From IMG/VR virus record IMGVR_UViG_3300035220_000425, positions 1-64,000 of that record: a stretch of 64,000 nt of DNA; one strand, written 5' to 3'. A model generated the notes under the pieces. It had not been told where the DNA came from. It made no database searches and saw only the letters and a program-made list of their open reading frames with translations. The position numbers and the translations under genes were made by a program. The DNA comes from a virus. Shown here one piece after another: positions 1 through 64,000 of this stretch. The stretch's first letter is position 1. Every line of letters starts with the position of its first letter.

Positions 1-20
1 TAGCACGCTAAGGGCGGGCT

Positions 21-299
21 CTAGCGGAAGGCTCCACGGATAGAGTGTGTCGTGCTGTGGGTGTTGCTGTCGTAACGACAACCACCTTGGCCAGAGGGAG
101 AGGCACACTGTCCTTCTGTAGCATTGGAGAGTGCTGCGCATGCGTTCTCTTGGCCAGCATCACACCATGTAGCGAGGTGGTCGAGCTTACTTGAGGCTAC
201 ATACTTCTCGCTGGCAGAATTAATTAAGGAGCCAGAAATAATTACTGCAGAAAATACTGCAGCGACAGACAGGCAGGAGGGGAGGAGTGAGTGGTTCAT
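21..299 (-). CDS. Small membrane-anchored or secreted Cys-rich protein
   Basis: The 92-residue protein starts at the ATG complementary to 297-299, preferred over the one at 335 because an AAGGGA purine run lies about 10 bases before it. Residues about 5-27 are hydrophobic (SVAAVFSAVIISGSL), like a signal anchor. The rest is polar with spaced cysteines: WCDAGQ, NAC, GQCASP, GGCRYD. The spacing C-x7-C-x10-C-x9-C resembles small secreted proteins of marine Synechococcus, which I recall only loosely. It is the only leftward gene here and its base composition is richer in G+C than the neighbouring purine-rich strand, so it may be host-derived. Function unknown. Confidence 0.5.
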   Translation of the reverse strand: MNHSLLPSCLSVAAVFSAVIISGSLINSASEKYVASSKLDHLATWCDAGQENACAALSNATEGQCASPSGQGGCRYDSNTHSTTHSIRGAFR

Positions 300-325
300 G
301 GGATGGTTCCCTTGGTGATGTGTAG

Positions 326-354
326 ATCGTAGCATGTCGATAGCTATGGAGCAA
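326..354 (-). promoter_or_regulatory. Candidate sigma-70 promoter for the leftward Cys-rich gene
   Basis: On the minus strand TTGCTC (354-349) is followed by a 17-base spacer and TACGAT (331-326). A second possible -35, TTGACA, is at 420-415. Both point to the gene at 21-299. No transcription data; assignment is by similarity to the consensus. Confidence 0.35.
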
Positions 355-637
355 GTGCGATAGTGACTGGCATACCTGACGGTTGCTCACGATCATGAGT
401 AAGCAAAGAGAGTATGTCAATCGTTCATTATATATAATTAGACTATGCCGCACTAGCAGTAGCGGTAGCGACTAGGCATGGGACACCACTGCTCTGTTTG
501 TGACTCCCCCACCCCGACTCACTGGCTTGTGGCTCCTGACAGACCCCTCTGAAAATCTGAGCAATTTTCCAAAACAGCTTTTACGGCGAGGGAGGGACCG
601 AGGAGGGTATTAGGGATATGAGGGGGCAACCAGGAGG
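355..637. other. Apparently non-coding stretch with TATATAAT and CACTAGC/GACTAGG words
   Basis: No convincing gene. It contains TATATAAT at 431-438 and, on the plus strand, CACTAGCAG (451-459) and GACTAGGCAT (470-479), similar to the ACTAG boxes found before many genes further right. A 24-codon frame opens at 478 with CxxC residues but is too short to trust. Plus-strand purine bias begins near 590. Confidence 0.3.
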
Positions 638-724
638 ATGGGACTAGGGGTGGATGTTTACGTTGATGAGAGGAGAAGGGATGAGGAGCGAAGGAGGGCA
701 TTATTAATTAGTAGAGTGATTTAA
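638..724 (+). CDS. Very short charged protein (28 aa), hypothetical
   Basis: ATG is preceded directly by AGGAGG (632-637); a GTG four codons downstream has better spacing to that site, so the start is uncertain. The product is strongly charged (DERRRDEERRR) with a short hydrophobic tail. Its stop TAA (722-724) overlaps the Shine-Dalgarno AAGGAGGT of the next gene, which suggests a translationally coupled pair. Nothing is known of its function. It may instead be a remnant of a longer gene, as the whole strand here is purine-rich and open frames are easily made. Confidence 0.3.
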   Translation: MGLGVDVYVDERRRDEERRRALLISRVI

Positions 725-734
725 GGAGGTCACG

Positions 735-896
735 TTGTTTCGGAGAGAGGAGGTTAATAGATTTGAGGAGAAGTTTTTTAGATTTATCAGGACCGAGCAT
801 ATGGTACATAATAGAGAGGATTTGTTTAGTGGAGATAATAGAAGGATGAGAGAGGTCTGGGAGTTTAGAGGAAGGGGAGGGGTAATAGTTTACTGA
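735..896 (+). CDS. Small hypothetical protein (53 aa) with ideal ribosome binding site
   Basis: The frame starts at TTG 735, four bases after a perfect AAGGAGGT (723-730). The product is basic and aromatic-rich (FEEKFFRFIRTEHMVHNRED, then VWEFRGRGGVIVY), with the amino-acid texture of a real protein. No recognised domain. It follows the 28-residue frame at 638 and precedes the gene at 999, so it would be part of a run of tiny phage genes. The lack of an ATG and the biased composition keep confidence moderate. Confidence 0.45.
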   Translation: MFRREEVNRFEEKFFRFIRTEHMVHNREDLFSGDNRRMREVWEFRGRGGVIVY

Positions 897-998
897 GACG
901 ACGAGAGTTAGAGGTAGGACTAAGGAGGGAGGGAGCAAGGGGAGTGGAGCATGTAAATATAGTTTAGTGGAAGAATAGGATACTAAAGGTAAAATCCG

Positions 999-1400
999 AT
1001 GGCGAGTTTAGATCTTAGTTTAGGATGGGTGGGGGGAGATGTGGAGAGGATATTATTAGCATTAGGGGTAGGATTCAGTCGATATACGTTAAATGAGATG
1101 ACGATTGGATGTAATGAGCTAGGGGCTATTGCATCAACTCAAGTGACAGTAGTACGAGTATTATTAGGGGAGTATGACACTGCGATGTTGCATCAAAAGA
1201 AGGCTGGGCATGAGGATGAAGCGGGAAAGATGCTAGTAAAGGCTGATGTATTGGAGTTTGAGAAAGAGAATGGCGGAAAATATGCGACTATATTGAAAGA
1301 AAAGGCTAGGATTGTGGGTGAATTACAAAAAGTATTTGCATTTTCGAACATTATTGGATCAAGTACTGGTAATATAGGGTCAGTAACTTATAGATCTTAA
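999..1400 (+). CDS. Hypothetical protein, 133 aa (possible head-tail adaptor)
   Basis: ATG 999 is preceded by AAAGG (984-988). The product begins with a Gly-rich hydrophobic stretch (LGWVGGDVERILLALGVGF) and continues with a helical charged part (EDEAGKMLVKADVLEFEKENG, then KEKARIVGELQKVF), ending in a Ser/Gly tail. I do not recognise the family. Size, helical content and its place some 3 kb before the neck genes would fit a connector, but nothing specific shows it. Codons rich in GTA, TTA and GAG match the purine-rich strand around it. Confidence 0.55.
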   Translation: MASLDLSLGWVGGDVERILLALGVGFSRYTLNEMTIGCNELGAIASTQVTVVRVLLGEYDTAMLHQKKAGHEDEAGKMLVKADVLEFEKENGGKYATILKEKARIVGELQKVFAFSNIIGSSTGNIGSVTYRS

Positions 1401-1404
1401 GACC

Positions 1405-1584
1405 ATGGGTATGGAGCATCCTGAGGCCGATCCTGAGATGAATAATTTAATTCAGTACGTACATAGTGTTGATATGTGCGATATATGGTGTACAGGGTGT
1501 GAAAGTTGGCAGAAGATGAATGCTAGCTATGCGAAGTATTTGAATGGTGAGATTGAGTCATGCGGGAGTTGCCGAAAGGTTTAA
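1405..1584 (+). CDS. Small putative zinc-ribbon protein, 59 aa
   Basis: ATG 1405 follows the stop of the previous gene by four bases. The protein has four to five cysteines in two clusters, CDIWCTGC near residues 25-32 and CGSC near 53-56, a pattern typical of a zinc ribbon. The N-terminus is acidic. No recognised family. It is short, so the evidence is the cysteine pairing and the close spacing to the gene at 999. A DNA- or protein-binding accessory role is a guess. Confidence 0.45.
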   Translation: MGMEHPEADPEMNNLIQYVHSVDMCDIWCTGCESWQKMNASYAKYLNGEIESCGSCRKV

Positions 1585-1725
1585 AGGTTGGATCAAGTGC
1601 CACTGAGACTGGAGGGAGTTAAGCGCTTCCTGCATATGAAAAGGTGTTGTACCAATGTATTGATTGGTTTTACAGCACATCAGGAGTGAAGTTTCGTAAG
1701 ATATCCTGTAAAGAGGTGAAGTCCA

Positions 1726-1899
1726 GTGGCAGATCAATTTATTTCGATAATTGTGGGAGAGAACGAAGGGCTCTTTGAGGATAACGACAACAGCATTTCT
1801 TTCTTCGACAGCAAAATAGGATTCAACGCAAGGGGAATCGCTAACTTGATTCCAGGTGTATGGTGTCTTCATGGTAGCTGCGGGAAAATGAGAGTATAA
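1726..1899 (+). CDS. Small hypothetical protein, 57 aa, overlapping a second open frame
   Basis: GTG 1726, with GAGGTGAA (1713-1720) upstream, opens a frame with natural-looking content (FISIIVGENEGLFEDNDNS, then FFDSKIGFNARGIANLIPG) and a Cys pair near the end. An upstream frame (1560-1778, broken once by TAA at 1620-1622) overlaps its first 18 codons and also looks protein-like, and a 104-codon minus-strand frame covers the same bases. Only one of the three is likely to be expressed; I favour this one for its start site. Function unknown. Confidence 0.35.
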   Translation: MADQFISIIVGENEGLFEDNDNSISFFDSKIGFNARGIANLIPGVWCLHGSCGKMRV

Positions 1900-1955
1900 A
1901 GCTGATAGGAGTTTTTGTCAATATCTTGGTTCAGAAATAAGTCATTTTTTTCATT

Positions 1956-2051
1956 ATGAACGCCATAGAGGAGGGGAAGTATAGGTCAAAGCAGTCAGAT
2001 GATGCGAAAAAGCTGTTTGATCTATTTTTTGACTGTTTTTGGGATGAATAA
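1956..2051 (+). CDS. 31-residue acidic protein
   Basis: The frame starts at ATG 1956 and runs to TAA 2049-2051, inside which the next gene's ATG (2044) lies, an ATGAATAA overlap typical of coupled phage genes. The product is charged (EEGKYRSKQSDDAKK) with an aromatic tail (LFDLFFDCFWDE). No homologue recognised. Its tight coupling to the membrane protein that follows supports it as a real gene. A weak TTGTCA / TAAGTC promoter-like pair lies about 40 bases upstream. Confidence 0.5.
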   Translation: MNAIEEGKYRSKQSDDAKKLFDLFFDCFWDE

Positions 2052-2223
2052 GACCTATTGGAGGGTACTATATTGCTTAGTATTCTTTGTAGCTAGCTAT
2101 AGTCTTGGTATGATCCTAGAAAATATAAGTAGCTGGGGTTATTTAAACCCATTAATCATAATGGCCTGGATTTCAGTTATGCCAGTATCAATAATTTGCT
2201 GGAAGATTGACAGTCAAGACTAA
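2044..2223 (+). CDS. Small two-span membrane protein, 59 aa
   Basis: I choose ATG 2044, which overlaps the stop of the upstream mini-gene, over the longer frame from 1999 whose first 15 codons duplicate the coding of that mini-gene. Two hydrophobic segments are visible: WRVLYCLVFFVASYSLGMIL (residues about 6-25) and LIIMAWISVMPVSIICW (about 37-53). It could insert in the host membrane. There is no family match. A hairpin with T-rich tail follows directly. Confidence 0.55.
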   Translation: MNKTYWRVLYCLVFFVASYSLGMILENISSWGYLNPLIIMAWISVMPVSIICWKIDSQD

Positions 2224-2246
2224 TCTTTTGTCGTCAGCAGTGTTTG

Positions 2247-2268
2247 AAGGGCGGATAATACGCCTTTT
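2247..2268 (+). terminator. Weak terminator-like hairpin
   Basis: AAGGGCG (2247-2253) pairs with CGCCTTT (2261-2267) around a 7-base loop, followed by T and G residues. The T-tract is short. Confidence 0.35.
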
Positions 2269-2292
2269 GGCAATCTAGTATGTTCGGGATGG

Positions 2293-2313
2293 ACCCACTT
2301 CGGTGGGTTTTTT
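2293..2313 (+). terminator. Intrinsic terminator with UUCG loop
   Basis: ACCCAC (2293-2298), tetraloop TTCG, GTGGGT (2303-2308), then TTTTTT. It insulates the hli gene from upstream transcription. Confidence 0.8.
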
Positions 2314-2344
2314 ATTGGAAATATAGTGTGCATTATACAGTCTT

Positions 2345-2467
2345 ATGGAACAACAAGATCATTTTGAGTTAGCAGAGAGAGTTAATGGTCGAATTTCAAT
2401 GCTAGGTGTAATTGCAGCTATTGGTGCTTACGCCATGACTGGTCAAATCATCCCTGGAGTATTCTAA
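2345..2467 (+). CDS. hli: High-light-inducible protein (Hlip, CAB-like single helix)
   Basis: The 40-residue product carries the Hlip signature: AERVNGRISMLGVIAAIGAY followed by MTGQIIPGVF, with the chlorophyll-binding ExxNGR motif in the single membrane helix. Cyanobacterial Hlips sit in thylakoid membranes, bind chlorophyll and carotenoid, and protect photosystem II assembly intermediates during stress; cyanophages carry them as auxiliary metabolic genes, believed to keep photosynthesis running during infection. Length and C-terminal TGQIIPG match the phage type. It has its own gap after a strong terminator, and its TAA overlaps the ATG of the next mini-gene (TAATG). Confidence 0.92.
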   Translation: MEQQDHFELAERVNGRISMLGVIAAIGAYAMTGQIIPGVF

Positions 2468-2547
2468 TGCCATACGGACCTGGAACATACGGCACCAAAA
2501 AAGGTCGTCCACCCAAGAAAGGAGGGAAGAAAGGCACAAAGAAATAA
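2467..2547 (+). CDS. 26-residue basic MPYGPGTYG-type mini-protein
   Basis: Starting at the ATG that overlaps the hli stop, the frame encodes MPYGPGTYGTKKGRPPKKGG and a Lys/Gly tail. Very similar basic mini-proteins beginning MPYGxGTYGxKxGRPPKK occur widely in marine phages and cyanophages, as I remember them; the function is not known. The GRPPKK part resembles an AT-hook core (GRP), so binding to the minor groove of DNA is conceivable. A strong terminator starts six bases downstream, so hli and this gene form a bicistronic unit. Confidence 0.75.
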   Translation: MPYGPGTYGTKKGRPPKKGGKKGTKK

Positions 2548-2552
2548 AAATT

Positions 2553-2586
2553 AAGACTCTTTCTTTTGAAGAAAGGGTCTTTTTCT
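2553..2586 (+). terminator. Intrinsic terminator after hli unit
   Basis: AAGACTCTTTCTT (2553-2565) pairs with AAGAAAGGGTCTT (2569-2581) with few mismatches, followed by a T-rich tail. Confidence 0.75.
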
Positions 2587-2619
2587 TGAGGTAAAATATG
2601 CATAGTTTCAAAAATTTTC

Positions 2620-2901
2620 GTGCTTTACCTCTTTCACAAATCGGCTTGTGGCCCTTGTCAAGTCGTTGACGAATTTATTGAAAAAACTGGAGACACTAGA
2701 GTCGACAGAATAGTAAAAGTCAATCTCGAGGAAGGCGTAGCGACAGAAGAAGAGATTCAGATCGGAACAAAGTATGGGATTATAGCAACTCCTGTCTTAA
2801 CTGTCACTAATCATGATGATGTTGTCGTAGAAGAGCACGTAGGGGCTCTGAGCATCACTAGAAATCTAAGGAGAATATTAGAACTTCGGCTAGGAGCTTG
2901 A
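2620..2901 (+). CDS. Thioredoxin-like protein
   Basis: The 93-residue product starts at GTG 2620 and has the thioredoxin fold order: a first beta strand (LYLFHKS), the redox motif CGPC at residues about 10-13, helix, then the cis-proline strand (IIATPVLTV near residues 53-61) and a C-terminal helix. Canonical CGPC suggests disulfide reduction, which fits with the ribonucleotide reductase encoded at the right end, although that link is inference. Phage thioredoxins can also act as polymerase processivity factors (T7), but no T7-like polymerase is seen here. No clear ribosome binding site precedes the GTG. Confidence 0.85.
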   Translation: MLYLFHKSACGPCQVVDEFIEKTGDTRVDRIVKVNLEEGVATEEEIQIGTKYGIIATPVLTVTNHDDVVVEEHVGALSITRNLRRILELRLGA

Positions 2902-2931
2902 CAGTTAAGAGTTTATACCTAATATGGTTTC

Positions 2932-2961
2932 AGGAGGTCCGTGGGGAGCCTCCTTTTTTTT
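2932..2961 (+). terminator. Intrinsic terminator
   Basis: AGGAGG (2932-2937) pairs with CCTCCT (2949-2954) followed by eight T. It overlaps the apparent N-terminus of a frame from ATG 2924, which argues for a later start of the next gene. Confidence 0.7.
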
Positions 2962-3079
2962 GTCCGATCGCATTAGTAGATACACTGAAATAGCGTCTAA
3001 TTATTTAGTGGGCTTATTCGATCTGTTCTATTCTTCTTGTGAGCTAGAAGAATTCACAAGTATTCAGTGTCAAACTAAA

Positions 3080-3439
3080 AGCATGGAATCAGAGATAGGC
3101 GGAACTTTGTCACAGTTCTGGCTGGCTCCAAATGGCATTCTTTATGTCATTGACTATAGTCACACCTCTGATTTTATAGAGATAGGTCCAGAGGATCCTC
3201 GTTACGATAAAGGGGCTAAGGCAAGCATCTATCGAGGCAATCAGTATCGGTGGCAGCCAAACGGTAATCATGGGAGAGTTCGATTCTACCCTAAAACTGA
3301 CTTCATAGAGATTTATCCTGATTCTTATGTAGGGGGATGGGAAAATTCACCTATTGCCCGGTTGCATTTTCTTGAAGGGGTGCTACAAGGTTATTGCATT
3401 TCAACAAAGGGCAAAGGATTTGACCATTCAGAGTTTTAA
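3080..3439 (+). CDS. Hypothetical protein with two DFIEI repeats, 119 aa
   Basis: The frame is open from 2924, but its first 35 bases form a terminator, so I place the start at ATG 3080; a start at TTG 2960 is possible. The protein holds two related segments, DFIEIGPEDPRYDKGA and DFIEIYPDSYVGG, separated by about 40 residues, each followed by an aromatic-rich part (RWQPNGNHGRVRFYPKT). This suggests a small duplicated beta domain. No family recognised. It is followed 13 bases later by another small gene. Confidence 0.5.
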   Translation, partial: SMESEIGGTLSQFWLAPNGILYVIDYSHTSDFIEIGPEDPRYDKGAKASIYRGNQYRWQPNGNHGRVRFYPKTDFIEIYPDSYVGGWENSPIARLHFLEGVLQGYCISTKGKGFDHSEF

Positions 3440-3452
3440 GGGCGTACATAAG

Positions 3453-3713
3453 ATGACAATTAACATTTACGATAGATTTGACGAGGCTTACTCTAAAGAG
3501 CTCAGAAGCGTCTCAGTCGATCAAAAACTCTCATTAGTCCAGATGCAAGCCATGACCATTGCAGCGGCAGCAGAGGCTCTTGCGGACACTTCTGACGGTC
3601 TTATAAACATTGAAGACCTGTATACAATTGTCACGGGGCTTTACGAGGAACATTATGAGTTCGAAAGGCTTATGAAACTCCACTACAAAAATAAAACCAA
3701 TCGTCAATGGTAG
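3453..3713 (+). CDS. Hypothetical helical protein, 86 aa
   Basis: ATG 3453 lies 13 bases after the preceding stop. The product is mostly helical: an acidic N-terminus (YDRFDEAYSKEL), an Ala-rich amphipathic middle (MQAMTIAAAAEALADTSDG) and a basic end (KLHYKNKTNRQW). No recognised domain. A second open frame in the +1 register begins within its last 37 bases and continues for 80 codons without an obvious start, so the two may be expressed together. Confidence 0.65.
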   Translation: MTINIYDRFDEAYSKELRSVSVDQKLSLVQMQAMTIAAAAEALADTSDGLINIEDLYTIVTGLYEEHYEFERLMKLHYKNKTNRQW

Positions 3714-3777
3714 AATAAAGTACGTTCACCTCGAAAGAGGCGGAAGTAAGACAACGCGGAACGGGTCCGTTCATTCC

Positions 3778-3939
3778 ATGTTGGAATTTTTAATTGCCTC
3801 TATCGTCTCTTGCTCAGACGCTAAAGATGTCATAGACAGGGTTCTGCTTAACGAATCTTTGTCAAATAGCACCAAAGCCGAATTAGTAAGTGAATTGATC
3901 AAGCATTCGAAATGTGACAGGAACGCAACCGTTGACTGA
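3778..3939 (+). CDS. Hypothetical protein, at least 53 aa, start uncertain
   Basis: The frame is open from 3676 to TGA 3937-3939 and looks coding throughout (KYVHLERGGSKTTRNGSV, then FLIASIVSCSDAKDVIDRVL). The first conventional start is ATG 3778; nothing usable exists in the 34 codons before it. Either the protein begins at 3778, or it starts at a rare codon, or it is joined to the upstream gene by a +1 shift. The content is helical with a Ser/Lys-rich tail. Function unknown. Confidence 0.4.
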   Translation: MLEFLIASIVSCSDAKDVIDRVLLNESLSNSTKAELVSELIKHSKCDRNATVD

Positions 3940-3985
3940 AGGAACGCGCTTTTGGTGTAAAATTCACTTCTAGCGGAGCTTTCTC

Positions 3986-4126
3986 ATGTCTACACTGACT
4001 TATCGTGGTACACAGTACCAAACTAGATCAAACTATAACGAACTTCTCCTCATTCGCAAGAAGTTGAAGCAGCAGGAAAAAGAAATCCAAGTCCTGAAAC
4101 AAATTGCTCGGGCTCAATACGATTAA
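3986..4126 (+). CDS. DUF4278-type YRG mini-protein, 46 aa
   Basis: The product starts MSTLTYRGTQYQTRSN, matching the LTYRGxxY signature of DUF4278, a short domain found in cyanobacteria and cyanophages whose function is unknown. The remainder is a charged helix (RKKLKQQEKEIQVLKQ). It is short compared with host members that carry two or three YRG repeats. A TTCTAGCGGAGC word 16 bases before the ATG resembles the ACTAG boxes elsewhere in the window. A strong terminator follows at once. Confidence 0.7.
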   Translation: MSTLTYRGTQYQTRSNYNELLLIRKKLKQQEKEIQVLKQIARAQYD

Positions 4127-4135
4127 ACCACTAAA

Positions 4136-4160
4136 CAGGCCCTTTTGGGCCTGGTTTTTT
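4136..4160 (+). terminator. Strong intrinsic terminator
   Basis: CAGGCCC (4136-4142), loop TTTT, GGGCCTG (4147-4153), then GTTTTTT. Confidence 0.9.
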
Positions 4161-4201
4161 CCTCCGTTAGACTTTTGGAAGACTAATTCAATGGTGCCAG
4201 C

Positions 4202-4513
4202 ATGAGCGCAGAGGACCAGAAAAAGAAGACTTTGTATCTTTTTAGGACTGGAGAAACAACATGCGTTTCTCATGATAGTTATATTCAGATGGGAGCCATG
4301 TCTCATTCTGTTGAGCATCATATTAAACTAAATCCAAAAATTAATTGGGTAGAAACACACTGGTTGCCTGACATCTTCAAAAACAGATACAAACGGGCCT
4401 CGTTTCAGGCTCATGAGAGAGTATCGGGAGGAAAAGAAAGCATTGAAGAGAGACCTCGAGATTTTCCGGAGGAAGGAGCGTCAAGAGGTCTATTGAGTGG
4501 TAAACCTATTTAA
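4202..4513 (+). CDS. Hypothetical protein, 103 aa, C-terminal frame doubtful
   Basis: From ATG 4202 the first two thirds look coding (MSHSVEHHIKLNPKINWVE, then WLPDIFKNRYKRASFQA). After about 4410 this frame turns poor (Gly/Pro/Ser-rich) while the frame one base later becomes strongly protein-like: ATG 4413 to TGA 4494-4496 encodes a 27-residue charged helix beginning MREYREEKKALKRD. So either two genes overlap, or one protein switches frame near 4410. No family recognised. It lies directly before the first connector gene. Confidence 0.45.
   Translation: MSAEDQKKKTLYLFRTGETTCVSHDSYIQMGAMSHSVEHHIKLNPKINWVETHWLPDIFKNRYKRASFQAHERVSGGKESIEERPRDFPEEGASRGLLSGKPI
4413..4496 (+). CDS. 27-residue charged helical mini-protein (alternative frame)
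   Basis: MREYREEKKALKRDLEIF and the following basic residues form a clean amphipathic helix, with codons like those of neighbouring genes. It overlaps the end of the frame at 4202 in the +1 register. It could be a separate mini-gene or the true C-terminus of that gene. Confidence 0.35.
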   Translation: MREYREEKKALKRDLEIFRRKERQEVY

Positions 4514-4526
4514 AATTTGGAAAAAT

Positions 4527-4534
4527 AGACTAGG
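4527..4534 (+). promoter_or_regulatory. ACTAG box before connector gene
   Basis: AGACTAGG, 7 bases before GTG 4541 and 13 before ATG 4547. It belongs to the repeated box family described in the findings. Confidence 0.4.
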
Positions 4535-4540
4535 CATCGT

Positions 4541-5050
4541 GTGATCATGGCCAGTCCTCTATTAGCATATGCCAATTCCCGAGTCAGGGTAAATATAACC
4601 GATGTAGTAGTAAGAGACGCAAACGGTCGATTGACTGTTAATGATACGAGCTACTATTTAGTTGTTTGTTATTTAAAAAGAACTCAATATTCTGGGGTGA
4701 CCTCTGGATCAAGAAAGATCCCATTAGCCTCTGAACTGTTTGGGGAAATGCTTCCAGGCGCGAGTGCCGATGAGTTTTACTACAGAGGATATGCACTGCA
4801 GTATGTGGCTATAGCAGCAGATGATGACTGGACTTCGATGGATTTAGTGCAGTCCAGTATGACCGACATAAGTACAAATCAAAGCTATTTTCAGCCAATG
4901 AAGGAAGTTGATCTTTTCTTTGGAGCCGAGGAGATGAGAGCAACTATTCAAAGGTGTACTGGAGTCTTTGGGGGAGAAGGTATAGACAAAATTATCTATC
5001 CAAGTATCGGACTACAATTACAACTAACTGCTGCAGAAATACTTAATTAA
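4541..5050 (+). CDS. Putative head-tail connector / head closure protein
   Basis: The 169-residue protein (GTG 4541; ATG 4547 is an equally good start) is rich in beta strands: YYLVVCYLKRTQYSG, EFYYRGYALQYVAIAAD and a long C-terminal region ending GLQLQLTAAEIL. Its place as first gene of the neck module, directly before an HK97-gp10-like gene and the tail chaperone, is where siphoviruses keep head-closure or stopper proteins, which are beta-barrel adaptors between portal and tail. The sequence itself shows no diagnostic motif, so the assignment is positional. Confidence 0.5.
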   Translation: MIMASPLLAYANSRVRVNITDVVVRDANGRLTVNDTSYYLVVCYLKRTQYSGVTSGSRKIPLASELFGEMLPGASADEFYYRGYALQYVAIAADDDWTSMDLVQSSMTDISTNQSYFQPMKEVDLFFGAEEMRATIQRCTGVFGGEGIDKIIYPSIGLQLQLTAAEILN

Positions 5051-5055
5051 GTGAC

Positions 5056-5631
5056 ATGGCAAATAAATCAATACGTAAAGTTATTAAAAATTTAGAACAA
5101 TTGCAGCGAGAAATGAAAAGACTTGAGAGGAAAGAAAAATTCAAGATACCAAGCCCTGCGCCAGATATTAAAGGGATAGGCCTTAACAAAGTGCTGAATG
5201 AATTTCGTGACTTAGTTAAAACTATAGAAGGGATGGAGGAAATCTTTGAAGAATGTGTAGACCAGGCTGCTGAAGAAATTATTCCTTTGTTGTCTGAGGC
5301 CCTTGACGAGGCTATGGAATCGTCTATTTGGCCTTGGGATGGCTCAACTCGGGACATTGTCGATACGGGCGCTCTCAGGGACTCTAAAGACGTTTCTTGG
5401 AACAGTGGAAAGAAGTCTATTGTGATTCAATACAATGAACCGTACGCTGACTTAGTCCAGTATGGCGGATATATTAAGTCTGGATATAACCCGAAGGTAT
5501 CAATATACATTCCTCCTCGGCCATGGATTGATGCAGTCATTTATGGGGGGCATGGTATTCAACAATTCCCTTTTTACGAGTTAGTGCAACGTCGAGCTAT
5601 GGAGTTATTGAATAAAAAGATTGAACTGTAA
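5056..5631 (+). CDS. Tail completion protein, HK97 gp10-like
   Basis: The protein has a helical N-terminus (LEQLQREMKRLERKEK) and then the arrangement of the HK97-gp10 family: a helix ending in DTGALRDS, a beta hairpin (VIQYNEPYADLVQYGGY), and the IPPRPWIDAV turn before a last helix. The motif order D-T-G-x-L ... YA-x-x-V-x-x-G ... PxRPW is the family hallmark. Such proteins sit at the top of the tail tube and help join tail to head. The N-terminal ~60-residue extension is longer than usual. It follows the connector gene by five bases. Confidence 0.8.
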   Translation: MANKSIRKVIKNLEQLQREMKRLERKEKFKIPSPAPDIKGIGLNKVLNEFRDLVKTIEGMEEIFEECVDQAAEEIIPLLSEALDEAMESSIWPWDGSTRDIVDTGALRDSKDVSWNSGKKSIVIQYNEPYADLVQYGGYIKSGYNPKVSIYIPPRPWIDAVIYGGHGIQQFPFYELVQRRAMELLNKKIEL

Positions 5632-5637
5632 GTTTCT

Positions 5638-5652
5638 GGAACACTAGCGTGC
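5638..5652 (+). promoter_or_regulatory. ACTAG box before tail assembly chaperone
   Basis: GGAACACTAGCGTGC, ending 13 bases before ATG 5666. Nearly identical to 47943-47957 before the endolysin gene. Confidence 0.5.
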
Positions 5653-5665
5653 TTTTGTCAAGCAT

Positions 5666-6217
5666 ATGCGAACTTTACCTTTTATTGTCAAACCAAAAGT
5701 TAAGTCTTTTATTGAAAAAATCGGAAACGAATCTATCGGGATTATCGAGATCGAAAGAAGAGGTTTCTTGAATGTTTCTGAAAAAGCTTTCGTAGATCAG
5801 GTCTCTCAAAGCGCCGAAACAGTCGCTACGACTGTAGCTTTAGCCACTAAACTGTCGAGCAAAACAAAAAAGACAGTAGAAGAGTGTTACACTGCAATCA
5901 TGGAAGCGGTGCAAGGGATTAGCGACAATAAATTCGCGATGAAAATTAAAGAAGAATATCCGGAAGAGCTCGGGTCAATTATGGCGGCCTTGATTGAAAC
6001 AGCGAGCAAGCGAAATCTGGCTTGTGCCAACATCCTGCTTGTCAGCAGAATCGATCCAGAGTGGGGCATTGACGACACCATGGACCAGCATCCAGAGATG
6101 ATTGACGCCCTGGCCGCTTTTTACAATGAAGAGGAACGTGGATATATGGGCGAGCCTGAGTCTTCGGAGCAGAATCCTGACGGAGGAGAAGATGTCGCTG
6201 ACATTGTGGGAAAGTAA
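5666..6217 (+). CDS. Tail assembly chaperone, short (gpG-like) form
   Basis: The 183-residue protein has a compact N-terminal domain (MRTLPFIVKPKVKSFIEKIG) followed by helices (QSAETVATTVALATKLSSK, then a region near residues 85-120 ending ETASKRNLACANILLVSR) and an acidic C-terminus. Position between the completion protein and the tube and tape-measure genes, plus a GGGAAAG slippery heptamer at its last codons, identify it as the gpG-type chaperone, which in lambda coats the tape measure during tube assembly. The short form ends at TAA 6215-6217. Unusually, it lies before the terminator and tube genes rather than between tube and tape measure. Confidence 0.8.
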   Translation: MRTLPFIVKPKVKSFIEKIGNESIGIIEIERRGFLNVSEKAFVDQVSQSAETVATTVALATKLSSKTKKTVEECYTAIMEAVQGISDNKFAMKIKEEYPEELGSIMAALIETASKRNLACANILLVSRIDPEWGIDDTMDQHPEMIDALAAFYNEEERGYMGEPESSEQNPDGGEDVADIVGK

Positions 6218-6846
6218 AGAGAGGAGAACATCAAGAGACTGTAGATTTTGAGTATTTATTCTGGGAGCTAAAATCCGGTTACCCCGGTGATAGTGAGTTT
6301 TCTTATTCTAATTTTTGGAGCTTGCCTTATCTTTACGTTGTTGATGCCTTTCAGAATCTTAAGAAGAAAGAGCAACTGCGATATCATAACAATGAAGCAC
6401 CTGTAGCGCTGTTAACGTCCTTGACAGCCAATTTGAACAGAGACGCAAAGAAGAGAAGAGAACCTTACACTATTGAGGACTTTTTTCTGTTTCAGCCAAA
6501 AGATTTCAAAGACGGCCCAGCACAGTCTTATGGATCGGCTGCTATGGCTCTTGTCGAATTGGAACTATTCCCTTCATGGGCATTGTTTGTATACAAGGCT
6601 TTAAAAGAATCCTCAGAAGGAAACGCTCCGAGCTTATTGGCCTTTATCTGCGAAGACGCAATATTATTAGCCCCCAGGGAAAATCATGAGAACAGTATCA
6701 AGTCGATGTTTATCGGACTAGAATCAGCTAGTGGGGCAAGGAGAAAGATGAAATCTCCTTGCGGTCTTGAGGTTTACATGCAACTGCCGAAGGCAAATGG
6801 CAAAGCTTTTGCAGAAGAAGACGTTATTAGTTACGTCATTAGCTAA
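6202..6846 (+). CDS. Frameshifted extension of tail assembly chaperone (gpGT-like T domain)
   Basis: This frame (-1 relative to the chaperone) opens after TGA 6199-6201 and runs to TAA 6844-6846. Joined at 6214 it adds about 210 residues: VKRGEHQETVDFEYLFWEL, then FWSLPYLYVVDAFQNLKKK and a helical remainder. The only internal starts before the conserved-looking part are unsuitable (TTG 6322 lies inside the fold), so expression by frameshift from 5666 is more likely than a separate start. In lambda-like phages the GT product links the tape measure to tube protein and is absent from the virion. The 3' end overlaps the antisense HNH gene by eight bases. Confidence 0.75.
   Translation, partial: HCGKVKRGEHQETVDFEYLFWELKSGYPGDSEFSYSNFWSLPYLYVVDAFQNLKKKEQLRYHNNEAPVALLTSLTANLNRDAKKRREPYTIEDFFLFQPKDFKDGPAQSYGSAAMALVELELFPSWALFVYKALKESSEGNAPSLLAFICEDAILLAPRENHENSIKSMFIGLESASGARRKMKSPCGLEVYMQLPKANGKAFAEEDVISYVIS
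6208..6214 (+). promoter_or_regulatory. Programmed -1 frameshift site GGGAAAG
   Basis: In the chaperone frame the bases read G GGA AAG TAA, a classic X XXY YYZ heptamer identical to that of lambda G/T, immediately before the zero-frame stop. Slipping back one base gives GGG AAA GTA and enters a frame open to 6846. Confidence 0.85.
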
Positions 6847-7321
6847 CTCTTTCGTAAAAAGTTTCGTAATGGTAAGAGCCAATTCTTCCAGTACGAAGCC
6901 ACTCTTTGATCAGAATCTCTGTCTCCATTGAGTAAAATGGTTGCATTCTGAACCATGCAATCCAGTTTTCGCTGCCTTTGTTTGCATTGCAACTCCGACA
7001 TGCTGGAATACAATTTTTGGTTACATCCTCGCCTCCTTTACATTTGGGCTTAACATGGTCAAGAGTTAAACTTTTTGAATCTATTGGAGTTGCTCCACAG
7101 TAAGCGCATTGGTTGTTCCAGGCCTCTCTAATCGCTTTTCTCCAAAGCCTTTTAGCATCTTTTGAATTCATAGCCTCTAGGTTGTAAAGGTAATCTTTAG
7201 CCATATCTCTTGGCCAAATTAAGAGGCTCGTTATCATTGTTGCGGAAACAAAGAAACGATGACTCGATCGAACGTCATAAGCATTTCCGCATCTGCCTTT
7301 ATTGTTCCTTATATGGCACAC
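6839..7321 (-). CDS. HNH endonuclease
   Basis: The 160-residue protein carries a complete zinc-supported HNH fold: CAYCG, then LTLDHVKPKCKGG (the DH of the HNH), then NCIPACRSCNANKGS, giving four zinc cysteines in two CxxC pairs and the terminal N and K. It is antisense to the tail genes and sits between the chaperone and the tail terminator, as free-standing homing endonucleases often do. An ATG inside (residue 29 or 50) may be the true start. It may spread by cutting related genomes lacking it; a packaging-linked role is another known possibility for phage HNH proteins but those neighbour terminase. Confidence 0.85.
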   Translation of the reverse strand: MCHIRNNKGRCGNAYDVRSSHRFFVSATMITSLLIWPRDMAKDYLYNLEAMNSKDAKRLWRKAIREAWNNQCAYCGATPIDSKSLTLDHVKPKCKGGEDVTKNCIPACRSCNANKGSENWIAWFRMQPFYSMETEILIKEWLRTGRIGSYHYETFYERVS

Positions 7322-7346
7322 TAGAACGCAATGATAACGTAGAAAA

Positions 7347-8255
7347 ATGTCCCAGGTTTTCGCAGATTCTCCGGGATTAATTTATAGAATCTTAGACTCT
7401 GATGCTGAGTTCTCTGGATATGTTGGAAACTATAAGCTAAACGGTGGTCAAACTTTAAATGCGATAAGTGTCAACACTCCAGGTCAGGATATTCCTAGAA
7501 TCTCAGATATTAATGGCGTAGAATGTGTGATACACGATGTTTCCGATGTCAGGAGGCCAGTCGAGTTTATTACCGATGACCCAGAAGTACTCGTAAATAC
7601 TTGGAAGGTATTTTTAATTTGCTGGGATCCGGCGACAGGAAAAGATCTAAATAATGCGGCACATAGAATTATGGAATTATTCAAAGGTTCAACTTCTATA
7701 CAAACTGTAAAAACCAGCGAAGGAGCCAGAGCTCGGGCTCAGACACTTGTCCTCATCCCAGCAGATCAACCTTTAACTTCAGCAGGTATGGCGGTTTACG
7801 GCCCCGAGCCTGCTATTACATTAAATGCAAGTCTATTAAATGTTGCTCCAGGTAGTAGCGTTGACCTGACATGGACATTAACCGAAACGACAGTCGCAAC
7901 CATGGATCAAGGCGTCGGAGCTATAGCAACAACCGGGACTACTGCGGTAACTGTAAATCAGACAACGACTTATACTATTACTGCTAACAATGATTTCACT
8001 ACAAAGACTGGCGGGATACAAATAACAGTAATTGAACCTGCTATCGAGTCATTCTCTTCTACGGCTACGAGCAATCCCAACGAATACACCCTGGCCTGGG
8101 CGACTTCCTTCGCTCAAGAGATACGGCTAGACGGCCGATATGACTGGCCGAGCAGTGGTACTACCACCGTAACAGTTTCAACTCCAACTACTTTTACTTT
8201 AGAGGCAAAAAGTACACAAGGTGTGGTAACTCAAACTTTAACAATTACACCTTAA
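7347..8255 (+). CDS. Putative tail terminator with C-terminal Ig-like domains
   Basis: The first ~145 residues resemble tail-terminator proteins: SPGLIYRILDSDAEFSGYV, PEVLVNTWKVFLICWDP and a last helix-strand ending ARAQTLVLIPA. From about residue 150 two beta-rich, Thr/Ser-rich segments follow (PAITLNASLLNVAPGSSVDL, then TVNQTTTYTITANND, and PAIESFSSTATSNPNEYTLAW), typical of Ig-like or PKD-type domains that decorate phage tails and bind surface glycans weakly. The fusion makes it about twice the normal length of a terminator. GTG/ATG choice: ATG 7347 follows a short gap after the HNH gene. Confidence 0.6.
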   Translation: MSQVFADSPGLIYRILDSDAEFSGYVGNYKLNGGQTLNAISVNTPGQDIPRISDINGVECVIHDVSDVRRPVEFITDDPEVLVNTWKVFLICWDPATGKDLNNAAHRIMELFKGSTSIQTVKTSEGARARAQTLVLIPADQPLTSAGMAVYGPEPAITLNASLLNVAPGSSVDLTWTLTETTVATMDQGVGAIATTGTTAVTVNQTTTYTITANNDFTTKTGGIQITVIEPAIESFSSTATSNPNEYTLAWATSFAQEIRLDGRYDWPSSGTTTVTVSTPTTFTLEAKSTQGVVTQTLTITP

Positions 8256-8301
8256 TAACTGTGGGAATCAATAGTGTTCCTGATCGGCACTCTATTAAAG
8301 A

Positions 8302-8357
8302 GGGGTGAATCCCTAACATTGTCGTATCGACCGGATTCATTCCGGGGTTTGAATCCG
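8302..8357 (+). promoter_or_regulatory. Leader with mutually exclusive hairpins before tube protein
   Basis: GGATTCA (8333-8339) can pair with TGAATCC at 8306-8312 (extended to 11 bp, 8302-8312 with 8333-8343, two G-U) or with TGAATCC at 8350-8356 (8 bp, 8332-8339 with 8350-8357), the latter engaging the first base of the GTG start. A third local stem CCGGA/TCCGG is also possible. The arrangement resembles a translational on/off switch. Confidence 0.55.
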
Positions 8358-8992
8358 TGGCAAACTATTCAGCAGCCTTTGGGTATGATGTCTACATGCT
8401 CCCAGTGGCCTCATCTCAGGTTAACATCGCTTTTCCTAGTGTCACAGCAGCGAAAGGCTTAACACAGCCAGCAGCATTTTTAAAAACTGATTCCTCTTCG
8501 GCTGGCGATGCAGGAAACATTGCAGCAGCAAACTCAACAGTCGCCTTTAATACCGCTACTGGTGTTTTCACTATAGAAGGAGTTACCTACGCTATGGACG
8601 GGACCGATGGTCCTTTCCGCCTTTATGGGCTGACCAATGCTGCTCTTGAAACTGATACATCGTCAGAAGATGTCATCACTTATGATGACGAGACAGCAGG
8701 CTTCAGTACTTCTATTGCTACTTCCAAGTCTTGGAGTATCAGTCTTGAAGGTGTAGCTGACTTCCGCGATTCTGGCTACCAAGTGCTGCGCTTGACAGAG
8801 CAAAATACTGTTGCTAACAGCTTGCGTGTCAAATTTGCTCGTTGTGGCCCTACAGGCACGGACGAGGAAGTCTACGGTTATGGAACGCTTCAAGGGTATA
8901 GTGAAAGCATCGAAGCTGGGTCTATTGTGTCCTGGAGCGCAACCTTGACCGGCTATGGTCCATACAAATTGAATATTGACGCAAACCCCTGA
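8357..8992 (+). CDS. Major tail (tube) protein
   Basis: The 211-residue beta-rich protein begins at GTG 8357. It has the texture of siphovirus tube proteins: a loop-rich N-terminus, a central SWSISLEGVADFRDSGYQVL and the C-terminal GTLQGYSESIEAGSIVSWSA ... LTGYGPY, where the last hairpin with a conserved polar turn is typical of the TP901-1/lambda-V type fold. Size fits hexameric tube subunits. It lies directly before the tape measure, behind a 100-base structured leader, and is followed by a terminator, as expected of a highly expressed single-gene unit. Confidence 0.75.
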   Translation: MANYSAAFGYDVYMLPVASSQVNIAFPSVTAAKGLTQPAAFLKTDSSSAGDAGNIAAANSTVAFNTATGVFTIEGVTYAMDGTDGPFRLYGLTNAALETDTSSEDVITYDDETAGFSTSIATSKSWSISLEGVADFRDSGYQVLRLTEQNTVANSLRVKFARCGPTGTDEEVYGYGTLQGYSESIEAGSIVSWSATLTGYGPYKLNIDANP

Positions 8993-9014
8993 TAATAACT
9001 AGGGTTTATATTTA

Positions 9015-9041
9015 AGGGGCCTTACGGGGCCTCTTTTTTTG
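9015..9041 (+). terminator. Intrinsic terminator between tube and tape-measure genes
   Basis: AGGGGCC pairs with GGCCTCT (one G-U) around TTACGG, followed by seven T. It would lower tape-measure expression relative to the tube. Confidence 0.8.
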
Positions 9042-9043
9042 TA

Positions 9044-9053
9044 GGCAGACTAA
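9044..9053 (+). promoter_or_regulatory. ACTAG-type box before tape measure
   Basis: GGCAGACTAA directly after the terminator, 22 bases before GTG 9076; a variant of the repeated box. Confidence 0.4.
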
Positions 9054-9075
9054 TTTAGCTTTTAAGGACGAAAGA

Positions 9076-12000
9076 GTGCCAGACTTTAGGGAAATTGGTT
9101 TTTCCGTAGAAGCAAAGAATGCTGCGGCAGCCAGAAGGGCACTAGAAAGCTTTATAGGAACTTTTGAAGAGCTTGGTGAACTAATTGCAAAGTTTGGGGG
9201 GACGATAGGAAAGTTTGACGGCGATATAAATATGTTCGCGAAGATTGAGACAGCCGGAGCGCATAAGGCTATAAGAGATTTAACAACGGATACTAATAAA
9301 CTTGGTACTGCTTTAAGCAAGCGAGAGCAATCTAATAAAAGACAATTAAAACTTGAAGAGCAAGGAGCGACACTTGCAAGACAAAGGCTTAGTCAAGCAA
9401 AGCAAGAATTAGGGGCCTTGGGGCCATTAACTAGTGGATATAAAATACAAGCAGAAAGGGTTCAGCAGCTTACTGAGGAGCATCGAAGAGCACAGGGCAT
9501 AATGCCTAATAGTGTCCAAGATATACAGGAGATTGGATCAGCACTGCAAGCTCAGGCAAGCAAGCTGACACTGGCAGAGCAAAAAACCAGTGGGTTGACT
9601 AATGAGATCGATATCAATGCGCGTTCACTGCTTAGGGCACAAGGAATACAGAAGGGGAGCGTACAAAGCCTTCAGTTCATGCAAGCCAAGCAACTAAAGC
9701 TTGCTACCAGTCTTAAGCTAGGAAGTAAAGCTCAGATTGCGGCTTCTAAAGCAGCGCAACTCTACGGCCAAAGAATCGCTGCGGCTAGTGGAAAAACCAC
9801 AAGTTTTATAAGTATTTTAGGAAAACTCGGAACTATTCAGTCTGGTATTCTTGCTATAAGTTCTGCCTTTGGACAAGTAGGTGGAGCGATAAACCAAGTC
9901 GTAAACAGAACTAAATCAGTAGAAGCCTTCTCATTAGCGCTGCAAAATGTTGGGTTATCTTCCGTTGAAACAGCACAAAAATTCAATGTTGCTGCTCAGT
10001 CTGCTATCAACCTAGGGGCTCCAGTAGAACAGGTTGAAAAGGCTTTTAAAAGAATTGTGCCAGCGCTAAGGGCTATTGGCTCCAGTTCTAGCGATACTAA
10101 TAAATTCATCGAAGGCTTAACGGCGAGAACCCAAGTCTTAGGATTGACTACAGAAGAATCAGGACGATTGCAAGAGGCATTTGCTCAGGTTCTAAGCAAA
10201 GGCAAACTTCAAGCAGAAGAACTTACTCAACAGATATCTGAAGTTGATGGTGCCTTCAGGACTCAGTTCGCAGATGCTTTAGGCGTCAGCATAGATAAGC
10301 TAGGGGAGCTTGTTGAAAGCGGCCAAGTCACAAGTACTGTCTTTGTCGACGCTTTCCTTAAGATGGAAAATGGCGCTGAGAGACTAAAAGGGAAGATTGA
10401 GAATGGTACTGCTACTGTTCAGCAACTGCAAAACAATATCGCAAACATACAAACTAAGACATTAGAATCTCTTGGTGCTGCGGCTGAGCCGGGGATCCGT
10501 GCAATACTAGAATTGTCAAATGCAGTAGCGAAATTTATACAAGAAGCCGTAGACAGTCCTTGGGGTCAAGCGTTAATAAATGCTTTTAACAGTATTGCTG
10601 GAGCAATAAAAAATCTTGGGAAATTGTTCATAGGTTTAGCTAAAGCTTTAGGGACTATATTGGCCCCTTTAGGACCATTAGTTCAAGCATTCTCTAATTT
10701 AGCTGGACCGCTCGCGGCGATTCTTGCGCCTCTAGTTGCTTTAAGACTAGCAAGTATTGCCTTCACGAAGGTCAATGACAAGATGGCTGAGTCTATAGGG
10801 AATGGCAATAAAACTCTTCAGTTGTTTAGAATATCAGTTAAACAATTAAAAGGTTCGCTTCTTAAATTAATAAAGGGAGATGTTTCTGGATTTTTTAACG
10901 GATTGACTCAATCCTTTAGGAGTTTAGGTAAAGCGACATCTAAGGGTTTATTAGGTGACTTCCCTTCCAAGTTGAAGGGTCTTATCGACCTAAGAAAAAA
11001 AGCAGCCGCCCCAGTAGCAGGAGATGCTGGTGCTAAGAAATATGAGGCAGCAGCCGCCAGTGCTAAATTGCTCGCCGCCAAGAGCGCCGGCATAAAAGCT
11101 GCGGCACTCGGTGCTAAGGCTGCGATAGTTGGAATAGGAGCGGCAGGTCTAGGTGCCTTTGCTGTCGTTGGCTTGGCCGCCGCCGCAGGCGCCCTCGCGT
11201 TTAATGAATATCAGAAATCAATAGGAGCGTTAATTAAGCCTATCAAAGAGTCTGAGAGCACTCTCAAGTCGCTAGGAATTGAATCAGAAAAGGCTACTAC
11301 CTTTGTAGAAAGGTTGAAGGATGGGTTTATAAGCGTAATACCTTTTGCTCGTCAATTAATACAGGGGATTGGTTCTTTAGTTTCTGGTATAAAAAGATTT
11401 GGGAGGGAACGAGCTTTTGAAGATGCCATGGCACAAAACCAAAAGCAGCTAAAAGGGCTTAGTGATTTTCTTGACAAAAAGGGAGCTCAAAGCTTCTTAG
11501 ACTACGGCAAGATTGCAAAGATGTCAGCAGAAGATCTTGTGAAATTCAGGAAAGGATCGGGTGCTGTAAAAACTAGCTTAGAAGCTCAGGCTGGCGCGTT
11601 GCAGCAGCAGATAGATAAGATGAAAGCAGCAGGCAACGTTAATGTACAAGAAGTCCAGCAATTAGAGAGGCAGAAGGATGCCTTCTTAGAGAAGGCAGCA
11701 GCAATAGAAATTGCGATGGACGGCACCCGACGTTTCACCGGAATAATTCACACAGCAGTGGACGGCGAAGGAACGCTAACAGAAAAACTTGAAGCTTCTA
11801 ACAAAGCATTAGAAACGAGAAAGCAAAAACTAGAGGCAGTAACAGCCGCCTTAGGAGCAGCAGGACAAGAAAAACTTAATCAAGGTTTAATAACCGAAGG
11901 GCAATTAGCAGTAAGGAATGCAGCTATTAGAGAAGCTGCCGCAAAATCTAACTTAGACGCCATCCAAAAGGAGATAGATCTCAACTTCAAACGTCAGGCT

Positions 12001-13569
12001 GAAAGCAACCAAGATGTAGTTGCTTTGAGAACCCGAGCTCGGGAACTAGGCGCCGATCGAGTCGCTGCAGCGAAAGAAGCCCAAGCTGCTGAGCAAGAAT
12101 TGAGCAAAGCTATGCTCGACAGGATTAAAGAAGTTAAGCAAGAAAATGATACACTTATCCAGAGCTATAGCAAACTTAAAGACCTACAAAAAGGTGGCTT
12201 CAACGACTTAACCTCAGGGATCACTTCTGCTTTTGATACATTTAAGACCGCCATAAATAAGGCTGCTACAATTGAATTTTTGGTTACAGGTGATAAAAGC
12301 ATCTTAGACGATGCCTTGAGGCTTGAGAAGGATATGTTTGAGTTGCAATTTGAAATTGATAAAATCAAAAGGCAGGTTCAGCAGGCTGAGAAGCAGCACA
12401 AGTTGGAGATGATAAGCCTGGAGACTCAGGCTCAAATAGCAATGCTAAAAGCCGAGCCTGCAACTGTACAGAATCAAGCCAGGATTCAGGCGCTGCAAAA
12501 AGTAATAGGAATGACTGAAACGCTTTCGAAAGCGAATGCACAAATGTTTAGGGTGGAAAACTTTGCGGCTGAACTACAAGTTTCACAAGCCCAACAAGCT
12601 TTAAATACAAGACTTAAAGCAGCAGGTATTCAGCCAACTAATTTAGTTCCAAAGAGTAATTTAACTGACATTAAAAACTTTGTTCAAAACATTGGCGGCG
12701 ACCTGCGGAGTTCCCTTAACGAGATGGGCAGTGGGACTATAGAAGCTTTGCGTGACGTTGAGAGCATTGGCCAGCAGGGCTTAGACAACATTAAAGATGC
12801 CGGAGCAGCAAGCAAGAAAGAGGTTCAAGCTTCTGTCAAGGCATTGCAGACTGGTGCAGAGAAACTCGCTACAGACGGACAAGCTATTGACCAAAACTTC
12901 TTTGGATTAGATGTGAAAAAGGTGAAAGCCGCTCTTGGCGAATCCGTCAACACAATGAATGCTGGCCTTTCTAATGTGCAGGGCAACGTTCAAAAACTGA
13001 ATACAGAGTTTGGAAATACAAGTACAGCCATCCAAAAAATGGGGACTGATTCTGAGAACTCTCTAAAAAATATCAGCAAAGCTATTAGTGCAACCAATAG
13101 CTTGAAAACCGCGATGGAAGGCGTCCCCTTCGGCTCCAGGGCGACTGGCGGTCCAGTTACTGGTGGTGCTACCTACAAGGTTAATGATGGAGGAGGCCGA
13201 GAGTCGTTCGTTGACACTTCAGGGAAGGTTTCGCTTCTCCCTGCTGCTAGAAACGTTAAGTGGAGGGCTCCAAAATCTGGATATGTCCTAAATGCTAACG
13301 ACACAAGCACGCTTATTAAAAACCAAAAAATTAATGCATCTATCACTGCAGCGACACGGTCTGCTAAGCCGGCTAGAGAGTCGCAAGGGGTTACTGGAAT
13401 AGTTCCTTCTGGAACACTAATTAAGCAAATGGGGTCAATGATGAAAGGAGGTGATACCCAGAGAATTACTAATAATGTAACAATACAAAGTCAATCTCCA
13501 GTAATGGATGCCAGCAAGCTTCTGACTGACATTAATATCATGAAAGCAAGAAGAGGAGGAAGGCTGTGA
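9076..13569 (+). CDS. Tape measure protein
   Basis: At 1497 residues it is the longest helical gene of the tail module. N-terminal and central regions are Ala/Gln/Lys-rich heptad-type helices (LEEQGATLARQRLSQAKQE). The segment near residues 200-480 contains the tape-measure N-terminal domain signature (SVEAFSLALQNVGLS, then LQEAFAQVLSKGKLQAEELT and GALRTQF-like text). Hydrophobic stretches at about 497-560 and 675-710 could cross the host membrane during DNA ejection. The C-terminus is polar and Thr/Asn-rich. By the known scaling of about 1.5 A per residue the tail would be near 220 nm. GTG start follows AAGGACGAAAGA. Confidence 0.9.
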   Translation: MPDFREIGFSVEAKNAAAARRALESFIGTFEELGELIAKFGGTIGKFDGDINMFAKIETAGAHKAIRDLTTDTNKLGTALSKREQSNKRQLKLEEQGATLARQRLSQAKQELGALGPLTSGYKIQAERVQQLTEEHRRAQGIMPNSVQDIQEIGSALQAQASKLTLAEQKTSGLTNEIDINARSLLRAQGIQKGSVQSLQFMQAKQLKLATSLKLGSKAQIAASKAAQLYGQRIAAASGKTTSFISILGKLGTIQSGILAISSAFGQVGGAINQVVNRTKSVEAFSLALQNVGLSSVETAQKFNVAAQSAINLGAPVEQVEKAFKRIVPALRAIGSSSSDTNKFIEGLTARTQVLGLTTEESGRLQEAFAQVLSKGKLQAEELTQQISEVDGAFRTQFADALGVSIDKLGELVESGQVTSTVFVDAFLKMENGAERLKGKIENGTATVQQLQNNIANIQTKTLESLGAAAEPGIRAILELSNAVAKFIQEAVDSPWGQALINAFNSIAGAIKNLGKLFIGLAKALGTILAPLGPLVQAFSNLAGPLAAILAPLVALRLASIAFTKVNDKMAESIGNGNKTLQLFRISVKQLKGSLLKLIKGDVSGFFNGLTQSFRSLGKATSKGLLGDFPSKLKGLIDLRKKAAAPVAGDAGAKKYEAAAASAKLLAAKSAGIKAAALGAKAAIVGIGAAGLGAFAVVGLAAAAGALAFNEYQKSIGALIKPIKESESTLKSLGIESEKATTFVERLKDGFISVIPFARQLIQGIGSLVSGIKRFGRERAFEDAMAQNQKQLKGLSDFLDKKGAQSFLDYGKIAKMSAEDLVKFRKGSGAVKTSLEAQAGALQQQIDKMKAAGNVNVQEVQQLERQKDAFLEKAAAIEIAMDGTRRFTGIIHTAVDGEGTLTEKLEASNKALETRKQKLEAVTAALGAAGQEKLNQGLITEGQLAVRNAAIREAAAKSNLDAIQKEIDLNFKRQAESNQDVVALRTRARELGADRVAAAKEAQAAEQELSKAMLDRIKEVKQENDTLIQSYSKLKDLQKGGFNDLTSGITSAFDTFKTAINKAATIEFLVTGDKSILDDALRLEKDMFELQFEIDKIKRQVQQAEKQHKLEMISLETQAQIAMLKAEPATVQNQARIQALQKVIGMTETLSKANAQMFRVENFAAELQVSQAQQALNTRLKAAGIQPTNLVPKSNLTDIKNFVQNIGGDLRSSLNEMGSGTIEALRDVESIGQQGLDNIKDAGAASKKEVQASVKALQTGAEKLATDGQAIDQNFFGLDVKKVKAALGESVNTMNAGLSNVQGNVQKLNTEFGNTSTAIQKMGTDSENSLKNISKAISATNSLKTAMEGVPFGSRATGGPVTGGATYKVNDGGGRESFVDTSGKVSLLPAARNVKWRAPKSGYVLNANDTSTLIKNQKINASITAATRSAKPARESQGVTGIVPSGTLIKQMGSMMKGGDTQRITNNVTIQSQSPVMDASKLLTDINIMKARRGGRL

Positions 13570-13979
13570 GTGTTCCGGTAAATAGTCACTATTTAGAATT
13601 AAAATATGACAGCACCTTCGTAAGATTTTACAATTTTGCTGATGACTCTTATCCTATCCAATATCTGTCAGAAGCTTCTTTTGAATACACAGCACAAGGG
13701 GCCGCTATTGCAACAGGCCCGGTAAGAAGGCAGAAGAGGATATTTACTATATCAGCGTATGCAAGTTATGACGACTGGGTTAGCTTAGACTCTGTCTTCA
13801 GGCAGTGGGATATCGCCAGAGGTGAAGGACAAATTGCAAAAATTGATATTGCTAGCACTTTATTGACTGGAAGTGCTGAACAATATTTTGGATTTTTTAC
13901 GACTCCCCCTAACCTTCAAAAGATTGGCCCGTCAAATCAAAAAGTTTTTTTAATTACCACTGCTTTATCTGAGGTATAA
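13566..13979 (+). CDS. Minor tail protein, probable distal tail component
   Basis: GTG 13566 overlaps the tape-measure stop by four bases, behind a good GGAGGAAGG site. The 137-residue protein is all-beta with aromatic strands (YLELKYDSTFVRFYNFADD, RRQKRIFTISAYASYDDW) and a closing segment ending VFLITTALSEV. Siphoviruses place small distal-tail or M-like proteins between tape measure and hub, and the size and order fit. No motif proves it. Confidence 0.55.
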   Translation: MSVPVNSHYLELKYDSTFVRFYNFADDSYPIQYLSEASFEYTAQGAAIATGPVRRQKRIFTISAYASYDDWVSLDSVFRQWDIARGEGQIAKIDIASTLLTGSAEQYFGFFTTPPNLQKIGPSNQKVFLITTALSEV

Positions 13980-13981
13980 GA

Positions 13982-16900
13982 ATGACTAATATCAACTCAG
14001 GGCCTTCTTATGTTTCTACTAACAAGAAAACAAAAATAGTCATTGGAGGGAAAAATGTTAGTCAAAATTTAATAGGAGGGACTGTCTCCGACTCCGACAT
14101 TACTAGTGGAGGTATTGTTTTTACTACAGGTTCTCTTGAGTTAGCTGGTTATACCGTTGGTGGCGAGCCTATAGTAGAATCTAAATTTTCTCTTGGCGAT
14201 CTTGTTACAATAAGTGCATCTTTTGCCGGGGGGCACTGTGCTAAGCACCCACGTAGCAATTTATATGTTGTAAATATCAAAAGAAATTTTACGACTCAGT
14301 CAGTAACTATTGAGGTTGCCTGCCGATTATCCGTAATTAAAGATTTCGGAACAAATGACAACGACGAGGTCAAAGGCTATATACAAAGTCTCAGCGGAAT
14401 TGACAGCATTCTAGATGTCTGCCAGATAGATACTTTTGATCTCAACGCTCTTGATAGCGCCTTAAGGGCGATAGGTAGTTTTGCTTATATGGCTCATGGT
14501 AGATTTACTGTTCAGAGATGGGAAGAAGTATTTTTAACGAACCCTGCTTTTACTTCATGGACAGAAAGATCGAGCCTATCAGTTGAAGACTTGGAGGACG
14601 TAATTATTCCGCCTACAACACTTTCTCTTACAGAAGAAATTGAGACTCCGGGCTATCCAGAGACAGACCCCGACGAGGATGAAACAGCAACCGATCCGAC
14701 TCAATGTGTAAGTGCGGAGGACTGTAGGGGCGCGGATATTTGTCTTGAGGGGTTCTGTGAAACAGTTGAATGCGGGGACACAGACGATTGCCCTGAGGGA
14801 TATACTTGCTTAAATGGTCTTTGCACGGCAATGCCGTGTTCTGGAACCGACGATTGCCCGACTGGATTCATTTGTGTCGACGGGACTTGCCAAGACGAGT
14901 ATTGTGGAGATGACAACAGTTGCCCAACTGATTTTGTTTGTGTTGATAAAAAATGTCAGCAATTAAGTTGCAGCACTACGAACGACTGCCCTTCTGGTTA
15001 TCTATGTGACGACGGTACGTGTGTAGAAATTGAATGCGAAGATGAAAGAGACTGTCGCAGCAGAGGAGGTGGCCTTTGCGTTAACGGTAAATGCATTAGC
15101 GTTGATTGCAAAGACTCAAGTGACTGTGGTGAAGGTTTTCAGTGTGTTGACAATGAATGCTATTTGCTCCCGAAATTTTGTACGAATGGGGACATTGAAT
15201 GCGCTGAAGATGAGAAATGCGTGAATGGTCAATGCGTAAAATCGCCTAATGACTGTGTGGACGGAGATGATTGTGAAGAAGGGTTTATCTGCGTGGACGG
15301 TCATTGTATAGAAGACGAAATCGATGAATGCAGAAGGTCTAGCCAATGTCATACCGGATTTTCTTGTGTCGACGGAATTTGCGTCTCAGACGATGAGGAA
15401 GAGGATGAGGATGAGAATCCTGACGAGATAAAAGATGACGTTTTGTCTGACAAAATGTTTATGCAGACTAAGGCCTTAAGATTAAAACCTTTCTCTGAAT
15501 GCTTGCAAATGAGACAAGGAAAATTTGACCCTAGTGAACTAGAAAGGCTAGACAACGCCGAAGGACTCCCTGGGGTAGGGGAAGATCCTGATGTCTATAA
15601 TGGAGTCGATAGAAGAGACAATGGGCTGAGGTGTGGAATCTATGTCAATCCGACAATAAGGAGTGAACAGGCTGAGGCAATTTTAAGGGCAGGCGGTGGA
15701 GGTAGTTCGGAATGTACTACAGAAGTAAATCTAGATGATATTGAGAAAATACTTCCAATAGAAAGTGTCTATGGCTATAAAACTACTGGATCTTTGTTTA
15801 CAGAAGAATATTATTTTGATGATCATGTTGAGAAAATCCAAGAATTCGAGTATGAAGGCCCTGGAAATCAATTAAGTCACGAGAAAACATTAGAAAATAT
15901 GAGCGTTTGGAGATCTTCTGAGTCAAGTATCTCTGCATTTTTAGATCAAGTAAATGAAGCGTATGAAATACGTATCAATGGTATGCAAGAAGTTTGTGAC
16001 CAGATAAATGAATACGGTCAGCTTCGAGATGATAACGACCCTTCGAAGTTTAGGATAATAGTAGAGTGTTTAGACAATGACACTGTAAGGAAAATGTTAG
16101 CGGCAAGAGATTTCTATGATTGCATGATGGCCGACGCTCAGATAAATCTATTGAGACTTAAAGCTCAGTGCGGACGCCTTTATGATTTCGCCAGATCCTT
16201 CCTGGCTGAAATGGAAGGCCATAGAGTTTTAACAAATATTACGAAAACAGATATGTACTTCGGAGCAGAGGGGGGTGAAGTCATCAGGAAAGAACAAAAA
16301 AATTATATACATGGAGGAACAGGCAAGCCACTCACTGATGCTATAAAAGAAATTATATTTACATCCGAGGGTGCATATAGAGGCCCTGATGTAGTCAAAG
16401 GGTTGATAATGCATAGAAATCGCTTTGCGAATAATTCCGTTTCCGGCTTAAGTACATACAAAAGGCAACATTTACGTCAGGAGAGTATTGACGAATACGA
16501 GTATGGAGTAGGGACAGTCAAACATACAAATACAAAGATTGATTATGACAATCCATTAAATAATACTACTCATATTGTATTGTCTACAGACAATGCCGCT
16601 GCCCCTGAGGCGCCTCCTCGCAATGCTCCTTACGACCCAAGATTCTACGACTTAGACGAAGATGGAACAACTGATGATTTAGACCCAGATATTGACGGAG
16701 ACAACATCCTGAACGAAGACGATCCAAACCCAAGACGCTTTGATCAAGATATTGATCGAGATGGTCTTCGTAATGCACCTCAAGAAGAAGACCCTAATCC
16801 TATTACCCCTGATTTGGATTCAGATGGAGACGGGTTCTATGATTTCGAAGATCCAGACATTGACGGTGATGGAATTCCTAATGACAGTGACCCGAGGCCT

Positions 16901-18292
16901 GAGGTAGCTGATTCTGACATTGATGGGGATCAGATAGCCGATTTCGAAGATCCAGACATTGACGGTGATGGGATCCCTAATGAGCTAGATCCCCAACCGC
17001 AGAGAGCAGACACTATCGACACTGACGGCGATGGATATATAAACAAATTAGACGATGATATAGACGGCGACGGTTTCTTGAATGCTGACGACCCCGACAT
17101 GGATGGCGATGGCACCATTAACGACCTTGACTCTGACATAGATGGTGATGGGGCTAGCAATGCGAACGATCCTGACATGGACGCGGATGGGCTTGCCAAT
17201 GCAAACGACCCCAATCCTAAGAATTCATTCACTGATACTGACGATGACGGAACAGTTGACGCTACTGATACTGACGATGACGGAGATGGCCTAGAAGATA
17301 CTGTAGACCCAAATCCTCTTGTGTTTGATTATGACACGGATGGGGACGGCCTGTATGACTTTGAAGACCCCGATATCGACGGAGATGGCCTGCTGAATGG
17401 TGCCGACCCTGATCCGCTTGTTGTCGCAGGAGATATTGACGAAGATGGATTATTTGATTATGAAGATGATGACATGGATGGAGACGGAGTACTTAATGTA
17501 GATGATCCAAATCCATCAACTGCAGATGAAGATGATTTAGACGGAGATGGTATTTTAGATATTGTAGACCCTAATATTGATGGAGACGCTCTTCCTAACA
17601 CTAGCGATCCCAGGCCTTTAGTCTTTGACGTAGACACTGACGGAGATGGCATTCCTGACTTCCAAGATTCTGATTTAGATGGGGATGGCATATTAAATAG
17701 CAGCGATCCTGATGCTGATGGTGATGATATTCCTGGATATGCAGATTTGGATGACCGGGATCCTAGTCAAGGCTTTAGATCTGGACAAAGACTGAGTCCA
17801 TGTAACATAGAAACAGAGAGTTATACGATTAATTTAAGTGTTACAGTTAGTGGTAATCAGACTGAAATTGCTTCAATTAATGTAGGAGGCTCGGAGGAAG
17901 TTAGCTTCCCTCTGCCATTCTTACCCCTCATCCCAGAAAGCCTGACAGCCTTGACTCTTGATCAGTTTGGAGATCCGTTGTTCATGGATAGAGGAGACTG
18001 CAACGTCATAGGATCAACGTACCGAGAAGCCGCCAGTACAAGGCTTGCTTCTATAGAGAGGCTGTGCAGCGTCTATATGGGCCATGAGGCTCGTCGTCAC
18101 AGTCTTAGGGGGAATGCTGTCAGAGTCGTAGAAACAATGCGACCAGAACTATTTAGCTGGACTCCTGGAATGCCCGTTTCGGTTACATCTAAAGGCAAGA
18201 CGCAAGGCAAGTATTACACAACTTCCACCACCTGGGGCTTCGATCCATACAACATGATCGTTTCCCTTAACTTAATTGGTTACACATCATGA
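13982..18292 (+). CDS. Tail hub-like protein with Cys-rich and TSP3 calcium-binding insertions
   Basis: 1436 residues in five parts. (1) About 1-225: beta-rich hub-like domain (FSLGDLVTISASFAGGHC, YVVNIKRNFTTQSVTIEVAC). (2) About 240-480: roughly ten repeats of C-x4-DC-x-x-G-x-x-C-x-x-G-x-C, e.g. DDCPEGYTCLNGLC, like Dickkopf/EGF-type disulfide modules. (3) About 490-885: helical/beta region (INEYGQLRDDNDPSKFR). (4) About 890-1263: some twenty thrombospondin type-3 repeats, e.g. DPDIDGDGIPNDSDP, each able to bind calcium. (5) About 1264-1436: return of a hub-like domain (YYTTSTTWGFDPYNMIVSLN). Parts 1 and 5 look like one gp27-type hub split by an adhesin-like insert. Start ATG 13982 follows the previous stop by two bases. 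Confidence 0.8.
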   Translation: MTNINSGPSYVSTNKKTKIVIGGKNVSQNLIGGTVSDSDITSGGIVFTTGSLELAGYTVGGEPIVESKFSLGDLVTISASFAGGHCAKHPRSNLYVVNIKRNFTTQSVTIEVACRLSVIKDFGTNDNDEVKGYIQSLSGIDSILDVCQIDTFDLNALDSALRAIGSFAYMAHGRFTVQRWEEVFLTNPAFTSWTERSSLSVEDLEDVIIPPTTLSLTEEIETPGYPETDPDEDETATDPTQCVSAEDCRGADICLEGFCETVECGDTDDCPEGYTCLNGLCTAMPCSGTDDCPTGFICVDGTCQDEYCGDDNSCPTDFVCVDKKCQQLSCSTTNDCPSGYLCDDGTCVEIECEDERDCRSRGGGLCVNGKCISVDCKDSSDCGEGFQCVDNECYLLPKFCTNGDIECAEDEKCVNGQCVKSPNDCVDGDDCEEGFICVDGHCIEDEIDECRRSSQCHTGFSCVDGICVSDDEEEDEDENPDEIKDDVLSDKMFMQTKALRLKPFSECLQMRQGKFDPSELERLDNAEGLPGVGEDPDVYNGVDRRDNGLRCGIYVNPTIRSEQAEAILRAGGGGSSECTTEVNLDDIEKILPIESVYGYKTTGSLFTEEYYFDDHVEKIQEFEYEGPGNQLSHEKTLENMSVWRSSESSISAFLDQVNEAYEIRINGMQEVCDQINEYGQLRDDNDPSKFRIIVECLDNDTVRKMLAARDFYDCMMADAQINLLRLKAQCGRLYDFARSFLAEMEGHRVLTNITKTDMYFGAEGGEVIRKEQKNYIHGGTGKPLTDAIKEIIFTSEGAYRGPDVVKGLIMHRNRFANNSVSGLSTYKRQHLRQESIDEYEYGVGTVKHTNTKIDYDNPLNNTTHIVLSTDNAAAPEAPPRNAPYDPRFYDLDEDGTTDDLDPDIDGDNILNEDDPNPRRFDQDIDRDGLRNAPQEEDPNPITPDLDSDGDGFYDFEDPDIDGDGIPNDSDPRPEVADSDIDGDQIADFEDPDIDGDGIPNELDPQPQRADTIDTDGDGYINKLDDDIDGDGFLNADDPDMDGDGTINDLDSDIDGDGASNANDPDMDADGLANANDPNPKNSFTDTDDDGTVDATDTDDDGDGLEDTVDPNPLVFDYDTDGDGLYDFEDPDIDGDGLLNGADPDPLVVAGDIDEDGLFDYEDDDMDGDGVLNVDDPNPSTADEDDLDGDGILDIVDPNIDGDALPNTSDPRPLVFDVDTDGDGIPDFQDSDLDGDGILNSSDPDADGDDIPGYADLDDRDPSQGFRSGQRLSPCNIETESYTINLSVTVSGNQTEIASINVGGSEEVSFPLPFLPLIPESLTALTLDQFGDPLFMDRGDCNVIGSTYREAASTRLASIERLCSVYMGHEARRHSLRGNAVRVVETMRPELFSWTPGMPVSVTSKGKTQGKYYTTSTTWGFDPYNMIVSLNLIGYTS

Positions 18293-19176
18293 CTTATACC
18301 ACTAACTTGGTCTACGATCCAGACAAGTATCATTATTCTTATGTTCGAGATGTTGACAGTACTGGATTCGTTCCACTTACTGTTAATGATTTAAATCTGC
18401 CTAGTAGATGTGTGTACATTGAAGTAGATACGCCTCCAGATTACGGAACATTGAAGCTAAATGGCGTTACTATTCTTGATAGTCGCAACAACGCAATCCC
18501 AACGCAAATAAGCAAAGCGGATATCGCTTTGGGACTGCTGGTTTGGGACGCCAATGCATCAGACGTGTCTATACGTTTAAATTTTGACTACTTTGCGTAT
18601 GATTCTCAAGGTGAGACTCAGTCGATGCTGTATAACTGGCTGCCAATAACTATTCAGCTTGAGCCCACAGAAGAGGTAGATGGTGGTGATTTTGATTCCG
18701 GAGAAAGTCTAGGAGGAGTCTCAAGTGATGGCGGTGATTTCGTAATCGGAGGTAGTGCGGCATTATTGCAGTCATACGATGGCGGAAACTTTGATACAGG
18801 AGAGTCAAGCTATCCGGAAACCCCAGATCTAGGGTTATACGAAGCTACTATCAATACACCTTTAAAAGTAGTAGACCCTGACACTCTGGCACCTGTTACT
18901 GTTAGCTCGTTACCCTCAACCCATGAGGTTTTCCCAAGAAATTCTGATGTCTTTAGGTATGAGTTTAAGACAGAATACACATACGAATATAAATTTTCTT
19001 TTAAAAAGAAATTGTTCAAAGGATGGAACTATGGGGCTAATGTCCCGAACTTTGGGTATTCAAGCGATTACGGATCGATCTCAAATCCCACGACAAATTT
19101 AACAGTTGATTTCAATAATATAGTTGAGTACAACTATCCTTATCCTCCTAGTCGTTTGAAGCCCTCGGCACACTAA
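18289..19176 (+). CDS. Tail tip protein with GGDF-SGES repeats, 295 aa
   Basis: ATG 18289 overlaps the hub stop (ATGA). The N-terminal ~125 residues are beta-rich (VYIEVDTPPDYGTLKLNG resembles cadherin/VCBS-type repeats: PPxxGTLxLNG). The middle has three copies of a short acidic repeat: DGGDFDSGES, DGGDFVIGGS, DGGNFDTGES. The C-terminus is aromatic and polar. DGG(D/N)FD(S/T)GES motifs occur in tail proteins of marine phages. Coupling to the hub gene implies a structural partner at the tail tip. Confidence 0.6.
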   Translation: MTYTTNLVYDPDKYHYSYVRDVDSTGFVPLTVNDLNLPSRCVYIEVDTPPDYGTLKLNGVTILDSRNNAIPTQISKADIALGLLVWDANASDVSIRLNFDYFAYDSQGETQSMLYNWLPITIQLEPTEEVDGGDFDSGESLGGVSSDGGDFVIGGSAALLQSYDGGNFDTGESSYPETPDLGLYEATINTPLKVVDPDTLAPVTVSSLPSTHEVFPRNSDVFRYEFKTEYTYEYKFSFKKKLFKGWNYGANVPNFGYSSDYGSISNPTTNLTVDFNNIVEYNYPYPPSRLKPSAH

Positions 19177-19195
19177 CTCAGCGCCAGGGGTTGAG

Positions 19196-19627
19196 ATGTC
19201 TGTAGTCTCTGAAACTGAACTAGATAAGAACATCAAAGCGATTGTAAATAATAGGCAGTTTGAAGCTGGCTTGTTTCTAAGTAGTGGAACTCCTTTCAGC
19301 CCAACGACTGATCATGCATCTTTAACGACAAAAGAAGTCCCTCCTTCCGCGGGAGGTTATATCAGGCTGAGCTATACCTATACGGAGAATGACGTATCTG
19401 TTTTAGTTGGAAAAGCTACGACTACCTCTAAATATTTTGAGTTCATACACAATGGGAATTCAATCCCTATGAGATTTGATACATTTATTGTATTTGAAAG
19501 GATAGCAGCGCAACCGTTAGACGTAGTAAACGTTGTTTCTATTCATAGCCTAGGAGGGGTTCAAGAGCTTACATCAGGAGGCAATATCGCCAGATTTAAT
19601 TTACAAGTCAACATTAAAACACAATGA
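19196..19627 (+). CDS. Hypothetical tail-module protein, 143 aa
   Basis: Beta-rich protein with a mid-region SYTYTENDVSVLVGKATT and a C-terminal FNLQVNIKTQ. ATG 19196 follows GGGGTTGAG. No family recognised. It is coupled to the next gene by an ATGA overlap and lies among tail-tip genes on one transcript, so a minor structural role is the likeliest reading. Confidence 0.6.
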   Translation: MSVVSETELDKNIKAIVNNRQFEAGLFLSSGTPFSPTTDHASLTTKEVPPSAGGYIRLSYTYTENDVSVLVGKATTTSKYFEFIHNGNSIPMRFDTFIVFERIAAQPLDVVNVVSIHSLGGVQELTSGGNIARFNLQVNIKTQ

Positions 19628-19908
19628 CTCTTATCAATCCAAACAATGCGATTAGCTTGTTAGAGCTAGTAGCAAGAACTGCCCAAGCCGAAAGGATAAA
19701 TTCTATCGAAAATTCAGTAGGAGGAGGTGCTTTTGGACAAAGAAACTTTGAAGGAAAGTGGGAGGGCTACGAACTAAACAATCAACCGACAGTCTCTTAC
19801 AAAGGTACAAAATATAATGTTCAGAGTGCCGCATACGCGAGTAAACGTAAGAAAGATAAAATTAATATTAGGAGTGGGGAGAAATTCTTAGGAGCGGCAT
19901 GGAGGTAG
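19624..19908 (+). CDS. Hypothetical tail-module protein, 94 aa
   Basis: Starts at the ATG overlapping the previous stop. A helical N-terminus (ISLLELVARTAQAERINSIE) is followed by Gly-rich and basic strands (YASKRKKDKINIRSGEKFLG). Its stop abuts the ATG of the next, very large gene. Probably a small structural or assembly protein; no homologue recognised. Confidence 0.55.
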   Translation: MTLINPNNAISLLELVARTAQAERINSIENSVGGGAFGQRNFEGKWEGYELNNQPTVSYKGTKYNVQSAAYASKRKKDKINIRSGEKFLGAAWR

Positions 19909-22845
19909 ATGGACACTCCTCTTATTAAGCAATTAGTAGCAAAAGTAGATGCAGTTGCAGCAGCAGCAAGAGCCTTGCTGTCAGCAGATGAGTACAGCAA
20001 GAAAAGAGGCATCCCTGGGATGGCCAAGTGGCATGGCTTTAATGAATCAGGTTCTGCTACTGTAAAAATCGATGATCAAATCTATATCGTAAACCTTGTA
20101 ACTAATACAATACCTCCGATAGGGACAAAAGTATATGTCGATGAATCGTTCAATGTAATGCATAAAAACGTCAAACCAAAAGAACCTATAAAAATCGTTG
20201 AAGAAAAAAAGCTGCCAAGAGAAAAAGCAAGCAAAAGAAAGAAAAGAACAAAACATCCAGTTTTCTTAGATGTGGGCGAGATACCGTCAGGAGCGACTTG
20301 GCTCGTCTACCCAGAAATCTTAAAAAGATTAGAGGTAAAAAGTGAAGTCGGAAGCGCCACAAATCCAGAAGGCTATGGATACAATCTTTTCTTAAATTTA
20401 TATGCGGCACTTGCTCTCGGTTCAGGCGTATTGATTGGGATAATGCTTGGGTCTTTGGAAGAAAGTATATCAATTTTTGAAGTAGATCTTTTGAGTCTGC
20501 CACACCCTAATGATCATGACGCAATTCCTTCCGGGCTCTCTGGAGACGATTATACAAAATTTGTAATGATCCAAGGCATGTTGGACTCAGCCTCTATTGA
20601 CACGCCTCTTTGGCTTCCTATCGACGGACTGTATGCTGGGATAGGAGGTATCTTTACTACCAGTCTCTTAAGTTTTTTAATTAATAATAAAGGAGGAGAA
20701 GGCGTACATTTCACAGAGATCAAGGCGATCAATCCAGACAATATTAATGGACCTTTAGACGCTGCTTTATATATGTTTGAAATAGCGACTTTAGTGACTG
20801 GAAAAAAAATTCAAGCTTCAATAATAAGAGCAAATGCGGTGTATCCAGGTAAGCGTATCAATGTAAATGTACATGGCTGGCCTGCTCTAGTTAACCGGCC
20901 TATCGACCCAGCTAATGATGCTACTCTTCCAAACGGAAGCGTAGTACAATTCCAGATACCAGACGATATTCCTGAATGGGAGTTTTTATCAGGTGCTGGG
21001 CCTGTAGATTACGGCCTTACTAATGGCCCTAACAATTTTGCTTACGATTTAGTCCCTATACATCGTCTTCATGAACATTTAGATAATGTACCTTTACTTG
21101 ATCACACAAAGTTTGCTAGCTATGAAAGAAATAACCTTTACTTGCATTATGTATTGATTACATACGCCCCATGGACAGGGTTAGGCGAAGATCTAAGGAT
21201 TAATTATTATAACCTAAACCTTAAATTTGCATTGACTGTTGACGACACTTTTATCCCTTTTATTGAAAAAAGTTACACCCTTAATCCGGCCTCGTTCAAC
21301 CTACCTGAATATTTTGAAATCCTAGGAGACAACATCCTTGAGATGAAAGAGTTTCCGTTACAAGCCGGAGACAGAAACGAATTTACAAAAACAGTTACTT
21401 TTAAAATAGAAGGAATAGACAACGTCCCTGTCGTTCAGCCGATCCAGAATATATTTGCACGAAAAGGGAGTTCTGAGAAGTATGGATATGTTTCTATGCT
21501 TTCTGAAGACAGTAATTACTTAGAGGAGGAAGACGGAGTATTGTACTACCATCCCCACCGAGCTCCTCATTTTACGTCTACAGAATTGGCAGGTTTTGTT
21601 ATTCATCCGAGGTCAGGGAGGTGGGCCTTTGATCAAAATTACAGCACTTATGCCGGACTTACTGAAGGACAGGTTTTAGAAGTTAGCACTACAGTTTTCA
21701 TAAGGCCGCTTAGCTTTGACAGTGCAGTACCCCCTTTAGAACAACAAATTAACATTACAATTGTTGGGAGTGTTACTAATTACGTATCGCCATACACTCC
21801 TTCTGTTGAAGCATTCGCAGTCGAGTACGTTGACGTAGATGAACCTCCAAGCAATGAATATGATCCAGAAGCATTTACTGAAGACTCTGAACTTTTGTCT
21901 GGGGCTTTGCAGGAGTTTGAGGAAGTGGAAGTATTTGTGCCGTTCCCTTCGGTGACTAATGATGGGAACGTCTTTGGATGGCAAGGCCAAGAGCCTGTAT
22001 TCTCTTTTGAAGAAGTAGGGGCGCCTGTAATTTCTTTGGCTATTCCCGACAACAATGGCTCTTTCAGATATATACAGTCAGACGCTAATTACGTGTCCGC
22101 AAATGACTTTACCTTTAGTTTTGCAACAAGTGATGGTCCAGTGTCGTCAACCGGCGGGGGCTATATCGTCAAGTTTAAGCCAAAGAATAAGGACTATGAT
22201 TTCCTATATGGGACTGAAACTTTACACATAACATATAGTATTACAGCAAGATATAACGAAGCTCCTTATGTAGGCAATTTTGAAAATTTAAATGAGTTTC
22301 AGCGAAAGTCTATAAGAGGCAGCGCTATCTACCATGCAGACCCTCTCGACTGGAGATATGAAATCTTTAACCCAGTCTCAGAGCATCAGTTTGATGGGTA
22401 TATATTTTCGGTTGGAGATTCTGTGATGAGAGATACGACTTTCCCGGAACTAAACATTTCCGTTACGTCGCAAACCATTTCTGCTGATTATTTGCATGAG
22501 TTTAAGTTAAACTATGAAGATCCAAAAGATGACTTACTTCAAATTGATCAAGGGTTCGTCTACTGGACTTCTAGACTCAGGTACGAATTCGACGAAGAGG
22601 CCGAAACAATCTTGTTCTACGACAAGGACGCAGAGGGGAATGCAGCGAATGTTCCTCTAGACAGTTCGGCTATGACAGAAATTTTATTTGGATCAAACAA
22701 TACGCCTAAATCCACACACTTCAGCATTGAGAAAATGTTTCCGTCAGGGTTTGATCGCACTGACACTACTGGTGCTTCTTGGAGGAAACACATAGAAAGC
22801 AAAGAGGTTTATGCATACTTAATTTATGGATACTTGCCTGTCTAG
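19909..22845 (+). CDS. Large tail adhesin with VCBS/cadherin-like domains, 978 aa
   Basis: N-terminal ~85 residues carry a helix and beta region (QLVAKVDAVAAAARALLSAD), then a Lys/Arg-rich linker (EKASKRKKRTKHP). Around residues 160-180 a hydrophobic stretch (LNLYAALALGSGVLIGIML) could be a buried helix. From about 380 on the protein is a series of beta sandwiches; the segment near 555-600 (FVIHPRSGRWAFDQNYS ... GLTEGQVLEVSTTVFI) resembles VCBS repeats, which are adhesive Ig-like domains. The position between tail tip and fibre genes supports a host-binding role. It is not a portal: no portal-type clip or stem motifs are seen. Confidence 0.55.
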   Translation: MDTPLIKQLVAKVDAVAAAARALLSADEYSKKRGIPGMAKWHGFNESGSATVKIDDQIYIVNLVTNTIPPIGTKVYVDESFNVMHKNVKPKEPIKIVEEKKLPREKASKRKKRTKHPVFLDVGEIPSGATWLVYPEILKRLEVKSEVGSATNPEGYGYNLFLNLYAALALGSGVLIGIMLGSLEESISIFEVDLLSLPHPNDHDAIPSGLSGDDYTKFVMIQGMLDSASIDTPLWLPIDGLYAGIGGIFTTSLLSFLINNKGGEGVHFTEIKAINPDNINGPLDAALYMFEIATLVTGKKIQASIIRANAVYPGKRINVNVHGWPALVNRPIDPANDATLPNGSVVQFQIPDDIPEWEFLSGAGPVDYGLTNGPNNFAYDLVPIHRLHEHLDNVPLLDHTKFASYERNNLYLHYVLITYAPWTGLGEDLRINYYNLNLKFALTVDDTFIPFIEKSYTLNPASFNLPEYFEILGDNILEMKEFPLQAGDRNEFTKTVTFKIEGIDNVPVVQPIQNIFARKGSSEKYGYVSMLSEDSNYLEEEDGVLYYHPHRAPHFTSTELAGFVIHPRSGRWAFDQNYSTYAGLTEGQVLEVSTTVFIRPLSFDSAVPPLEQQINITIVGSVTNYVSPYTPSVEAFAVEYVDVDEPPSNEYDPEAFTEDSELLSGALQEFEEVEVFVPFPSVTNDGNVFGWQGQEPVFSFEEVGAPVISLAIPDNNGSFRYIQSDANYVSANDFTFSFATSDGPVSSTGGGYIVKFKPKNKDYDFLYGTETLHITYSITARYNEAPYVGNFENLNEFQRKSIRGSAIYHADPLDWRYEIFNPVSEHQFDGYIFSVGDSVMRDTTFPELNISVTSQTISADYLHEFKLNYEDPKDDLLQIDQGFVYWTSRLRYEFDEEAETILFYDKDAEGNAANVPLDSSAMTEILFGSNNTPKSTHFSIEKMFPSGFDRTDTTGASWRKHIESKEVYAYLIYGYLPV

Positions 22846-22860
22846 TGGCGGTATCCTATT

Positions 22861-22870
22861 GGCAGACTGG
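22861..22870 (+). promoter_or_regulatory. ACTAG-type box before giant fibre
   Basis: GGCAGACTGG, 8 bases before ATG 22879; member of the repeated box family with ACTGG instead of ACTAG. Confidence 0.4.
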
Positions 22871-22878
22871 CTTTATAG

Positions 22879-25800
22879 ATGGCTCTTCAGATTAGAAAAG
22901 TTACTGAGTCACAACGTGAACAGTTGATACTTAAGGCAGGCGAGCCCTTATATACAATAGATACAAATAAACTTTACATTGGCGACGGACAGACGAGGGG
23001 TGGCTTTGGACTTCTGGATGGACTTACTCTTTTAGAGTTTCTTGACGCTGACATAGATCATAATCCTCTTGAAGATAATGACTTTATTTACTGGAAGCCG
23101 AGCAGTAATAGATGGGCTATTGGCAAGAGGTACAAATCTCTGCAGGATTTGGCTGACGTTGATCTCGAAACAGATGCTACGAATGCCCAAGACAAGCAGA
23201 TCCTGATGTATAGTCAGGAGACTGGCAAATGGACAATAAAATATGACACAGCAGATGAATTCGGGCTGGAGGATCTTGAAGACGTTTCTGGAAGCCCTTC
23301 TAGTTTTTACGATTCTGAACGTACTGAAACGCACTATTCAAGCCTGCAATATAATGCTACAACTGCGAAATGGGATGTTATCGAGTTACCTCGAACTCCT
23401 AATGTTGGAGAGATGGAGGAAGTTACTTTAACGGCTAATCCTCAGCTAGGTCAAATGCTTTTCATTGATCCGTCTACTCAGAAATATGTTAATGACTACG
23501 CTAATCAAAATTTATCGCCAGCTTATAACTGTGGACTTTACCAAATTGAAAACAAAGACATAATAAAATTCAGCAGTAGCGTCGGTAAGTTTGTCAATCA
23601 TACTCCGAAACTTGCAGAAGACGTTCCTGAAATATCTATATCTGCTCTTAGCTCCTGGGAGCCGACTGATCAAGAATATAGTGTGATGATGTTTGGCGAA
23701 AATGCAGCATTTGCTATTAACAATGAGAGAGCTCATACATTAACAGCTTTCAAAAATCGCAAGCTAGTTTTTGACCTTTCTGACGCAACTCTTTTAAACT
23801 TAACTTTTAAATTTTCCGCTCAACCTGACGGAACACATAGCTTAGATCCGGTTGGATCTATCTGGTCGAGCTCCTTGGTAACTGAGACTGGTACTCCTGG
23901 CGTCGATGGCCGGGTTGAGATTGATCTACCAACTTACTTTGAAGATAAGGCCACCTCAAGCTACTGGATTAACACTGAGACTGACCCAGATTTCCCTCCA
24001 GTCTATTCACTCCCTAGTGGTGATGACGAAATCCCTGAGATAACATTTAATGTCTTAGGGAGCGTCCCAGACCCTAATGCATCGCAAGAGGAGTTAGATT
24101 CTGGCGGAGGGAATGTTCAAGATGCAGATATTGAACAAGACTTGCCTGGTCTCTACTATTTCTCTCCCGAGAATGCAGAATTTGGGGCTAAGATCCAGAT
24201 TAACGAGGCAGAAGACTTGCCTCCATTTGTCCTCTTCTGGGACGCAACTGCTAATGAATTTAATGTAAAAAGGTTTGATGTTACTGTTGGCTCTTTAGGT
24301 GATGTAGAGATCATCCCTGACACAGATGGATTCTTGTTTGACAATCAAATGCTGTCATTTGATAGCTCAACGCAGAAATGGACAACGCCCCTTGACAGAG
24401 TTGTTGGCCTGGGTATAGCGAGTTCTTTGCCAAGAAGATTCCAAGAGTTTGCAAACATGCTTTGGGCCGGTGGTGCTTCGGGACTAGGGGAATTTACCTA
24501 CAGTATGCCTAGAGGAGCGGAGATTGAAAGCATAACGATTAATCTTAATGAGCTTGAAGTAGAAGGCTCTGATGAAGAATTTGATGCTTTCTTCTTTGAT
24601 ACGGAAGAAGACAGAGAATATTTCTATGAATTGCTAGAAGAAGCTGAGACTGCTGACGTAGTAGCCGGAGGCACAGGAGAATTGTCTCGTCAAGTCATAA
24701 ATGATCTTGCTTCAGACGCTAACGCAAGAGTTATGAGAATAAGAACGAGAAAAAAATCTTATTCAAGGGAAGGCAGAAGTAGGTCTAATACCAGTCAAAG
24801 CTATGCAGGTGTTATAGCAGAATACAGCCAAGGAGGCATAGGAGGTGGCTCCATGTTTTCAGGAGGCCCTAACATAGGAGGCTCTGGCTTAGGTTCCGGT
24901 TCTGGTGGTCTAGGCGGGAATGGTCGAGAAAGTGCTCAAGGAGCCGGTTTTGGTGGCGACGGCTGGTCAGGCTCCTCAGAAGGGCAAACAGAGCCGTCTC
25001 TAGATGATTTAGTCGAAAGCGAAGAGTTTCCCGATCCTGCTCGTACAGCAGAAGTTTTTGTAGAAGCATATCAAAACTTTGGCAACAATACTAAGCAAAT
25101 ATTTGGAGTAATGCTGGCCAGGAACAGAGCTTTTGAGGCCCTCATGCCAAGAAGCACTAGAGATCCAAATGATTCAAGTGTTACCGATTCGACTATTGAC
25201 GCAAGTGACAGGTTCTCCAATGAATTACAGTTGGAATTTAATTTAATTGATGTATCTAGCGATCCAACTCCTCCTCAAATGTTTGGATGGAGACAGAGTA
25301 CTGATACTTACGGATATTATTACTTTACATTTGCTCAAAGAAATTCACAGCTTACGTTTAACACTAGAAATCATGAACTAATAGCACATTCTTACATGAG
25401 GCGAGTTGGTTGCACTCACACAAGGACTGGCAGATTCCAAGTTGAGTTCTACTACGATGCAGATGACAGCACTAAAATGGCAGGAGAGTGGCTAAGAATA
25501 GTAGAGTTTCAATCTGCTCAATCTGCTTATAATGGCACGATAACAGAAGTTGCATCTACAACAATTAGAGAAGGTTTAGAAGAATGGAGTGACGTAGTTC
25601 TATATCAAAAAGGCAATCGTGTCCTTTACCAAGATAAGGTTTGGGAATGCCTGGTGAGGACGACAAAGGGATTCCCTCCTGCTTCAGGAACTGCGGCAGT
25701 ACCTACTCAGGTGGTGGATGTTATTCAAGGAACACTTGCTATTAGTACATTCGTTGAGATTCCGCGTTTTAGCATTAAATCACAAAGATTCGAGGGGGTG

Positions 25801-28332
25801 TATCAACTTAGATGTACATACGGGAGCAACACTCAGGGAGGCAAGACACACCCTGCTTTCAGGTTCTCTGAGGATGCTGGAGACGAGGCTGACTATATTT
25901 ACATAGGGGCTGACTTAATGACTTCTAACAGTCCATCAGACATATCGACAAACTTGGGAGTTCAATCATATGTAGCATCCAGATCGTCAGTAAAAGCACA
26001 AATGGAAACCATGCTTTTAGACACTGGGATATACCTGTTCGACATAAATGTTCATTCGTTGCTTCAGCACTTAATGGTTTCCGAGTTTCAAACCATGAAT
26101 ATTGAGAAAGCCTTGGGAGAAGATAACGGGACATACCTGCAACCTTTAAGCAATTCACACTCGGGCTTTATTCGTTCTGTCGGCAACGGCTCTGGGTATT
26201 ATCCTTACGAGAATCAACTACTTGGAGGAACTTCTGTTTACAGAGGGATCCATAGAATCTATGGCAATACTGGCTATCACATTGACGGAATGAATATAGA
26301 CCCCACTACGCTGGAGGTCTATTATCAGGTAGACAATTTTCTCTATAATTCACAATCAATCAAACCTGAAGGCTATCTTGACTTGCATCCATTGCCCCAG
26401 ATGACGCTTAACAGTAGCGGGGATGCCTCAGACTGGATCAGGGATTTCTGGAATTTTATCAGGGAAGACTTTAGTGATTTTGTATATTACCTGCCAAGAT
26501 ATGCTGGAGGGAATAGAGACTTGTATTTGGCTGACAAGCTGTATTACAGAAACTTAAATTCCGCAAATTCTCAGCTACCATTAAAAGCGGTAATAGGCAA
26601 AAATATACACAATAGGACAGGCGCGGAGAATGGAGGATATGGCCCTCATAGTATTACTATTCACCCAGATCCCACAGCCGCTGCTAGGCTTATCGTCAGG
26701 AGAAAAGGAGCCGCGCTAGTCCCGTCGACTCAAGGGACAGGGCAGACGATTACTTATGGCAACTTATTCAATATAGATGATGAAATTTTAATATCTGGCA
26801 TTCCACAACCGGATACCGGCGATTTGGCTGCAGGAGATTACTGGGTGAGTGATTTTGTTATCGAGAAGCAGCAGACGGTGGTGGGAAAATCATCTGTAAC
26901 AGGTAAGACGGGAGCCAGGACAATAAGTCTTGCTCGACTTTTAGCTAGTAAGTCAGCAATATGTATAGGGATAACTGATGAATCTGACGCTCAAACCGTT
27001 AGTGGAATGTACGACAAGTGGGAAGAATTTAGAAATTTATTCCCTCGCAGAAACTTCAATTTGCTAGTACCTGCACAATTTCAATCCACTTTTTCGGCCG
27101 CGGATATGAGTAGTTTTGGGATAACCAACCCAGGTACTGCCGATGTTTCCGCAGATGCTGCTGACTTAACTAATCCCATACATATATGCCCGAAGACAAA
27201 AAACACTTTGACAGTGCCTCATATCTATAGAGAATTCTATTCAGTCTATAGTGATGGACTCATGGTAGAAAGGGCCTGTTATTTAGATACGCTTTTTCCA
27301 AATATTACAGAATTTTTCCCAACAAGCGAGAATGCCCGATCGTCGTTCCCTATGTCGTATAGATGGGCGGCATCTGCACACTATTTGTCACAAGTCGTTG
27401 AAGTGCAAGATACGTCTTATGCTAGATCTACGATGGCCTCTGGAGGTTATACTGATTTTCTAAAAGATAATGCAGTTACTGCTTATGATTTATATTCTCG
27501 GATAAGCAATAACCTACCTCTATCGACAGGAAACCGAGACGAAGTGCCTAGCTTACAAGGTCGAACTTTTACCTTCCGATACAAAGTTAGGATCCCTGCA
27601 TATGTATCGACGACGACTAATCAAGTTTCAGATGGAGTATTGTTTAAATACGTTTGTGATGGTAATATGACCGTTGACGTTTACAATCCACATACCGATA
27701 ACACTGTAAATATTGTCACCGATTACAATAGCTATTCTGCGGATGGAACAACATCGTTTACTGGGACTCAAGTTGAAAGCAATTTCACTCCTGTAGATCT
27801 TGCGAATGATGACGATTTCCTAGAGATCAGGGTAGAGTTCACTCATAACACTGGTTCAGAGATTTGGTTCGACAATCCTGGATTATTTGCACTAAGCCTT
27901 TATGTAGTCGATAATACTGATAGTACTTCTAGTCCGTATCATGTACCAATCTTTATGGCTCAAGACTATACTTCTCCGTTCACTCAACTCTATGGGTCTC
28001 CCACTAAGGAGGTGGGCTTTCTGGTCAGGCAGCCGATGAATCATGCATTGGACCCGCACTCTACGGGAAGATCCTATGGCCCTTTCAATCTTGGAAGAGA
28101 CAGCGGAACTGCGGCTAACATGACAGATATCTTCGAGTTGTGCGGGCTACAAAACGCTCTACCAGGAACATTGGTTGGTTTATTTGTAGACAGATCAGGG
28201 TCAATGACTCAATCTACAATCCAGTCGGCATATACTTTGTTGTATCAAAAATGTGCTGTAGCGCAATTGGAAATTATAGAAGTGCAAAATAGTGCCGAAG
28301 ACTGGATCCTTCCATTCATACAAGAAATATAA
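22879..28332 (+). CDS. Giant tail fibre/adhesin, Mtd_N-type start and VWA-like MIDAS tail, 1817 aa
   Basis: Residues 1-45 match the N-terminal virion-attachment domain seen in Bordetella phage Mtd and many fibres (LQIRKVTESQRE ... GEPLYTIDTNKLYIGDG). Several LxDVxLE-type beta repeats follow. Residues about 650-715 are an extreme Gly/Ser linker. The C-terminal half is beta-rich and aromatic. The last ~50 residues read LVGLFVDRSGSMTQSTIQSA ... EDWILPF; DRSGSM is the DxSxS metal-ion (MIDAS) loop of von Willebrand A domains, here at residue 1771, but only the first third of a VWA fold is present. Comparable ends occur in marine phage fibres as I recall. Likely a receptor-binding or tail-spike protein. 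Confidence 0.75.
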   Translation: MALQIRKVTESQREQLILKAGEPLYTIDTNKLYIGDGQTRGGFGLLDGLTLLEFLDADIDHNPLEDNDFIYWKPSSNRWAIGKRYKSLQDLADVDLETDATNAQDKQILMYSQETGKWTIKYDTADEFGLEDLEDVSGSPSSFYDSERTETHYSSLQYNATTAKWDVIELPRTPNVGEMEEVTLTANPQLGQMLFIDPSTQKYVNDYANQNLSPAYNCGLYQIENKDIIKFSSSVGKFVNHTPKLAEDVPEISISALSSWEPTDQEYSVMMFGENAAFAINNERAHTLTAFKNRKLVFDLSDATLLNLTFKFSAQPDGTHSLDPVGSIWSSSLVTETGTPGVDGRVEIDLPTYFEDKATSSYWINTETDPDFPPVYSLPSGDDEIPEITFNVLGSVPDPNASQEELDSGGGNVQDADIEQDLPGLYYFSPENAEFGAKIQINEAEDLPPFVLFWDATANEFNVKRFDVTVGSLGDVEIIPDTDGFLFDNQMLSFDSSTQKWTTPLDRVVGLGIASSLPRRFQEFANMLWAGGASGLGEFTYSMPRGAEIESITINLNELEVEGSDEEFDAFFFDTEEDREYFYELLEEAETADVVAGGTGELSRQVINDLASDANARVMRIRTRKKSYSREGRSRSNTSQSYAGVIAEYSQGGIGGGSMFSGGPNIGGSGLGSGSGGLGGNGRESAQGAGFGGDGWSGSSEGQTEPSLDDLVESEEFPDPARTAEVFVEAYQNFGNNTKQIFGVMLARNRAFEALMPRSTRDPNDSSVTDSTIDASDRFSNELQLEFNLIDVSSDPTPPQMFGWRQSTDTYGYYYFTFAQRNSQLTFNTRNHELIAHSYMRRVGCTHTRTGRFQVEFYYDADDSTKMAGEWLRIVEFQSAQSAYNGTITEVASTTIREGLEEWSDVVLYQKGNRVLYQDKVWECLVRTTKGFPPASGTAAVPTQVVDVIQGTLAISTFVEIPRFSIKSQRFEGVYQLRCTYGSNTQGGKTHPAFRFSEDAGDEADYIYIGADLMTSNSPSDISTNLGVQSYVASRSSVKAQMETMLLDTGIYLFDINVHSLLQHLMVSEFQTMNIEKALGEDNGTYLQPLSNSHSGFIRSVGNGSGYYPYENQLLGGTSVYRGIHRIYGNTGYHIDGMNIDPTTLEVYYQVDNFLYNSQSIKPEGYLDLHPLPQMTLNSSGDASDWIRDFWNFIREDFSDFVYYLPRYAGGNRDLYLADKLYYRNLNSANSQLPLKAVIGKNIHNRTGAENGGYGPHSITIHPDPTAAARLIVRRKGAALVPSTQGTGQTITYGNLFNIDDEILISGIPQPDTGDLAAGDYWVSDFVIEKQQTVVGKSSVTGKTGARTISLARLLASKSAICIGITDESDAQTVSGMYDKWEEFRNLFPRRNFNLLVPAQFQSTFSAADMSSFGITNPGTADVSADAADLTNPIHICPKTKNTLTVPHIYREFYSVYSDGLMVERACYLDTLFPNITEFFPTSENARSSFPMSYRWAASAHYLSQVVEVQDTSYARSTMASGGYTDFLKDNAVTAYDLYSRISNNLPLSTGNRDEVPSLQGRTFTFRYKVRIPAYVSTTTNQVSDGVLFKYVCDGNMTVDVYNPHTDNTVNIVTDYNSYSADGTTSFTGTQVESNFTPVDLANDDDFLEIRVEFTHNTGSEIWFDNPGLFALSLYVVDNTDSTSSPYHVPIFMAQDYTSPFTQLYGSPTKEVGFLVRQPMNHALDPHSTGRSYGPFNLGRDSGTAANMTDIFELCGLQNALPGTLVGLFVDRSGSMTQSTIQSAYTLLYQKCAVAQLEIIEVQNSAEDWILPFIQEI

Positions 28333-28365
28333 TAAAGGAAACCTATTACGATTATAGGGTATGTT

Positions 28366-30393
28366 GTGGCGTTACAGATCCGTAGAGGTACTGAGGCAGA
28401 AAGGAGTAGTGGATCTTTTATTCCGCTCTTAGGAGAACCAGTATTTACTACCGACGAAAAAAAATTATACGTCGGAGATGGCAGTACGGCTGGAGGTATT
28501 AGTGTAGGGAAAGGTCAAAGACTTGGAGATTTGAGCGATGTGGTTCTGGAGTCAGATACAGTACGAACGATTACTAGCATTGCCATTGCCTCAAATGTTG
28601 CAATAGTAACCACTGTTGAGCCTCATGGCTTCTCTACTGGAGATACTATTAATATACAAGTCACAGGTCAATCTAGTGTAAATGGACTGCAAGTTCTTAC
28701 TGGAATCACAGCTATTACTTTTACGTTTGCTTTTGCCAGCGCCGACCTTGCTGACACAGCAGATGTAGGTACGGCTACTTTCCGTGCGGCGGATGAGTCA
28801 ATACTTGCTTTTAATCAAACAACTGGCGTATTTGGCGAACAAGATTTTGTATACAATCTAGATGGTCTTGGTGATGTAGAAGTTGATAACGTTCAAGACC
28901 AAGATATTATACAAGCCGTCTCAACTGCTGTAGGAGACATTACTCTGGACGTGGATGCAACGATCGTATCCTCTGCGGTGGTTGATCCCGGCAGTGCTAT
29001 CCCTGCTGGTCAGACCTGGACTCAAACAGGAGTTGTTACTAAATTTAAAAATCAACCATTCAGAATTTCTTTCAGTAATATCAATGACACTCTTATAGTC
29101 CCATCGACTTTAGCGAATAACCAAATATTGGCATATGACTCTACTCTAAATTTTTGGGTGAATAAACATTATGTTAACTCATTTGAGGATTTAAATGATG
29201 TAGTAACCAATCTACCAAGCGCATACGAAACAGAATACGCCGTGACAGTAGATGGTCTATATGTACAGGAAGACGTACCGAAGATAGTCATAAACGATAG
29301 ATTATTTCAGTTTGCGATAACTATGCCGCATCTCCAAGAGGCGGAGTCTAGAGCCATCGCTAATGGCACAAACTTGGACACTGAACTAAGGATTTACATA
29401 GCTGAACTTTTGACAGCATTAATAAATGCTGATACAGAACTGTCGGTCGTTGCCACACAAACTGCCAACAGGATCGTCTTTACAGATTCGACAAGCACTT
29501 CAATAAGAATACATACACTTATTGATCAACCGGTCACTGATAATTTTGATCCGACGCTCACGCTCGCTATCCCGACGCCAAGCCAAGTATTGATGCATGA
29601 TGGGACAAATTGGATTAATGGAGGATTCTCTTTTAATAATTTTAATATTAACGCTTTATATGATGTCAGCCTTATAAATCCCGCTGACGGCGATATTATT
29701 CAATATAATAACGCAACTGGCTTCTGGGAAAATAGCTCAAACTTCATAAGTCTTACGCAGTTTAATGACGTTGAGATTGGGTCTGCTCTTACTAATGACG
29801 CCCCCACAGGGGGAGAAGCCATTATTTACGACACAAGTGATACTTTATTTAAGGTGAAAAAGTTTGAGCTAACGGATCTTGACGATGTCTCAACAGACAT
29901 GGGTTTAGGCTTTGTAGCAGGAGTCGTTCCTGATGGCAGCGTCCTTGCTTACGATACTGGCCTGAATAGATGGCACCCCAAACAGTTCTCAACGATTGCC
30001 TCTCGCAATGTTATAAACATCTTTACCAATCCGACCGAAGCTTTAGGCATAGCTGAGGTTGACTTTGATGCTTTTACTGGATATGGGATACTGAAAATAC
30101 AAACTGTCCCAAGAGCTACTGTCACTTTTTACACTAACGCTTTTGCTAGAACTCAAGATCTGAACCGAGCTCATGACGCTTTTTCTCCTCCAAATAGTGG
30201 CATTTTTTCGGAGTTGACGCCGCCTGACGAGAATGCACACCAAGTTGCTCCTATCGTCTATGGATTCAATGACGATATTCCTATCTCCAGAAGAGCCTAT
30301 GCAAAGGTGAGAAACAGAAGCGGTTTTTACTCTAGTTCTATTCAAATAACCTTGACCTTGTTGCAGATTGAGGACGATCCTCCTTCAGCATGA
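28366..30393 (+). CDS. Tail fibre paralogue with Mtd_N-type start, 675 aa
   Basis: GTG 28366 starts a protein whose first 40 residues repeat the attachment domain of the preceding fibre (LQIRRGTEAERSSG ... GEPVFTTDEKKLYVGDGST). The remainder alternates short LxDVxL modules, e.g. LGDLSDVVLESD, LGDVEVDNVQD, LTDLDDVSTDMG, each followed by an ILAYD/VLAYD strand. Such LSDV ... VLxYDxxxxxW repeats are common in marine phage fibres. The C-terminus lacks an S74 chaperone. It probably occupies a similar virion site to the giant fibre; order of attachment is unknown. Confidence 0.75.
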   Translation: MALQIRRGTEAERSSGSFIPLLGEPVFTTDEKKLYVGDGSTAGGISVGKGQRLGDLSDVVLESDTVRTITSIAIASNVAIVTTVEPHGFSTGDTINIQVTGQSSVNGLQVLTGITAITFTFAFASADLADTADVGTATFRAADESILAFNQTTGVFGEQDFVYNLDGLGDVEVDNVQDQDIIQAVSTAVGDITLDVDATIVSSAVVDPGSAIPAGQTWTQTGVVTKFKNQPFRISFSNINDTLIVPSTLANNQILAYDSTLNFWVNKHYVNSFEDLNDVVTNLPSAYETEYAVTVDGLYVQEDVPKIVINDRLFQFAITMPHLQEAESRAIANGTNLDTELRIYIAELLTALINADTELSVVATQTANRIVFTDSTSTSIRIHTLIDQPVTDNFDPTLTLAIPTPSQVLMHDGTNWINGGFSFNNFNINALYDVSLINPADGDIIQYNNATGFWENSSNFISLTQFNDVEIGSALTNDAPTGGEAIIYDTSDTLFKVKKFELTDLDDVSTDMGLGFVAGVVPDGSVLAYDTGLNRWHPKQFSTIASRNVINIFTNPTEALGIAEVDFDAFTGYGILKIQTVPRATVTFYTNAFARTQDLNRAHDAFSPPNSGIFSELTPPDENAHQVAPIVYGFNDDIPISRRAYAKVRNRSGFYSSSIQITLTLLQIEDDPPSA

Positions 30394-30398
30394 TTATT

Positions 30399-30434
30399 GG
30401 AACAATATAGCGCCTAACTGAGCAGGGATTGCTC
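30399..30434 (+). promoter_or_regulatory. Box plus hairpin leader before scaffold gene
   Basis: GGAACAATATAGCGCC (30399-30414) followed by TAACTG and a hairpin GAGCA/TGCTC (30420-30424 with 30430-30434). ATAGCGCCTAACTG is nearly repeated at 32365-32379 before the decoration gene. Confidence 0.4.
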
Positions 30435-30441
30435 TTTATAG

Positions 30442-31176
30442 ATGTCTGAAGAACTTAAATCGGCTATTGAAACAGAAGCCGTGTCCATTCCAGAGTCAAC
30501 ATTTGACACTGAGAACCAAGGACAAGAAAAGGAAGATGTTACCAATCTTCTAAAAGCCTTAAAGTCTGAGAGAGAAGCTCGTAAGACTTATGAGCGACAA
30601 ATCAAAGAGAAAGAAAAGCAGCTTGAAAAGTTTGCTGAGATCAACCCAGAAGAGTACAAAGTCTTACAGGCTGATGCAGCAAAAGCCGCAGAAACGGAGT
30701 CTCGCTATGGCGAATCAATTAGAGCTATTGAAGAGAAATATGGCCGACAGGCTGCGGAAGCCGAGGCTAAAGCGAAGGCCGCTGAAGTTCAGATTGCATC
30801 GTTTCAGAAGAAGTATGCTTTAGAAAAGGTATTTAATTCTGCCGGAGGCAGGACTGATGCAGCCGATGGCGTATCTTTCTTCGATATGTTCGCAGAGCAA
30901 CTAAGCAGTAGATTCACTTTAGAATCTGACGGAATTGTCGTAGTAGTTGATGGTCAAGGCGACCCTGTCTTGGATTCTGAGACCGGAAAAAGAATTACCC
31001 CAGAAGAATTCATCAGTAGTTTTAAGATTCATCCTGTTTACGGTACTTTCTTCAAAGGAGTTAAAGGTACTGGGGCAGGTTTAACTTACGGAGGAACTGA
31101 CTCTAACGGTCAGCCAGTTGAAGACCTCAGCGGAATGTCTAATGACGAATTATTTATGAAAGCTTTTGGTAATTAA
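30442..31176 (+). CDS. Capsid scaffolding protein
   Basis: The 244-residue protein lies directly before the major capsid gene and has the scaffold composition: an acidic start (EELKSAIETEAVSIPES), a long charged coiled coil (ALKSEREARKTYERQIKEKE and on to about residue 130, rich in Glu/Lys/Ala) and a compact Gly-rich C-terminal region (GTFFKGVKGTGAGLTYG) that could contact capsid subunits. Scaffolds guide procapsid assembly and leave before DNA packaging. No protease motif is visible, so release by a separate protease or intact exit is open. Confidence 0.75.
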   Translation: MSEELKSAIETEAVSIPESTFDTENQGQEKEDVTNLLKALKSEREARKTYERQIKEKEKQLEKFAEINPEEYKVLQADAAKAAETESRYGESIRAIEEKYGRQAAEAEAKAKAAEVQIASFQKKYALEKVFNSAGGRTDAADGVSFFDMFAEQLSSRFTLESDGIVVVVDGQGDPVLDSETGKRITPEEFISSFKIHPVYGTFFKGVKGTGAGLTYGGTDSNGQPVEDLSGMSNDELFMKAFGN

Positions 31177-31361
31177 CCTACAGGCTGCCTATTTCTAGAT
31201 TAAGAAATGGGAAGAATATTTATTTTCGGAATTATATGTTAGAAAGCACCCGGTTTAGTGCGACCGAGATGGTTGACCTGGGCAGGGTGTATCGAGTTGG
31301 AGCGAGACGCTCTGAACACGTTTCACCTTTTCCTTGTTCACCCTATTCAACTTGAGTTAAA
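31177..31361 (+). promoter_or_regulatory. Structured leader of major capsid gene
   Basis: A 185-base gap. Hairpin GAGCG-AGA-CGCTC at 31300-31312. AGGGTG (31284-31289) can pair with CACCCT (31339-31344), and CGAGTTG (31293-31299) with CAACTTG (31348-31354, one G-U); these two pairings cross, so they are alternatives or a pseudoknot. The second ends eight bases before the ATG. Confidence 0.5.
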
Positions 31362-32264
31362 ATGGCTCTTACACTGACCGAAGCCAAGAAGCATTCAGCT
31401 AACCCCCAACAGTTAGCCGTGGTATCTGAGTTAGCCGCTGGATCCTTGCTCAGCGTGCTGCCCTTCAGAGACATCCAAGGTAATGGACTCTTCTGGAAAA
31501 GAGAAGAAAGCCTGGGCGAAGTAGGTTTCAGGAACTACAACTCTAACTATTCAGAAAGCTACGCTGAAATCAGCCAACAGTCGGAATCTCTCCGCCTGTT
31601 TGGTGGTGATATCAAAATTGATCGGGCAATTCTTTCCTTGGAAGGAAACGAGTCTCGTGCCTATCAAGTGCAGTCAAAGACTCGCGCAATGCGTCTGTCT
31701 TGGGAATCACTGTTCATCAACGGCGACTCCAATCAGTCCCCTTCTGAGTTTGACGGCCTAGCCGCTCGACTTCCTGCCGCTAGCTACGCTACAAACTCTC
31801 AGGTCATTCGCAACGCCTCTTCTGCTGCTGCTCTTGATCTTGCTGCTCTCGACGAAGCCGTCGATGCTGTCGACGCCCAAGGTGGTCGCAAGTATCTCGT
31901 GATGTCTAAGTCGATGCGTCGTCATCTGACTAAGCAAGCTCGGGCAAATGCTCAGATCGAGATTACTCGTAACGAGTTTGGCTATCAGCAGATGGTTTAC
32001 GCCGGCCTGCCTGTCGTTGAACTGGATCGGGATCATGCAAACACTCCCATCCTTGACGGAACCCCTGGAGATCAGTCCATCTATGTCGCATCTTTCGGCA
32101 ATGATTTGTTGACTGGTATTCAGAACGGTGGCGTTCAAGTCCGCGATTTGGGAGAGTCTTCTGCCTCACCTCAAATTGTAATCAGAGTTGAATGGTATTG
32201 CGGTTTAGCTCTGATCAATGGAAGAGCAGTCTCTCGTCTATGTAATGTTGACGCAACTGCTTGA
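31362..32264 (+). CDS. Major capsid protein
   Basis: The 300-residue protein shows an HK97-type layout: N-arm helix (LTLTEAKKHSANPQQLAVVS), E-loop and P-domain region (LPFRDIQGNGLFWKREES), spine-like helices with SKTRAMRLSWESLFINGD, and the A-domain ending IVIRVEWYCGLALINGRAVS, a form very common in phage capsids. Length is typical for a capsid without a cleaved delta domain. Codons here are visibly more G+C-rich (CGT, GCC, CTG) than in neighbouring genes, as in highly expressed phage genes. It is flanked by a structured leader and a strong terminator. Confidence 0.9.
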   Translation: MALTLTEAKKHSANPQQLAVVSELAAGSLLSVLPFRDIQGNGLFWKREESLGEVGFRNYNSNYSESYAEISQQSESLRLFGGDIKIDRAILSLEGNESRAYQVQSKTRAMRLSWESLFINGDSNQSPSEFDGLAARLPAASYATNSQVIRNASSAAALDLAALDEAVDAVDAQGGRKYLVMSKSMRRHLTKQARANAQIEITRNEFGYQQMVYAGLPVVELDRDHANTPILDGTPGDQSIYVASFGNDLLTGIQNGGVQVRDLGESSASPQIVIRVEWYCGLALINGRAVSRLCNVDATA

Positions 32265-32284
32265 TCTTTTGAAAGATTAACAAT

Positions 32285-32308
32285 AAAGGGGCTTCGGCCC
32301 CTTTTTTT
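32285..32308 (+). terminator. Strong terminator after capsid gene
   Basis: AAAGGGGC, TTCG loop, GCCCC, then seven T. Confidence 0.95.
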
Positions 32309-32332
32309 ATGCAATATATACCTCTATATATT

Positions 32333-32384
32333 AGGAACCATAAGATAGGCTTTGTGCGTTGCAGATAGCGCCCTAGCTGTTCCT
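32333..32384 (+). promoter_or_regulatory. Structured leader of decoration gene
   Basis: AGGAAC (32333-32338) pairs with GTTCCT (32379-32384); inside, TAGG (32346-32349) can pair with CCTA (32372-32375). The word ATAGCGCCCTAGCTG (32365-32379) is shared with the scaffold leader. Confidence 0.45.
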
Positions 32385-32400
32385 TTACCTTTAATTCATC

Positions 32401-32745
32401 ATGGCTGCACGTTCAACGGGAATGTTCCCCCGCGAAGGTTTTGATCTTGACGCAAACCTCGAAGTGACCACAAGTGATACTGCTTCTGCAGTAATGCTTA
32501 AGAATATCAAAACTATTCGCGTTGTCGTCATCGGCGCTGCTATCACCGGCAACGGCGATGTTACTTTCAACATTGGCGGTAAGGATGTCAGCTTTGGCGC
32601 TGGCGACCTTGATTTAAACGGAGTTGGCATTGCTCACGTCCGTGGAGCACTCTGTGACGCTGACAACAATGTCAAGTATACTCTTACTCCTGGATCAGGA
32701 ACAGCAACTGTTACCAAGGCTTTCCTTGACATGGTTGACGGTTGA
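32401..32745 (+). CDS. Probable capsid decoration / head protein, 114 aa
   Basis: Directly after the capsid gene with its own leader and terminator, so probably abundant. The product is a small beta protein: a basic N-terminus (ARSTGMFPREGFDLD), then strands (IRVVVIGAAITGNGDVTFNI, VTKAFLDMV). Codons are G+C-richer like those of the capsid gene. Size and site match head decoration or fibre proteins that cement HK97-type capsids, though no motif identifies the family. Confidence 0.6.
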   Translation: MAARSTGMFPREGFDLDANLEVTTSDTASAVMLKNIKTIRVVVIGAAITGNGDVTFNIGGKDVSFGAGDLDLNGVGIAHVRGALCDADNNVKYTLTPGSGTATVTKAFLDMVDG

Positions 32746-32766
32746 TCGTTCCTTTTAGGGAATAAT

Positions 32767-32790
32767 AAAGGGTGCTCTGTCACCCTTTTT
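32767..32790 (+). terminator. Intrinsic terminator
   Basis: AAAGGGTG, loop CTCTGT, CACCCTTTTT. Confidence 0.85.
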
Positions 32791-32793
32791 ATT

Positions 32794-33045
32794 ATGCATT
32801 TAAACAATCCATTAGTTTTTGTTAAAAACGGATCTAAGCGTACTGCTTATTTCACGGTTGAAGCTAGAGAGTTTCGATTGGCTGGCTGGGTAGAAGAATC
32901 TGAAGAGAAAGAAGCTAAGCCCGCAAAAATCGAAGAAAAATCGCAAGCCAAAGCTAAGCCTGTAGAGAAGAGTACAAGCAAGTTCACTGCTATCAAGAGA
33001 TCCGTGACACAGCCTAAGTCTTCTGAGGAAAAATCAGATGAATGA
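32794..33045 (+). CDS. Hypothetical Lys/Glu-rich protein, 83 aa
   Basis: First ~35 residues are a small beta unit (PLVFVKNGSKRTAYFTVEAR, FRLAGWVE) of a kind that follows capsid genes in several phages; the remainder is a low-complexity Lys/Glu/Ala tail (KPAKIEEKSQAKAKPVEK). It overlaps the next gene by eight bases. Possibly a head-associated peptide; unknown. Confidence 0.6.
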   Translation: MHLNNPLVFVKNGSKRTAYFTVEAREFRLAGWVEESEEKEAKPAKIEEKSQAKAKPVEKSTSKFTAIKRSVTQPKSSEEKSDE

Positions 33046-33220
33046 TGTTGTCTACACTAATGGTCCCAGGATTATTGACGGTGTCAATATTGACGCCACC
33101 GTAGATGCGTCTCATCCTGTAATCAGGGAAAGAGGGATAGCAGACCCAGTGAACGACGGGAGCCTGGGAACCCCTGCTTACGTCCCTGAGTCAAAGAACA
33201 AAGATGGGACGCCTCTTTAA
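33038..33220 (+). CDS. Hypothetical protein, 60 aa
   Basis: Overlaps the end of the previous gene (ATGAATGATG). Polar, with motifs VYTNGPRIIDGVNIDATVD and PAYVPESKNKDGTPL. No recognised family. Conserved-looking small genes in this place between capsid and fibres may encode head or tail accessory proteins. Confidence 0.5.
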   Translation: MNDVVYTNGPRIIDGVNIDATVDASHPVIRERGIADPVNDGSLGTPAYVPESKNKDGTPL

Positions 33221-33252
33221 CCACGGAAAACTAATTTATTGGAGGACTGAGA

Positions 33253-33405
33253 ATGCCTTTACCTTTGTCTACAGCTAAAATGACTTCCAAACGAAAAGGA
33301 TCAGGGAAAGTTATAACGGAGTATAAAGGTAAAGCCAGTCCTAAGCGTACCGGTGCCTTTAACGGCGCTACGACTCGTAGACAAAAAGGGACTGGTAAAA
33401 AGTAA
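33253..33405 (+). CDS. Very basic mini-protein, 50 aa
   Basis: ATG 33253 sits seven bases after GGAGGACT, a good ribosome binding site. The product (MPLPLSTAKMTSKRKGSGKV, then Lys/Arg/Thr/Gly-rich to the end) is strongly basic and probably unstructured. Its TAA overlaps the ATG of another basic protein (TAATG), so the pair is coupled. Basic mini-proteins like this could condense or bind DNA; that is inference. Confidence 0.65.
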   Translation: MPLPLSTAKMTSKRKGSGKVITEYKGKASPKRTGAFNGATTRRQKGTGKK

Positions 33406-33704
33406 TGGCACCAAAGAAAAGGTCTACTGCTTCTTTTTACGCAAGCAATCCTGAATCCTATAAAAAGAAACTAGCTTACGACAAGCAACGAAATTCTTCG
33501 TCTAAGCAAAAGAAGTATAGAGCAGACCTGTCAAGGGAGCGTCGCGCCCGTGGCATTATGGGTAAGGGTGGAAAGGACGTAAGTCATGCTAGTGGCGGTG
33601 GTTTCAAGCTAGAAGATCCAAAGAAAAATAGAGCAAGAAATGGCCACGGGAAAAACTCCCGATTAGCACCAGGGAAAGGCACTAGGAAACAAAAAAAGAA
33701 GTGA
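33405..33704 (+). CDS. Basic DNA-binding-like protein, 99 aa
   Basis: Rich in Lys, Arg and Ser: KKRSTASFYASNPESYKKK, LSRERRARGIMGKGGKDVSH, KKNRARNGHGKNS. Proteins with the same order (STASFYA ... YKKKxAYD ... KKYRA ... GKDxSH ... NRARN) are widespread in marine phages, mostly near head or replication genes, as I recall them; no function is established. Coupled to the 50-residue basic gene before it. A virion DNA-associated role is possible. Confidence 0.7.
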   Translation: MAPKKRSTASFYASNPESYKKKLAYDKQRNSSSKQKKYRADLSRERRARGIMGKGGKDVSHASGGGFKLEDPKKNRARNGHGKNSRLAPGKGTRKQKKK

Positions 33705-33710
33705 TTTATT

Positions 33711-33899
33711 ATGGATGAACAGTCTTATGTCACTTCAATGCAGATGAACAAAATGGCACTACGACTGCTCTACCGAACTGTTTCTGAGGGGCTCGATCGT
33801 TGGCCTGGAGGGGCGCCTGAGGAGCAAGAGTGCCTTTCTTCTATGAAGATGCAGCTATACGCTGCTCTTATGGAACATTTATACGATGCGGAATACTAA
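33711..33899 (+). CDS. Hypothetical helical protein, 62 aa
   Basis: ATG 33711 lies six bases after the basic-protein stop. The product is helical and Met-rich (TSMQMNKMALRLLYRTVSEG, SMKMQLYAALMEHLYDAEY). No recognised family. It closes the head gene cluster; fibre genes start 18 bases later. Confidence 0.55.
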   Translation: MDEQSYVTSMQMNKMALRLLYRTVSEGLDRWPGGAPEEQECLSSMKMQLYAALMEHLYDAEY

Positions 33900-33917
33900 C
33901 ACAGCAAAAAAAGACAG

Positions 33918-35447
33918 ATGCCAGTACCCGCTAATCGAGCAAAAATCCAGTTAGCAAGGGGAACTGCTGCAAACTTACTAGCAGCGCCCACCTCTTTCGA
34001 AGAGGGAGAGTTGGCGTATGCAACTGACGAAAATCTTTTATATATTAAAGAAGGCCTTGCTTTAGAAAGGTTAGAATATGTAACTTCAGCAGATTTACAG
34101 ATTGCAATATCCGCCGCGATTGCCTTAGTTGTTATTGCTGAAGACGGGGTCATTCATAATTCAGCATCTAGTCAGACTGTCATTACACTCGACGAACCGT
34201 ATGTCAGGAATTTAACAGGCATTACAGATTCATCAGGCCCTTCTGGGTTTGTGGATAAAGACAGTACTGTTGTTGCTTACCGCTCAACAGAGCAGCAAAT
34301 CTGGCTATACCCCGTAGGAGCGTCCGCGGCGGTGTGGTGTCGGGGACTTAAGCATACGTTTACAAGCTATAAGTTTGTACCTCAGCCCACGGCGACTGGA
34401 ATATACAACATTTACTTAGATGAAACTTTTACCTTGCAGATAAAAACTACTGCTTTTGACTACAAGTTAGACACCCCCGTCTGTGTTCTTTGGTGGGATC
34501 AAACTAATGGCGTGCCATTGATGATCAATGACAACAGGCATGGAATCACCATGGACTGGAATACCTTAGGGTATTTAAAATCAGCCAGATCAGCAACAGT
34601 CGCAGGCTTTGACGTTGGCAATATCACTACGAGTAATGATGGCTCGGCAGATAGTCAGGCCAAGTTCTCGTTAAACAACGGTACTGGTCGTTTTCACGAT
34701 TTGCAAATACCTGCGACTCATTCCGCCACACCAGCAGCAAATACCGCTCAGAATTTATTTCAGCAAGTACTTTCTCCGGCCGCTAAAATTCCAGTTTTCT
34801 ATCAAGTAACTAATAGCGGAGCATCCGAGTGGAGTCACACGACTCCTACCGAGTATGCTTGGGTCGACTCTGCAGGTGTACCCACTTATAATTCTAACGC
34901 GGGATCATGGGCAAATACTGCAGTTACTAATGGAGCCTACTTTATTACTTTTGTCTGCATAACACAAAACACATTATACCCTATCATTGGTGTTACAGGT
35001 CAAGGTACGTATGACTCTGTCAATTCAGCGTCTGTAGTCAGAATTGCAGATTTAGACCTTGGCACTATGGCGGACATAGAAATCAAAGAACTATATAAAA
35101 TTATCTATAAATATGACACAAGCTATGCTAATACAAGCAATGTTGTCGTGGAAGCCTACGAAGATCTTCGTAAATACGATAAGAACATTCATGTTAGCGA
35201 AGATTTTATAGACCATGGTCGACTCAAGGGTTTAGGTAATGATGACCATTTACAATACGTACACATTAGCAATGCAAGAACAATCACGGCTACTCACACT
35301 TTTGGAGGTCGTCTAGATGTTCAAAATGCAACCTCAAGCACTAGCTCTACTACCGGTGCAGTAACAGTTAATGGTGGAATGGGTGTCTCTGGTGATTTTC
35401 ATTTAGACGGCGATCTGGACGCAGTTATTAATGGCGGGAACTTCTGA
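33918..35447 (+). CDS. Tail fibre 1 of cassette, 509 aa
   Basis: N-terminal attachment domain of the Mtd_N type (RAKIQLARGTAANLLAAPTS, then EGELAYATDENLLYIKEG). The middle is beta-rich with a receptor-like region. C-terminal part contains HGRLKGLGNDDHLQYVHISN and a Ser/Thr-rich repeat leading to VTVNGGMGVSGDFHLDGDLD, a trimeric beta-helix type motif common in marine phage fibres. No S74 domain. First of five fibre genes in a row that share the N-terminal attachment domain and may compete for the same virion site. Confidence 0.75.
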   Translation: MPVPANRAKIQLARGTAANLLAAPTSFEEGELAYATDENLLYIKEGLALERLEYVTSADLQIAISAAIALVVIAEDGVIHNSASSQTVITLDEPYVRNLTGITDSSGPSGFVDKDSTVVAYRSTEQQIWLYPVGASAAVWCRGLKHTFTSYKFVPQPTATGIYNIYLDETFTLQIKTTAFDYKLDTPVCVLWWDQTNGVPLMINDNRHGITMDWNTLGYLKSARSATVAGFDVGNITTSNDGSADSQAKFSLNNGTGRFHDLQIPATHSATPAANTAQNLFQQVLSPAAKIPVFYQVTNSGASEWSHTTPTEYAWVDSAGVPTYNSNAGSWANTAVTNGAYFITFVCITQNTLYPIIGVTGQGTYDSVNSASVVRIADLDLGTMADIEIKELYKIIYKYDTSYANTSNVVVEAYEDLRKYDKNIHVSEDFIDHGRLKGLGNDDHLQYVHISNARTITATHTFGGRLDVQNATSSTSSTTGAVTVNGGMGVSGDFHLDGDLDAVINGGNF

Positions 35448-35455
35448 TTCGGAAT

Positions 35456-35463
35456 GATATAAT
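35456..35463 (+). promoter_or_regulatory. Extended -10 promoter before fibre 2
   Basis: TGATATAAT (TG 35455-35456, TATAAT 35458-35463), 17 bases before ATG 35481, in the short gap between fibre genes. Confidence 0.5.
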
Positions 35464-35480
35464 GATGATCTAGAGCTAAA

Positions 35481-36632
35481 ATGGCGACTTCCGTAAGAAT
35501 CAAGAGAAGAGATGCCAGCGGCAGCGCGGGAGCACCTTCGACATTGCTGAATGGAGAATTAGCCTATAATGAAAATGACAATACTCTTTACTATGGTTTC
35601 GGGGTTGGTTCTGGAACCACCGCTGCAAGCGTTAAGTCTATTGCTGGCGAAGGTTCTTACTTCAGTCGAAGCGAAAACATACAAGCGAATAGGATCCTTG
35701 CAGGCCCTGCATCAGGCCTCGCCGCAAGCTCGACCTATAGGTTATTAGTCTCTGACGATATTCCTAGCATTGCTCATACCAAAATAAGCGATTTTGATGC
35801 TGGTGTTCAGGCTAATACTTTAGATACATTGGCTGCTGCTGCTGCTAATGTAGCTCTAGGTTCTAATAGAATTGTTGGTTTAGCTGATCCAGTAGACGCT
35901 ACTGACGCTGCGAATAAACAGTATGTAGATGCTGCAAGATCTGGACTGGATGTCAAGCCTAGCGTTAGAGCGGCTACTACCGCAAATATTACGCTTTCAA
36001 ATACACAGACAGTCGATGGAGTAAGCCTTGCTGCCGGCGACAGAATCCTTGTCAAAGATCAAACAGATGGCTCAGAGAATGGCCTTTATGCTGTCGTAAG
36101 TGGTGGTGCTTGGACTAGAACTTCAGACGCCAATGTTTCTGCAGAAGTCACCCCAGGATTGTTTACATTTGTAGAAGATGGCACAGTAAGCGCTAATAAA
36201 GGCTTTGTGCTAACAAATACAGGTAGTGTTAACCTTGGCACTGACAGCTTAGTCTTCGCGCAATTCTCTGACACGGGGATCATCACGGCTGGCAATGGAT
36301 TAACTCAATCAGGACAAACTTTTAACATCGGCCAAGGTACTGGCATAACGGTGAACGCAAGTTCAATCCGTATATCTAGCAGCTATAGTGGTCAAAGCTC
36401 CATCACTACAGTTGGGACAATCAGCAGCGGAGCGTGGGGCGGTAATGCTATCGGAGCAGCTTACGGAGGAACAGGGCTAACTTCTGTCGCTAAGGGGTCG
36501 GTCCTTGTATCCAACACTGCGAATCAATTTACAGCTTTGGATGGTGGCGGATCGAATGACGGCCTTTTAGCCTACGACCAAGCAACTGATACCATTTCAT
36601 GGAGCAGTGTCATCGATGGTGGAGTTTTCTAA
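35481..36632 (+). CDS. Tail fibre 2 of cassette, 383 aa
   Basis: Attachment-type start (VRIKRRDASGSAGAPSTLLN, GELAYNENDNTLYYG). Then modules typical of phage fibres: NRIVGLADPVDATDAANKQY (the DAxNKxYVD collar repeat), VDGVSLAAGDRILVKDQTDG ENGLYxV region, and the C-terminal GGTGLTSVAKGSVLVSN with ILxYD-type end. Ends GGVF, matching the GGNF end of fibre 1, which hints at a shared C-terminal assembly signal. No S74 chaperone. Confidence 0.8.
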   Translation: MATSVRIKRRDASGSAGAPSTLLNGELAYNENDNTLYYGFGVGSGTTAASVKSIAGEGSYFSRSENIQANRILAGPASGLAASSTYRLLVSDDIPSIAHTKISDFDAGVQANTLDTLAAAAANVALGSNRIVGLADPVDATDAANKQYVDAARSGLDVKPSVRAATTANITLSNTQTVDGVSLAAGDRILVKDQTDGSENGLYAVVSGGAWTRTSDANVSAEVTPGLFTFVEDGTVSANKGFVLTNTGSVNLGTDSLVFAQFSDTGIITAGNGLTQSGQTFNIGQGTGITVNASSIRISSSYSGQSSITTVGTISSGAWGGNAIGAAYGGTGLTSVAKGSVLVSNTANQFTALDGGGSNDGLLAYDQATDTISWSSVIDGGVF

Positions 36633-36634
36633 GA

Positions 36635-36640
36635 TATAAT
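36635..36640 (+). promoter_or_regulatory. Candidate -10 before fibre 3
   Basis: TATAAT three bases after the stop of fibre 2, 39 bases before ATG 36680; TGTAGCGAAGG, a weak ACTAG-box relative, lies between. Confidence 0.4.
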
Positions 36641-36679
36641 TAATATATACGGCAGAATATGTGTAGCGAAGGTTAGGAC

Positions 36680-39600
36680 ATGCCCGATTTTGTGATCAAG
36701 CTAAGAAGATCGGGGACTACGGGCAATACTCCTGATGTTAATGATTTGCAATTAGGCGAATTAGCTGTAAATACTTATGATGGTAAGCTTTTTTTAAAAA
36801 AAGATGATGGAACCCCGGGCGTTATCGAAGTTGGGCAAGGATGTGACTTAACATGGACTGCAAGTACTAGAACTATATCTTCTAGCTCAGGGAATAATGC
36901 TGTCATAACTAATGTTACGACAAGTAATTCTGGGCTTATGTCCAGTACAGATAAGAGCAAGTTGGATGGCATAGCTGCTGGGGCTGAAGTAAATATAGGG
37001 ACTGGCTTAAGTTACGTAGCTAACAGTCGAGAAATCCAATCATCTACTGGGGGCAATGCCACGCTGCCTGAAGTCGTAGCGGGCAGTACGTCAGGACTTA
37101 TGACGGGTTCGGACAAGACTAAGCTTGACGGGATAGCCACTGGCGCCGAAACTAACGTAGGGACAGACTTAACATACACTTCAGCTACAAGATCATTGAA
37201 CTCATCTACGGGTTCAAATGTAGCGCTACCCCTTGTTGGTGCTGGCGGAACCGCTGGCTTAATGTCAGGGACTGATAAGACAAAGCTTGACAGCATTCAA
37301 TCGAATGCAGAAATTAATGTAAAAGCGGATTTTAATGCAACATCTGGTGACGCTCAGATCTTAAACAAGCCAACTATTCCAAGCAATCTTGGAGACTTAA
37401 GTAACGTAGATTCTACTACTCCTGCTAATGGTCAGGTCTTGACATGGGACGATACTAATTCTTACTGGGAAGCTGCAGATGCAGTAGCAGTAGCAGATTC
37501 AGGTAATGCTGATACTGTAGATAATCTACACGCATCTAGTTTCTTAAGGTCCGACACGTCAGACAGCATGACCGGATCCTTAACCGTATCCGGGAATGTT
37601 TCCGCAGCCGGTACGATTTCTACCTCAGGACAAAACACCATAAATGAAGCCAGCACATTAAAATTTAGTCAAGAAACTACAACTCTTTCTCAAATCAGAG
37701 CTTACGGCTCAAATGCTTCTACGTTTGGAAGTCTTGAGTTTAAAGTTGGTCCTAGCACCGGAGCACCTCATACTCCGCTGACATTAACCAGTACAGGGGG
37801 CGCCATATTTACGGGTGATGTTCAAACAGGGGAGCGTGTTTATAGGACAGGTAAAACTGGTTTCTATCTTGACGCTACTTACATTCTTCCTGTAAAAAAT
37901 GGCGCAGAATCAACCGATGGCTCAGTTAATTTTGGCAGTGCAACTTACCCTTTTGGATCCGCCACATTTGCGGGACGCTGTAATTTTGGTAGTAGTAGCG
38001 TTGCCGATGTTTCTGGCAAATTTAGCAATAGTGACGCAGCGTCAGCCACTTTATACGTCACAAACCATAACGCTTCAGGCACTCTTTTTTCAGGAAGAAA
38101 TTCAAGCAACACTGAAGTAATTGATCTCGGAGTGGATGGAGCCGCCACATTTGCGGGGTCTGTCTACTCAGGAGGTGAAGCCTATAATGGTTCAGCTAAT
38201 GGCGTCAGGCTGTATGAAAGCGGCACGATCTATGCGTCCAGATCCTCATCCAACGTTTTTACTGGATATACGACCGGAAGCTCAACGGAGACAAGCGTCA
38301 TCACAGCCGCAGGAGCCGCCACATTTAAGGGTACCGTGTCAACAGAGAATTATTACACAGTTGATCGTAACATAACTCCTGGTACCGGCGCTTTATACCT
38401 AGGTTTCACTCAAGGAGTTCAGAAGTTTAAAGTAGGAACCGATGGATCCGCCACACTTGGGGGATCGATTGATTTAACCGACAGTACGGTAGATCTTTAT
38501 TCACAAACTACCAACGCAAATTCAAAAACTTTTCAACTGTTTTCTGATATAGGCGGAACAAAAGTAGAAAAAGCCTTCATCAAAGCATCAGGCGACGCCA
38601 CATTTGCCAATATTTATACTGATGGATGGTATAGAAATAATCAGGCAGGTGAAGGTTTATACAACCAATCAACTGATTCACATTTTTACAGTGCCGGGTC
38701 TAACTATTGGCACATAAATGGAGACGATGGGGCATTGGGGGGCGGGGGTTTGATTCTTTATGATCGGTACCAACCAACGCAGGCCAGCGCAACTGGAAGA
38801 AAGGGTTATTTGTATTGGGACTCGACTGGCTTTGGTCTATTAAGTAATAATGGATCTTGGGCGTACCGACATAACAATACTCAGGCCGATATTTATGGCA
38901 CAATCAGGCAAGGCGGCACTAACATCGTCTGGCACGCAGGAAATGACGGCGCAGGTTCAGGCTTGGATGCTGACTTGTTAGACGGATTGCAAGGTTCTGT
39001 TTATATGAACAAGGGCTCTAGTAGTTCTTATTATCAGCCTGATAATTGGATTGATTTTAATACAACTAATGACGGTTTATATTGGTCTGGAAGCACGTCG
39101 GCTGGATGGCACATTTACCCAGCAGACGCTAATAACATGCGATTCAGAACGTCAGGCAATACATGCGGCTTAAGGCTGGATACCAATAATGGCACTATCA
39201 GAGGGGTTCTTTATGCGGACAACAGCAATAACATTGGCATCTTGAACCAGAACGGAAATTGGCGGCTAAAATGTCCATCTAGTGGCTCACTTTCTAGGGA
39301 TGGTACCCAAACGATCTGGGACTCAGGTAATGACGGGTCGGGGTCAGGCCTAGATGCTGACACTGTAGATGGTGTGCATGCATCATCATTCATACAGACA
39401 GATTCTAGTGGCAATTTATTATTGGCCGATGGAAAAGCTATTTTCATGTCAGGATTTACAGATGCTAATACTTTTAACATAGCATCATTGTTCGTTGATG
39501 CAATTAAGTGTGGCAACCTCCGCATTCATGATGGCCGCGAAACAACCGCCGGATCTGGCTTGATGCACAACACGATAATTGGAAATTCTGCTAGAACATT

Positions 39601-40372
39601 TACTACTGCTAGCGGAGATGTTAATACAGTAGTTGGGTCGTTTGCTGGTTACAGCATGTCTACCGGCCACGAAAACACTTTGATAGGAGCTAGGGCACAA
39701 CAAGCGGTTACGACAGGTGGTTATGGGACTTATGTCGGTGTTGATGCAGGAAAAAATAAAAAATATGGTGATTACTGTACTGGAATTGGCTACAGATCAG
39801 ACTTTTACACTACCGGTGGTAGCACTAACAATACTGAAAACTATTCAAATACAACCTGCCTAGGGTATGATTCTCGACCTAGTGGTAGCAATCAAGTGGT
39901 TGCTGGTAACACAAATGCTACCTTGCATTATTATGGTTTAAGTAACCGATCTGATGAACGTGACAAGATTGATATACAAGACGAATTCCTCGGATTAGAT
40001 TTTATCAAAAAATTAAAACCGCGTGCTTATAAATGGGATTACCGTGATAATTACTTTGATGAGGTATTTGACGAAGTAGAAAACCCGGACAATCCCGGCC
40101 AATTTGACAAAGAAGCAAGGCTTGTGCCTGTGCCTAAAGACGGGTCTCGCAGTGGTACTCGTTTACATCACGGTCTAATCGCACAAGAGGTAAAAGAAAT
40201 AATTGATGAAACAGGCGTGGATTTTGCAGGCTATCAAGATAGTAAAGTCAAAGATGGTCAAGATGTTTTAAGCATGAACTATTTAGAATTAATAGCACCT
40301 ATGATCAAAGCAATTCAGGAGCAACAGGTGCAAATTGACTCTTTGAGTAAAACGATTGAGTCGATGAAATAA
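36680..40372 (+). CDS. Tail fibre 3 with C-terminal S74 peptidase chaperone, 1230 aa
   Basis: Begins with the attachment domain (DFVIKLRRSGTTGNTPDV, GELAVNTYDGKLFLKKDDG). Residues about 80-220 hold three or four GLMSxxDKxKLDGIA repeats. The central part is a tandem array around SATFAG-type strands. From about 1090 a peptidase S74 intramolecular chaperone follows: SDERDKIDIQ carries the catalytic Ser-Asp start, with KKLKPRAYKWDYRDN, GLIAQEVKEI and a C-terminal coiled coil. S74 domains trimerise the fibre and then cut themselves off. The lectin-like GNSARTFTTASGDVNTVVGS region just before is typical. Confidence 0.9.
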   Translation: MPDFVIKLRRSGTTGNTPDVNDLQLGELAVNTYDGKLFLKKDDGTPGVIEVGQGCDLTWTASTRTISSSSGNNAVITNVTTSNSGLMSSTDKSKLDGIAAGAEVNIGTGLSYVANSREIQSSTGGNATLPEVVAGSTSGLMTGSDKTKLDGIATGAETNVGTDLTYTSATRSLNSSTGSNVALPLVGAGGTAGLMSGTDKTKLDSIQSNAEINVKADFNATSGDAQILNKPTIPSNLGDLSNVDSTTPANGQVLTWDDTNSYWEAADAVAVADSGNADTVDNLHASSFLRSDTSDSMTGSLTVSGNVSAAGTISTSGQNTINEASTLKFSQETTTLSQIRAYGSNASTFGSLEFKVGPSTGAPHTPLTLTSTGGAIFTGDVQTGERVYRTGKTGFYLDATYILPVKNGAESTDGSVNFGSATYPFGSATFAGRCNFGSSSVADVSGKFSNSDAASATLYVTNHNASGTLFSGRNSSNTEVIDLGVDGAATFAGSVYSGGEAYNGSANGVRLYESGTIYASRSSSNVFTGYTTGSSTETSVITAAGAATFKGTVSTENYYTVDRNITPGTGALYLGFTQGVQKFKVGTDGSATLGGSIDLTDSTVDLYSQTTNANSKTFQLFSDIGGTKVEKAFIKASGDATFANIYTDGWYRNNQAGEGLYNQSTDSHFYSAGSNYWHINGDDGALGGGGLILYDRYQPTQASATGRKGYLYWDSTGFGLLSNNGSWAYRHNNTQADIYGTIRQGGTNIVWHAGNDGAGSGLDADLLDGLQGSVYMNKGSSSSYYQPDNWIDFNTTNDGLYWSGSTSAGWHIYPADANNMRFRTSGNTCGLRLDTNNGTIRGVLYADNSNNIGILNQNGNWRLKCPSSGSLSRDGTQTIWDSGNDGSGSGLDADTVDGVHASSFIQTDSSGNLLLADGKAIFMSGFTDANTFNIASLFVDAIKCGNLRIHDGRETTAGSGLMHNTIIGNSARTFTTASGDVNTVVGSFAGYSMSTGHENTLIGARAQQAVTTGGYGTYVGVDAGKNKKYGDYCTGIGYRSDFYTTGGSTNNTENYSNTTCLGYDSRPSGSNQVVAGNTNATLHYYGLSNRSDERDKIDIQDEFLGLDFIKKLKPRAYKWDYRDNYFDEVFDEVENPDNPGQFDKEARLVPVPKDGSRSGTRLHHGLIAQEVKEIIDETGVDFAGYQDSKVKDGQDVLSMNYLELIAPMIKAIQEQQVQIDSLSKTIESMK
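37955..38475 (+). repeat. In-gene DNA repeats GCCGCCACATTTGCGGG (fibre 3)
   Basis: Copies at 37955-37974, 38138-38158, 38312-38331, 38441-38463 (variant) and 38592-38607 (partial). All encode A-(A/S)-A-T-F-(A/K)-G, but the DNA itself is nearly identical, including third codon positions. Confidence 0.75.
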
Positions 40373-40376
40373 CTGG

Positions 40377-40382
40377 TATAAT
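40377..40382 (+). promoter_or_regulatory. Candidate -10 before small fibre-associated gene
   Basis: TATAAT, 21 bases before ATG 40404, with TTGAGT 15 bases upstream as a weak -35. Confidence 0.4.
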
Positions 40383-40403
40383 GAAAGCAGCTAAATTACT
40401 AAA

Positions 40404-40577
40404 ATGGCTGAAACCAACCCTGAACTCACAAAGCTTCAAGAGTCTCAAAAAGTCCTTATTAGCGAGATTGAATCGCTAAACTCACAAGCAATGCAAAAAC
40501 GTGAATTGCTTTTGAAGTATCAAGGAGTTATTGAGTATCTAAGTGCTCGGGAGGCTCAAGAGGAGTCAGATGAATAA
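40404..40577 (+). CDS. Small coiled-coil protein between fibre genes, 57 aa
   Basis: The product is a single charged helix with heptad pattern (LTKLQESQKVLISEIESLNS, then LLLKYQGVIEYL). Very similar small helical proteins sit beside S74-type fibre genes in marine phages, as I recall; a role in fibre assembly is plausible but unproven. It has its own TATAAT-type promoter and a 54-base gap before the next fibre gene with AAGGAGAC as ribosome binding site. Confidence 0.7.
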   Translation: MAETNPELTKLQESQKVLISEIESLNSQAMQKRELLLKYQGVIEYLSAREAQEESDE

Positions 40578-40631
40578 TAGTGTCAAAATAATGGCAATAT
40601 AACATAGCAAGACCGCCAAAGGAGACGATAA

Positions 40632-43600
40632 ATGACAGACACTACTGTCAAACTTAAAAGAAGTTCGACCTCTGGCGGCGTTCCAAATATTTCGGATTTA
40701 TCTCTGGGTGAGCTAGCAGTAAACACTTTTGACGGTAAATTATTTTTCAAGAAGGATAATGGAACCGCGTCGATCATAGAGGTTGGATCCGGCAGTGGTG
40801 GTGGTAGCGGGCCTTCAGCAGCAGTTAAGGTCTTGCTTTATGAAAAGACAAATAGTGGGAACGCTGACAGTTTTGATGGATCAGAGACCCAATTTCAACT
40901 ACGCGACGATAGCGGCACAGTTATTAGCAACCTTTCGTCAGCATCTCAACTATTAATTAGCATTGACGGGGTAGTCCAAGAGCCTAATTCAAGTTCATCA
41001 GGCACTGACGGTTTCTATATTTCAAACACGGCAAGCGGAACAGACATTATCTTTCTAGCAGCCCCTGCATCGGGCTCAGATTTTTTCGGCATGGTGGGCA
41101 TCCTTAGCGGAAGCTTTGCGACGGTTGCTACTTCAGGCGATTACGACGACTTAACGAATAAACCAACGTTATCTCCAGTAATGTCTGTTGCTGGTAAGAC
41201 GGGTACGGTAGCACTGATACAGAGTGACATTGGTAGTGGCGCTGTAACTGCCACTACAGGCACCTACGCAAACGGTGCTACGTTTGGGGACAGCGTAGGG
41301 ATTGGCGGCTCACCAACTGGAGCCTTTGGTGCTATTGACAAAGGACTTTTGATTACTGGGACAAATACTTCAGTAGGACTACGTGTTCATACATCTCATG
41401 GCAATTCCGGCATTTTAGAAATGTACGCTGAAAGCGGCGGATGCGTTTTTGATACACGCGGCAGTGACTATATTCGATTCGCAAGCGCCGGAACTGAGTT
41501 CATGCGAATCGATAGCTCGGGCAGCGTCAGTGTTGGTAGTACAGCCACATCTGGCACAGGTGTGCATCTCCGTCCATTTGGTAATGTTATTTCACGCAGG
41601 GCTAGCGGTTCTTTGCAAGTCTTCGAAGGATATCAAGGGTCAACTTTAACTTCTGAGATCCTGGCTAATGGCAACGCTAGGTTTGGGGGCAAGGTAGGTA
41701 TCGGTTGCACACCTGTTCGAGATCTTCAGTTACATACTTCTGACGCATCAAGTGAACTGATGCTTTCAAATAGCACTACTGGAGCAACCGCAGGTAGTGG
41801 CTTTATGATCCAGCAGGATGGTAACGATAATTATATTTGGAATAAAGAAAATAGTTTTATGTCGTTCGGGACTAATGCTCTCGAGCGGATGCGAATCGAC
41901 AGCACGGGCGACTTAAAGCTTCAGTATACGGGTAAGTTTATTCTGACTGAAGGTACTAATAGCGCTTTTTCAATATCCACAAACGGTGCAAATGGTCATT
42001 TTCTGATTAGAGATGAATATAATAGTTCAGATCGAATGATAATTAACAATTCTGGTCGCGTTGGAATCGGAACATCAAATCCCTCCCATGCGTTACATGT
42101 AACTGGGGATATTAGGGCTGGCACAACTTCATATAATGATTACGGAATCAAAGCTTATACGAACTCTGCTTCTTATGGTGGAATCTATGCACAAAATAAC
42201 AATCCCTCTGGATTTGTGTTCACTGGAAATAATGGTTCAGCCAACACAATTCTTATCAAGGCTGACGGGAAAGTTGAGACTACTGGCAGTGGCTCTTTCT
42301 ATACAGTCAACCGCACAGGCACTCTATCTCCGACTGCTGCCTTATATCTTGGATTTGCTGATGGCAGTCAAAAGTTCAAGGTTGGAACTGACGGAACGGG
42401 GACATTCGCTGGCAAGCTTGGCGTTGGAACCACGACCCCAGCAAAAGACCTAGAGATTTTTAATGACAGTTTCCCGTGTCTCATGCTGAATGATGGCAAT
42501 CAGTATAAATCTTATATGCAACTAGGTGGCAATGACTTAGAAATTCGAGGAAGTTCAGGAAAACTTGAGTTTTACACAGGTGCAGCCGATGGCTTGTCAT
42601 CAGACGAGAGAATGTGCATTACTAACGCGGGCAAGGTTGGAATTGGTAACGCAGATCCAGGTGCTTTACTTCAGGTAGCAAACTCCAGCAACCACGGTGT
42701 AGTTCGTGTTGGAGGAAACAATGATGGAGCGACTGGTCTTGACATTAATTACTCAAATGGTGGCACTACCTCTACAACTATTAAGCAGAATTACCGCGCA
42801 ACTAATGGAAATGCATTATTAAATATTGATACTGGTATCTTTACGGTTTCGACCGGAACTAGTGGCGACGAGCATATGCGAATCGATGGCACGGGCAGGT
42901 TGTTAGTAGGTACGACTTCACCAACAACATCTAGCGTTACAACACGAATAAGTGCTTATTCAGATACTAATGACTGGATGTTGATGGACATTGGAGCCAC
43001 ACAGAGTGGCAATACGGGTGGAGTTTATGGAGTCAGGAGTAGATCAGCATCAAACAATCCGATTGCCGTAGCTAGTGCTTTTGAAAGTGCTACTGAAGTT
43101 GTATGTTATTACGGTGGTGGTTGGGGTGGTTACGGTCGATCGGCTAATAATTTAAGGTTTTATACATCCGCCGCTGTAGATAACGCATCTGGAACATCTG
43201 GGAACGAGCGAATGAGGATTCGCCCGGATGGCAGCGTGCTTATTGGCACTACTACCGCTTCCTCTCATGGGAATAGACTTCTACAGATTGGAAAAACAGA
43301 CAGAAGTGAGACTTATCTAGAACTTAGAACGGCAACAACTGGAGTATCAGGACTTTTATTTAGCAGAGGAACTGGTGGAGGCACATCAGGATACAAAGGG
43401 ACTATTGAATACAATCAATCTAGTGACTATATGCTGTTTAAGACTGAACATACCGAGCGGATGCGAATCGACAGTAATGGTACATTGCGTACTCTCATGA
43501 CGGGTGGTTCAGGAAGACTTCACCTTGCAACTGATCAAGGGGCTGGAAGTACTATTCTTTTAAATGTTGTTAACAGTAGGACTGTCATTAATAGTGGTGG

Positions 43601-43997
43601 TTCTGCATCTTGCAGGATTTACTCAGACGGTGATATTGAAAATAGCAACAATTCCTACGAAGTCCTCTCTGACGAAAATTTGAAAGAAAACATTGTCGAT
43701 GCAAATTCACAATGGGATGACATCAAAAGCTTGAGAATCCGTAAATTTAACTTTAAAGAAGAAACAGGTAATTCAATGCACACGCAAATTGGTGTTGTTG
43801 CACAAGAGGTTGAACTTGTTTCCCCAGGATTGGTCAAAGTCAGACCTGCTCTTACCGAAGAAGGTGAGGAAGCAGGAGATACGGTTAAGACTGTTAGCTC
43901 CTCTGTGCTCTACATGAAAGCAGTCAAAGCTCTTCAAGAAGCAATGGAGCGGATCGAAACCCTTGAGCAGCGTTTATCTGATGCTAGTATCGCCTAG
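40632..43997 (+). CDS. Tail fibre 4 with S74 chaperone, 1121 aa
   Basis: Attachment domain (TVKLKRSSTSGGVPNISD, GELAVNTFDGKLFFKKDNG) is a close relative of fibre 3. Then a VLLYEKTNSG ... LLISIDGVVQEPN domain common in phage fibres. The long shaft repeats GxVGIGTxxP and ERMRIDSxG strands at least five times (residues about 295, 415, 755, 860, 945). The C-terminus begins LSDENLKENIVD, the S74 cleavage region, then KSLRIRKFNFKEETG, IGVVAQEVE and a coiled coil (MERIETLEQRL). Good AAGGAGACGATAAATG start. Confidence 0.9.
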   Translation: MTDTTVKLKRSSTSGGVPNISDLSLGELAVNTFDGKLFFKKDNGTASIIEVGSGSGGGSGPSAAVKVLLYEKTNSGNADSFDGSETQFQLRDDSGTVISNLSSASQLLISIDGVVQEPNSSSSGTDGFYISNTASGTDIIFLAAPASGSDFFGMVGILSGSFATVATSGDYDDLTNKPTLSPVMSVAGKTGTVALIQSDIGSGAVTATTGTYANGATFGDSVGIGGSPTGAFGAIDKGLLITGTNTSVGLRVHTSHGNSGILEMYAESGGCVFDTRGSDYIRFASAGTEFMRIDSSGSVSVGSTATSGTGVHLRPFGNVISRRASGSLQVFEGYQGSTLTSEILANGNARFGGKVGIGCTPVRDLQLHTSDASSELMLSNSTTGATAGSGFMIQQDGNDNYIWNKENSFMSFGTNALERMRIDSTGDLKLQYTGKFILTEGTNSAFSISTNGANGHFLIRDEYNSSDRMIINNSGRVGIGTSNPSHALHVTGDIRAGTTSYNDYGIKAYTNSASYGGIYAQNNNPSGFVFTGNNGSANTILIKADGKVETTGSGSFYTVNRTGTLSPTAALYLGFADGSQKFKVGTDGTGTFAGKLGVGTTTPAKDLEIFNDSFPCLMLNDGNQYKSYMQLGGNDLEIRGSSGKLEFYTGAADGLSSDERMCITNAGKVGIGNADPGALLQVANSSNHGVVRVGGNNDGATGLDINYSNGGTTSTTIKQNYRATNGNALLNIDTGIFTVSTGTSGDEHMRIDGTGRLLVGTTSPTTSSVTTRISAYSDTNDWMLMDIGATQSGNTGGVYGVRSRSASNNPIAVASAFESATEVVCYYGGGWGGYGRSANNLRFYTSAAVDNASGTSGNERMRIRPDGSVLIGTTTASSHGNRLLQIGKTDRSETYLELRTATTGVSGLLFSRGTGGGTSGYKGTIEYNQSSDYMLFKTEHTERMRIDSNGTLRTLMTGGSGRLHLATDQGAGSTILLNVVNSRTVINSGGSASCRIYSDGDIENSNNSYEVLSDENLKENIVDANSQWDDIKSLRIRKFNFKEETGNSMHTQIGVVAQEVELVSPGLVKVRPALTEEGEEAGDTVKTVSSSVLYMKAVKALQEAMERIETLEQRLSDASIA
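41497..43475 (+). repeat. In-gene DNA repeats GAGCGGATGCGAATCGACAG (fibre 4)
   Basis: Copies at 41497-41516, 41884-41903, 42869-42888 and 43456-43475, with a diverged one near 43206. They code for E-(R/F/H)-M-R-I-D-(S/G) strands and keep near-identical DNA. Confidence 0.65.
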
Positions 43998-44009
43998 CTC
44001 TTTCTGCTA

Positions 44010-44021
44010 GGCAGACTAGTG
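44010..44021 (+). promoter_or_regulatory. ACTAG box before fibre 5
   Basis: GGCAGACTAGTG, 22 bases before ATG 44044. Confidence 0.5.
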
Positions 44022-44043
44022 AAGATTTTTAGCCCTAAGTCAG

Positions 44044-46623
44044 ATGGGATTAAGTAAAATTAGCGGCTCGGGTATTGATGACAATGTAATTGTACCTGCA
44101 AATCTACATTCTAGCTTTGTTCTACCTATTTCAAAACTTGCGACCGCTGGGGGTGTCACGTTTAATACGCTAGTTCAATGTGGTGGCGACCCTAATGATG
44201 GCAGTGCTGTTGGGGCGAAGATGCTTCAAAGTGGGGTTATTCAGGCAACTAGAGCGTCTGGGTCAGGAACCAGTGCTGTTTATATGGGATTTTTGCAGGG
44301 GACTTCTACTGCGACTTCAAGGATTAATGCAAACGGCAGTGCTACGTTTAGTGGTCAAGGTACTTTTAGTGGGGACTTAAGGGTTCAAGATGGTGGAAAT
44401 TTCAGAGTACGTAATGCTAGCAATGCAACTCAAGACGCTATTTTGCTCCAGAACAATGGCAACATAACAGCGGCAGGAGGAGCCACATTTGGTAGCGCAG
44501 TAAATGGACTTTATTTTTCAACAGACAGAACCAACGGCGGTAGTACTGTTCTTGAAGGCTACTTAAACGGCACAAAGAACGTAGATGTTAAGGCGAATGG
44601 CAGCGCCACGTTTGGCAATACAATCACATCGGGTTCCTCAACTGTTCGTGGTCAATTTCTAGGCAATTGTCCTTCAAGCATTACAGCATCGGCCGCCGAC
44701 GCTTTTATTGCTGATTACAATGGAACTACAGTCGCTCGTGTGAGATACGATGGATCCGCCACATTCAATGCCGGCAGCACTTTTGCTGGAATATGTGGGG
44801 GTTCGGCAGGAATTTACGTTGGAGACGCAACAACAACTAACCAAGGCAACGCCAAGGCTCGCATCAATTCCGACGGCAGTATCACTACTGTTAAATACAT
44901 TACGAGCACTCGTTTCACAGTTAATGGTGCTCTAAGTTCTAATGTAAATGGCGTTAACTATCCTTTTGCTGCTTATGACGGCAGTAGCAATCTTTATGCG
45001 TCGATTACCGAATCCGGGGACGCCACATTTGCTGGTGATGTAAATATCGGTAATTCGGCTAAAAATGCACAGTTGGCGGTTGGTGGTGTATACAACCAAG
45101 TTGGTTTAGCGGTTAGTGCTGGTGGAGCCAGTTACTCAAATTGCGCTGAATTTTATAATTCAGGTAATGTCCTTGCTGCATCAATCGGAGGGGATGGAGC
45201 CTCCACATTTAAGGGAACGGTTACCAGTGGTGGGAATCCAGCCAGTGGTGCAGCCAGAGGTACTTCAATCAATGAGTACGGTACTTTAAGGGCTGCGAAT
45301 ACAAGTGGCACCGTATTTGAAGGCTACACTGTAGGGACTGCAGCAACCACTTCGCAAATAACAGCGGCAGGAGCCGCCACATTTGCGACCAAGGTTACCG
45401 CCCCAGATTTTGATTCAAATCATCCAAATGATAGCAGATTCGGAAGATTTAACTGGGCAGGTATTCGTTTCACAAATACTTCTGGCAGCAACGTATTTCA
45501 GTTTGATGCTGATGCCGGTCAAATCACAACAAATGTTAAATCTGCTGGCCATATAGAACTTGACTCCACTGGATCTTTTAGTAGCCCTAAGGTAAAACTA
45601 TTTGCTAACACTGGTGCCGCCACATTTGCGGGTACGTTGAACGTAGGTTCTGTTCTTACCGCTAGTGGAGGTTTTCGTGCTAATTCTGAGGGTACAGTCT
45701 TCATCAACCCTGCATCATCTTTAGCAAGTACTGCAACTGTATTTTCAGCCTACGTAGATAGGTCTACTGGTACAGCGACGGCAGTAACATTCACGAAAGC
45801 AGGATCCGCCACATTTGCGGGTGTTCTTCAAGGTAATCAAAGAGTTGTAGTTAACGGTGCTGGGGGTAAATCAGGAACTGCAAATACTTTCTTGAACTAT
45901 GCTGGAGACGCAACGACAGTAACAGCATCAATCGATGCTAATGGCTTGGGTGTTTTTGATGGAGGAGTAAGAGTTACGCATACAGCAAATACAAGGCATT
46001 GTCGCATGCTTTATGACGGCATATATTCCACCGGTCAGGATCTGTATCTTTGGACAGGTACTACAAATAGCGTAATTTTTGGCAATAACAGTTCAGCAAA
46101 AATGATGCTCCAGTGTTCTACTGGCGCTTTATTAATTAACCGCACTTCCCAGAATAATCTTGGCAAGCTTTGTCTGGACTTTTACGGCCAAACAGAAAAC
46201 GGAATTGTTATAAAAAATACTTGGAATGCAAATAATGCCTACTTCGCTGTTTTTAGGAGTCAAGGTAATCACTTGGCTGGGGGCATTATACAAACGGCTT
46301 ACAATGCAGTTAATTACAGCAGTGGCTCTGACTACCGCTTAAAAGAAAATGTTATCGACATGCCTGATCCCATTGTTCGCATCAAAAAACTGAAGCCAAA
46401 ACGCTTTAACTTTATATCCGATATTGACAAGAATGAGGTCGATGGATTTCTTGCCCACGAAGCACAAGAAGTCGTACCCGAAGCGGTTGTAGGAGAAAAG
46501 GACGGCAAAGAAATGCAATCCATTGACCACAGCAGATTGGTCCCGCTACTCACTGCTGCTTTGAAGGAAGCAATATCAAGCATCGAAGCATTAGAATCAA
46601 GGGTGAAGACCCTTGAAAGCTAA
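44044..46623 (+). CDS. Tail fibre 5 with S74 chaperone, 859 aa
   Basis: N-terminus differs from the other four: LSKISGSGIDDNVIVPANLH replaces the attachment domain, so it may bind another fibre rather than the virion. The shaft has about ten strands of the SATF(A/G/S)G type, spaced roughly 45-70 residues. C-terminal S74 domain starts SGSDYRLKENVIDMPD with IKKLKPKRFNFISDID, GFLAHEAQEVVPEAV and a terminal coiled coil (ISSIEALESRVKTLES). DNA repeats in the shaft match those of fibre 3. Confidence 0.9.
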   Translation: MGLSKISGSGIDDNVIVPANLHSSFVLPISKLATAGGVTFNTLVQCGGDPNDGSAVGAKMLQSGVIQATRASGSGTSAVYMGFLQGTSTATSRINANGSATFSGQGTFSGDLRVQDGGNFRVRNASNATQDAILLQNNGNITAAGGATFGSAVNGLYFSTDRTNGGSTVLEGYLNGTKNVDVKANGSATFGNTITSGSSTVRGQFLGNCPSSITASAADAFIADYNGTTVARVRYDGSATFNAGSTFAGICGGSAGIYVGDATTTNQGNAKARINSDGSITTVKYITSTRFTVNGALSSNVNGVNYPFAAYDGSSNLYASITESGDATFAGDVNIGNSAKNAQLAVGGVYNQVGLAVSAGGASYSNCAEFYNSGNVLAASIGGDGASTFKGTVTSGGNPASGAARGTSINEYGTLRAANTSGTVFEGYTVGTAATTSQITAAGAATFATKVTAPDFDSNHPNDSRFGRFNWAGIRFTNTSGSNVFQFDADAGQITTNVKSAGHIELDSTGSFSSPKVKLFANTGAATFAGTLNVGSVLTASGGFRANSEGTVFINPASSLASTATVFSAYVDRSTGTATAVTFTKAGSATFAGVLQGNQRVVVNGAGGKSGTANTFLNYAGDATTVTASIDANGLGVFDGGVRVTHTANTRHCRMLYDGIYSTGQDLYLWTGTTNSVIFGNNSSAKMMLQCSTGALLINRTSQNNLGKLCLDFYGQTENGIVIKNTWNANNAYFAVFRSQGNHLAGGIIQTAYNAVNYSSGSDYRLKENVIDMPDPIVRIKKLKPKRFNFISDIDKNEVDGFLAHEAQEVVPEAVVGEKDGKEMQSIDHSRLVPLLTAALKEAISSIEALESRVKTLES
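44476..45822 (+). repeat. In-gene DNA repeats GCCGCCACATTTGCGGG (fibre 5)
   Basis: Copies near 44476, 44602, 44749, 45016, 45193, 45368, 45613 and 45800-45822; the last matches the first fibre-3 copy over 20 bases (GGATCCGCCACATTTGCGGG). Confidence 0.75.
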
Positions 46624-46682
46624 CTATTCTAGAATAAGATTTTAAAAAATAGTTATACTAAGTAGTAGTATTTAATTCTGAA

Positions 46683-47132
46683 GTGACTGACACTTACACT
46701 TGGTCCGTGTCTAACATGGACTCTTCCACTGTTGACGGGGCCGTAAACACTGTCCACTGGAATCTCGAGGCCACACGTCCCAACCCTGTAGAAGGCGAAT
46801 ACGACTACAGAGCAGGCTCTTACGGGACAGTAGGTTTTATTCCAAACCCAGCGAGTAAAAAATTCATTAGTTATGATGACTTGACTGAAGAAACTTGCGT
46901 CAAGTGGGTTCTTGACTATTACGGGTCAGAACAAGTTGCCAGAATGCAATTAATGCAAAGCTCTGTTCTGGACGAGCAGCAAACTCCAACTAAATTTTCA
47001 GGGACTCCCTGGGGAAGGGCTATCCAAGAAATGGACGAGCAAGAGGCAGCAGAACAAGAGGAGTCTACAGAACAAGAGGAGTCTGCTGAGGGAGAGGATT
47101 CTACTGAGGAAGAGGATGGAAGCCTAGAATAA
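46683..47132 (+). CDS. DUF7936-like small phage protein, 149 aa
   Basis: GTG 46683 begins TDTYTWSVSNMDSSTVDGAV and continues NTVHWNLEATRPN ... GSYGTVGFIPNP ... FISYDDLTEETCVKWVLDYYG, an order common in small proteins next to fibre or lysis genes of marine phages (I recall the family as DUF7936, from memory). The C-terminal ~40 residues are a Glu/Ser repeat (EQEESTEQEESAEGED). Function unknown. Upstream TTATACT may serve as -10. Confidence 0.65.
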   Translation: MTDTYTWSVSNMDSSTVDGAVNTVHWNLEATRPNPVEGEYDYRAGSYGTVGFIPNPASKKFISYDDLTEETCVKWVLDYYGSEQVARMQLMQSSVLDEQQTPTKFSGTPWGRAIQEMDEQEAAEQEESTEQEESAEGEDSTEEEDGSLE

Positions 47133-47150
47133 CTTAAGGTTTAGAATGCG

Positions 47151-47399
47151 GTGATTGAGATTTTAGCCGCTGTAACAGGAGCAATGGTAGGGGTCGCAGG
47201 CATTGGCGCGACCCAATTAATAAGAAAGAGTGGAGACAATAGAGAGGTGATTGCCAAGCTAACTGTGGGGGTTGACCACATCGGACAAGAACTCACAGCA
47301 TTAAGGGCTGACATGAAGATGGATCGGCAGGAAATGTATTCACGTCTAAATGAATGCGAACAAAGATTATCGGTAATTGAGTCACAGAAGAAGCGTTAG
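47151..47399 (+). CDS. Membrane protein with coiled coil, holin-like candidate, 82 aa
   Basis: GTG 47151 is followed by a hydrophobic helix (ILAAVTGAMVGVAGIGATQL, residues about 3-22) and then a long charged helix (ELTALRADMKMDRQEMYSRL). One membrane span plus a cytoplasmic or periplasmic coil, directly before lysis genes, resembles XhlA/holin-accessory proteins. It could also be a spanin-like or structural anchor. Confidence 0.55.
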   Translation: MIEILAAVTGAMVGVAGIGATQLIRKSGDNREVIAKLTVGVDHIGQELTALRADMKMDRQEMYSRLNECEQRLSVIESQKKR

Positions 47400-47406
47400 C
47401 AGCCTT

Positions 47407-47421
47407 GGCAGACTAGCGCAG
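47407..47421 (+). promoter_or_regulatory. ACTAG box before second holin-like gene
   Basis: GGCAGACTAGCGCAG, ending 13 bases before ATG 47435. Confidence 0.5.
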
Positions 47422-47434
47422 TTACAGTAATACG

Positions 47435-47620
47435 ATGTCATTTATCACAACAGCAATCGACAAATCACCGGAATTTATCACAGCCTTATTTACCATTCAC
47501 GCTGCAGCAGTCGCTATTGTCAACCTGACGCCGACTCCTAAAGATGACGAGATTGTAGCTAAGTTTTACAGAATTATTGAAATTCTTGCAGGTCTCGTAT
47601 CAAGAACTGCTAAGAGATGA
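47435..47620 (+). CDS. Small hydrophobic protein, holin-like candidate, 61 aa
   Basis: The middle is hydrophobic (FITALFTIHAAAVAIVNLTP, residues about 14-33) and the rest polar (TPTPKDDEIVAKFYRIIE). Small proteins with the VNLTPTPKDDE motif lie near endolysins in other phages, as I recall. One span with a basic C-terminus fits a class III-like holin. It overlaps the next gene by four bases (ATGA). Confidence 0.55.
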   Translation: MSFITTAIDKSPEFITALFTIHAAAVAIVNLTPTPKDDEIVAKFYRIIEILAGLVSRTAKR

Positions 47621-47796
47621 AAGAAATTGTACGTAATCCTTTAATGGCAGATAGGCCTTTAAGAGAAGCTCGAATGCGGATATGTAGATCTTGTCCGTTC
47701 TACCAAAGGAATATAAAAAGATGTTCAAAGTGTGGCTGCATAGTGCCTGCAAAAGTATGGGTTCAAAATTCTAAGTGCCCTGTCAGTAAATGGTAG
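47617..47796 (+). CDS. Zinc-ribbon mini-protein A, 59 aa
   Basis: Cysteines are arranged CRSCPFY ... CSKCGCIVPAKV ... CPVSKW, giving at least three CxxC-like pairs expected to bind one or two zinc ions. Proteins with this CxxC ... CxxCGCxxxxK ... CPxxKW order are frequent in marine phages; function unknown. It overlaps both neighbours, including paralogue B by seven bases. Confidence 0.7.
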   Translation: MKEIVRNPLMADRPLREARMRICRSCPFYQRNIKRCSKCGCIVPAKVWVQNSKCPVSKW

Positions 47797-47942
47797 ATTT
47801 AGCTCAAGCCAAAGAGCGTTACAGCATTTGCAAGAAATGTGAGTACTTAGAAAGGAATCATAAGCGCTGCACCCTTTGCATGTGTTACGCAAATTGCAAA
47901 GTAGAAAAGCCAGAAGAAACCTGTCCACTCGGTAAGTGGTAA
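47790..47942 (+). CDS. Zinc-ribbon mini-protein B, 50 aa
   Basis: Paralogue of the preceding gene: CKKCEYLER ... CTLCMCYANCKVEK ... CPLGKW. The pair probably arose by tandem duplication; CGC of copy A is CMC in B. Overlapping starts show translational coupling. Lying before the endolysin, it may be late-expressed. Confidence 0.7.
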   Translation: MVDLAQAKERYSICKKCEYLERNHKRCTLCMCYANCKVEKPEETCPLGKW

Positions 47943-47957
47943 GGAACACTAGCGAGC
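47943..47957 (+). promoter_or_regulatory. ACTAG box before endolysin
   Basis: GGAACACTAGCGAGC, 12 bases before ATG 47970; differs by one base from 5638-5652. Confidence 0.5.
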
Positions 47958-47969
47958 ATAATTAGACCT

Positions 47970-49118
47970 ATGTCAAAAACAACCTGGGATTCAATTTATA
48001 CTATTGCTGAGAAGTTTGGCAGCAAATTTCCTGATGTCGTCAGCGCTCAGTGGAGTTTGGAGAGTGGCTTCGGAAAATTTACTTCAGGCGTCAATAACTT
48101 CTTTGGAATCAAGGGAGAGGGAACAAAAAAGACGACAAAAGAGTGGGATGGAGAAAAGTTTATAGAGATTATTGATGAGTTTAAAGATTTCGATTCTCCA
48201 GAACTTTGCGTCAAAGAGTTGGTTGAAAAGTGGTACAAGGATTATAAAGGTTATAGCGGTGTAAATAGGGCTAAATCTAGAAATGAGGCTGCTAGGCTTT
48301 TGATGAAGGAATCATACGCGACTGATCCTGAATATGCCGAAAAACTAATTAAACTTATGGATGAATACAGCAAAGATCACCCGGACCCTGTTGTAGCTGC
48401 CAATAGGCCGATCAAGTTACTAGAGGCTGCCAAACATTACAAAGGAGAAGTCCATCAGGATAGCGCCTGGCTGCTCCTGGACGGGCTTTTAACAGACGCT
48501 CAGAGGCAAGTCTTCACAACGGCCTACAGGAGGCCTCAGAAGCCCTCCAGAAGGGGTTACCAAGTCTTCTCACGCAATCCCTTAAATGTGGACTATTTCT
48601 GGCAAAGAGATTCCACTACAGGACACGGAGAAAGAAGTTGCCAGTCTTCAGCAGTCGCGATGGCCGTTGACTATATAAACCCAAACTTGATTGAAGACGA
48701 CGATGATTACTTGCGTTTAGTTTTTAGATTTGGCGATACGGTCTCGCAATCTGCTCACAAGTCAGCGCTGGAAAGCCTGGGGATGCAAAACGAGTTCAAA
48801 ATGAATGGATCAGAAGACGACATCGTAAATCTGATCGACAGGGGCTACCCAGTTCCTATAGGCATTTTGCATCGAGGCTACATCCATAGTCCGAATGGAG
48901 GGGGGCACTGGGTCACAATAATTGGATACACAAAGAAAGATTTCTTGGTCAATGATCCATTTGGTAAATTAGACATTATCTCGGGCGGATATTCAAACGC
49001 AGAATACGGATCGGGGAACAGGGTGGCCTATCCTCGTGACATGCTAATGAAGCGTTGGTTGATTTCAAGCAATACTGACGGTTGGTATTGGGACTTAAGT
49101 GGTAATAAAATACATTAA
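47970..49118 (+). CDS. Two-domain endolysin: glucosaminidase plus C39-like peptidase
   Basis: Residues about 1-135 form a FlgJ/glucosaminidase-type domain: QWSLESGFGKFTSGVNNFFG contains the catalytic Glu, followed by GIKGEGTKKTTKEWDGEKF and a helical YDSPELCVKE-like region. Residues about 205-355 are a peptidase C39-like fold: Cys in GERSCQSSAVAMAVDYINP, His in GGGHWVTIIGYTKK, Asp in VNDPFGKLD. The linker (residues 140-200) is basic. The first domain would cut glycan strands and the second peptide or substrate cross-links in the host wall. It follows the holin-like genes and has its own ACTAG box. Confidence 0.85.
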   Translation: MSKTTWDSIYTIAEKFGSKFPDVVSAQWSLESGFGKFTSGVNNFFGIKGEGTKKTTKEWDGEKFIEIIDEFKDFDSPELCVKELVEKWYKDYKGYSGVNRAKSRNEAARLLMKESYATDPEYAEKLIKLMDEYSKDHPDPVVAANRPIKLLEAAKHYKGEVHQDSAWLLLDGLLTDAQRQVFTTAYRRPQKPSRRGYQVFSRNPLNVDYFWQRDSTTGHGERSCQSSAVAMAVDYINPNLIEDDDDYLRLVFRFGDTVSQSAHKSALESLGMQNEFKMNGSEDDIVNLIDRGYPVPIGILHRGYIHSPNGGGHWVTIIGYTKKDFLVNDPFGKLDIISGGYSNAEYGSGNRVAYPRDMLMKRWLISSNTDGWYWDLSGNKIH

Positions 49119-49119
49119 C

Positions 49120-49326
49120 ATGAAACAAGTTATACTATATTTTCTTCCCGGATACTATTGGGACGGCCGAAGAGTTCTGAGTACAGGAGTTGCTCTAAGT
49201 CCAACGCAGCACATTAACAAAAAGAATGGAGAAGTTATGTACTATGTCAAGCCTGTAGGGTGGCCTCATTCTTTGTACATTCGACACCAGGGCATACTTG
49301 ATTATGTAGAAACATTAAAGGTCTAG
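49120..49326 (+). CDS. Hypothetical protein, 68 aa
   Basis: ATG 49120 follows the endolysin stop by one base; a longer frame from 49099 overlaps the endolysin end. The product is aromatic and basic (VILYFLPGYYWDGRRVLSTG, YYVKPVGWPHSLYIRHQG). No recognised family. It ends where the leftward operon ends, so this is a convergent gene junction. Confidence 0.55.
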   Translation: MKQVILYFLPGYYWDGRRVLSTGVALSPTQHINKKNGEVMYYVKPVGWPHSLYIRHQGILDYVETLKV

Positions 49327-49698
49327 TTATTCTACGCCTGGCCCGGTCTCAATAATTTCTATCAAATAATTCTCCACTTGGTCTATCTCCCAATCAAACG
49401 TATTCGCAAGCACATTGCCTAAAACATTAAGTTGCTGCTCATGACTGCCATTCCAGTGACCATTCTTCATGGCATCGTCTCGTATCTCTTTTATGCCAAT
49501 AAGAACATTGAGCTCACATAACTCTTCATACTGTTCGTTGACTGTTTCATTGTGCTGTAATCTGTCTTTGTCTACAAGATGCAGCATTTTGTTTACAAAA
49601 AATGAAAAGATCTGTACAATAATCAAACAAATATTCTTTACGGATATGACGACAAAGTCATGCAAACTAACAATTGATGTAAAGAAAAAATTTTTCAT
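49327..49698 (-). CDS. Hypothetical protein at end of leftward operon, 123 aa
   Basis: I take the ATG at 49698, one base after the helicase stop, since the same TGA-A-ATG junction occurs between initiator and helicase and suggests coupled translation; an alternative start is ATG 49587 (86 aa). The long form has a hydrophobic segment (VVISVKNICLIIVQIFSFFV) before a helical acidic region (EELCELNVLIGIKEIRDDAM, DWEIDQVENYLIEIIE). Function unknown. Confidence 0.5.
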   Translation of the reverse strand: MKNFFFTSIVSLHDFVVISVKNICLIIVQIFSFFVNKMLHLVDKDRLQHNETVNEQYEELCELNVLIGIKEIRDDAMKNGHWNGSHEQQLNVLGNVLANTFDWEIDQVENYLIEIIETGPGVE

Positions 49699-49699
49699 T

Positions 49700-51439
49700 T
49701 CAGATAATTGAGGTTGCTTTTCTGTGAACTTCTGACCTCGTATTGTCGCTTTCAACAAAAGAACATTCATAAGCGATACGAATTACACTTTTGTCAATAA
49801 AGCCTTTTACGCTGTCAAGTGTTCCTTTATCTTCTGACCATAAAGCTTGTCCGCCTCTGACTTTAGAGTGCCATATCTCAAGGTCTCTCTTAGGTGAATC
49901 TGCTTCTGTCCGTTCTTTCCTGACAAGCCAGCAAGCATGCGAGACATGAGCTAACGCATCGGTCCCTCTTATTTCATTCAATTGTGGCTCAGCATTAGAA
50001 GTGCTATCTAGTCCAATCCTGTTCATTTGAGCAAGAACAAAGAGATCAATGTCTAGCTCTTTAGCTGCTGTCATAAGTCGATAAGCTCTATCCTCTAGCA
50101 TTGAAGATTGGTTGCTGGCCGATCCACCTTTATGGCGAGCCAAAGCATGAAAATGATCCAGTACTATTGCTCTAAGCTCTGGATTTTTCGCTTTCATACT
50201 TCTCATGGTGTTTATGGCACTTTCAACGCAAGCACCCCACGGAGCTTCGACTAAAATGTTGCCGCCTCGGCTCTCAAGAGACATGGAGACGTTGGAGACA
50301 ATCTCTGCAATTTTTGATTGAGACTTGGTCGATCCAGGTAGTTCTAGTTCTCTGACTGTTACAAATCCTAAGTCGTCAGAATCAAGCCTGCTGTAATGTA
50401 TAGGATGAAAAGTTTTTGTTAAGTTTGCGATTATTCTTGCTTCAATTGATCTGTTATCAAGCTCGGCCGATATAAACCCGACGGTTAAAGACCCGGCGGC
50501 TAGCTGGCAGGCAATATGGACCCCTAGAGCCGTCTTGCCTACCCCGGTTCTGGCGGCAATAGTCATAAGCCTTCCAGCCTTAGGCATATTTGGCCTCGGC
50601 GGAGCCACTCCACCTTCAATGTCTAAGTCAAAAGCAAAAACTCCAGTCGAAACCGGTTTGTCTTGCTCTGCAGCATTCAAGATGTAGTCAGCCCAGTTCA
50701 ACCGGTTAGACCCTGGACTTCCAGTAATGCTTTCCATTAAGTCTACGATTTGCCCTTGGTTCCCTATAGATCCACTAAGCATGCTTATGCATTCCATGCT
50801 TCTCTCATGCAGAAATTTCAGCGCTTTTTGAATATTAGGATCAGTTTTTAGATACTGATTGGATTCGTAAAGAGTATCTCTATAAAGAGAAGAAACACGC
50901 TTCTGCTTAAGGACATCGAGAGCGGTGTCCCATTCGATCTCTTCGTCACCATACCTATCAATAGTCTCTTGGTCCGAAAGCTCACTTATGGTTTCGCAAA
51001 AGTCCATAAAAGAACAGAAAGAATTGTTGCTTATAATAGCTTCATAACCTGTTACTAAGCTATCTTTAGATATTAATTTGCCAGTACGTTCTCCTAGGAA
51101 AGTTAAATCAATTTCTCTTGCAATTGCTTTAAACTCGGTGCTTGACCAAAGAGTTGAAGGCAACTCCTGTCCATGCCCTACTCCAAAAGCCGTCCTGACT
51201 TGTGACCATAGTTCTTTCGCTAGACCAGAAGGCTTGCTAAGAACTCTAGTGAGAACGATTGCCTCTTGGTTCTTCGTGTCTTCACGTTCTAATATTGTCG
51301 AAGGTTGCAGTTTCTCTACAAGTCGTGCTGTTTTCGTTACAGATTCTACGGCTCCGACGTTGACTTCAACAATTTTTCCACCTTCTTCCTTTAGTAGCCC
51401 CAAGTCTAAGGCTTTTTGGATATAGTACGGAAATTCCAT
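49700..51439 (-). CDS. Replicative DNA helicase, DnaB-type
   Basis: About 579 residues. The C-terminal half is a RecA-like motor: Walker A AARTGVGKTALG (near residue 295), LTVGFISAELDNRSIEARI (motif 1a with DnaB-like SxEMxxxxxxxR pattern), Walker B RAIVLDHFHALA (near 425), then DLFVLAQMNRIGLD and LNEIRGTDALAHVSHACWLV. The N-terminal ~270 residues are divergent helices. Start: ATG 51439, one base after the initiator stop, with GGAG ten bases before; GTG 51457 is an alternative. It would unwind DNA at the fork together with the primase at 61017. Confidence 0.85.
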   Translation of the reverse strand: MEFPYYIQKALDLGLLKEEGGKIVEVNVGAVESVTKTARLVEKLQPSTILEREDTKNQEAIVLTRVLSKPSGLAKELWSQVRTAFGVGHGQELPSTLWSSTEFKAIAREIDLTFLGERTGKLISKDSLVTGYEAIISNNSFCSFMDFCETISELSDQETIDRYGDEEIEWDTALDVLKQKRVSSLYRDTLYESNQYLKTDPNIQKALKFLHERSMECISMLSGSIGNQGQIVDLMESITGSPGSNRLNWADYILNAAEQDKPVSTGVFAFDLDIEGGVAPPRPNMPKAGRLMTIAARTGVGKTALGVHIACQLAAGSLTVGFISAELDNRSIEARIIANLTKTFHPIHYSRLDSDDLGFVTVRELELPGSTKSQSKIAEIVSNVSMSLESRGGNILVEAPWGACVESAINTMRSMKAKNPELRAIVLDHFHALARHKGGSASNQSSMLEDRAYRLMTAAKELDIDLFVLAQMNRIGLDSTSNAEPQLNEIRGTDALAHVSHACWLVRKERTEADSPKRDLEIWHSKVRGGQALWSEDKGTLDSVKGFIDKSVIRIAYECSFVESDNTRSEVHRKATSII

Positions 51440-51440
51440 T

Positions 51441-52358
51441 TCAGAAAGGCTCCACACTAATACTCGCTTGTTTTAATTCATCGTCAACTTTTTTCAAATA
51501 CATAGTCCATTTTTTTATTTCATTTATATCGCCACTTACTTTTGCTTTTTCAAGCCTAAATGTATATTCTTTGTAGCTATTTATTAAATCTTGATCATCC
51601 TGAGAGATGTAAGCATTATTTGACTCTTCATGCATGTCGATACCTAAGAAATATAGTAATTCGACGTTTCTAAGCTTTTTGTCAAGCGTCTTTCCGTATC
51701 CAAAAATAGTACTAAAAGTTTTAGAAGAATTTTTATTTAGCCAGAAGTCATCTTTATGAATACCTTCGCAGACCCCTTTTATAAATTCAGACAATTGTTT
51801 CCGTGACAAAGTTAAGTTTTTCAGATGCGCCAATACGGCTTCTTCTTGCTTCTTAGTTATTTTTCTTACAGACTGGTAACTTTTTGGCCTGTAAGTATTC
51901 CATGCATCCTTGCAAATTTCCATGTAATCAACCTCTTCTTTCTTGATTTTTTCCTGTACTTTTTGGATTTCTATTTTCGGTTCTTGAGAATAATCAAACC
52001 GATGATCAATCCGTGTAATAGTTTCTTTGCTTATCTTGCAAAAAGCCTTGTATGGGTCATGCATTATAACTACTCCACAATTATCTATGGTTATAAATCC
52101 TTCTTCAACAAGTTGTGAAAGACAACTTCTCCGAGATTTTGTCCCGCAAGACAAAGAAGATTCGCAGTCAGACCAGTGTATATTCTTGTTCCCAGGATGT
52201 ATTGAAGCTAGCCAGAGCCATAAAAGTCGAGCTTGCATCGTAAGCCGATCGTTGAAGATTATTTCCGCCTTAGGGGCTCTAACCCATCCTCCCTCATAGT
52301 CCCACGACCTTGAAATAGATGTCAGTGGACCCCTTGGCAGGGTGATCTCATCAACCAT
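51441..52358 (-). CDS. Winged-helix replication initiator-like protein, 305 aa
   Basis: Start ATG 52358 is chosen over 52379 because AAGGA lies seven bases before it. Residues about 30-95 form a winged helix: RLTMQARLLWLWLASIHPGN, CGTKSRRSCLSQLVEEGFI, a pattern of phage replisome organisers. The rest is helical and charged (KVQEKIKKEEVDYMEICKDA; ISQDDQDLINSYKEYTFRLE). Gene order initiator-helicase and iteron-like repeats directly upstream of its start strongly suggest an O-protein-like role: bind the origin and load the helicase. Confidence 0.6.
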   Translation of the reverse strand: MVDEITLPRGPLTSISRSWDYEGGWVRAPKAEIIFNDRLTMQARLLWLWLASIHPGNKNIHWSDCESSLSCGTKSRRSCLSQLVEEGFITIDNCGVVIMHDPYKAFCKISKETITRIDHRFDYSQEPKIEIQKVQEKIKKEEVDYMEICKDAWNTYRPKSYQSVRKITKKQEEAVLAHLKNLTLSRKQLSEFIKGVCEGIHKDDFWLNKNSSKTFSTIFGYGKTLDKKLRNVELLYFLGIDMHEESNNAYISQDDQDLINSYKEYTFRLEKAKVSGDINEIKKWTMYLKKVDDELKQASISVEPF

Positions 52359-52409
52359 GAAAAATTCCTTATGAGCCATGATAAAGACGATGTCAAGTGT
52401 GTCTTGGGG

Positions 52410-52519
52410 GGGTGAACTGAGAGGTTACCTGCGGGAACCCTGGGGTGACCTAAAGCAATCCCTAAGGGTTACCTCAGTACAGGTTTGGGGTTTACTCAGG
52501 AAACCCCAGAGGGTGAACT
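52410..52519 (+). repeat. Iteron-like array, candidate replication origin or operator
   Basis: Six copies of GGGT(G/T)A(A/C)CT or close variants start at 52410, 52422, 52443, 52466, 52488 and 52511. The last four are spaced 23, 22 and 23 bases, near two helical turns. Some copies continue as CTCAG/CTGAG. An AT-rich stretch (52530-52570) follows. It lies between the divergent initiator and rightward operon. Confidence 0.7.
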
Positions 52520-52542
52520 GGGTACACCCCACTTATAAGATA

Positions 52543-52548
52543 TATAAT
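52543..52548 (+). promoter_or_regulatory. Candidate rightward early promoter (-10)
   Basis: TATAAT inside an AT-rich stretch just after the repeat array, 50 bases before ATG 52598; the expected -35 region would fall in or beside the last repeat, so a repeat-binding protein could repress it. Confidence 0.4.
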
Positions 52549-52597
52549 AAGATCAAATTAAGATTAGTAATCAGACCAAAAGTTGAGGAAGGATTAA

Positions 52598-52867
52598 ATG
52601 GCAGGACCAGGCAGGCCGAGAAGAAAGAGGGCTCTCACTCAGGCTCAGAAGGAGGAGCGGCGAGCTCGCTACAACAGCAATCGCCAGAAAGCTCGGGGCA
52701 TTCAAGCCAAAGAGCTAAGGGAAGCCAGGAAAGAGTGGGAGGACATCGGCTGGATAGTCAGCAAGATGAGCAATCAAGCAAAAATGAGCCAAGAGGCTAT
52801 CTATGAGGTATTAGGAGGAGTGTTTACAAAATCAAAAATTCTTGAATGGAGCAGAAAAGGTAGATAA
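52598..52867 (+). CDS. Basic DNA-binding-like protein, 89 aa
   Basis: ATG 52598, with GAGGAAGG about six bases before it. The first half is very basic (GPGRPRRKRALTQAQKEERR), including an AT-hook-like GRPRR, then helices (ELREARKEWEDIGWIVSKMS) and a helix-turn-helix-like end (MSQEAIYEVLGGVFTKSKI). First gene of the rightward operon next to the repeats: a regulator or origin-binding protein is possible. A larger overlapping frame from 52378 crosses the repeat array and is not real. Confidence 0.6.
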   Translation: MAGPGRPRRKRALTQAQKEERRARYNSNRQKARGIQAKELREARKEWEDIGWIVSKMSNQAKMSQEAIYEVLGGVFTKSKILEWSRKGR

Positions 52868-52900
52868 GACAAGTAAAGTACTTGTATTGACATTTAATTC

Positions 52901-53665
52901 ATGACAGACAGCAATCCGTCGCCAAATCAGTTTCCTGTGGAGCTACCAAACCTCAAAGGCGTTGCAACCAATGACCTTGTGGAATCGATCGGGACCGGTA
53001 AATACAGTGCTACCTATATCAACTGGAGCCGGACGATGCAGTTGCTCCGAGATCATGCACCTGGATGGATGCCTGAACTTGTTCCAAGCACCAGAAATGG
53101 CGGTGTTCTGTGGGAATCGCCAGTAGGGTGCTACTTAATGCTTAGGTTTCAACACATTTCTGGCTACGTGACCCCGATGGTTCCGCAGGCGATTATGGAT
53201 TACAAAAATAATTCCATTCCGCTTGCAAAAATTACATCTCGAGATATTACAGACACTGAAAGACGTGGTAGCTGTCTCCTAGCTTCTAAGCAATTCGGCC
53301 TAGCTTACGAACTATGGGCGAAAATGCCTCTCGAGAATCCCTACAGAGTCGTAGACGATCTCCCTAAAGAAGCCTCTTCGTCGTCTGCGAAACTGCCAAT
53401 GAAGAAGCCTGAGAAGCCAAAAGCATCTCCTGTTCTTAAATCGGAACCTTTGATCCCGGACGATGGAAGTGAACTTCGCGAAACTTTCATGAACGCCTTG
53501 CGTGGCATTGGTTTAATGGAAGAACTTATCGAAAGTTTTACTGACAAAGCCAGAGACGGCAAAGGGTATCAGGAGGGAATGTCTTCCATATACAGCTTCC
53601 CACAAGGATGGGCGGAGGAGCAGAACAAAAAATTTCGAGAAAAGCAAGAAGCTTCGGCATATTAG
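52901..53665 (+). CDS. Putative single-strand annealing protein (DUF1071/Sak3-like), 254 aa
   Basis: Residues about 25-150 follow the order of the DUF1071 family: KYSATYINWSRTMQLLRDHA (YxSWA motif region), GCYLMLRFQHISGYVTPMVP, NNSIPLAKITSRDITDTERR and GSCLLASKQFGLAYELWAK (R-x-x-x-x-x-A-x-x-x-GL-type helix). These annealing proteins work with an exonuclease and SSB in phage recombination. A Pro/Lys linker (KKPEKPKASPVLKSEPLIP) and helical tail follow. Neighbours encoding SSB, RusA and a RecE-like nuclease support the call. Confidence 0.55.
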   Translation: MTDSNPSPNQFPVELPNLKGVATNDLVESIGTGKYSATYINWSRTMQLLRDHAPGWMPELVPSTRNGGVLWESPVGCYLMLRFQHISGYVTPMVPQAIMDYKNNSIPLAKITSRDITDTERRGSCLLASKQFGLAYELWAKMPLENPYRVVDDLPKEASSSSAKLPMKKPEKPKASPVLKSEPLIPDDGSELRETFMNALRGIGLMEELIESFTDKARDGKGYQEGMSSIYSFPQGWAEEQNKKFREKQEASAY

Positions 53666-53680
53666 TCTTGAAGACGCAGC

Positions 53681-53704
53681 AGAAAGTCTTGCGACTTTCT
53701 TTTC
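53681..53704 (+). terminator. Intrinsic terminator 1 after annealing gene
   Basis: AGAAAGTC, loop TTGC, GACTTTCT, then T-rich tail. Confidence 0.75.
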
Positions 53705-53728
53705 AGGCAAAATAGTTATTTTAGAATC

Positions 53729-53752
53729 AAGGGGTTGACCAACCCCTTTTTT
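53729..53752 (+). terminator. Intrinsic terminator 2 before sigma factor
   Basis: AAGGGGTT, loop GACC, AACCCCTT, then TTTT. Two terminators in a row isolate the sigma gene. Confidence 0.85.
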
Positions 53753-53786
53753 CTTCTAAAATTATCTCAGCAGTTTTTTTTTCATT

Positions 53787-54575
53787 TTGAAAGGTCGGGA
53801 CGCAGTCTCCTTTTGGTTAGAGAACGCTGGTAGATATCCTGTTTTACCGGTAGCCACAGTACTTCATCTTTCAAAGCAAATCCAGACTTTGGAAGAAGAT
53901 GACCCTCGAAGGAAGAAGGCTATAGATAAGCTTATTAAGCACAATTTGAAGCTAATTCCTCAACAGGTCCGAAGGATCGTAAAGGCGAGGAAGTGCTACA
54001 CCACTCCAGGAGCGACTCAAGAGGATTTATTGCAAGCTGGTGTCCTTGGGCTGCAAAAGGCCGCTGAAAAATATGATTACACCAGAGGCTACGCTTTTAG
54101 CACGTATGCCGTGAATTGGATCTATCAGCAAATCCAAAGGACTTCATACGCAAACCTGTCGATCGTAAGAGTGCCAGAGAACACTCTTAACGAGTTTTAT
54201 AGAGCTCATAACTCTCAAAATAAAGCTGACATCTCTTCCCTTTCAGAAAACGTGAAAAAGCGCTTCGACGACGCGAAGCTTGCCTTATTTGTTCGCTCTG
54301 CTGATCAGACGCAGCACAACCGATTGACTCATGAAAGCTATGACTGTCACTTGGGATCTTATTATGACGCTCCGCTACTTGATTCTGTCACTGACATATT
54401 CAAGTTATGCCCTGCCTTGAGCACCCTTGAGAAGAAATTGGTCATAGGACGCGCCATTGAGGGCAAGGACTACAAGGAACTAGGTGCCAAATACAGCATT
54501 TCATCTCATTATGCTTCTAAATTAATCAGAGGCGCACTGCAAAGGCTGCGCCAGGCTATGAACCAGATAGACTGA
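53787..54575 (+). CDS. Sigma-70-family factor A, 262 aa
   Basis: TTG 53787 is kept because it restores region 1.2 (FWLENAGRYPVLPVATVLHL aligns with the YLxxIGRxPLL of cyanobacterial sigmas). Region 2 is clear: LIKHNLKLIPQQVRRI, TQEDLLQAGVLGLQKAAEKY (2.1-2.2), then YTRGYAFSTYAVNWIYQQIQ (2.3-2.4), with VRVPEN after it. The C-terminal part (STLEKKLVIGRAIEGKDYKE, HYASKLIRGALQRLRQAM) is a region-4-like helix-turn-helix. It would redirect host RNA polymerase core to phage promoters. Two terminators precede it; the sigma gene B lies 6 kb on. Confidence 0.85.
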   Translation: MKGRDAVSFWLENAGRYPVLPVATVLHLSKQIQTLEEDDPRRKKAIDKLIKHNLKLIPQQVRRIVKARKCYTTPGATQEDLLQAGVLGLQKAAEKYDYTRGYAFSTYAVNWIYQQIQRTSYANLSIVRVPENTLNEFYRAHNSQNKADISSLSENVKKRFDDAKLALFVRSADQTQHNRLTHESYDCHLGSYYDAPLLDSVTDIFKLCPALSTLEKKLVIGRAIEGKDYKELGAKYSISSHYASKLIRGALQRLRQAMNQID

Positions 54576-54599
54576 CAATGTTAAATATTTATTCTGACT

Positions 54600-54974
54600 A
54601 TGGCAGAAGTCTCCGCTTACGGTCGGGTTACTTGCAAAACAGGAGAAAAGGCTTATACGTTAAGAGAGGGCGAAAAATACTCGTTCTTAACGTTCAGCCT
54701 CCTTGACTCTAAACCCACAAAAAACTTTTTCAAAGATCCAGACGACAATCCTGGTCAATTTTATCAGGTCGAAGTTACTGGGAAAAAGTACTGTGCTTAT
54801 CTCTCTGAGCAAATTGAGAAAGGTCGAATTGTAGCCATCACTGGACAGGCTGTCTGGTCTCGCTACAACGACAAAAAGTACCTGACGGTAAAAAACAGTC
54901 AAGTTACTTTTCTTGATTGGCACTTACTGAAAGCTGCTGAAGAGAGCAAAGCTGCCTCTGATGATCCATTTTAA
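54600..54974 (+). CDS. ssb: Single-stranded DNA-binding protein
   Basis: The 124-residue OB-fold protein has strands YGRVTCKTGEKAYTL, FYQVEVTGKKYCAYLSEQIE-type GKRIVAITG region (KGRIVAITGQAVWSRYND) and the acidic tip DDPF at the very end, the SSB tail that docks partner proteins. It would coat single strands made by helicase and nucleases. Gene sits between sigma A and a terminator. Confidence 0.85.
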   Translation: MAEVSAYGRVTCKTGEKAYTLREGEKYSFLTFSLLDSKPTKNFFKDPDDNPGQFYQVEVTGKKYCAYLSEQIEKGRIVAITGQAVWSRYNDKKYLTVKNSQVTFLDWHLLKAAEESKAASDDPF

Positions 54975-55016
54975 GTCCTCTTAAAAAGAGTTCTTGAATA
55001 GGTAGATTAATTAATC

Positions 55017-55042
55017 GAGGCAGAACACTGCCTCTTTTCTTT
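55017..55042 (+). terminator. Intrinsic terminator after ssb
   Basis: GAGGCAG, loop AACA, CTGCCTC, then TTTTCTTTT. Confidence 0.85.
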
Positions 55043-55055
55043 TACCTATGTGAAA

Positions 55056-55529
55056 ATGACACAAGTTCAACATGAATGGGATGAGTCTGAGATGCCAGTG
55101 GACATTCCCGGATGTGTTGGCGCTTTCGTTGATGAGATTCCGTTGGTAACTCACGCGATGCTAAGGCCATACGTCATCGCTATTTTGCTTCATCGTAAGG
55201 CTGTAAGGCTGTCTGAGATAATGGCAGCAGTTACTCCGCATTGCTCTTCTATTGACTTGAAGATAGGAGCGTGGGGGGAGTACGAAGATACTGAGCCTAA
55301 CAAGACAAGGCTTGAAATCATTGCAGAAGAAGTTTTAGGTAAAATGGTTGCAAGTGGTTTGATCGTCTACAATAAGAGTCAAGACTTTTGGGTCTTAACC
55401 AGAGGAGAAAAAGATCAAAATTTAACCACTGTCATAAGCTGGGTTTCCAGCCTGGATGCACAACTCCCTGTCGAATTCTTTAGAAATGCCACTCAACAAA
55501 AGCGGAACAAACAAAAAAACTGCTCTTGA
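55056..55529 (+). CDS. Hypothetical winged-helix-like protein, 157 aa
   Basis: Start ATG 55056 (GTG 55050 is possible). Residues about 30-120 look like a winged helix: MLRPYVIAILLHRKAVRLSE, KTRLEIIAEEVLGKMVASGL, IVYNKSQDFWVLTRG (wing). A DNA-binding regulator is possible but no family is recognised. Overlaps the next gene by 44 bases. Confidence 0.55.
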   Translation: MTQVQHEWDESEMPVDIPGCVGAFVDEIPLVTHAMLRPYVIAILLHRKAVRLSEIMAAVTPHCSSIDLKIGAWGEYEDTEPNKTRLEIIAEEVLGKMVASGLIVYNKSQDFWVLTRGEKDQNLTTVISWVSSLDAQLPVEFFRNATQQKRNKQKNCS

Positions 55530-55728
55530 CAATGCCGCATGGATGAATCAGTCTCCTCATCCTCTGCCAATTTTTAGACGCGATCAGTCTGTAATGGTTT
55601 ACAGAGGTGCCGGATGGTCAAAAGGAATTGTAGTTAACAGCGCTAGGCAGGGTTGCAGAGTTAAACTATCACAAGATCAGCGTACTATCACTGTTTACGA
55701 TGCAAGATCTATTAAGCCCGTCGGGTGA
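55486..55728 (+). CDS. Hypothetical SH3-like small protein, 80 aa
   Basis: ATG 55486 lies within the end of the previous gene. After a polar N-terminus the strands MVYRGAGWSKGIVVNSARQG and CRVKLSQDQRTITVYDARSI suggest a small beta barrel of the KOW/SH3 type. Function unknown. It overlaps the next gene by 29 bases. Confidence 0.55.
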   Translation: MPLNKSGTNKKTALDNAAWMNQSPHPLPIFRRDQSVMVYRGAGWSKGIVVNSARQGCRVKLSQDQRTITVYDARSIKPVG

Positions 55729-56116
55729 CACAAAGGAAGAAATTGCTGAGGTTTGTGACTCTATCAAAGAGTTGCTTCTGAGTAAAAACAATCAGTATGG
55801 GGACAGCGCTTTAGATCCTATTAGGCTGTTCAGCGAAGCTAATGTTATTGAGCAATTGAAAGTGCGTATTGACGACAAACTTAGCAGAATCTCTCGAGGT
55901 GGTGGGTGTACTGAGCGAGAAGAGGATGTCATCAACGATTTGATTGGTTATTTAGTCTTGCTAAAAATAGCCTTCAACCGTGATCTTGGCTTCAGCAATG
56001 CCTACAGGGATATCGTCTCTCAAGACTCCGAGTCATCCTTGAGTTGCCCATCTAATGAGTATTGGCCAAGCGATCCTTGGACAAAGACTTTCGGTAGATA
56101 CAGGTACTCAGACTAA
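55700..56116 (+). CDS. DUF1599 / MazG-like nucleotide-modification-associated protein
   Basis: The motif order SKNNQYGDSALDPIRLFSE, LKVRIDDKLSRISRG and EDVINDLIGYLVLLKIA matches the phage DUF1599 family (nucleotide modification associated domain 1), an all-alpha fold related to MazG-type pyrophosphohydrolases. E, E and D residues in the last helix could bind magnesium. It may cleave a (d)NTP and fits the deoxynucleotide genes nearby (ThyX, ribonucleotide reductase). The C-terminal ~35 residues are extra. Its last base is the first base of the rusA start. Confidence 0.65.
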   Translation: MQDLLSPSGDTKEEIAEVCDSIKELLLSKNNQYGDSALDPIRLFSEANVIEQLKVRIDDKLSRISRGGGCTEREEDVINDLIGYLVLLKIAFNRDLGFSNAYRDIVSQDSESSLSCPSNEYWPSDPWTKTFGRYRYSD

Positions 56117-56469
56117 TGGAATATCCTGAAATAATCCTTCCGCTTAGGCTGATGTCTAAGGCGAGGCCCCGTGTAACGTCAAGGGGAACCTACATGCCTA
56201 AATCCTACCAGGACTGGAGGAAAGAATGTCGATCCTTATTGCTTGAGGTTTGGAGGTTTGATCCCATTGCCACTCCTATTGCTGTTGAGATAGATTGTTT
56301 TGGGGCTGCCAGAGGAGACGTGGACAACTATATGGGAGCCTTGTTTGATACGGCCAATAAAATACTATGGGCAGACGACAGGTCTACTATCATCCAGAAA
56401 GCCTCTATATCTTTTGAAAAACGCCCCCTATCAGAAAGTTTATGGAAGATAAGAATATTTGACCTATAG
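56116..56469 (+). CDS. rusA: RusA-type Holliday junction resolvase
   Basis: 117 residues with the family layout: an N-terminal strand (IILPLRLMSKARPRVTSRG), then the catalytic aspartates in ARGDVDNYMGALFDTANKIL and WADDRSTIIQKA; D-x-D-N and the later DD pair match RusA D70, D72 and D91. It resolves four-way junctions before packaging or during repair. Size matches E. coli RusA (120). Next to MazG-like and RecE-like genes in a recombination block. Confidence 0.85.
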   Translation: MEYPEIILPLRLMSKARPRVTSRGTYMPKSYQDWRKECRSLLLEVWRFDPIATPIAVEIDCFGAARGDVDNYMGALFDTANKILWADDRSTIIQKASISFEKRPLSESLWKIRIFDL

Positions 56470-56474
56470 ACTAG
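56468..56474 (+). promoter_or_regulatory. ACTAG box before RecE-like nuclease
   Basis: AGACTAG overlapping the rusA stop, 17 bases before ATG 56492. Confidence 0.35.
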
Positions 56475-56491
56475 TTAGAGGTATTTCTAAC

Positions 56492-57376
56492 ATGACTACT
56501 TTGCCGGCGGATGTCTCTTACTTTCAATCTGATTTTTCTTACAGGAAGGCTGAAGGGGAAAGTCAAACGCAATTAAAGTCGATCTTGCATAGTCCTGCTC
56601 ATTATCAAGCGGCTGCAAAGAGGTTCTTTAGACCGTCTTCAGCTATGATTATTGGTACTGCTACTCACTGCAAGGTTTTAGAAGGCGACGACAAGTTCAA
56701 TGCTGATTTTATTAAAAAACCTTCCAATATTAAGTACACCAACAAAGAAGGCCGTGAATGGAAGGATGAGCAAAAAGGCAAGACGGTCTTAAGTAATGAT
56801 GGTTACCACAGAGAATGGGATTCTGTCCAAGGTATGTCGGAGTCACTCAGACAGTTGGATTGGTTTAATCCAGAGCAGGATTACTACAGAAAATACAATG
56901 AGGTTTCTATTTACTGGATGGATCAAGGAATCCCTTGTAAAGCTCGGCTAGATCGAGTAATCGTCACAGATACTCACGTTCATGTTATTGACCTGAAAAC
57001 TACTGACTCTGTTTCGACTGACAAGTTTCAAAGCAAACTCGTAGACTTGGGTTACGATTTTCAGGCAGGCTGGTATACCTGGGCTGCATCGTTAGCATTT
57101 GGGCTCCCGGCCACATTCACTTTCGTTGCTGTCGAAAGGCAAGAACCTTGGTTGGTAAAGGTTTTTGACACTTCTCAAGATATGCTATCGGAGGCTCGAA
57201 GGAAAAACAAGAAAGCTTTGAGCCTTTTGAGAGGTTGTCGACAGGCTAATAATTGGCCTAAAGGAGAGGTGACAAGACAAACATTGCAATATCCTCGCTG
57301 GTATGCAATGACGCAAGACCCTGCTAGTATTGATGCAGCTAACATGACTGCCGATGAACTTGCCGGAGTACTCTGA
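56492..57376 (+). CDS. PD-(D/E)XK exonuclease, RecE-type
   Basis: ATG 56492 is preferred over an upstream start inside rusA. Family features: SQTQLKSILHSPAHYQAAAK (helix with first Gln/Leu motif), AMIIGTATHCKVLEG (the GxxxH motif), PCKARLDRVIVTD (D of the core) and VIDLKTTDSVSTDKF (DxKT: catalytic D and K), then LGYDFQAGWYTWAA. It resembles the RecE/exodeoxyribonuclease VIII-like phage nucleases that make 3' overhangs for annealing proteins. The neighbour at 52901 would be the partner. Overlaps thyX by 23 bases. Confidence 0.8.
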   Translation: MTTLPADVSYFQSDFSYRKAEGESQTQLKSILHSPAHYQAAAKRFFRPSSAMIIGTATHCKVLEGDDKFNADFIKKPSNIKYTNKEGREWKDEQKGKTVLSNDGYHREWDSVQGMSESLRQLDWFNPEQDYYRKYNEVSIYWMDQGIPCKARLDRVIVTDTHVHVIDLKTTDSVSTDKFQSKLVDLGYDFQAGWYTWAASLAFGLPATFTFVAVERQEPWLVKVFDTSQDMLSEARRKNKKALSLLRGCRQANNWPKGEVTRQTLQYPRWYAMTQDPASIDAANMTADELAGVL

Positions 57377-58052
57377 TCCGTGTGAATTTATAACTGTAAC
57401 GCCAAAAGCAGAGCAGCATATTGTCTACTGCGCCAGAGTAAGTAATCCAGCGAATCAAAGAAATGATTTAACGGCTCCGAAGCTTATCCGGTTTTTAATT
57501 AGACAAGGCCATTGGTCCCCCTTGGAGCAGTCCTTCATGACTGTCGAGGTAAATACAACGAGAGCCATTGCTCCTCAGATTCTTCGGCATGATTTTCACT
57601 TTCAAGAGTTTTCGCAAAGGTATCAAGATGTCGGAGCGCTAGGAGCGCCTGTAATGCCTCAATTAAGAAAGCAAGGAAAGACGAACCGTCAGACGAGTAC
57701 TGACGATCTTGATCTTGCTTTGGCTTCTCAATATAGAAGAAGAATTAGTGAGATTTTTGAAAACTCTATGCATTTGTATCAAGAGATGGTAAGTAACGGA
57801 GTAGCTACAGAATGTGCGAGAGGCATTTTGCCTTTAAATATTCGAAGCAGACTTTACATGACAGGCAGTGTACGGAATTTTATGTTTTATATAATGGTAC
57901 GTCGCAGAGAAGATACGCAATATGAGCACAGGATCATTGCAAACAGTATAGAAAATATTTTCAAAGAACAATTTCCGATTGTTTGGGAAGCGTGCGACAG
58001 CCTAGACTGGAATCTCAATATTGAGACAAAAAGCCCTACGGCAAAAATATAG
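57354..58052 (+). CDS. thyX: FAD-dependent thymidylate synthase with altered RHR motif
   Basis: 232 residues. ThyX landmarks: KLIRFLIRQGHWSPLEQSFM, NTTRAIAPQILRHDFHFQEF, FSQRYQDV, and LPLNIRSRLYMTGSVRNFMF with REDTQYEHRIIAN. The signature RHR-x7-S is changed: the seq after ILRH is DFHFQEFS, so the third residue is Asp rather than Arg and the spacing is one shorter. Ser and Arg of SQRY are kept. ThyX makes dTMP from dUMP with folate and FAD. Whether this one is active is uncertain. Confidence 0.85.
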   Translation: MNLPEYSDPCEFITVTPKAEQHIVYCARVSNPANQRNDLTAPKLIRFLIRQGHWSPLEQSFMTVEVNTTRAIAPQILRHDFHFQEFSQRYQDVGALGAPVMPQLRKQGKTNRQTSTDDLDLALASQYRRRISEIFENSMHLYQEMVSNGVATECARGILPLNIRSRLYMTGSVRNFMFYIMVRRREDTQYEHRIIANSIENIFKEQFPIVWEACDSLDWNLNIETKSPTAKI

Positions 58053-58081
58053 GCATCCTATCGAGATTCAGTGATTGGATC

Positions 58082-58666
58082 TTGACTGGGCATCAGTACG
58101 ATTTCAGGCGTGGTTACGAAATTACCACAAGATATGGCAAGCATGAGTCTGCCACGCAATACAAAGCGTTTCAAGAATACTTGAAGCTTGGATCTGAACG
58201 TACCTATGCCAAGGTCGCAGATTTTGCTCGTGTCGATAGCTCAACAGTCAGAGCGTGGGCTAAAAAGTTTAAGTGGGAAAAAAGAGCCGCGCAATATGAC
58301 AAGGATCAAGTCAACATTGTCTGGAGTTCGGCGGATAGATCAAGAGAGAGAAAACATAGACAATCTATAGTCGAATTTAGGGATGCTTCAGAGAGGCAAG
58401 CTAAAATGATGATGGAAATTTCTGAAAATTTATTAGAGGTTCTAATCAAAAGAATATTAGAAGCGCAAGTCGAGGGGGAAGAAATACCAATGAACTTAGT
58501 ATCTGGGCTAATGAGGGCGGCTGCTAATATCTCTGAGCAGTCAAGGCAGGCATGGTCTAGTGCTCTAGGTGTGGAAGATATGTTGCAAATCATAGAACCT
58601 GAGCTAGAAAAGGTTAAAATAGAAGAAGTTACTGACGAAGAAGATGTCATCCTCATCGATGAATAA
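58082..58666 (+). CDS. terS: Terminase small subunit
   Basis: The N-terminal region (YKAFQEYLKLGSERTYAKVA, DFARVDSSTVRAWAKKFKWE) is a helix-turn-helix of the type used by small terminases to bind the packaging start site. A long helical oligomerisation part follows (SERQAKMMMEISENLLEVLI), then an acidic tail. TTG 58082 is the annotated start; little sequence in front is usable. Lies directly before the large subunit, with a 58-codon gene between. Confidence 0.75.
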   Translation: MTGHQYDFRRGYEITTRYGKHESATQYKAFQEYLKLGSERTYAKVADFARVDSSTVRAWAKKFKWEKRAAQYDKDQVNIVWSSADRSRERKHRQSIVEFRDASERQAKMMMEISENLLEVLIKRILEAQVEGEEIPMNLVSGLMRAAANISEQSRQAWSSALGVEDMLQIIEPELEKVKIEEVTDEEDVILIDE

Positions 58667-58667
58667 C

Positions 58668-58844
58668 ATGACCGACAAAAAATTCAGAACGTATTTTGAC
58701 GAGGAGAACGACACTCTTGTTATAGAGTGGGACGATGACCACCCCGATGCATCAATATTCTCAGAATGGTCAGAGGAAGATTGGATTCAAGCTATAAAAA
58801 ACGGCAGTAAGACCTACCAGGAGAATCAAGACAATGGCGAATAA
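58668..58844 (+). CDS. Hypothetical acidic protein between terminase genes, 58 aa
   Basis: ATG 58668 (ATG 58659 overlaps the terS stop and is possible). Product: KKFRTYFDEENDTLVIEWDD, FSEWSEEDWIQAIKNGSKT. It is a short acidic alpha/beta protein with no known family. It overlaps terL by 11 bases, so it is tightly coupled and may modulate packaging. Confidence 0.6.
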   Translation: MTDKKFRTYFDEENDTLVIEWDDDHPDASIFSEWSEEDWIQAIKNGSKTYQENQDNGE

Positions 58845-60357
58845 GCTCGGAAAAGATTACCTCAGAAGAGCCGCTCAATCTCAAGGGATGCTTAAGTCTC
58901 TTAGAGAAAAGAAGCTCCAGCAACTTGAAAAAGGTAAAAGGATTCTACTGCATAAATTTATAAAACAAGTTTATCCTAGCTACAAGTTTTACAAATTTCA
59001 CGCTACCCTGATAAATGAACTGCAAAAAATAATAGACGGCGATTGTACTCGCTTAATATTACAAGTTCCCCCAAGAACTGGGAAGAGTTTACTGACCTCA
59101 CAGCTTCTGCCAGCAGCTTATTTATTAGCTCATCCTGAACGTTTTGTGGGCATTACAAGCTATTCTGCTGAATTAAGCCAAGGATTCTCTCGCAAGGCTC
59201 GCGACTTTTACCGAGAAGCGGGCGGACAGTTAGATCCTAACTCCCAAGCCGTCAACGCCTGGTCAACGCAAGGTAACGGTGGATTATGGGCGGCTGGCGT
59301 TGGTGGCGCTATAACTGGGCGCTCAGGACATCTTTTGATCATTGATGATGCTGTCAAAAACAGGGACGAAGCCCAATCTCCAAGGTTAATGGAAAAACTA
59401 TGGGATTGGTATGCTTCTACTCTTTATACAAGACTTGAACCAGAATGTTCAGCTATTTGTGTGATCCAAACTAGGTGGTCAGAAAATGACATGATCGGTC
59501 AGTTGTTAGATAATGAGATGAATGTAAGCGAAAAGGGTCGAGAAAATTGGACAATTGTTGACTTGCCAGCTTTATCTGAAACGAGAGACAATAGACCCCC
59601 ACTGCCAGAGCATTGTGCGATCATTCAAGACTGGAGGGAAGAAGAAGGAAAGGCTGTCTGTCCTCAAAGATATGACGAATCCGATTACGAGAGGATAAGA
59701 GAAGCTATTGGTCCAAGGGAATTCGCCTCGCTTTACCAGCAGCGGCCCGCGCCGATAGGAGGCAACTTATTTAACCCAGAATGGTGGCAATACTACGAGC
59801 ACGATACAATTATGCCAGAATTTGATAGGACACTTCTATCTATTGACTGTACTTTTACTGATGCGAGCACAAGTGATTACGTCGTAGGCACCGTAGTAGC
59901 ACAAGCGGGCGCGTCTTTTTATGTACTAGATCTTTTCAGGGAAAAAGTTGACGTAATTGGAACCATGGCAATGATTTCTAGGATGTATAATAGACATTAC
60001 CTTGATGGTACTGTCATTGAATTAGCTGCTAGTGGCTTTGCTGTATATCAGATAGCAAAAAAGAAAGTTCCAGGATTGATAGGCTTCAAGCCAGAAAGGA
60101 GCAAAGAAGCCAGAGCTACTGGAATTGTTCCAGTTGTAGAAGCTGGAAACGTGTTCTTACCAGCTAGCGCTCCATGGCTGGATTCTTTCATCTCTGAGTT
60201 TAGTCTTTTTCCTGCTTCTAAAAACGATGACCAAGTCGACTCATTAGTCATGGCTATAAACTATTGTATGCAGCGTGTCGCTCCACAATTGACTCAAGTT
60301 ACTTGGGGAAGAGGCACTAGGCCCATGCAAGATGTTAATTTTTTTGAATCATGGTGA
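58834..60357 (+). CDS. terL: Terminase large subunit
   Basis: 507 residues. ATPase: Walker A VPPRTGKSLLTSQ (near residue 80), SYSAELSQGFSRKAR, Walker B HLLIIDDAVKNRDE (near 168) and coupling motif CVIQTRWSENDM. Nuclease: RTLLSIDCTFTDASTSDYVV (first Asp near 337), second Asp/Glu GTVIELAASG, third Asp NDDQVDSLVMAINY. This order defines the terminase motor that packages DNA into the procapsid and cuts it. It resembles the Terminase_6-type enzymes of T4/P22-like headful phages in motif layout; the cutting mode cannot be told from sequence alone. Confidence 0.92.
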   Translation: MANKLGKDYLRRAAQSQGMLKSLREKKLQQLEKGKRILLHKFIKQVYPSYKFYKFHATLINELQKIIDGDCTRLILQVPPRTGKSLLTSQLLPAAYLLAHPERFVGITSYSAELSQGFSRKARDFYREAGGQLDPNSQAVNAWSTQGNGGLWAAGVGGAITGRSGHLLIIDDAVKNRDEAQSPRLMEKLWDWYASTLYTRLEPECSAICVIQTRWSENDMIGQLLDNEMNVSEKGRENWTIVDLPALSETRDNRPPLPEHCAIIQDWREEEGKAVCPQRYDESDYERIREAIGPREFASLYQQRPAPIGGNLFNPEWWQYYEHDTIMPEFDRTLLSIDCTFTDASTSDYVVGTVVAQAGASFYVLDLFREKVDVIGTMAMISRMYNRHYLDGTVIELAASGFAVYQIAKKKVPGLIGFKPERSKEARATGIVPVVEAGNVFLPASAPWLDSFISEFSLFPASKNDDQVDSLVMAINYCMQRVAPQLTQVTWGRGTRPMQDVNFFESW

Positions 60358-60384
60358 TAGACTTTAGGTAAAGCTTCAGTAGAA

Positions 60385-61014
60385 ATGGCAAGAAAAGCTA
60401 AGTCATTCAGGCTTAATGAAGTACAGCAGCGGCTAGCTTCAGATAATATAAATCTAGCCAGGAGAGAAGCTTGGCGATTGCAAAGAACTACAGAAATTGA
60501 CTATGATACTTTAGAAGGTGCAGCTTTGGAAGGTTTATGCAAGGCCGCATATAGATACGATGCTTCGTCGGGGTATAAATTTAGCAGTCTTGCCGTTCCT
60601 ACAATAAGAGGTGAATTGCTTCATTATATAAGAGATCGCACTTATTCAATGAAACTAACTCATAGAATGCGCGAAACCTGGATAAAAGGAAGGCGTCTTA
60701 TTTATAAAGGATTTACTGACACTGAGATAGCAATAGCTTTAGAGATAGACCAGCAAGATTGGCAGGAAATAAAAAGCGTTTGTTCTGGACCTCCATTAGA
60801 ACTGACAGATCAAGCAAAATCAAGAGAAGAACTGGAACCAGATGAAATTGATTTTTATCTAACCTTTAAGGAGATAGCCGAGCAGTCCTGGGACCGCTTA
60901 AAGGAAGAGGACCAATCGGCTATCTTGAAATATTATGAAGGCGCCTCGTCGAAGCCTCCTCATGGTTGCCTACAAAGGTTATTTGAATTAGCCTATGAGA
61001 GCGATCTTTTTTAG
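60385..61014 (+). CDS. Sigma-70-family factor B (SigF/SigB-like), 209 aa
   Basis: Region 2: NINLARREAWRLQRTTEIDY, EGAALEGLCKAAYRYDASSG, YKFSSLAVPTIRGELLHYIR, closely following cyanobacterial SigF text (AERFDPSKGxxFSSFAVPxIRGExxHYLRD). Region 3 is LTHRMRETWIKGRRLIYKGF. The C-terminal region 4 appears shortened and lacks a clear helix-turn-helix. So it may bind -10 elements mainly, perhaps with other phage factors. It lies directly before primase and after terL. Confidence 0.8.
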   Translation: MARKAKSFRLNEVQQRLASDNINLARREAWRLQRTTEIDYDTLEGAALEGLCKAAYRYDASSGYKFSSLAVPTIRGELLHYIRDRTYSMKLTHRMRETWIKGRRLIYKGFTDTEIAIALEIDQQDWQEIKSVCSGPPLELTDQAKSREELEPDEIDFYLTFKEIAEQSWDRLKEEDQSAILKYYEGASSKPPHGCLQRLFELAYESDLF

Positions 61015-61016
61015 CC

Positions 61017-62576
61017 TTGGCAATTTCAGATGAAAGTCTTGAGGCTATTAAGGAGCTAAAAATATCTTCTGTCTTAGAGAATCAAGGTATTCGGCTAAAA
61101 AGAGTTGGCAGAGAATTTGTTACTCAATGCTGCTGGCATTCAGACACTAACCCTTCATTGACGATTTCTGATGACAAAGGATTCCTCTTTTGTCATGTAT
61201 GCCGGGAAGGAGGAGATGTAATTAAATTTTTTATGAAAAAATATGGTCTTAGCTTCAGAGACGCTTGTGAGAAAATAGCCGGACAGAACAATTTGTACCT
61301 TAATTTCAAGGAAGAAGACCCCGAAAAAGCTGCTGAAAGGAAAAAGTTAATTGCGAACGCTCTTTCTCAGACGACGCGACAACAGTCCTTATATAGATCT
61401 AGTCTAAAAGGGTCTACTGTTGCGATTGATTTTATAAAAGACCGTAAGATATTGCCTGAGACTTCTCGTTTGTTCGGGTTAGGCTTCGATCGTAATCAGA
61501 ACAGGATTACGATACCGATTCAAAACCGCCATGGCGATATTGTTGGGTTTACTGCCCGCTCTATTGGTGAAGAAAAACCAAAATACAAAAACACGGCTAA
61601 CAATGAAATATTTACTAAATCAGATCTTGTCTTTAATGAGTTCAACGCGACTGAAAGCATCCGAGAGTTGGACTATTGTATTTTTGTAGAAGGACATTTT
61701 GATGTTATCTCTATGCGTCAGGCTGGTTTTGCAAATTGCGTAGCAATACAAGGGACAGCGTCTCCTTCTGATCAAGTAATTGAAAGGCTTAGCAGGAAAT
61801 CTAATAAATTTATCCTTTGTATGGATGCAGACGCTGGAGGGGTCAAAGCTGTCGGCTTATTCTTGCAATCTATTCAAAAAAAAGCACTGCGTGGTGATTT
61901 GGATGTAAAAATAGCTGTTCTTCAGGGTTGTAAAGATCCTGATGAAGCAATAAAGCTAGGGCTAGATATGCACAACGTTATTTCTAATGCATCTCCATGG
62001 ATCGACTGGATTCTAGATCAATGGCTCGGATCTTTAGATTTTTCAGACCAATCAAAATTGCAAGATGTGGAGAAAAAAATAAAGGCTTTGCTATCTCAGA
62101 TAAGTAGTGCGGCGTTAAGAACTCATTATTTTGACAAGTGTGCAATTGCCTTGGCACAAAATCGCCAGAATGTGGCAGCACAAATACTTAAAAACTTTTT
62201 ATCTGGGACAAAGTTACAAAGCAAAAGCAGTGTATGGCATAAACCTGAAAAAGGATGGACCAGGCAGGAAGCGGAAAAGAAATTGCTCAGACTTTACATT
62301 CACCATAATGATTTAAGGCAGCTACTTAGACCTATGATGGAGTTTTTAATAGTCCCTGACATGATATGGCTATGGAACCGCATTCTTGAACTTGAGTCTC
62401 ATTATACTATTGGGTTTACCAAAGAATCATTGATGGCAATTTTAGCAGTAGCAGAGCCTATCTATATGCAAAAACTTCGTCCGATAACTGTGCCAACTAT
62501 TTCAATTAGTTCATCATTATCTGTAGTGATGCATATAGAAGATGTCATGTTTAGCCAATCTGCTTTGAACGCTTAA
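61017..62576 (+). CDS. DNA primase, DnaG-type
   Basis: 519 residues from TTG 61017. N-terminal CHC2-type zinc finger: CCWHSDTNPSLTISDD, FLFCHVCREGGDVIKFF (near residues 37-72). TOPRIM core: CIFVEGHFDVISMRQAGFAN (catalytic Glu near 222), LCMDADAGGVKAV (DxD near 268). N-terminal catalytic motif RITIPIQNRHGDIVGFTARS is DnaG-like. The C-terminal third is helical and may bind helicase. It would prime replication with the leftward DnaB-type helicase. Confidence 0.9.
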   Translation: MAISDESLEAIKELKISSVLENQGIRLKRVGREFVTQCCWHSDTNPSLTISDDKGFLFCHVCREGGDVIKFFMKKYGLSFRDACEKIAGQNNLYLNFKEEDPEKAAERKKLIANALSQTTRQQSLYRSSLKGSTVAIDFIKDRKILPETSRLFGLGFDRNQNRITIPIQNRHGDIVGFTARSIGEEKPKYKNTANNEIFTKSDLVFNEFNATESIRELDYCIFVEGHFDVISMRQAGFANCVAIQGTASPSDQVIERLSRKSNKFILCMDADAGGVKAVGLFLQSIQKKALRGDLDVKIAVLQGCKDPDEAIKLGLDMHNVISNASPWIDWILDQWLGSLDFSDQSKLQDVEKKIKALLSQISSAALRTHYFDKCAIALAQNRQNVAAQILKNFLSGTKLQSKSSVWHKPEKGWTRQEAEKKLLRLYIHHNDLRQLLRPMMEFLIVPDMIWLWNRILELESHYTIGFTKESLMAILAVAEPIYMQKLRPITVPTISISSSLSVVMHIEDVMFSQSALNA

Positions 62577-62605
62577 GGCATCCTACTTCGGATCTTAAAT
62601 TTTTC

Positions 62606-62827
62606 ATGTCAAGTATAGAATGGCTGTCTTTTTTGATACTTTCATACATTTTCTTTCAAGAGGAACTCGAAATAGGCTTGTCAATTTTAGTCCTGCGCTT
62701 GTTTGTTCTTTGTGCTAATACATACCTTTTGATTCGTTCGTATCTAATTTATCGTAAGCTAAAGAAAGGGATTGAAGCTAACGGGCTTCAGGTTCCTCCA
62801 TTTAGGTTCACCTCAATTGACAAGTAA
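62606..62827 (+). CDS. Small membrane protein, 73 aa
   Basis: Two hydrophobic segments: WLSFLILSYIFFQEE (residues about 5-18) and ILVLRLFVLCANTYLLIRSY (about 25-45), then a basic tail (RKLKKGIEANGLQVPPF). No family recognised. Starts after a 29-base gap with GGATCTTAAAT; lies between primase and small basic genes. Confidence 0.6.
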   Translation: MSSIEWLSFLILSYIFFQEELEIGLSILVLRLFVLCANTYLLIRSYLIYRKLKKGIEANGLQVPPFRFTSIDK

Positions 62828-62832
62828 CTCCA

Positions 62833-62982
62833 ATGTTCTCTGCTAACAAGGTTGAATTCACTCCAAGCACCCCAAAAAGAACCCGTATTGGATCAGGGAG
62901 ACTTGTCCGTCACGCAAAACCTCAAGGTAGGACTAACAGAAGCTCGCCTAAAAAGCCATACAGAGGCCAGGGGCGGAGATGA
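62833..62982 (+). CDS. Basic mini-protein, 49 aa
   Basis: ATG 62833. FTPSTPKRTRIGSGRLVRHA and KKPYRGQGRR are very basic; the KRTRIG ... KKxYRGQG order occurs in small proteins of cyanophages, as I recall, with no known function. Its TGA overlaps the ATG of the next gene (ATGA). Likely nucleic-acid binding. Confidence 0.7.
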   Translation: MFSANKVEFTPSTPKRTRIGSGRLVRHAKPQGRTNRSSPKKPYRGQGRR

Positions 62983-63278
62983 ATGCTTACGTTCTTCCAA
63001 CAAATATTATCTACGAAACTTGGCTACGCTTAGAAGAAAACGATTTAGCCTCCGCAGCTTTCTTCCTTTGGTCGTTTCGTAACGACCAGCCTGAAGACTG
63101 GACTGAAGTTAAAGTTTTTCTATTAAAAGAGTCCAACGGACATAAGGAACTTTTTTTAATGGCAAACTTACTAGGAATTGCAGAGAAAGATGACCTATCG
63201 GCCTCTTATCACCTAGTTCCTGGTCTTTCCTCCTTATATAAACGTATTCAAACGGCAAATCAAGATGACGAACCTTAA
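62979..63278 (+). CDS. Hypothetical protein, 99 aa
   Basis: ATG 62979 overlaps the previous stop; a larger frame starting at 62852 is a shadow. Product: TNIIYETWLRLEENDLASAA, FFLWSFRNDQPEDWTEVKVF, then a helical end. It overlaps the next small gene by 14 bases. No family recognised. Confidence 0.6.
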   Translation: MNAYVLPTNIIYETWLRLEENDLASAAFFLWSFRNDQPEDWTEVKVFLLKESNGHKELFLMANLLGIAEKDDLSASYHLVPGLSSLYKRIQTANQDDEP

Positions 63279-63399
63279 GTTTGTAACAGCTTTGGTCAAA
63301 AGATTGTTAGTCAATCAAAAAGAAAAGGATAAAGATAGCTGGGACAAGATTTGCATGAGGGATCCGAGAAATCCAGGTTGTAAGGTGTACGACGTTTAG
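63265..63399 (+). CDS. Mini-protein with C-terminal CxxxPxNPxCKVYD motif, 44 aa
   Basis: ATG 63265 starts in the end of the previous gene. The protein ends CMRDPRNPGCKVYDV, a Cys-pair motif found at the end of many small phage and plasmid proteins, as I recall. N-terminus is a helix (FVTALVKRLLVNQKEKD). Just before the reductase gene; a role with it is only a guess. Confidence 0.6.
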   Translation: MTNLKFVTALVKRLLVNQKEKDKDSWDKICMRDPRNPGCKVYDV

Positions 63400-63416
63400 A
63401 TAATATGATGCCATTA

Positions 63417-63443
63417 CCGGTAGACTGATCTTACGAATACCGG
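63417..63443 (+). promoter_or_regulatory. Inverted repeat and ACTGA box before reductase gene
   Basis: CCGGTA (63417-63422) and TACCGG (63438-63443) form a possible hairpin just before ATG 63449; GGTAGACTGA (63419-63428) is a box-family variant. Too short for a known B12 riboswitch. Confidence 0.35.
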
Positions 63444-63448
63444 ACGGA

Positions 63449-64000
63449 ATGGCTGAATTCAAGAACACAGCGCCTAGCGCAGAAGCTGTCTTTTACCGCA
63501 CTTATAGCAGAAGAAAAACTGATGGCACCAGAGAAAACTTCGTCGAGGCGATGACTCGATGTGTCAAAGCAATTGCGAAGACTGGGAGCTTTACTGATGA
63601 GCAATATTCTTTTGTTCTAGAGCAGGCCCTTGGGCAGCATTGTTTCCCTTCAGGCAGATCTTTTTGGGTCGCTGGTACTGAATGGGCCGAACAGCAAGAC
63701 AACTTTAGTGGTTGGTACAACTGCACTAGCACTAGGGTCGTTGACGTTGAAGCTTTCGAATTAATCATGGAACTTGCCATGATGGGTTCAGGAACTGGAG
63801 CGATGCTTGAAGAGAAATTTATCGAGAACCTTCCAGAGGTTTCTAGAAAAATCAACATTATCCTCACTACAGACATTGGATATTTGCCAGCGTCAGAAAG
63901 AAGTGACGAGACTGTATTGATTCACCCTGAAGATTCAGCAGACGGAGAATTTGTGCTTTCAGTCGGAGATAGCCGGCAAGGTTGGGTCAAGGCTTATAGC
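63449..64000 (+). CDS. nrdJ: Ribonucleotide reductase, class II (adenosylcobalamin-type), 5' part
   Basis: The frame runs from ATG 63449 off the window edge (184 codons seen). VFYRTYSRRKTDGTRENF, QALGQHCFPSGRSFWVAGTE, YNCTSTRVVDVEAFELIMEL and MMGSGTGAMLEE match the N-terminal part of class II reductases of cyanobacteria and their phages; the Cys of NCTS is the first active-site Cys. The enzyme reduces ribonucleotides using B12, and host cyanobacteria also use class II. Missing here: the radical Cys and the C-terminal Cys pair. It would supply dNTPs together with ThyX. Confidence 0.9.
   Translation, partial: MAEFKNTAPSAEAVFYRTYSRRKTDGTRENFVEAMTRCVKAIAKTGSFTDEQYSFVLEQALGQHCFPSGRSFWVAGTEWAEQQDNFSGWYNCTSTRVVDVEAFELIMELAMMGSGTGAMLEEKFIENLPEVSRKINIILTTDIGYLPASERSDETVLIHPEDSADGEFVLSVGDSRQGWVKAYS

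Follow-up and report, generated by a model that had tools for sequence, protein, structure and literature searches.

A nine-letter box as the putative -10 region of late promoters in cyanophages with a SigF-like sigma factor

Many gene starts in this viral DNA are preceded by a similar short word, which raises the question of what the word is and what reads it. In the window (the whole stretch analysed, positions 1 to 64,000 of IMG/VR record IMGVR_UViG_3300035220_000425), the original prediction had seen a repeated box of the form GGMASACTAGCG and suggested that it is either a promoter core specific to the phage or a leader element, which one of the two phage sigma factors might read.

Definition and position of the box

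The words quoted in that prediction are present in the sequence, and the repeated box is real, but the long form is too narrow, with 3 exact copies and 4 with at most one mismatch vs 0.85 expected. The better core consensus is GGNANNCTA(G). The nine-letter word GGNANNCTA stands ahead of many virion and lysis genes in the window and its relatives, most commonly 28-31 nt upstream of the start codon. De novo motif search, which had been proposed as a check for related phages as well, recovered the box separately in three sets: S-CBS2/S-CRES1/S-CRES3, P-SS2 and the window.

Across ten phage records encoding a SigF-like sigma, an ORF start lay 26-34 nt downstream of 145 of the 309 copies, vs a background of 7% (p=3e-82); the remaining 164 copies had no start at that distance. 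When the box was scanned by single-letter substitution, 16 of 18 changes brought the near-start level down to background. Eight more SigF-phage contigs were also enriched, so that near-start enrichment was found in 18/18 SigF-phage records tested, with p from 0.01 to 9e-17. These tests left out G004 and G006, relatives of G005 and G007, and covered S-CBS4, Mwe-JY26 and contigs G001, G007, G010, G011 and G015 only partly. Near-start enrichment was absent from four cyanophages that lack a strong SigF-like match; these controls are few, unrelated or GC-rich, with low copy numbers of the box (0, 1, 9 and 12). Among 63 dereplicated sigF loci (from at least 80), which partly overlap the other tested records and do not count as an independent sample, a plus-strand copy was absent at five (L146, L144, L092, L147 and L110). 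The whole contigs of L146 and L144 were nevertheless enriched.

Within the window, for which the gene list (54 plus, 6 minus) was hand-picked from a program-made ORF list, an ORF start lay 26-34 nt downstream of 14/28 plus-strand and 0/4 minus-strand copies (background 5%, p=1.7e-10). The other 14 plus-strand copies lie near no start, and the raw count of 28, vs 19 per strand in shuffles, is not striking. Strand asymmetry is partly general, as other GGNANN words behave likewise (e.g. GGNANNTTA, 22/5), and was dropped as proof of the box for that reason. The distance from box to start ranges from 24 to 37 nt. The C-to-A variant GGNANNATA has 7 near-start copies in the window, while the G and T variants have none. 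The boxes are as follows.

4177..4185, +, box GGAAGACTA, 25 nt before the ORF at 4202
5638..5646, +, box GGAACACTA, 28 nt before 5666; the orthologous S-CBS2 gene has GGTAGACTA at 28 nt
7315..7323, +, box GGCACACTA, 32 nt before 7347
9044..9052, +, box GGCAGACTA, 32 nt before the tape measure gene at 9076; adjoins a T-tract
19167..19175, +, box GGCACACTA, 29 nt before 19196
22850..22858, +, box GGTATCCTA, 29 nt before 22879
28337..28345, +, box GGAAACCTA, 29 nt before 28366
30399..30407, +, probable variant box GGAACAATA, 43 nt before the scaffold gene at 30442
33890..33898, +, box GGAATACTA, 28 nt before 33918
44010..44018, +, box GGCAGACTA, 34 nt before 44044
47118..47126, +, box GGAAGCCTA, 33 nt before 47151
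47407..47415, +, box GGCAGACTA, 28 nt before 47435
47943..47951, +, box GGAACACTA, 27 nt before the endolysin gene at 47970
58052..58060, +, box GGCATCCTA, 30 nt before 58082, the terS position just upstream of terL
62577..62585, +, box GGCATCCTA, 29 nt before 62606
63419..63427, +, variant box GGTAGACTG (score 10.7), 30 nt before 63449, the ribonucleotide reductase position
4519..4527, +, C-to-A variant GGAAAAATA, 28 nt before 4547 (probable class, weaker)
969, 1975, 2590, 32759, 35451 and 36651, C-to-A variants like GGAAAAATA (probable class, weaker)

Ten genes had been listed earlier as carrying the box. Five of them (5666, 47970, 47435, 44044 and 9076) have an exact copy, with its first G 27-34 nt upstream, while 63449 and 30442 have the one-letter variants GGTAGACTG and GGAACAATA instead. 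At 22879 the gene was correctly chosen but the quoted word was not the box, which is GGTATCCTA at 22850; the start given as 4541 is probably 4547. No box precedes 56492 (score 2.0) or its orthologue in three relatives, and AGACTAG alone was rejected as the box (56492 and 4541). Eight boxed genes were absent from that list (4202, 7347, 19196, 28366, 33918, 47151, 58082 and 62606).

Conservation before orthologous genes was observed repeatedly. The tape measure and endolysin genes are boxed in S-CBS2, S-CRES1 and S-CRES3 too, terS is boxed in three relatives as well (four phages in all), and exact boxes stand at the ribonucleotide reductase position in S-CBS2 and S-CRES3. Orthologues of the scaffold gene have GGCATACTA 45-50 nt upstream in three relatives. 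No box was found within 60 nt of the major capsid gene in the window and three relatives, or ahead of the P-SS2 terS, within the final 80 nt of that record.

Genomic context and promoter anatomy

The boxes lie mostly in intergenic DNA, often after terminator-like DNA. In five genomes, plus-strand density was 12- to 41-fold higher in stretches touching intergenic DNA than in coding DNA; the window itself, with 2.78 vs 0.24 copies per kb, bears out the enrichment that the original prediction called for. Only 2 of 88 box genes abut the gene upstream, vs 184/377 of the others. Terminator-like 5-mers were enriched 9-32 nt upstream of boxes (241 sites vs letter shuffles), and T-tracts preceded 13/88 box genes vs 24/378 others (p=0.014). 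Boxes chiefly precede virion, lysis and terS genes, which agrees with the structural and lysis genes named at the outset: boxed plus-strand genes made up 17/41, 20/48 and 17/41 of late blocks and 0/17, 0/15 and 1/14 of early blocks. Weak ribosome binding sites, also claimed for these genes, are not clearly special to them, since Shine-Dalgarno use did not differ significantly (SD-like 4-mer in 24/88 vs 143/378 others, p=0.065).

The N of the GGNA core was A, C or T in 98% of 89 sites. Purines were frequent at +13/+14 from the box, at 80%/77% in these 89 sites and 73%/73% in 96 others. A -35 element was sought in two ways: columns -45 to -12 carried at most 0.11 bits in the 89 sites and 0.09 bits in the 96 others, and TAGGC, TTGACA, TTGAC and GTATA showed no enrichment when placed freely between -32 and -9. 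Of these, TAGGC is the -32 element of host SigF; it occurred at 3/241 sites vs 3.8 in letter shuffles (69 vs 66.6 with one mismatch). Nor was there a second element between box and start, where the signal reached at most 0.12 bits. TATAAATA, the consensus of T4 late promoters, had a start 26-34 nt downstream in 0 of its 29 copies.

Taken together, position, terminator-like context, -10-like letters, purines at the expected +1 and enrichment in 18/18 SigF-phage records support the promoter half of the original prediction well; its leader-element half is disfavoured. We consider it probable (about 0.75) that GGNANNCTA(G) is the -10 region of putative late promoters, which host core RNA polymerase would read when it carries the phage SigF-like sigma. 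The proposed register, its -12 included, would read G-14 G-13 N-12 A-11 N N C-8 T-7 A-6 G-5 and would keep both standard -10 contacts, A-11 and T-7, which are common to sigma70-type promoters. With GG at -14/-13 and no T-12, the late boxes are unlike the sigma70 extended -10 TGNTANNNT. As no -35 is detectable, sigma regions 2 and 3 would have to provide the recognition. The first transcribed base would be a purine 13-14 nt past the first G, so that leaders would measure about 16 nt. We infer promoter function, start site, sigma assignment and timing of the late boxes alike from sequence.

The candidate reader and competing explanations

Three features of the window bear on the choice of sigma factor.

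60385..61014, +, SigF-like sigma factor, proposed box reader
53787..54575, +, RpoD-like sigma factor, proposed early or middle sigma
60355..60363, +, TGATAGACT, extended -10 of sigma70 type, 30 nt before sigF

The best NCBIfam model of the SigF-like protein is cyanobacterial SigF, at 88.4 bits and far under the cut-off of 261. Both this best model and the fit of GGNA to the SigF -12 element GGTAA were counted for the SigF-like sigma as reader; it is probably the better candidate of the two sigma factors originally considered. Its region 2 has a Pfam match and the expected fold (residues 10-86 at rmsd 1.4), and sigma3-like helices lie at residues 93-134. Region 4 has no Pfam match, which is weak evidence because 3/4 RpoD-like sigmas lack the same match; the three C-terminal helices may form a reduced region 4. 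By hhalign, alignment of the SigF-like and RpoD-like families is limited to residues 42-124. The lineage numbers at least 80 loci with a SigF-like sigma in IMG/VR, and 33 of them, chosen as diverse and complete with some close relatives, entered the protein alignment. A scan of genome contigs yielded a single locus, from a MAG that bears the label Proteobacteria.

The sigF upstream count took in 42 of the at least 80 loci, chosen in the same way. TGNTANNNT was found in 33/47 upstream regions (2% by chance) and missing from 14, P-SS2 included, while the box was found in 0/47. These results suggest a sigma cascade. Autoregulation of sigF by its own box (via GGTAGACTG upstream) was considered and rejected, as the words read better as an extended -10, TGGTAGACT or TGATAGACT, and GGNANNCTA occurs in 0/47.

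The leading alternative keeps the same -10-type promoter and assigns it to the phage RpoD-like sigma, or to host SigA with a phage co-activator. An RpoD-like sigma is encoded in every SigF record with a long enough contig, and in 6/7 of the searched IMG/VR records with a SigF-like sigma (the exception, G006, has a length of 17 kb), so that sigma presence alone cannot tell the two apart; A-11 and T-7 would also suit a sigma70-type reader. Against it, S-CBS1 and S-CBS3 carry an RpoD-type sigma, albeit of a different subtype, and have only 1 and 0 copies of the box. The sigma genes themselves have other elements: sigF is preceded by TGNTANNNT, and in three isolates the RpoD-like gene has sites of TTGACA/TATACT type ahead of it. 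GGNA also resembles the SigF -12 element. We regard this assignment as unlikely, though the strongest of the competitors.

An action in RNA, as a leader, ribosome-docking or processing signal of polycistronic late messages, is improbable. The nearly fixed distance to the start codon and the RNase III encoded by the phages (S-CRES gp1) would fit it, but terminator-like DNA directly upstream would cut off such a message and boxes almost never precede genes that abut their upstream neighbour. The purine signal at the expected +1 and the lack of a second element before the start speak against it as well. More improbable still is a -35-type element (like TAGGC or the ECF word GGAAC) serving leaderless messages that start at ATG: GG does stand 28-31 nt before many starts, often just after T or A, but this spacing is not constant (24 to 37 nt) and no -10 element appears between box and start, aligned on GG or on the start. 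Chance or coding bias, suggested by the near-shuffle raw count in the window and the asymmetry of other GGNANN words, is contradicted by the positional enrichment, the substitution scan and conservation before orthologous genes, and can practically be set aside.

Relation to known systems and implications

Promoters of the group 3 sigma SigF in Synechocystis PCC 6803, such as that of pilA1, are described in passages of PMC2758279 with a -12 element GGTAA and TAGGC at -32. The putative late promoters share GG-N-A at the proposed -12, a sigma of probable SigF type and distinctness from sigma70 promoters, whereas they differ in the added C-8 T-7 A-6, the lack of TAGGC at -32 and their late-gene targets. 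T4 late promoters, read through gp55/gp33/gp45, likewise combine a diverged phage sigma with a -10-type element without a -35 (passages of PMC2988020) and serve late virion genes; the box here has other letters, and the sigma is SigF-like and appears to keep region 3. Bacillus phages also carry host-like sigmas, of SigF/SigG type. According to passages of PMC9429907, sporulation genes of the host can be targets of these sigmas, which are reported as non-essential for lytic infection, whereas the boxes here precede the phage's own late genes.

The group 3 sigma of P-SS2 belongs to the same family as the SigF-like sigma here. Its authors expected a specific regulon and listed 19 BPROM sigma70 promoters, and the passages of PMC2784084 consulted give no motif for that sigma. 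The GGNANNCTA(G) motif is not described among the literature matches listed, a set without the S-CBS2 genome paper or any S-CRES paper. The present analysis puts forward both a consensus and a regulon for a phage sigma of group 3, the targets of which were left open in those passages of the 2009 P-SS2 work. The box word can be used to annotate late transcription units across a lineage common in IMG/VR, and the sigma/promoter pairs may be of use for work in cyanobacteria. If the reading is true, it would exemplify how a sigma of SigF type can recognise promoters through the -10 alone.

In the proposed order, a host sigma would serve first, then the RpoD-like sigma together with sigF expression, and the SigF-like sigma would finally redirect the host RNA polymerase to late genes, many of which, singly or as small operons, would have their own copy of the box. 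At roughly even odds, a host-type SigF would have become, in a widespread cyanosiphovirus lineage, a reduced sigma specific for -10-only promoters, and many single late genes would each have a box about 28-31 nt ahead of them. The late genes would then be transcribed as numerous short units, each with its own start and a leader of about 16 nt, under a two-step sigma cascade.

Boxed late genes

The window covers nearly all of the 64,089 bases of its IMG/VR virus record, and by terminase, capsid and SigF-like sigma its closest relatives are the cyanosiphoviruses S-CBS2 and S-CRES1/2/3, followed by P-SS2. The original prediction described a repeated box before many gene starts, perhaps a phage-specific promoter core or leader element, and the words it quoted were found in the window sequence. 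When orthologue upstream DNA of S-CBS2, S-CRES1 and S-CRES3 was compared, GGNANNCTA(G), hereafter the box, was the common core 5' of late genes, those for tail, endolysin and terS among them. It was recovered separately by a purpose-written ZOOPS EM search, fed with the 60 nt upstream of every listed gene, in S-CBS2, S-CRES1 and S-CRES3 together (335 genes), in P-SS2 (130) and in the window (60). The window carries 28 copies on the plus strand and 4 on the minus strand; an ORF starts 26-34 nt after the GG that opens the box in 14/28 and 0/4 of them, respectively.

Boxed plus-strand genes of the late block numbered 17/41 in S-CBS2, 20/48 in S-CRES3, 17/41 in S-CRES1 and 12/33 in the window, against 0/17, 0/15, 1/14 and 0/9 in the early block, and none of the 42 minus-strand genes of the three relatives together had a box. 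The 60 nt upstream of the major capsid gene held no box in the window or these three relatives, so its transcription would have to come from a promoter further upstream; TTCACC/TTGTTCA-like words are common to all four there (window 31302-31361). Before S-CBS2 gp050, a tandem pair of boxes lies 35 nt apart within a direct repeat (positions 36120-36163 of that record, L012).

Promoter-like context and letter specificity

In favour of a promoter role for the box, plus-strand copies across five genomes were 12- to 41-fold denser touching intergenic DNA than within coding DNA. Just 2/88 box genes, vs 184/377 others, lay within 8 nt of their upstream neighbour, and T-tracts just upstream were commoner at box genes (13/88 vs 24/378, p=0.014). 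In the stretch 9-32 nt before 241 sites, the 5-mers that most exceeded their frequency in letter shuffles were terminator-like (CCCTT, GGCCC and TTTTT). With 89 sites aligned on GG, columns -45 to -12 held at most 0.11 bits, and purines occupied +13 in 80% and +14 in 77%; the figure was 73% at both positions in 96 other sites, the six fixed letters being invariant by construction in both alignments. If the box T is -7, these purines stand at the expected place of +1, and the predicted leader has a median length of 16 nt.

In ten phage records encoding a SigF-like sigma, an ORF start lay 26-34 nt downstream of 145/309 copies vs a 7% background, and when each of the six fixed letters was replaced in turn, 16 of the 18 resulting words were at background. 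The exceptions were C to A (29/182 near starts) and the last A to G (50/378), the latter in part because the TGGTAGACTG word stands before sigF, the gene of the SigF-like sigma. The C-to-A variant, GGNANNATA, lies 24-36 nt upstream of seven more window genes, while the G and T variants at this letter gave 0 near-start copies in the window.

GGNANNATA near gene starts in the window
969
1975
2590
4519
32759
35451
36651

Near-start copies of GGNANNATA were 7/32 in the window, 5/35 and 7/25 in two others of the SigF-phage records (G002 and G003), 1/16 in S-CBS2, 0/11 in S-CRES3 and 1/26 in S-CRES1. GGNANNATA may be a relaxed form of the box in AT-richer members.

The SigF-like sigma as putative reader

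The window encodes two sigma factors.

53787-54575, RpoD-like sigma factor
60385-61014, SigF-like sigma factor

We infer that the SigF-like protein reads the box. Its best NCBIfam model was cyanobacterial SigF, at a score well under the cut-off. Pfam detected region 2 and no region 4, which is weak evidence because 3/4 RpoD-like sigmas also gave no region 4 match. An alignment of 34 family members is good up to and including CSGPPLE (window residues 133-139), after which the sequences part. In the AlphaFold2 model, sigma2 is followed by sigma3-like helices and, beyond a linker modelled at low confidence, by three helices at the C-terminus; residues 10-86 superpose on sigma70 region 2 (rmsd 1.4).

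All eight additional contigs with a SigF-like sigma, chosen from a list of at least 80 sigF loci with every one kept, were enriched in near-start boxes (p 0.01 to 9e-17). Among 63 dereplicated loci around sigF, 253 copies pointed the same way as sigF and 40 the opposite way, and 94/293 were near starts vs an 8% background. S-CBS1, S-CBS3, S-CBS4 (50 of 69 kb tested) and Mwe-JY26 (50 of 101 kb tested) showed no such enrichment, and are weak controls because of few copies and a different lineage. The SigF-like profile phrog_36098 had no match in the entire records of S-CBS4 or Mwe-JY26; it matched S-CBS1 and S-CBS3 weakly (13.7 and 14.7 bits), inside the RpoD-type sigma of each.

For Synechocystis SigF, a review (PMC2758279) gives TAGGC at -32 and GGTAA at -12; the phage box resembles only the latter, and TAGGC is absent. 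Compared with T4 late transcription (PMC2988020), the likeness lies in a phage sigma and no -35, whereas the letters differ and the proposed sigma is of SigF type.

Elements before the sigma genes and a predicted cascade

Upstream of sigF, 33/47 regions carried TGNTANNNT, a sigma70-type extended -10, at 24-42 nt (2% by chance), and 0/47 carried a box; TGNTANNNT is an element distinct from the late boxes. A TTGACA/TATACT-type site precedes the RpoD-like gene in S-CBS2, S-CRES3 and S-CRES1. The window candidate is poorer than theirs and lies within terminator-like DNA, and no such site was found upstream of the P-SS2 RpoD-like gene. In contig G003, the RpoD-like match (G003:C1:72051-72917, L062) crosses two in-frame TAA codons.

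53735-53765, candidate sigma70 promoter before the RpoD-like gene (TTGACC, 19 nt, AATTAT)
60355-60363, TGNTANNNT before sigF

TGNTANNNT without a box at sigF and TTGACA/TATACT-type sites at the RpoD-like gene fit a cascade in which the host sigma would serve the RpoD-like and SigF-like sigmas, and these in turn the late genes, a timing predicted from the promoter elements.

Follow-up and report, generated by a model that had tools for sequence, protein, structure and literature searches.

The replication origin of phage lambda comprises four inverted-repeat iterons of 18-19 bp beside an AT-rich stretch of 38 bp; dimers of the O protein interact across neighbouring iterons and the helicase is recruited nearby (PMC3985674, PMC3349717, PMC7466680). 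The iterons differ among lambda, P22, and phage L (PMC8022706). In the PLE satellites of Vibrio cholerae, whose origin and RepA were defined previously (PMC7145576), the DNA-binding domain of the initiator co-varies with the origin and the C-terminal domain is conserved. Replication was shown experimentally to proceed from cognate pairs only, domain swapping has occurred several times, and a phage nuclease directed at the origin was proposed as the cause of the switching (PMC8263062). We describe here a repeat array in a cyanosiphovirus-like genome that is, in our judgement, quite probably the iteron cluster of a lambda-O-like theta origin, the iterons and the DNA-binding domain of the initiator forming an exchangeable specificity cassette.

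The window, i.e., the whole stretch of DNA that was analysed, corresponds to bases 1-64000 of an IMG/VR virus record of 64,089 bp, and its relatives are the cyanosiphoviruses S-CBS2, S-CRES1, and S-CRES3, whose hosts are Synechococcus. To the left of the array, the leftward winged-helix and DnaB-type helicase genes reported in the first-pass annotation were both recovered, with a winged helix predicted in the former and a DnaB_C match in the latter (Table 1). To the right, a small conserved ORF opens the rightward early operon; its product is basic in the window and matched nothing in Pfam, nor any PHROG below 0.02, and the motifs of its family resemble EIGxxI...WAWxLIGxLGIYxRW. This ORF is followed by genes for a Sak-like annealing protein (weak match, 0.0086), a sigma factor, and an SSB and, farther rightward, by those for a DUF3799/exonuclease-like nuclease, a second sigma-like factor, and a DnaG-like primase, the two sigma-factor-like genes being separate (53787-54575 and 60385-61014). 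Elsewhere in the window, two tiny adjacent ORFs (47617-47796 and 47790-47942) are, by eye, rich in paired cysteines (CxxC...CxxC) and are perhaps zinc-binding duplicates, and a long ORF (44044-46623), in which we noted by eye repeated GSATF-type motifs and the C-terminal end LKENV...GFLAHEAQE, resembles a tail fibre that carries an autocleaving chaperone domain. GC skew reaches 0.37 at positions 1-2000, far higher than in the remainder of the window; across the window it tracks gene direction and gives no independent origin mark.

Six GGGT(G/T)A(A/C)CT units had been listed for the array. Four of them are exact copies of GGGTKAMCT (52410, 52443, 52466, and 52511) and two carry one mismatch (52422, AGGTTACCT, and 52488, GGGTTTACT), all on the plus strand; the regular spacing of 22-23 bases claimed for four units was confirmed, the distances between those at 52443, 52466, 52488, and 52511 being 23, 22, and 23. 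Exact copies are expected 1.24 times by chance, and none of 100 shuffles reached five. The units had been read as direct repeats on one strand. The plus-strand copies are real, but minus-strand half-sites, which had been missed, alternate with them (e.g., 52498-52507 and 52521-52530), which makes the repeat unit an imperfect dyad, about 22 bp long (TGGGGGTGTCCTCAGGCAACCCTT in relatives). Five such dyads in tandem, together with a leftmost half-site, span 52409-52531, and their spacing of 21-23 bp in the window fits the regular tandem initiator sites of an iteron-type origin.

Autocorrelation of the window's array alone was weak (lag 22, p 0.07) because its units are degenerate. We therefore used a 24-bp matrix built from 35 sites in seven relatives, the window being excluded. 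This matrix gave five non-overlapping matches in the window, at about the positions listed in Table 1, the weakest of which scored 15.6 on its better strand vs. 12.1 for the best site elsewhere in the 64 kb. When the region was dinucleotide-shuffled 2000 times, no shuffle reached five matches (shuffle mean 0.02). In our reading, the statistical strength of the window's array comes from its relatives. The search for the same repeats elsewhere in the genome, proposed in the first-pass annotation, retrieved from the rest of the window a lone exact copy of GGGTKAMCT, at 4695, and no matrix site as good as those of the array.

Table 1. Position in the window of the putative origin elements and of the genes discussed in the text.
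Feature	Position	Strand	Basis or remark
DnaB-like replicative helicase	49700-51457	-	PF03796 (DnaB_C) 4.8e-18; phrog_19 4.1e-25
Candidate replication initiator, 305 aa	51441-52358	-	Winged helix at the N-terminus, then a linker and a helical C-terminal part
Helical domain in the initiator C-terminal part (residues 145-239), presumed to recruit the helicase	51642-51926	-	
Predicted recognition helix, initiator residues 73-85	52104-52142	-	AlphaFold model
Leftmost half-site GGGGTGAACT	52409-52418	+	Outside the five full dyads
Putative dyad iteron 1 (GAGAGGTTACCTGCGGGAACCCTG)	52419-52442		Relatives' matrix score 15.8
Putative dyad iteron 2 (CTGGGGTGACCTAAAGCAATCCCT)	52440-52463		Score 14.7; 15.6 at 52441, other strand
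Putative dyad iteron 3 (TAAGGGTTACCTCAGTACAGGTTT)	52463-52486		Score 18.5
Putative dyad iteron 4, best copy (TTGGGGTTTACTCAGGAAACCCCA)	52485-52508		Score 28.6
Putative dyad iteron 5 (AGAGGGTGAACTGGGTACACCCCA)	52508-52531		Score 13.3; 15.6 at 52509, other strand; adjoins AT tract
AT tract, presumed DNA unwinding element	52532-52571		Nearest-neighbour stability scan
Small conserved ORF	52598-52867	+	Related ORFs at the same place in relatives
DnaG-like primase	61017-62576		

The last dyad directly adjoins an AT tract, in the window and likewise in nearly all relatives. The sequence ACTTATAAGATATATAATAAG, reported at the end of the array, is present at 52531-52551, and the AT tract, whose location in the window was set by this earlier finding, ranks as the least stable of all 40-bp stretches in the 64-kb window (fraction less stable 0.0000). 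In the relatives, the tract was mostly chosen for being richest in AT/TA among the stretches near the initiator start, and its low stability there is therefore partly the result of this selection. The first-pass annotation had also placed a rightward promoter at 52543. This proposal was not supported: no sigma-70 match was found for it, and its -35 box positions would fall within the array and vary among relatives. A weak leftward sigma-70-like match at the left edge of the array (52405-52378) was not above chance.

The start of the candidate initiator gene at 52358 was favoured over 52379 because AAGGA lies upstream of 52358. The AlphaFold model of its product (mean pLDDT 88.4) predicts an N-terminal winged helix (helices at residues 41-52, 62-69, and 73-85, wing at 89-99), a linker modelled with low confidence (pLDDT below 50 at 130-137) and, on the C-terminal side, the helical domain followed by a C-terminal helix pair. 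The N-terminal domains of the relatives' initiators match HTH_36 and HTH_Crp_2, with matches to MarR models among family members as well, and some of these initiators match the PHROG DnaD-like helicase loader and O-like initiators. Searches with the window's initiator gave nothing below 0.01 in Pfam or below 0.001 in PHROG; its best named viral fold match was to a RepA-like initiator (1.8e-3), and nothing significant was obtained when the whole protein was used in a PDB fold search. Its C-terminal domain had no significant match in Pfam or PDB, and no solved fold matched it. RepA_N gave no Pfam match among 40 members of the initiator family, and the RepA_N-related fold match to 5kbj was non-significant (E 1.4). 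Since the window's initiator lacks a family match and its C-terminal domain a fold match, a role in helicase loading is argued from gene neighbourhood. The S-CBS2-type initiators (L042, L043, and L067) are longer than the others and seem, from their sequences, to carry a second copy of an AWNxxKPExY-like C-terminal motif (AWDxxxKEGW).

A search of viral contigs with the window's initiator as query found no relative, and we therefore used the helicase as bait, which retrieved 12, then 70 viral loci (the two sets overlap). A prokaryote genome collection yielded one locus, on a phage-like contig in a MAG. The contig of locus L086 (DGOV01000074.1), filed under the Proteobacteria MAG UBA4457, contains this phage module, with the same ORF coordinates as in the phage contig L050, and was possibly misbinned. 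The layout array, AT tract, initiator, and helicase is conserved in about 70 loci: an ORF of 280-430 aa lies immediately upstream of the helicase in every sufficiently long locus, two fragments excepted, and nearly all relatives have, upstream of the initiator ORF, an array and then an AT tract. The isolated cyanosiphoviruses S-CBS2, S-CRES1, and S-CRES3 have the gene order of the window, each with an array of its own whose repeats differ in sequence from those of the window. The S-CRES1 and S-CRES3 genes carry the annotations DNA replication protein and DNA helicase, and the examined stretches of the three records carry no array or origin annotation. In cyanophage PSS2 (L088), we observed a related helicase with an upstream initiator ORF, without the divergent layout; direct repeats were sought upstream and none were found.

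Array statistics were obtained on 52 non-redundant loci. Arrays were significant (p 0.02 or better) in 41 of them, and the commonest period was 21-23 bp, the best lag being 21, 22, or 23 bp in 27 of these 41; differently spaced arrays, with periods of 14-17, occurred in seven significant loci. Some relatives' arrays are poor, with p above 0.05 in six loci besides the window. When classes were cut at a 6-mer cosine of 0.33, the 52 arrays fell into about 27 sequence classes (e.g., GTTGCATTTTGCAAC, GTGGACAAGGTGTCCAC, GATCACTCNCCGATCA, and CATTTTGAGACC). Judged by these comparisons, the architecture of the array is kept across relatives and its sequence is not. On the helicase tree, the 27 classes correspond to 26 class changes, a count that depends on the class cut-off and was set aside as evidence of rate.

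Similarity between arrays correlated with that of the N-terminal domain of the initiator at 0.317, with that of the helicase at 0.217, and with that of the C-terminal domain at 0.151. The order was reversed for the 150 bp to the right of the AT tract (N-terminal domain 0.159, C-terminal domain 0.268, helicase 0.388). In partial Mantel tests of the array given the helicase, the N-terminal domain retained a correlation (r 0.249, 0 of 500 permutations) and the C-terminal domain did not (r 0.041, 95 of 500 permutations). The correlation between array and N-terminal domain is modest; single cases are stronger. The clearest of them is the comparison of S-CBS2 with locus L043, which are 88% identical in the helicase and 87% in the C-terminal domain vs. 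14% in the N-terminal domain, with an array similarity of 0.01. Their DNA flanks are 77-78% identical and align up to 1073 and from 1503, and the approximately 430 bp between them, which include the N-terminal domain and the array, are unalignable. The right edge of this segment coincides with the array/AT junction within 2 bp (the AT tract starts at 1501), and the array and the N-terminal domain have been exchanged as one block. L066/L058 realign 1-3 bp past the AT start, placing the right edge at the same junction. Between L019/L020 and L021-L023, the array class has changed and a block swap is not visible; identity is 31-38% in the recognition helix, vs. 69-75% in the wing and 58-63% in the C-terminal domain. 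L024/L025 have the array type and the initiator type of the window but a different right-hand ORF. Across these comparisons, the array sequence tracks the predicted DNA-binding N-terminal domain of the initiator; it tracks neither the C-terminal domain nor the right-hand gene.

The comparison of these loci, with a layout conserved in about 70 of them, the least stable AT tract, the co-variation, and the S-CBS2/L043 block exchange, thus lends good support to an initiator-bound iteron origin, as the first-pass annotation had suggested. In the mechanism that we propose, the N-terminal winged helix of the initiator would bind the five dyads of about 22 bp, which follow one another at about two helical turns; it would probably bind as dimers and on one face of the DNA. 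The resulting nucleoprotein complex would strain and then open the adjoining AT tract, and the C-terminal domain would recruit the neighbouring DnaB-like helicase, after which the phage DnaG-like primase would come into play. The array and the DNA-binding domain would behave as a matched cassette, changing together by block replacement or by helix-turn-helix change, and the AT tract, the C-terminal domain, and the helicase would stay in place. The initiator may also regulate its own gene through the same sites, and the array may double as an operator besides its role as an origin.

The same anatomy would fit a pure operator, at which the winged-helix protein represses or activates the two divergent operons, replication starting elsewhere. 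The array does sit between divergent operons, with the weak leftward promoter match at its left edge, and winged helices of this family match regulators such as MarR and Crp. However, that promoter match is not above chance, and five two-helical-turn units that run up to the window's least stable DNA exceed the needs of a simple operator. The initiator gene is, moreover, always paired with that of the helicase, and relatives match replication-initiator PHROGs. We consider the operator-only explanation unlikely.

Binding of the array by the product of the small right-hand ORF, or by another phage protein, would make the match with the initiator a coincidence of linkage. The ORF is indeed conserved, adjacent, and basic in the window, but L024/L025 share the window's array and initiator types beside a different ORF, and many loci with related right-hand ORFs carry unrelated arrays. 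Furthermore, in the 150 bp on the right-hand side of the AT tract similarity follows the helicase more than the N-terminal domain, the opposite of the array, and the right side is conserved between S-CBS2 and L043 although the array is replaced; we give this possibility very little credence. Finally, the array could be a functionless chance cluster of short G-rich repeats, as the simple autocorrelation of the window by itself would allow. Against this, the relatives' matrix finds five dyads that have no equal elsewhere and that none of the shuffles reproduced, and the relatives carry their arrays at the same place, so that we regard pure chance as barely conceivable.

If the array is indeed an iteron origin bound by the upstream initiator, the replication origin would be located for a group of cyanosiphoviruses, and an initiator family, unmatched in Pfam as a whole protein, could be named. 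Some 50 naturally occurring pairings of a DNA-binding domain with its target would then constitute a good data set on specificity change in winged helices. The modular switching of origins, which until now was documented in PLE satellites and is visible in lambdoid phages as iterons that differ, would extend to free phages, and its cause would become testable. We tentatively suggest, as a possibility to which we give somewhat less than even weight, that these cyanophages are under continuing selection to alter origin specificity, the origin and the initiator DNA-binding domain being repeatedly swapped with a junction at the array/AT boundary. Possible drivers of such changes are origin-directed nucleases, satellites hijacking the initiator, or co-infecting relatives competing for one another's initiator.

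The locus resembles the lambda origin in its inverted-repeat iterons adjoining an AT-rich stretch and in the winged-helix N-terminal domain that the structural model predicts for the initiator. Unlike in lambda, the array lies upstream of the initiator start codon (52358) and not within the initiator gene, five dyads are spaced by 22-23 bp, the DnaB-like helicase is phage-encoded, and the C-terminal domain of the window's initiator could not be related to any known family. With iteron plasmid origins the locus shares tandem putative initiator sites beside an AT-rich element and an initiator gene, but its initiator is not of a recognised plasmid Rep family and its repeats are strong two-helical-turn dyads. 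The closest precedent for the cassette behaviour is the PLE satellite replicon, a satellite system with a RepA_N initiator, three iterons of about 30 bp, and few origin types; in contrast, the present loci belong to free phages, their arrays fall into about 27 classes, and the cassette junction at the AT tract is directly visible. The cassette has precedents both in lambdoid phages and in PLE satellites and is hence a variant of a known behaviour, to which this work adds an initiator family whose C-terminal domain is undescribed, an occurrence in free phages and not satellites, the wealth of array classes that share one layout, and a junction of the cassette that can be seen at the array/AT boundary.
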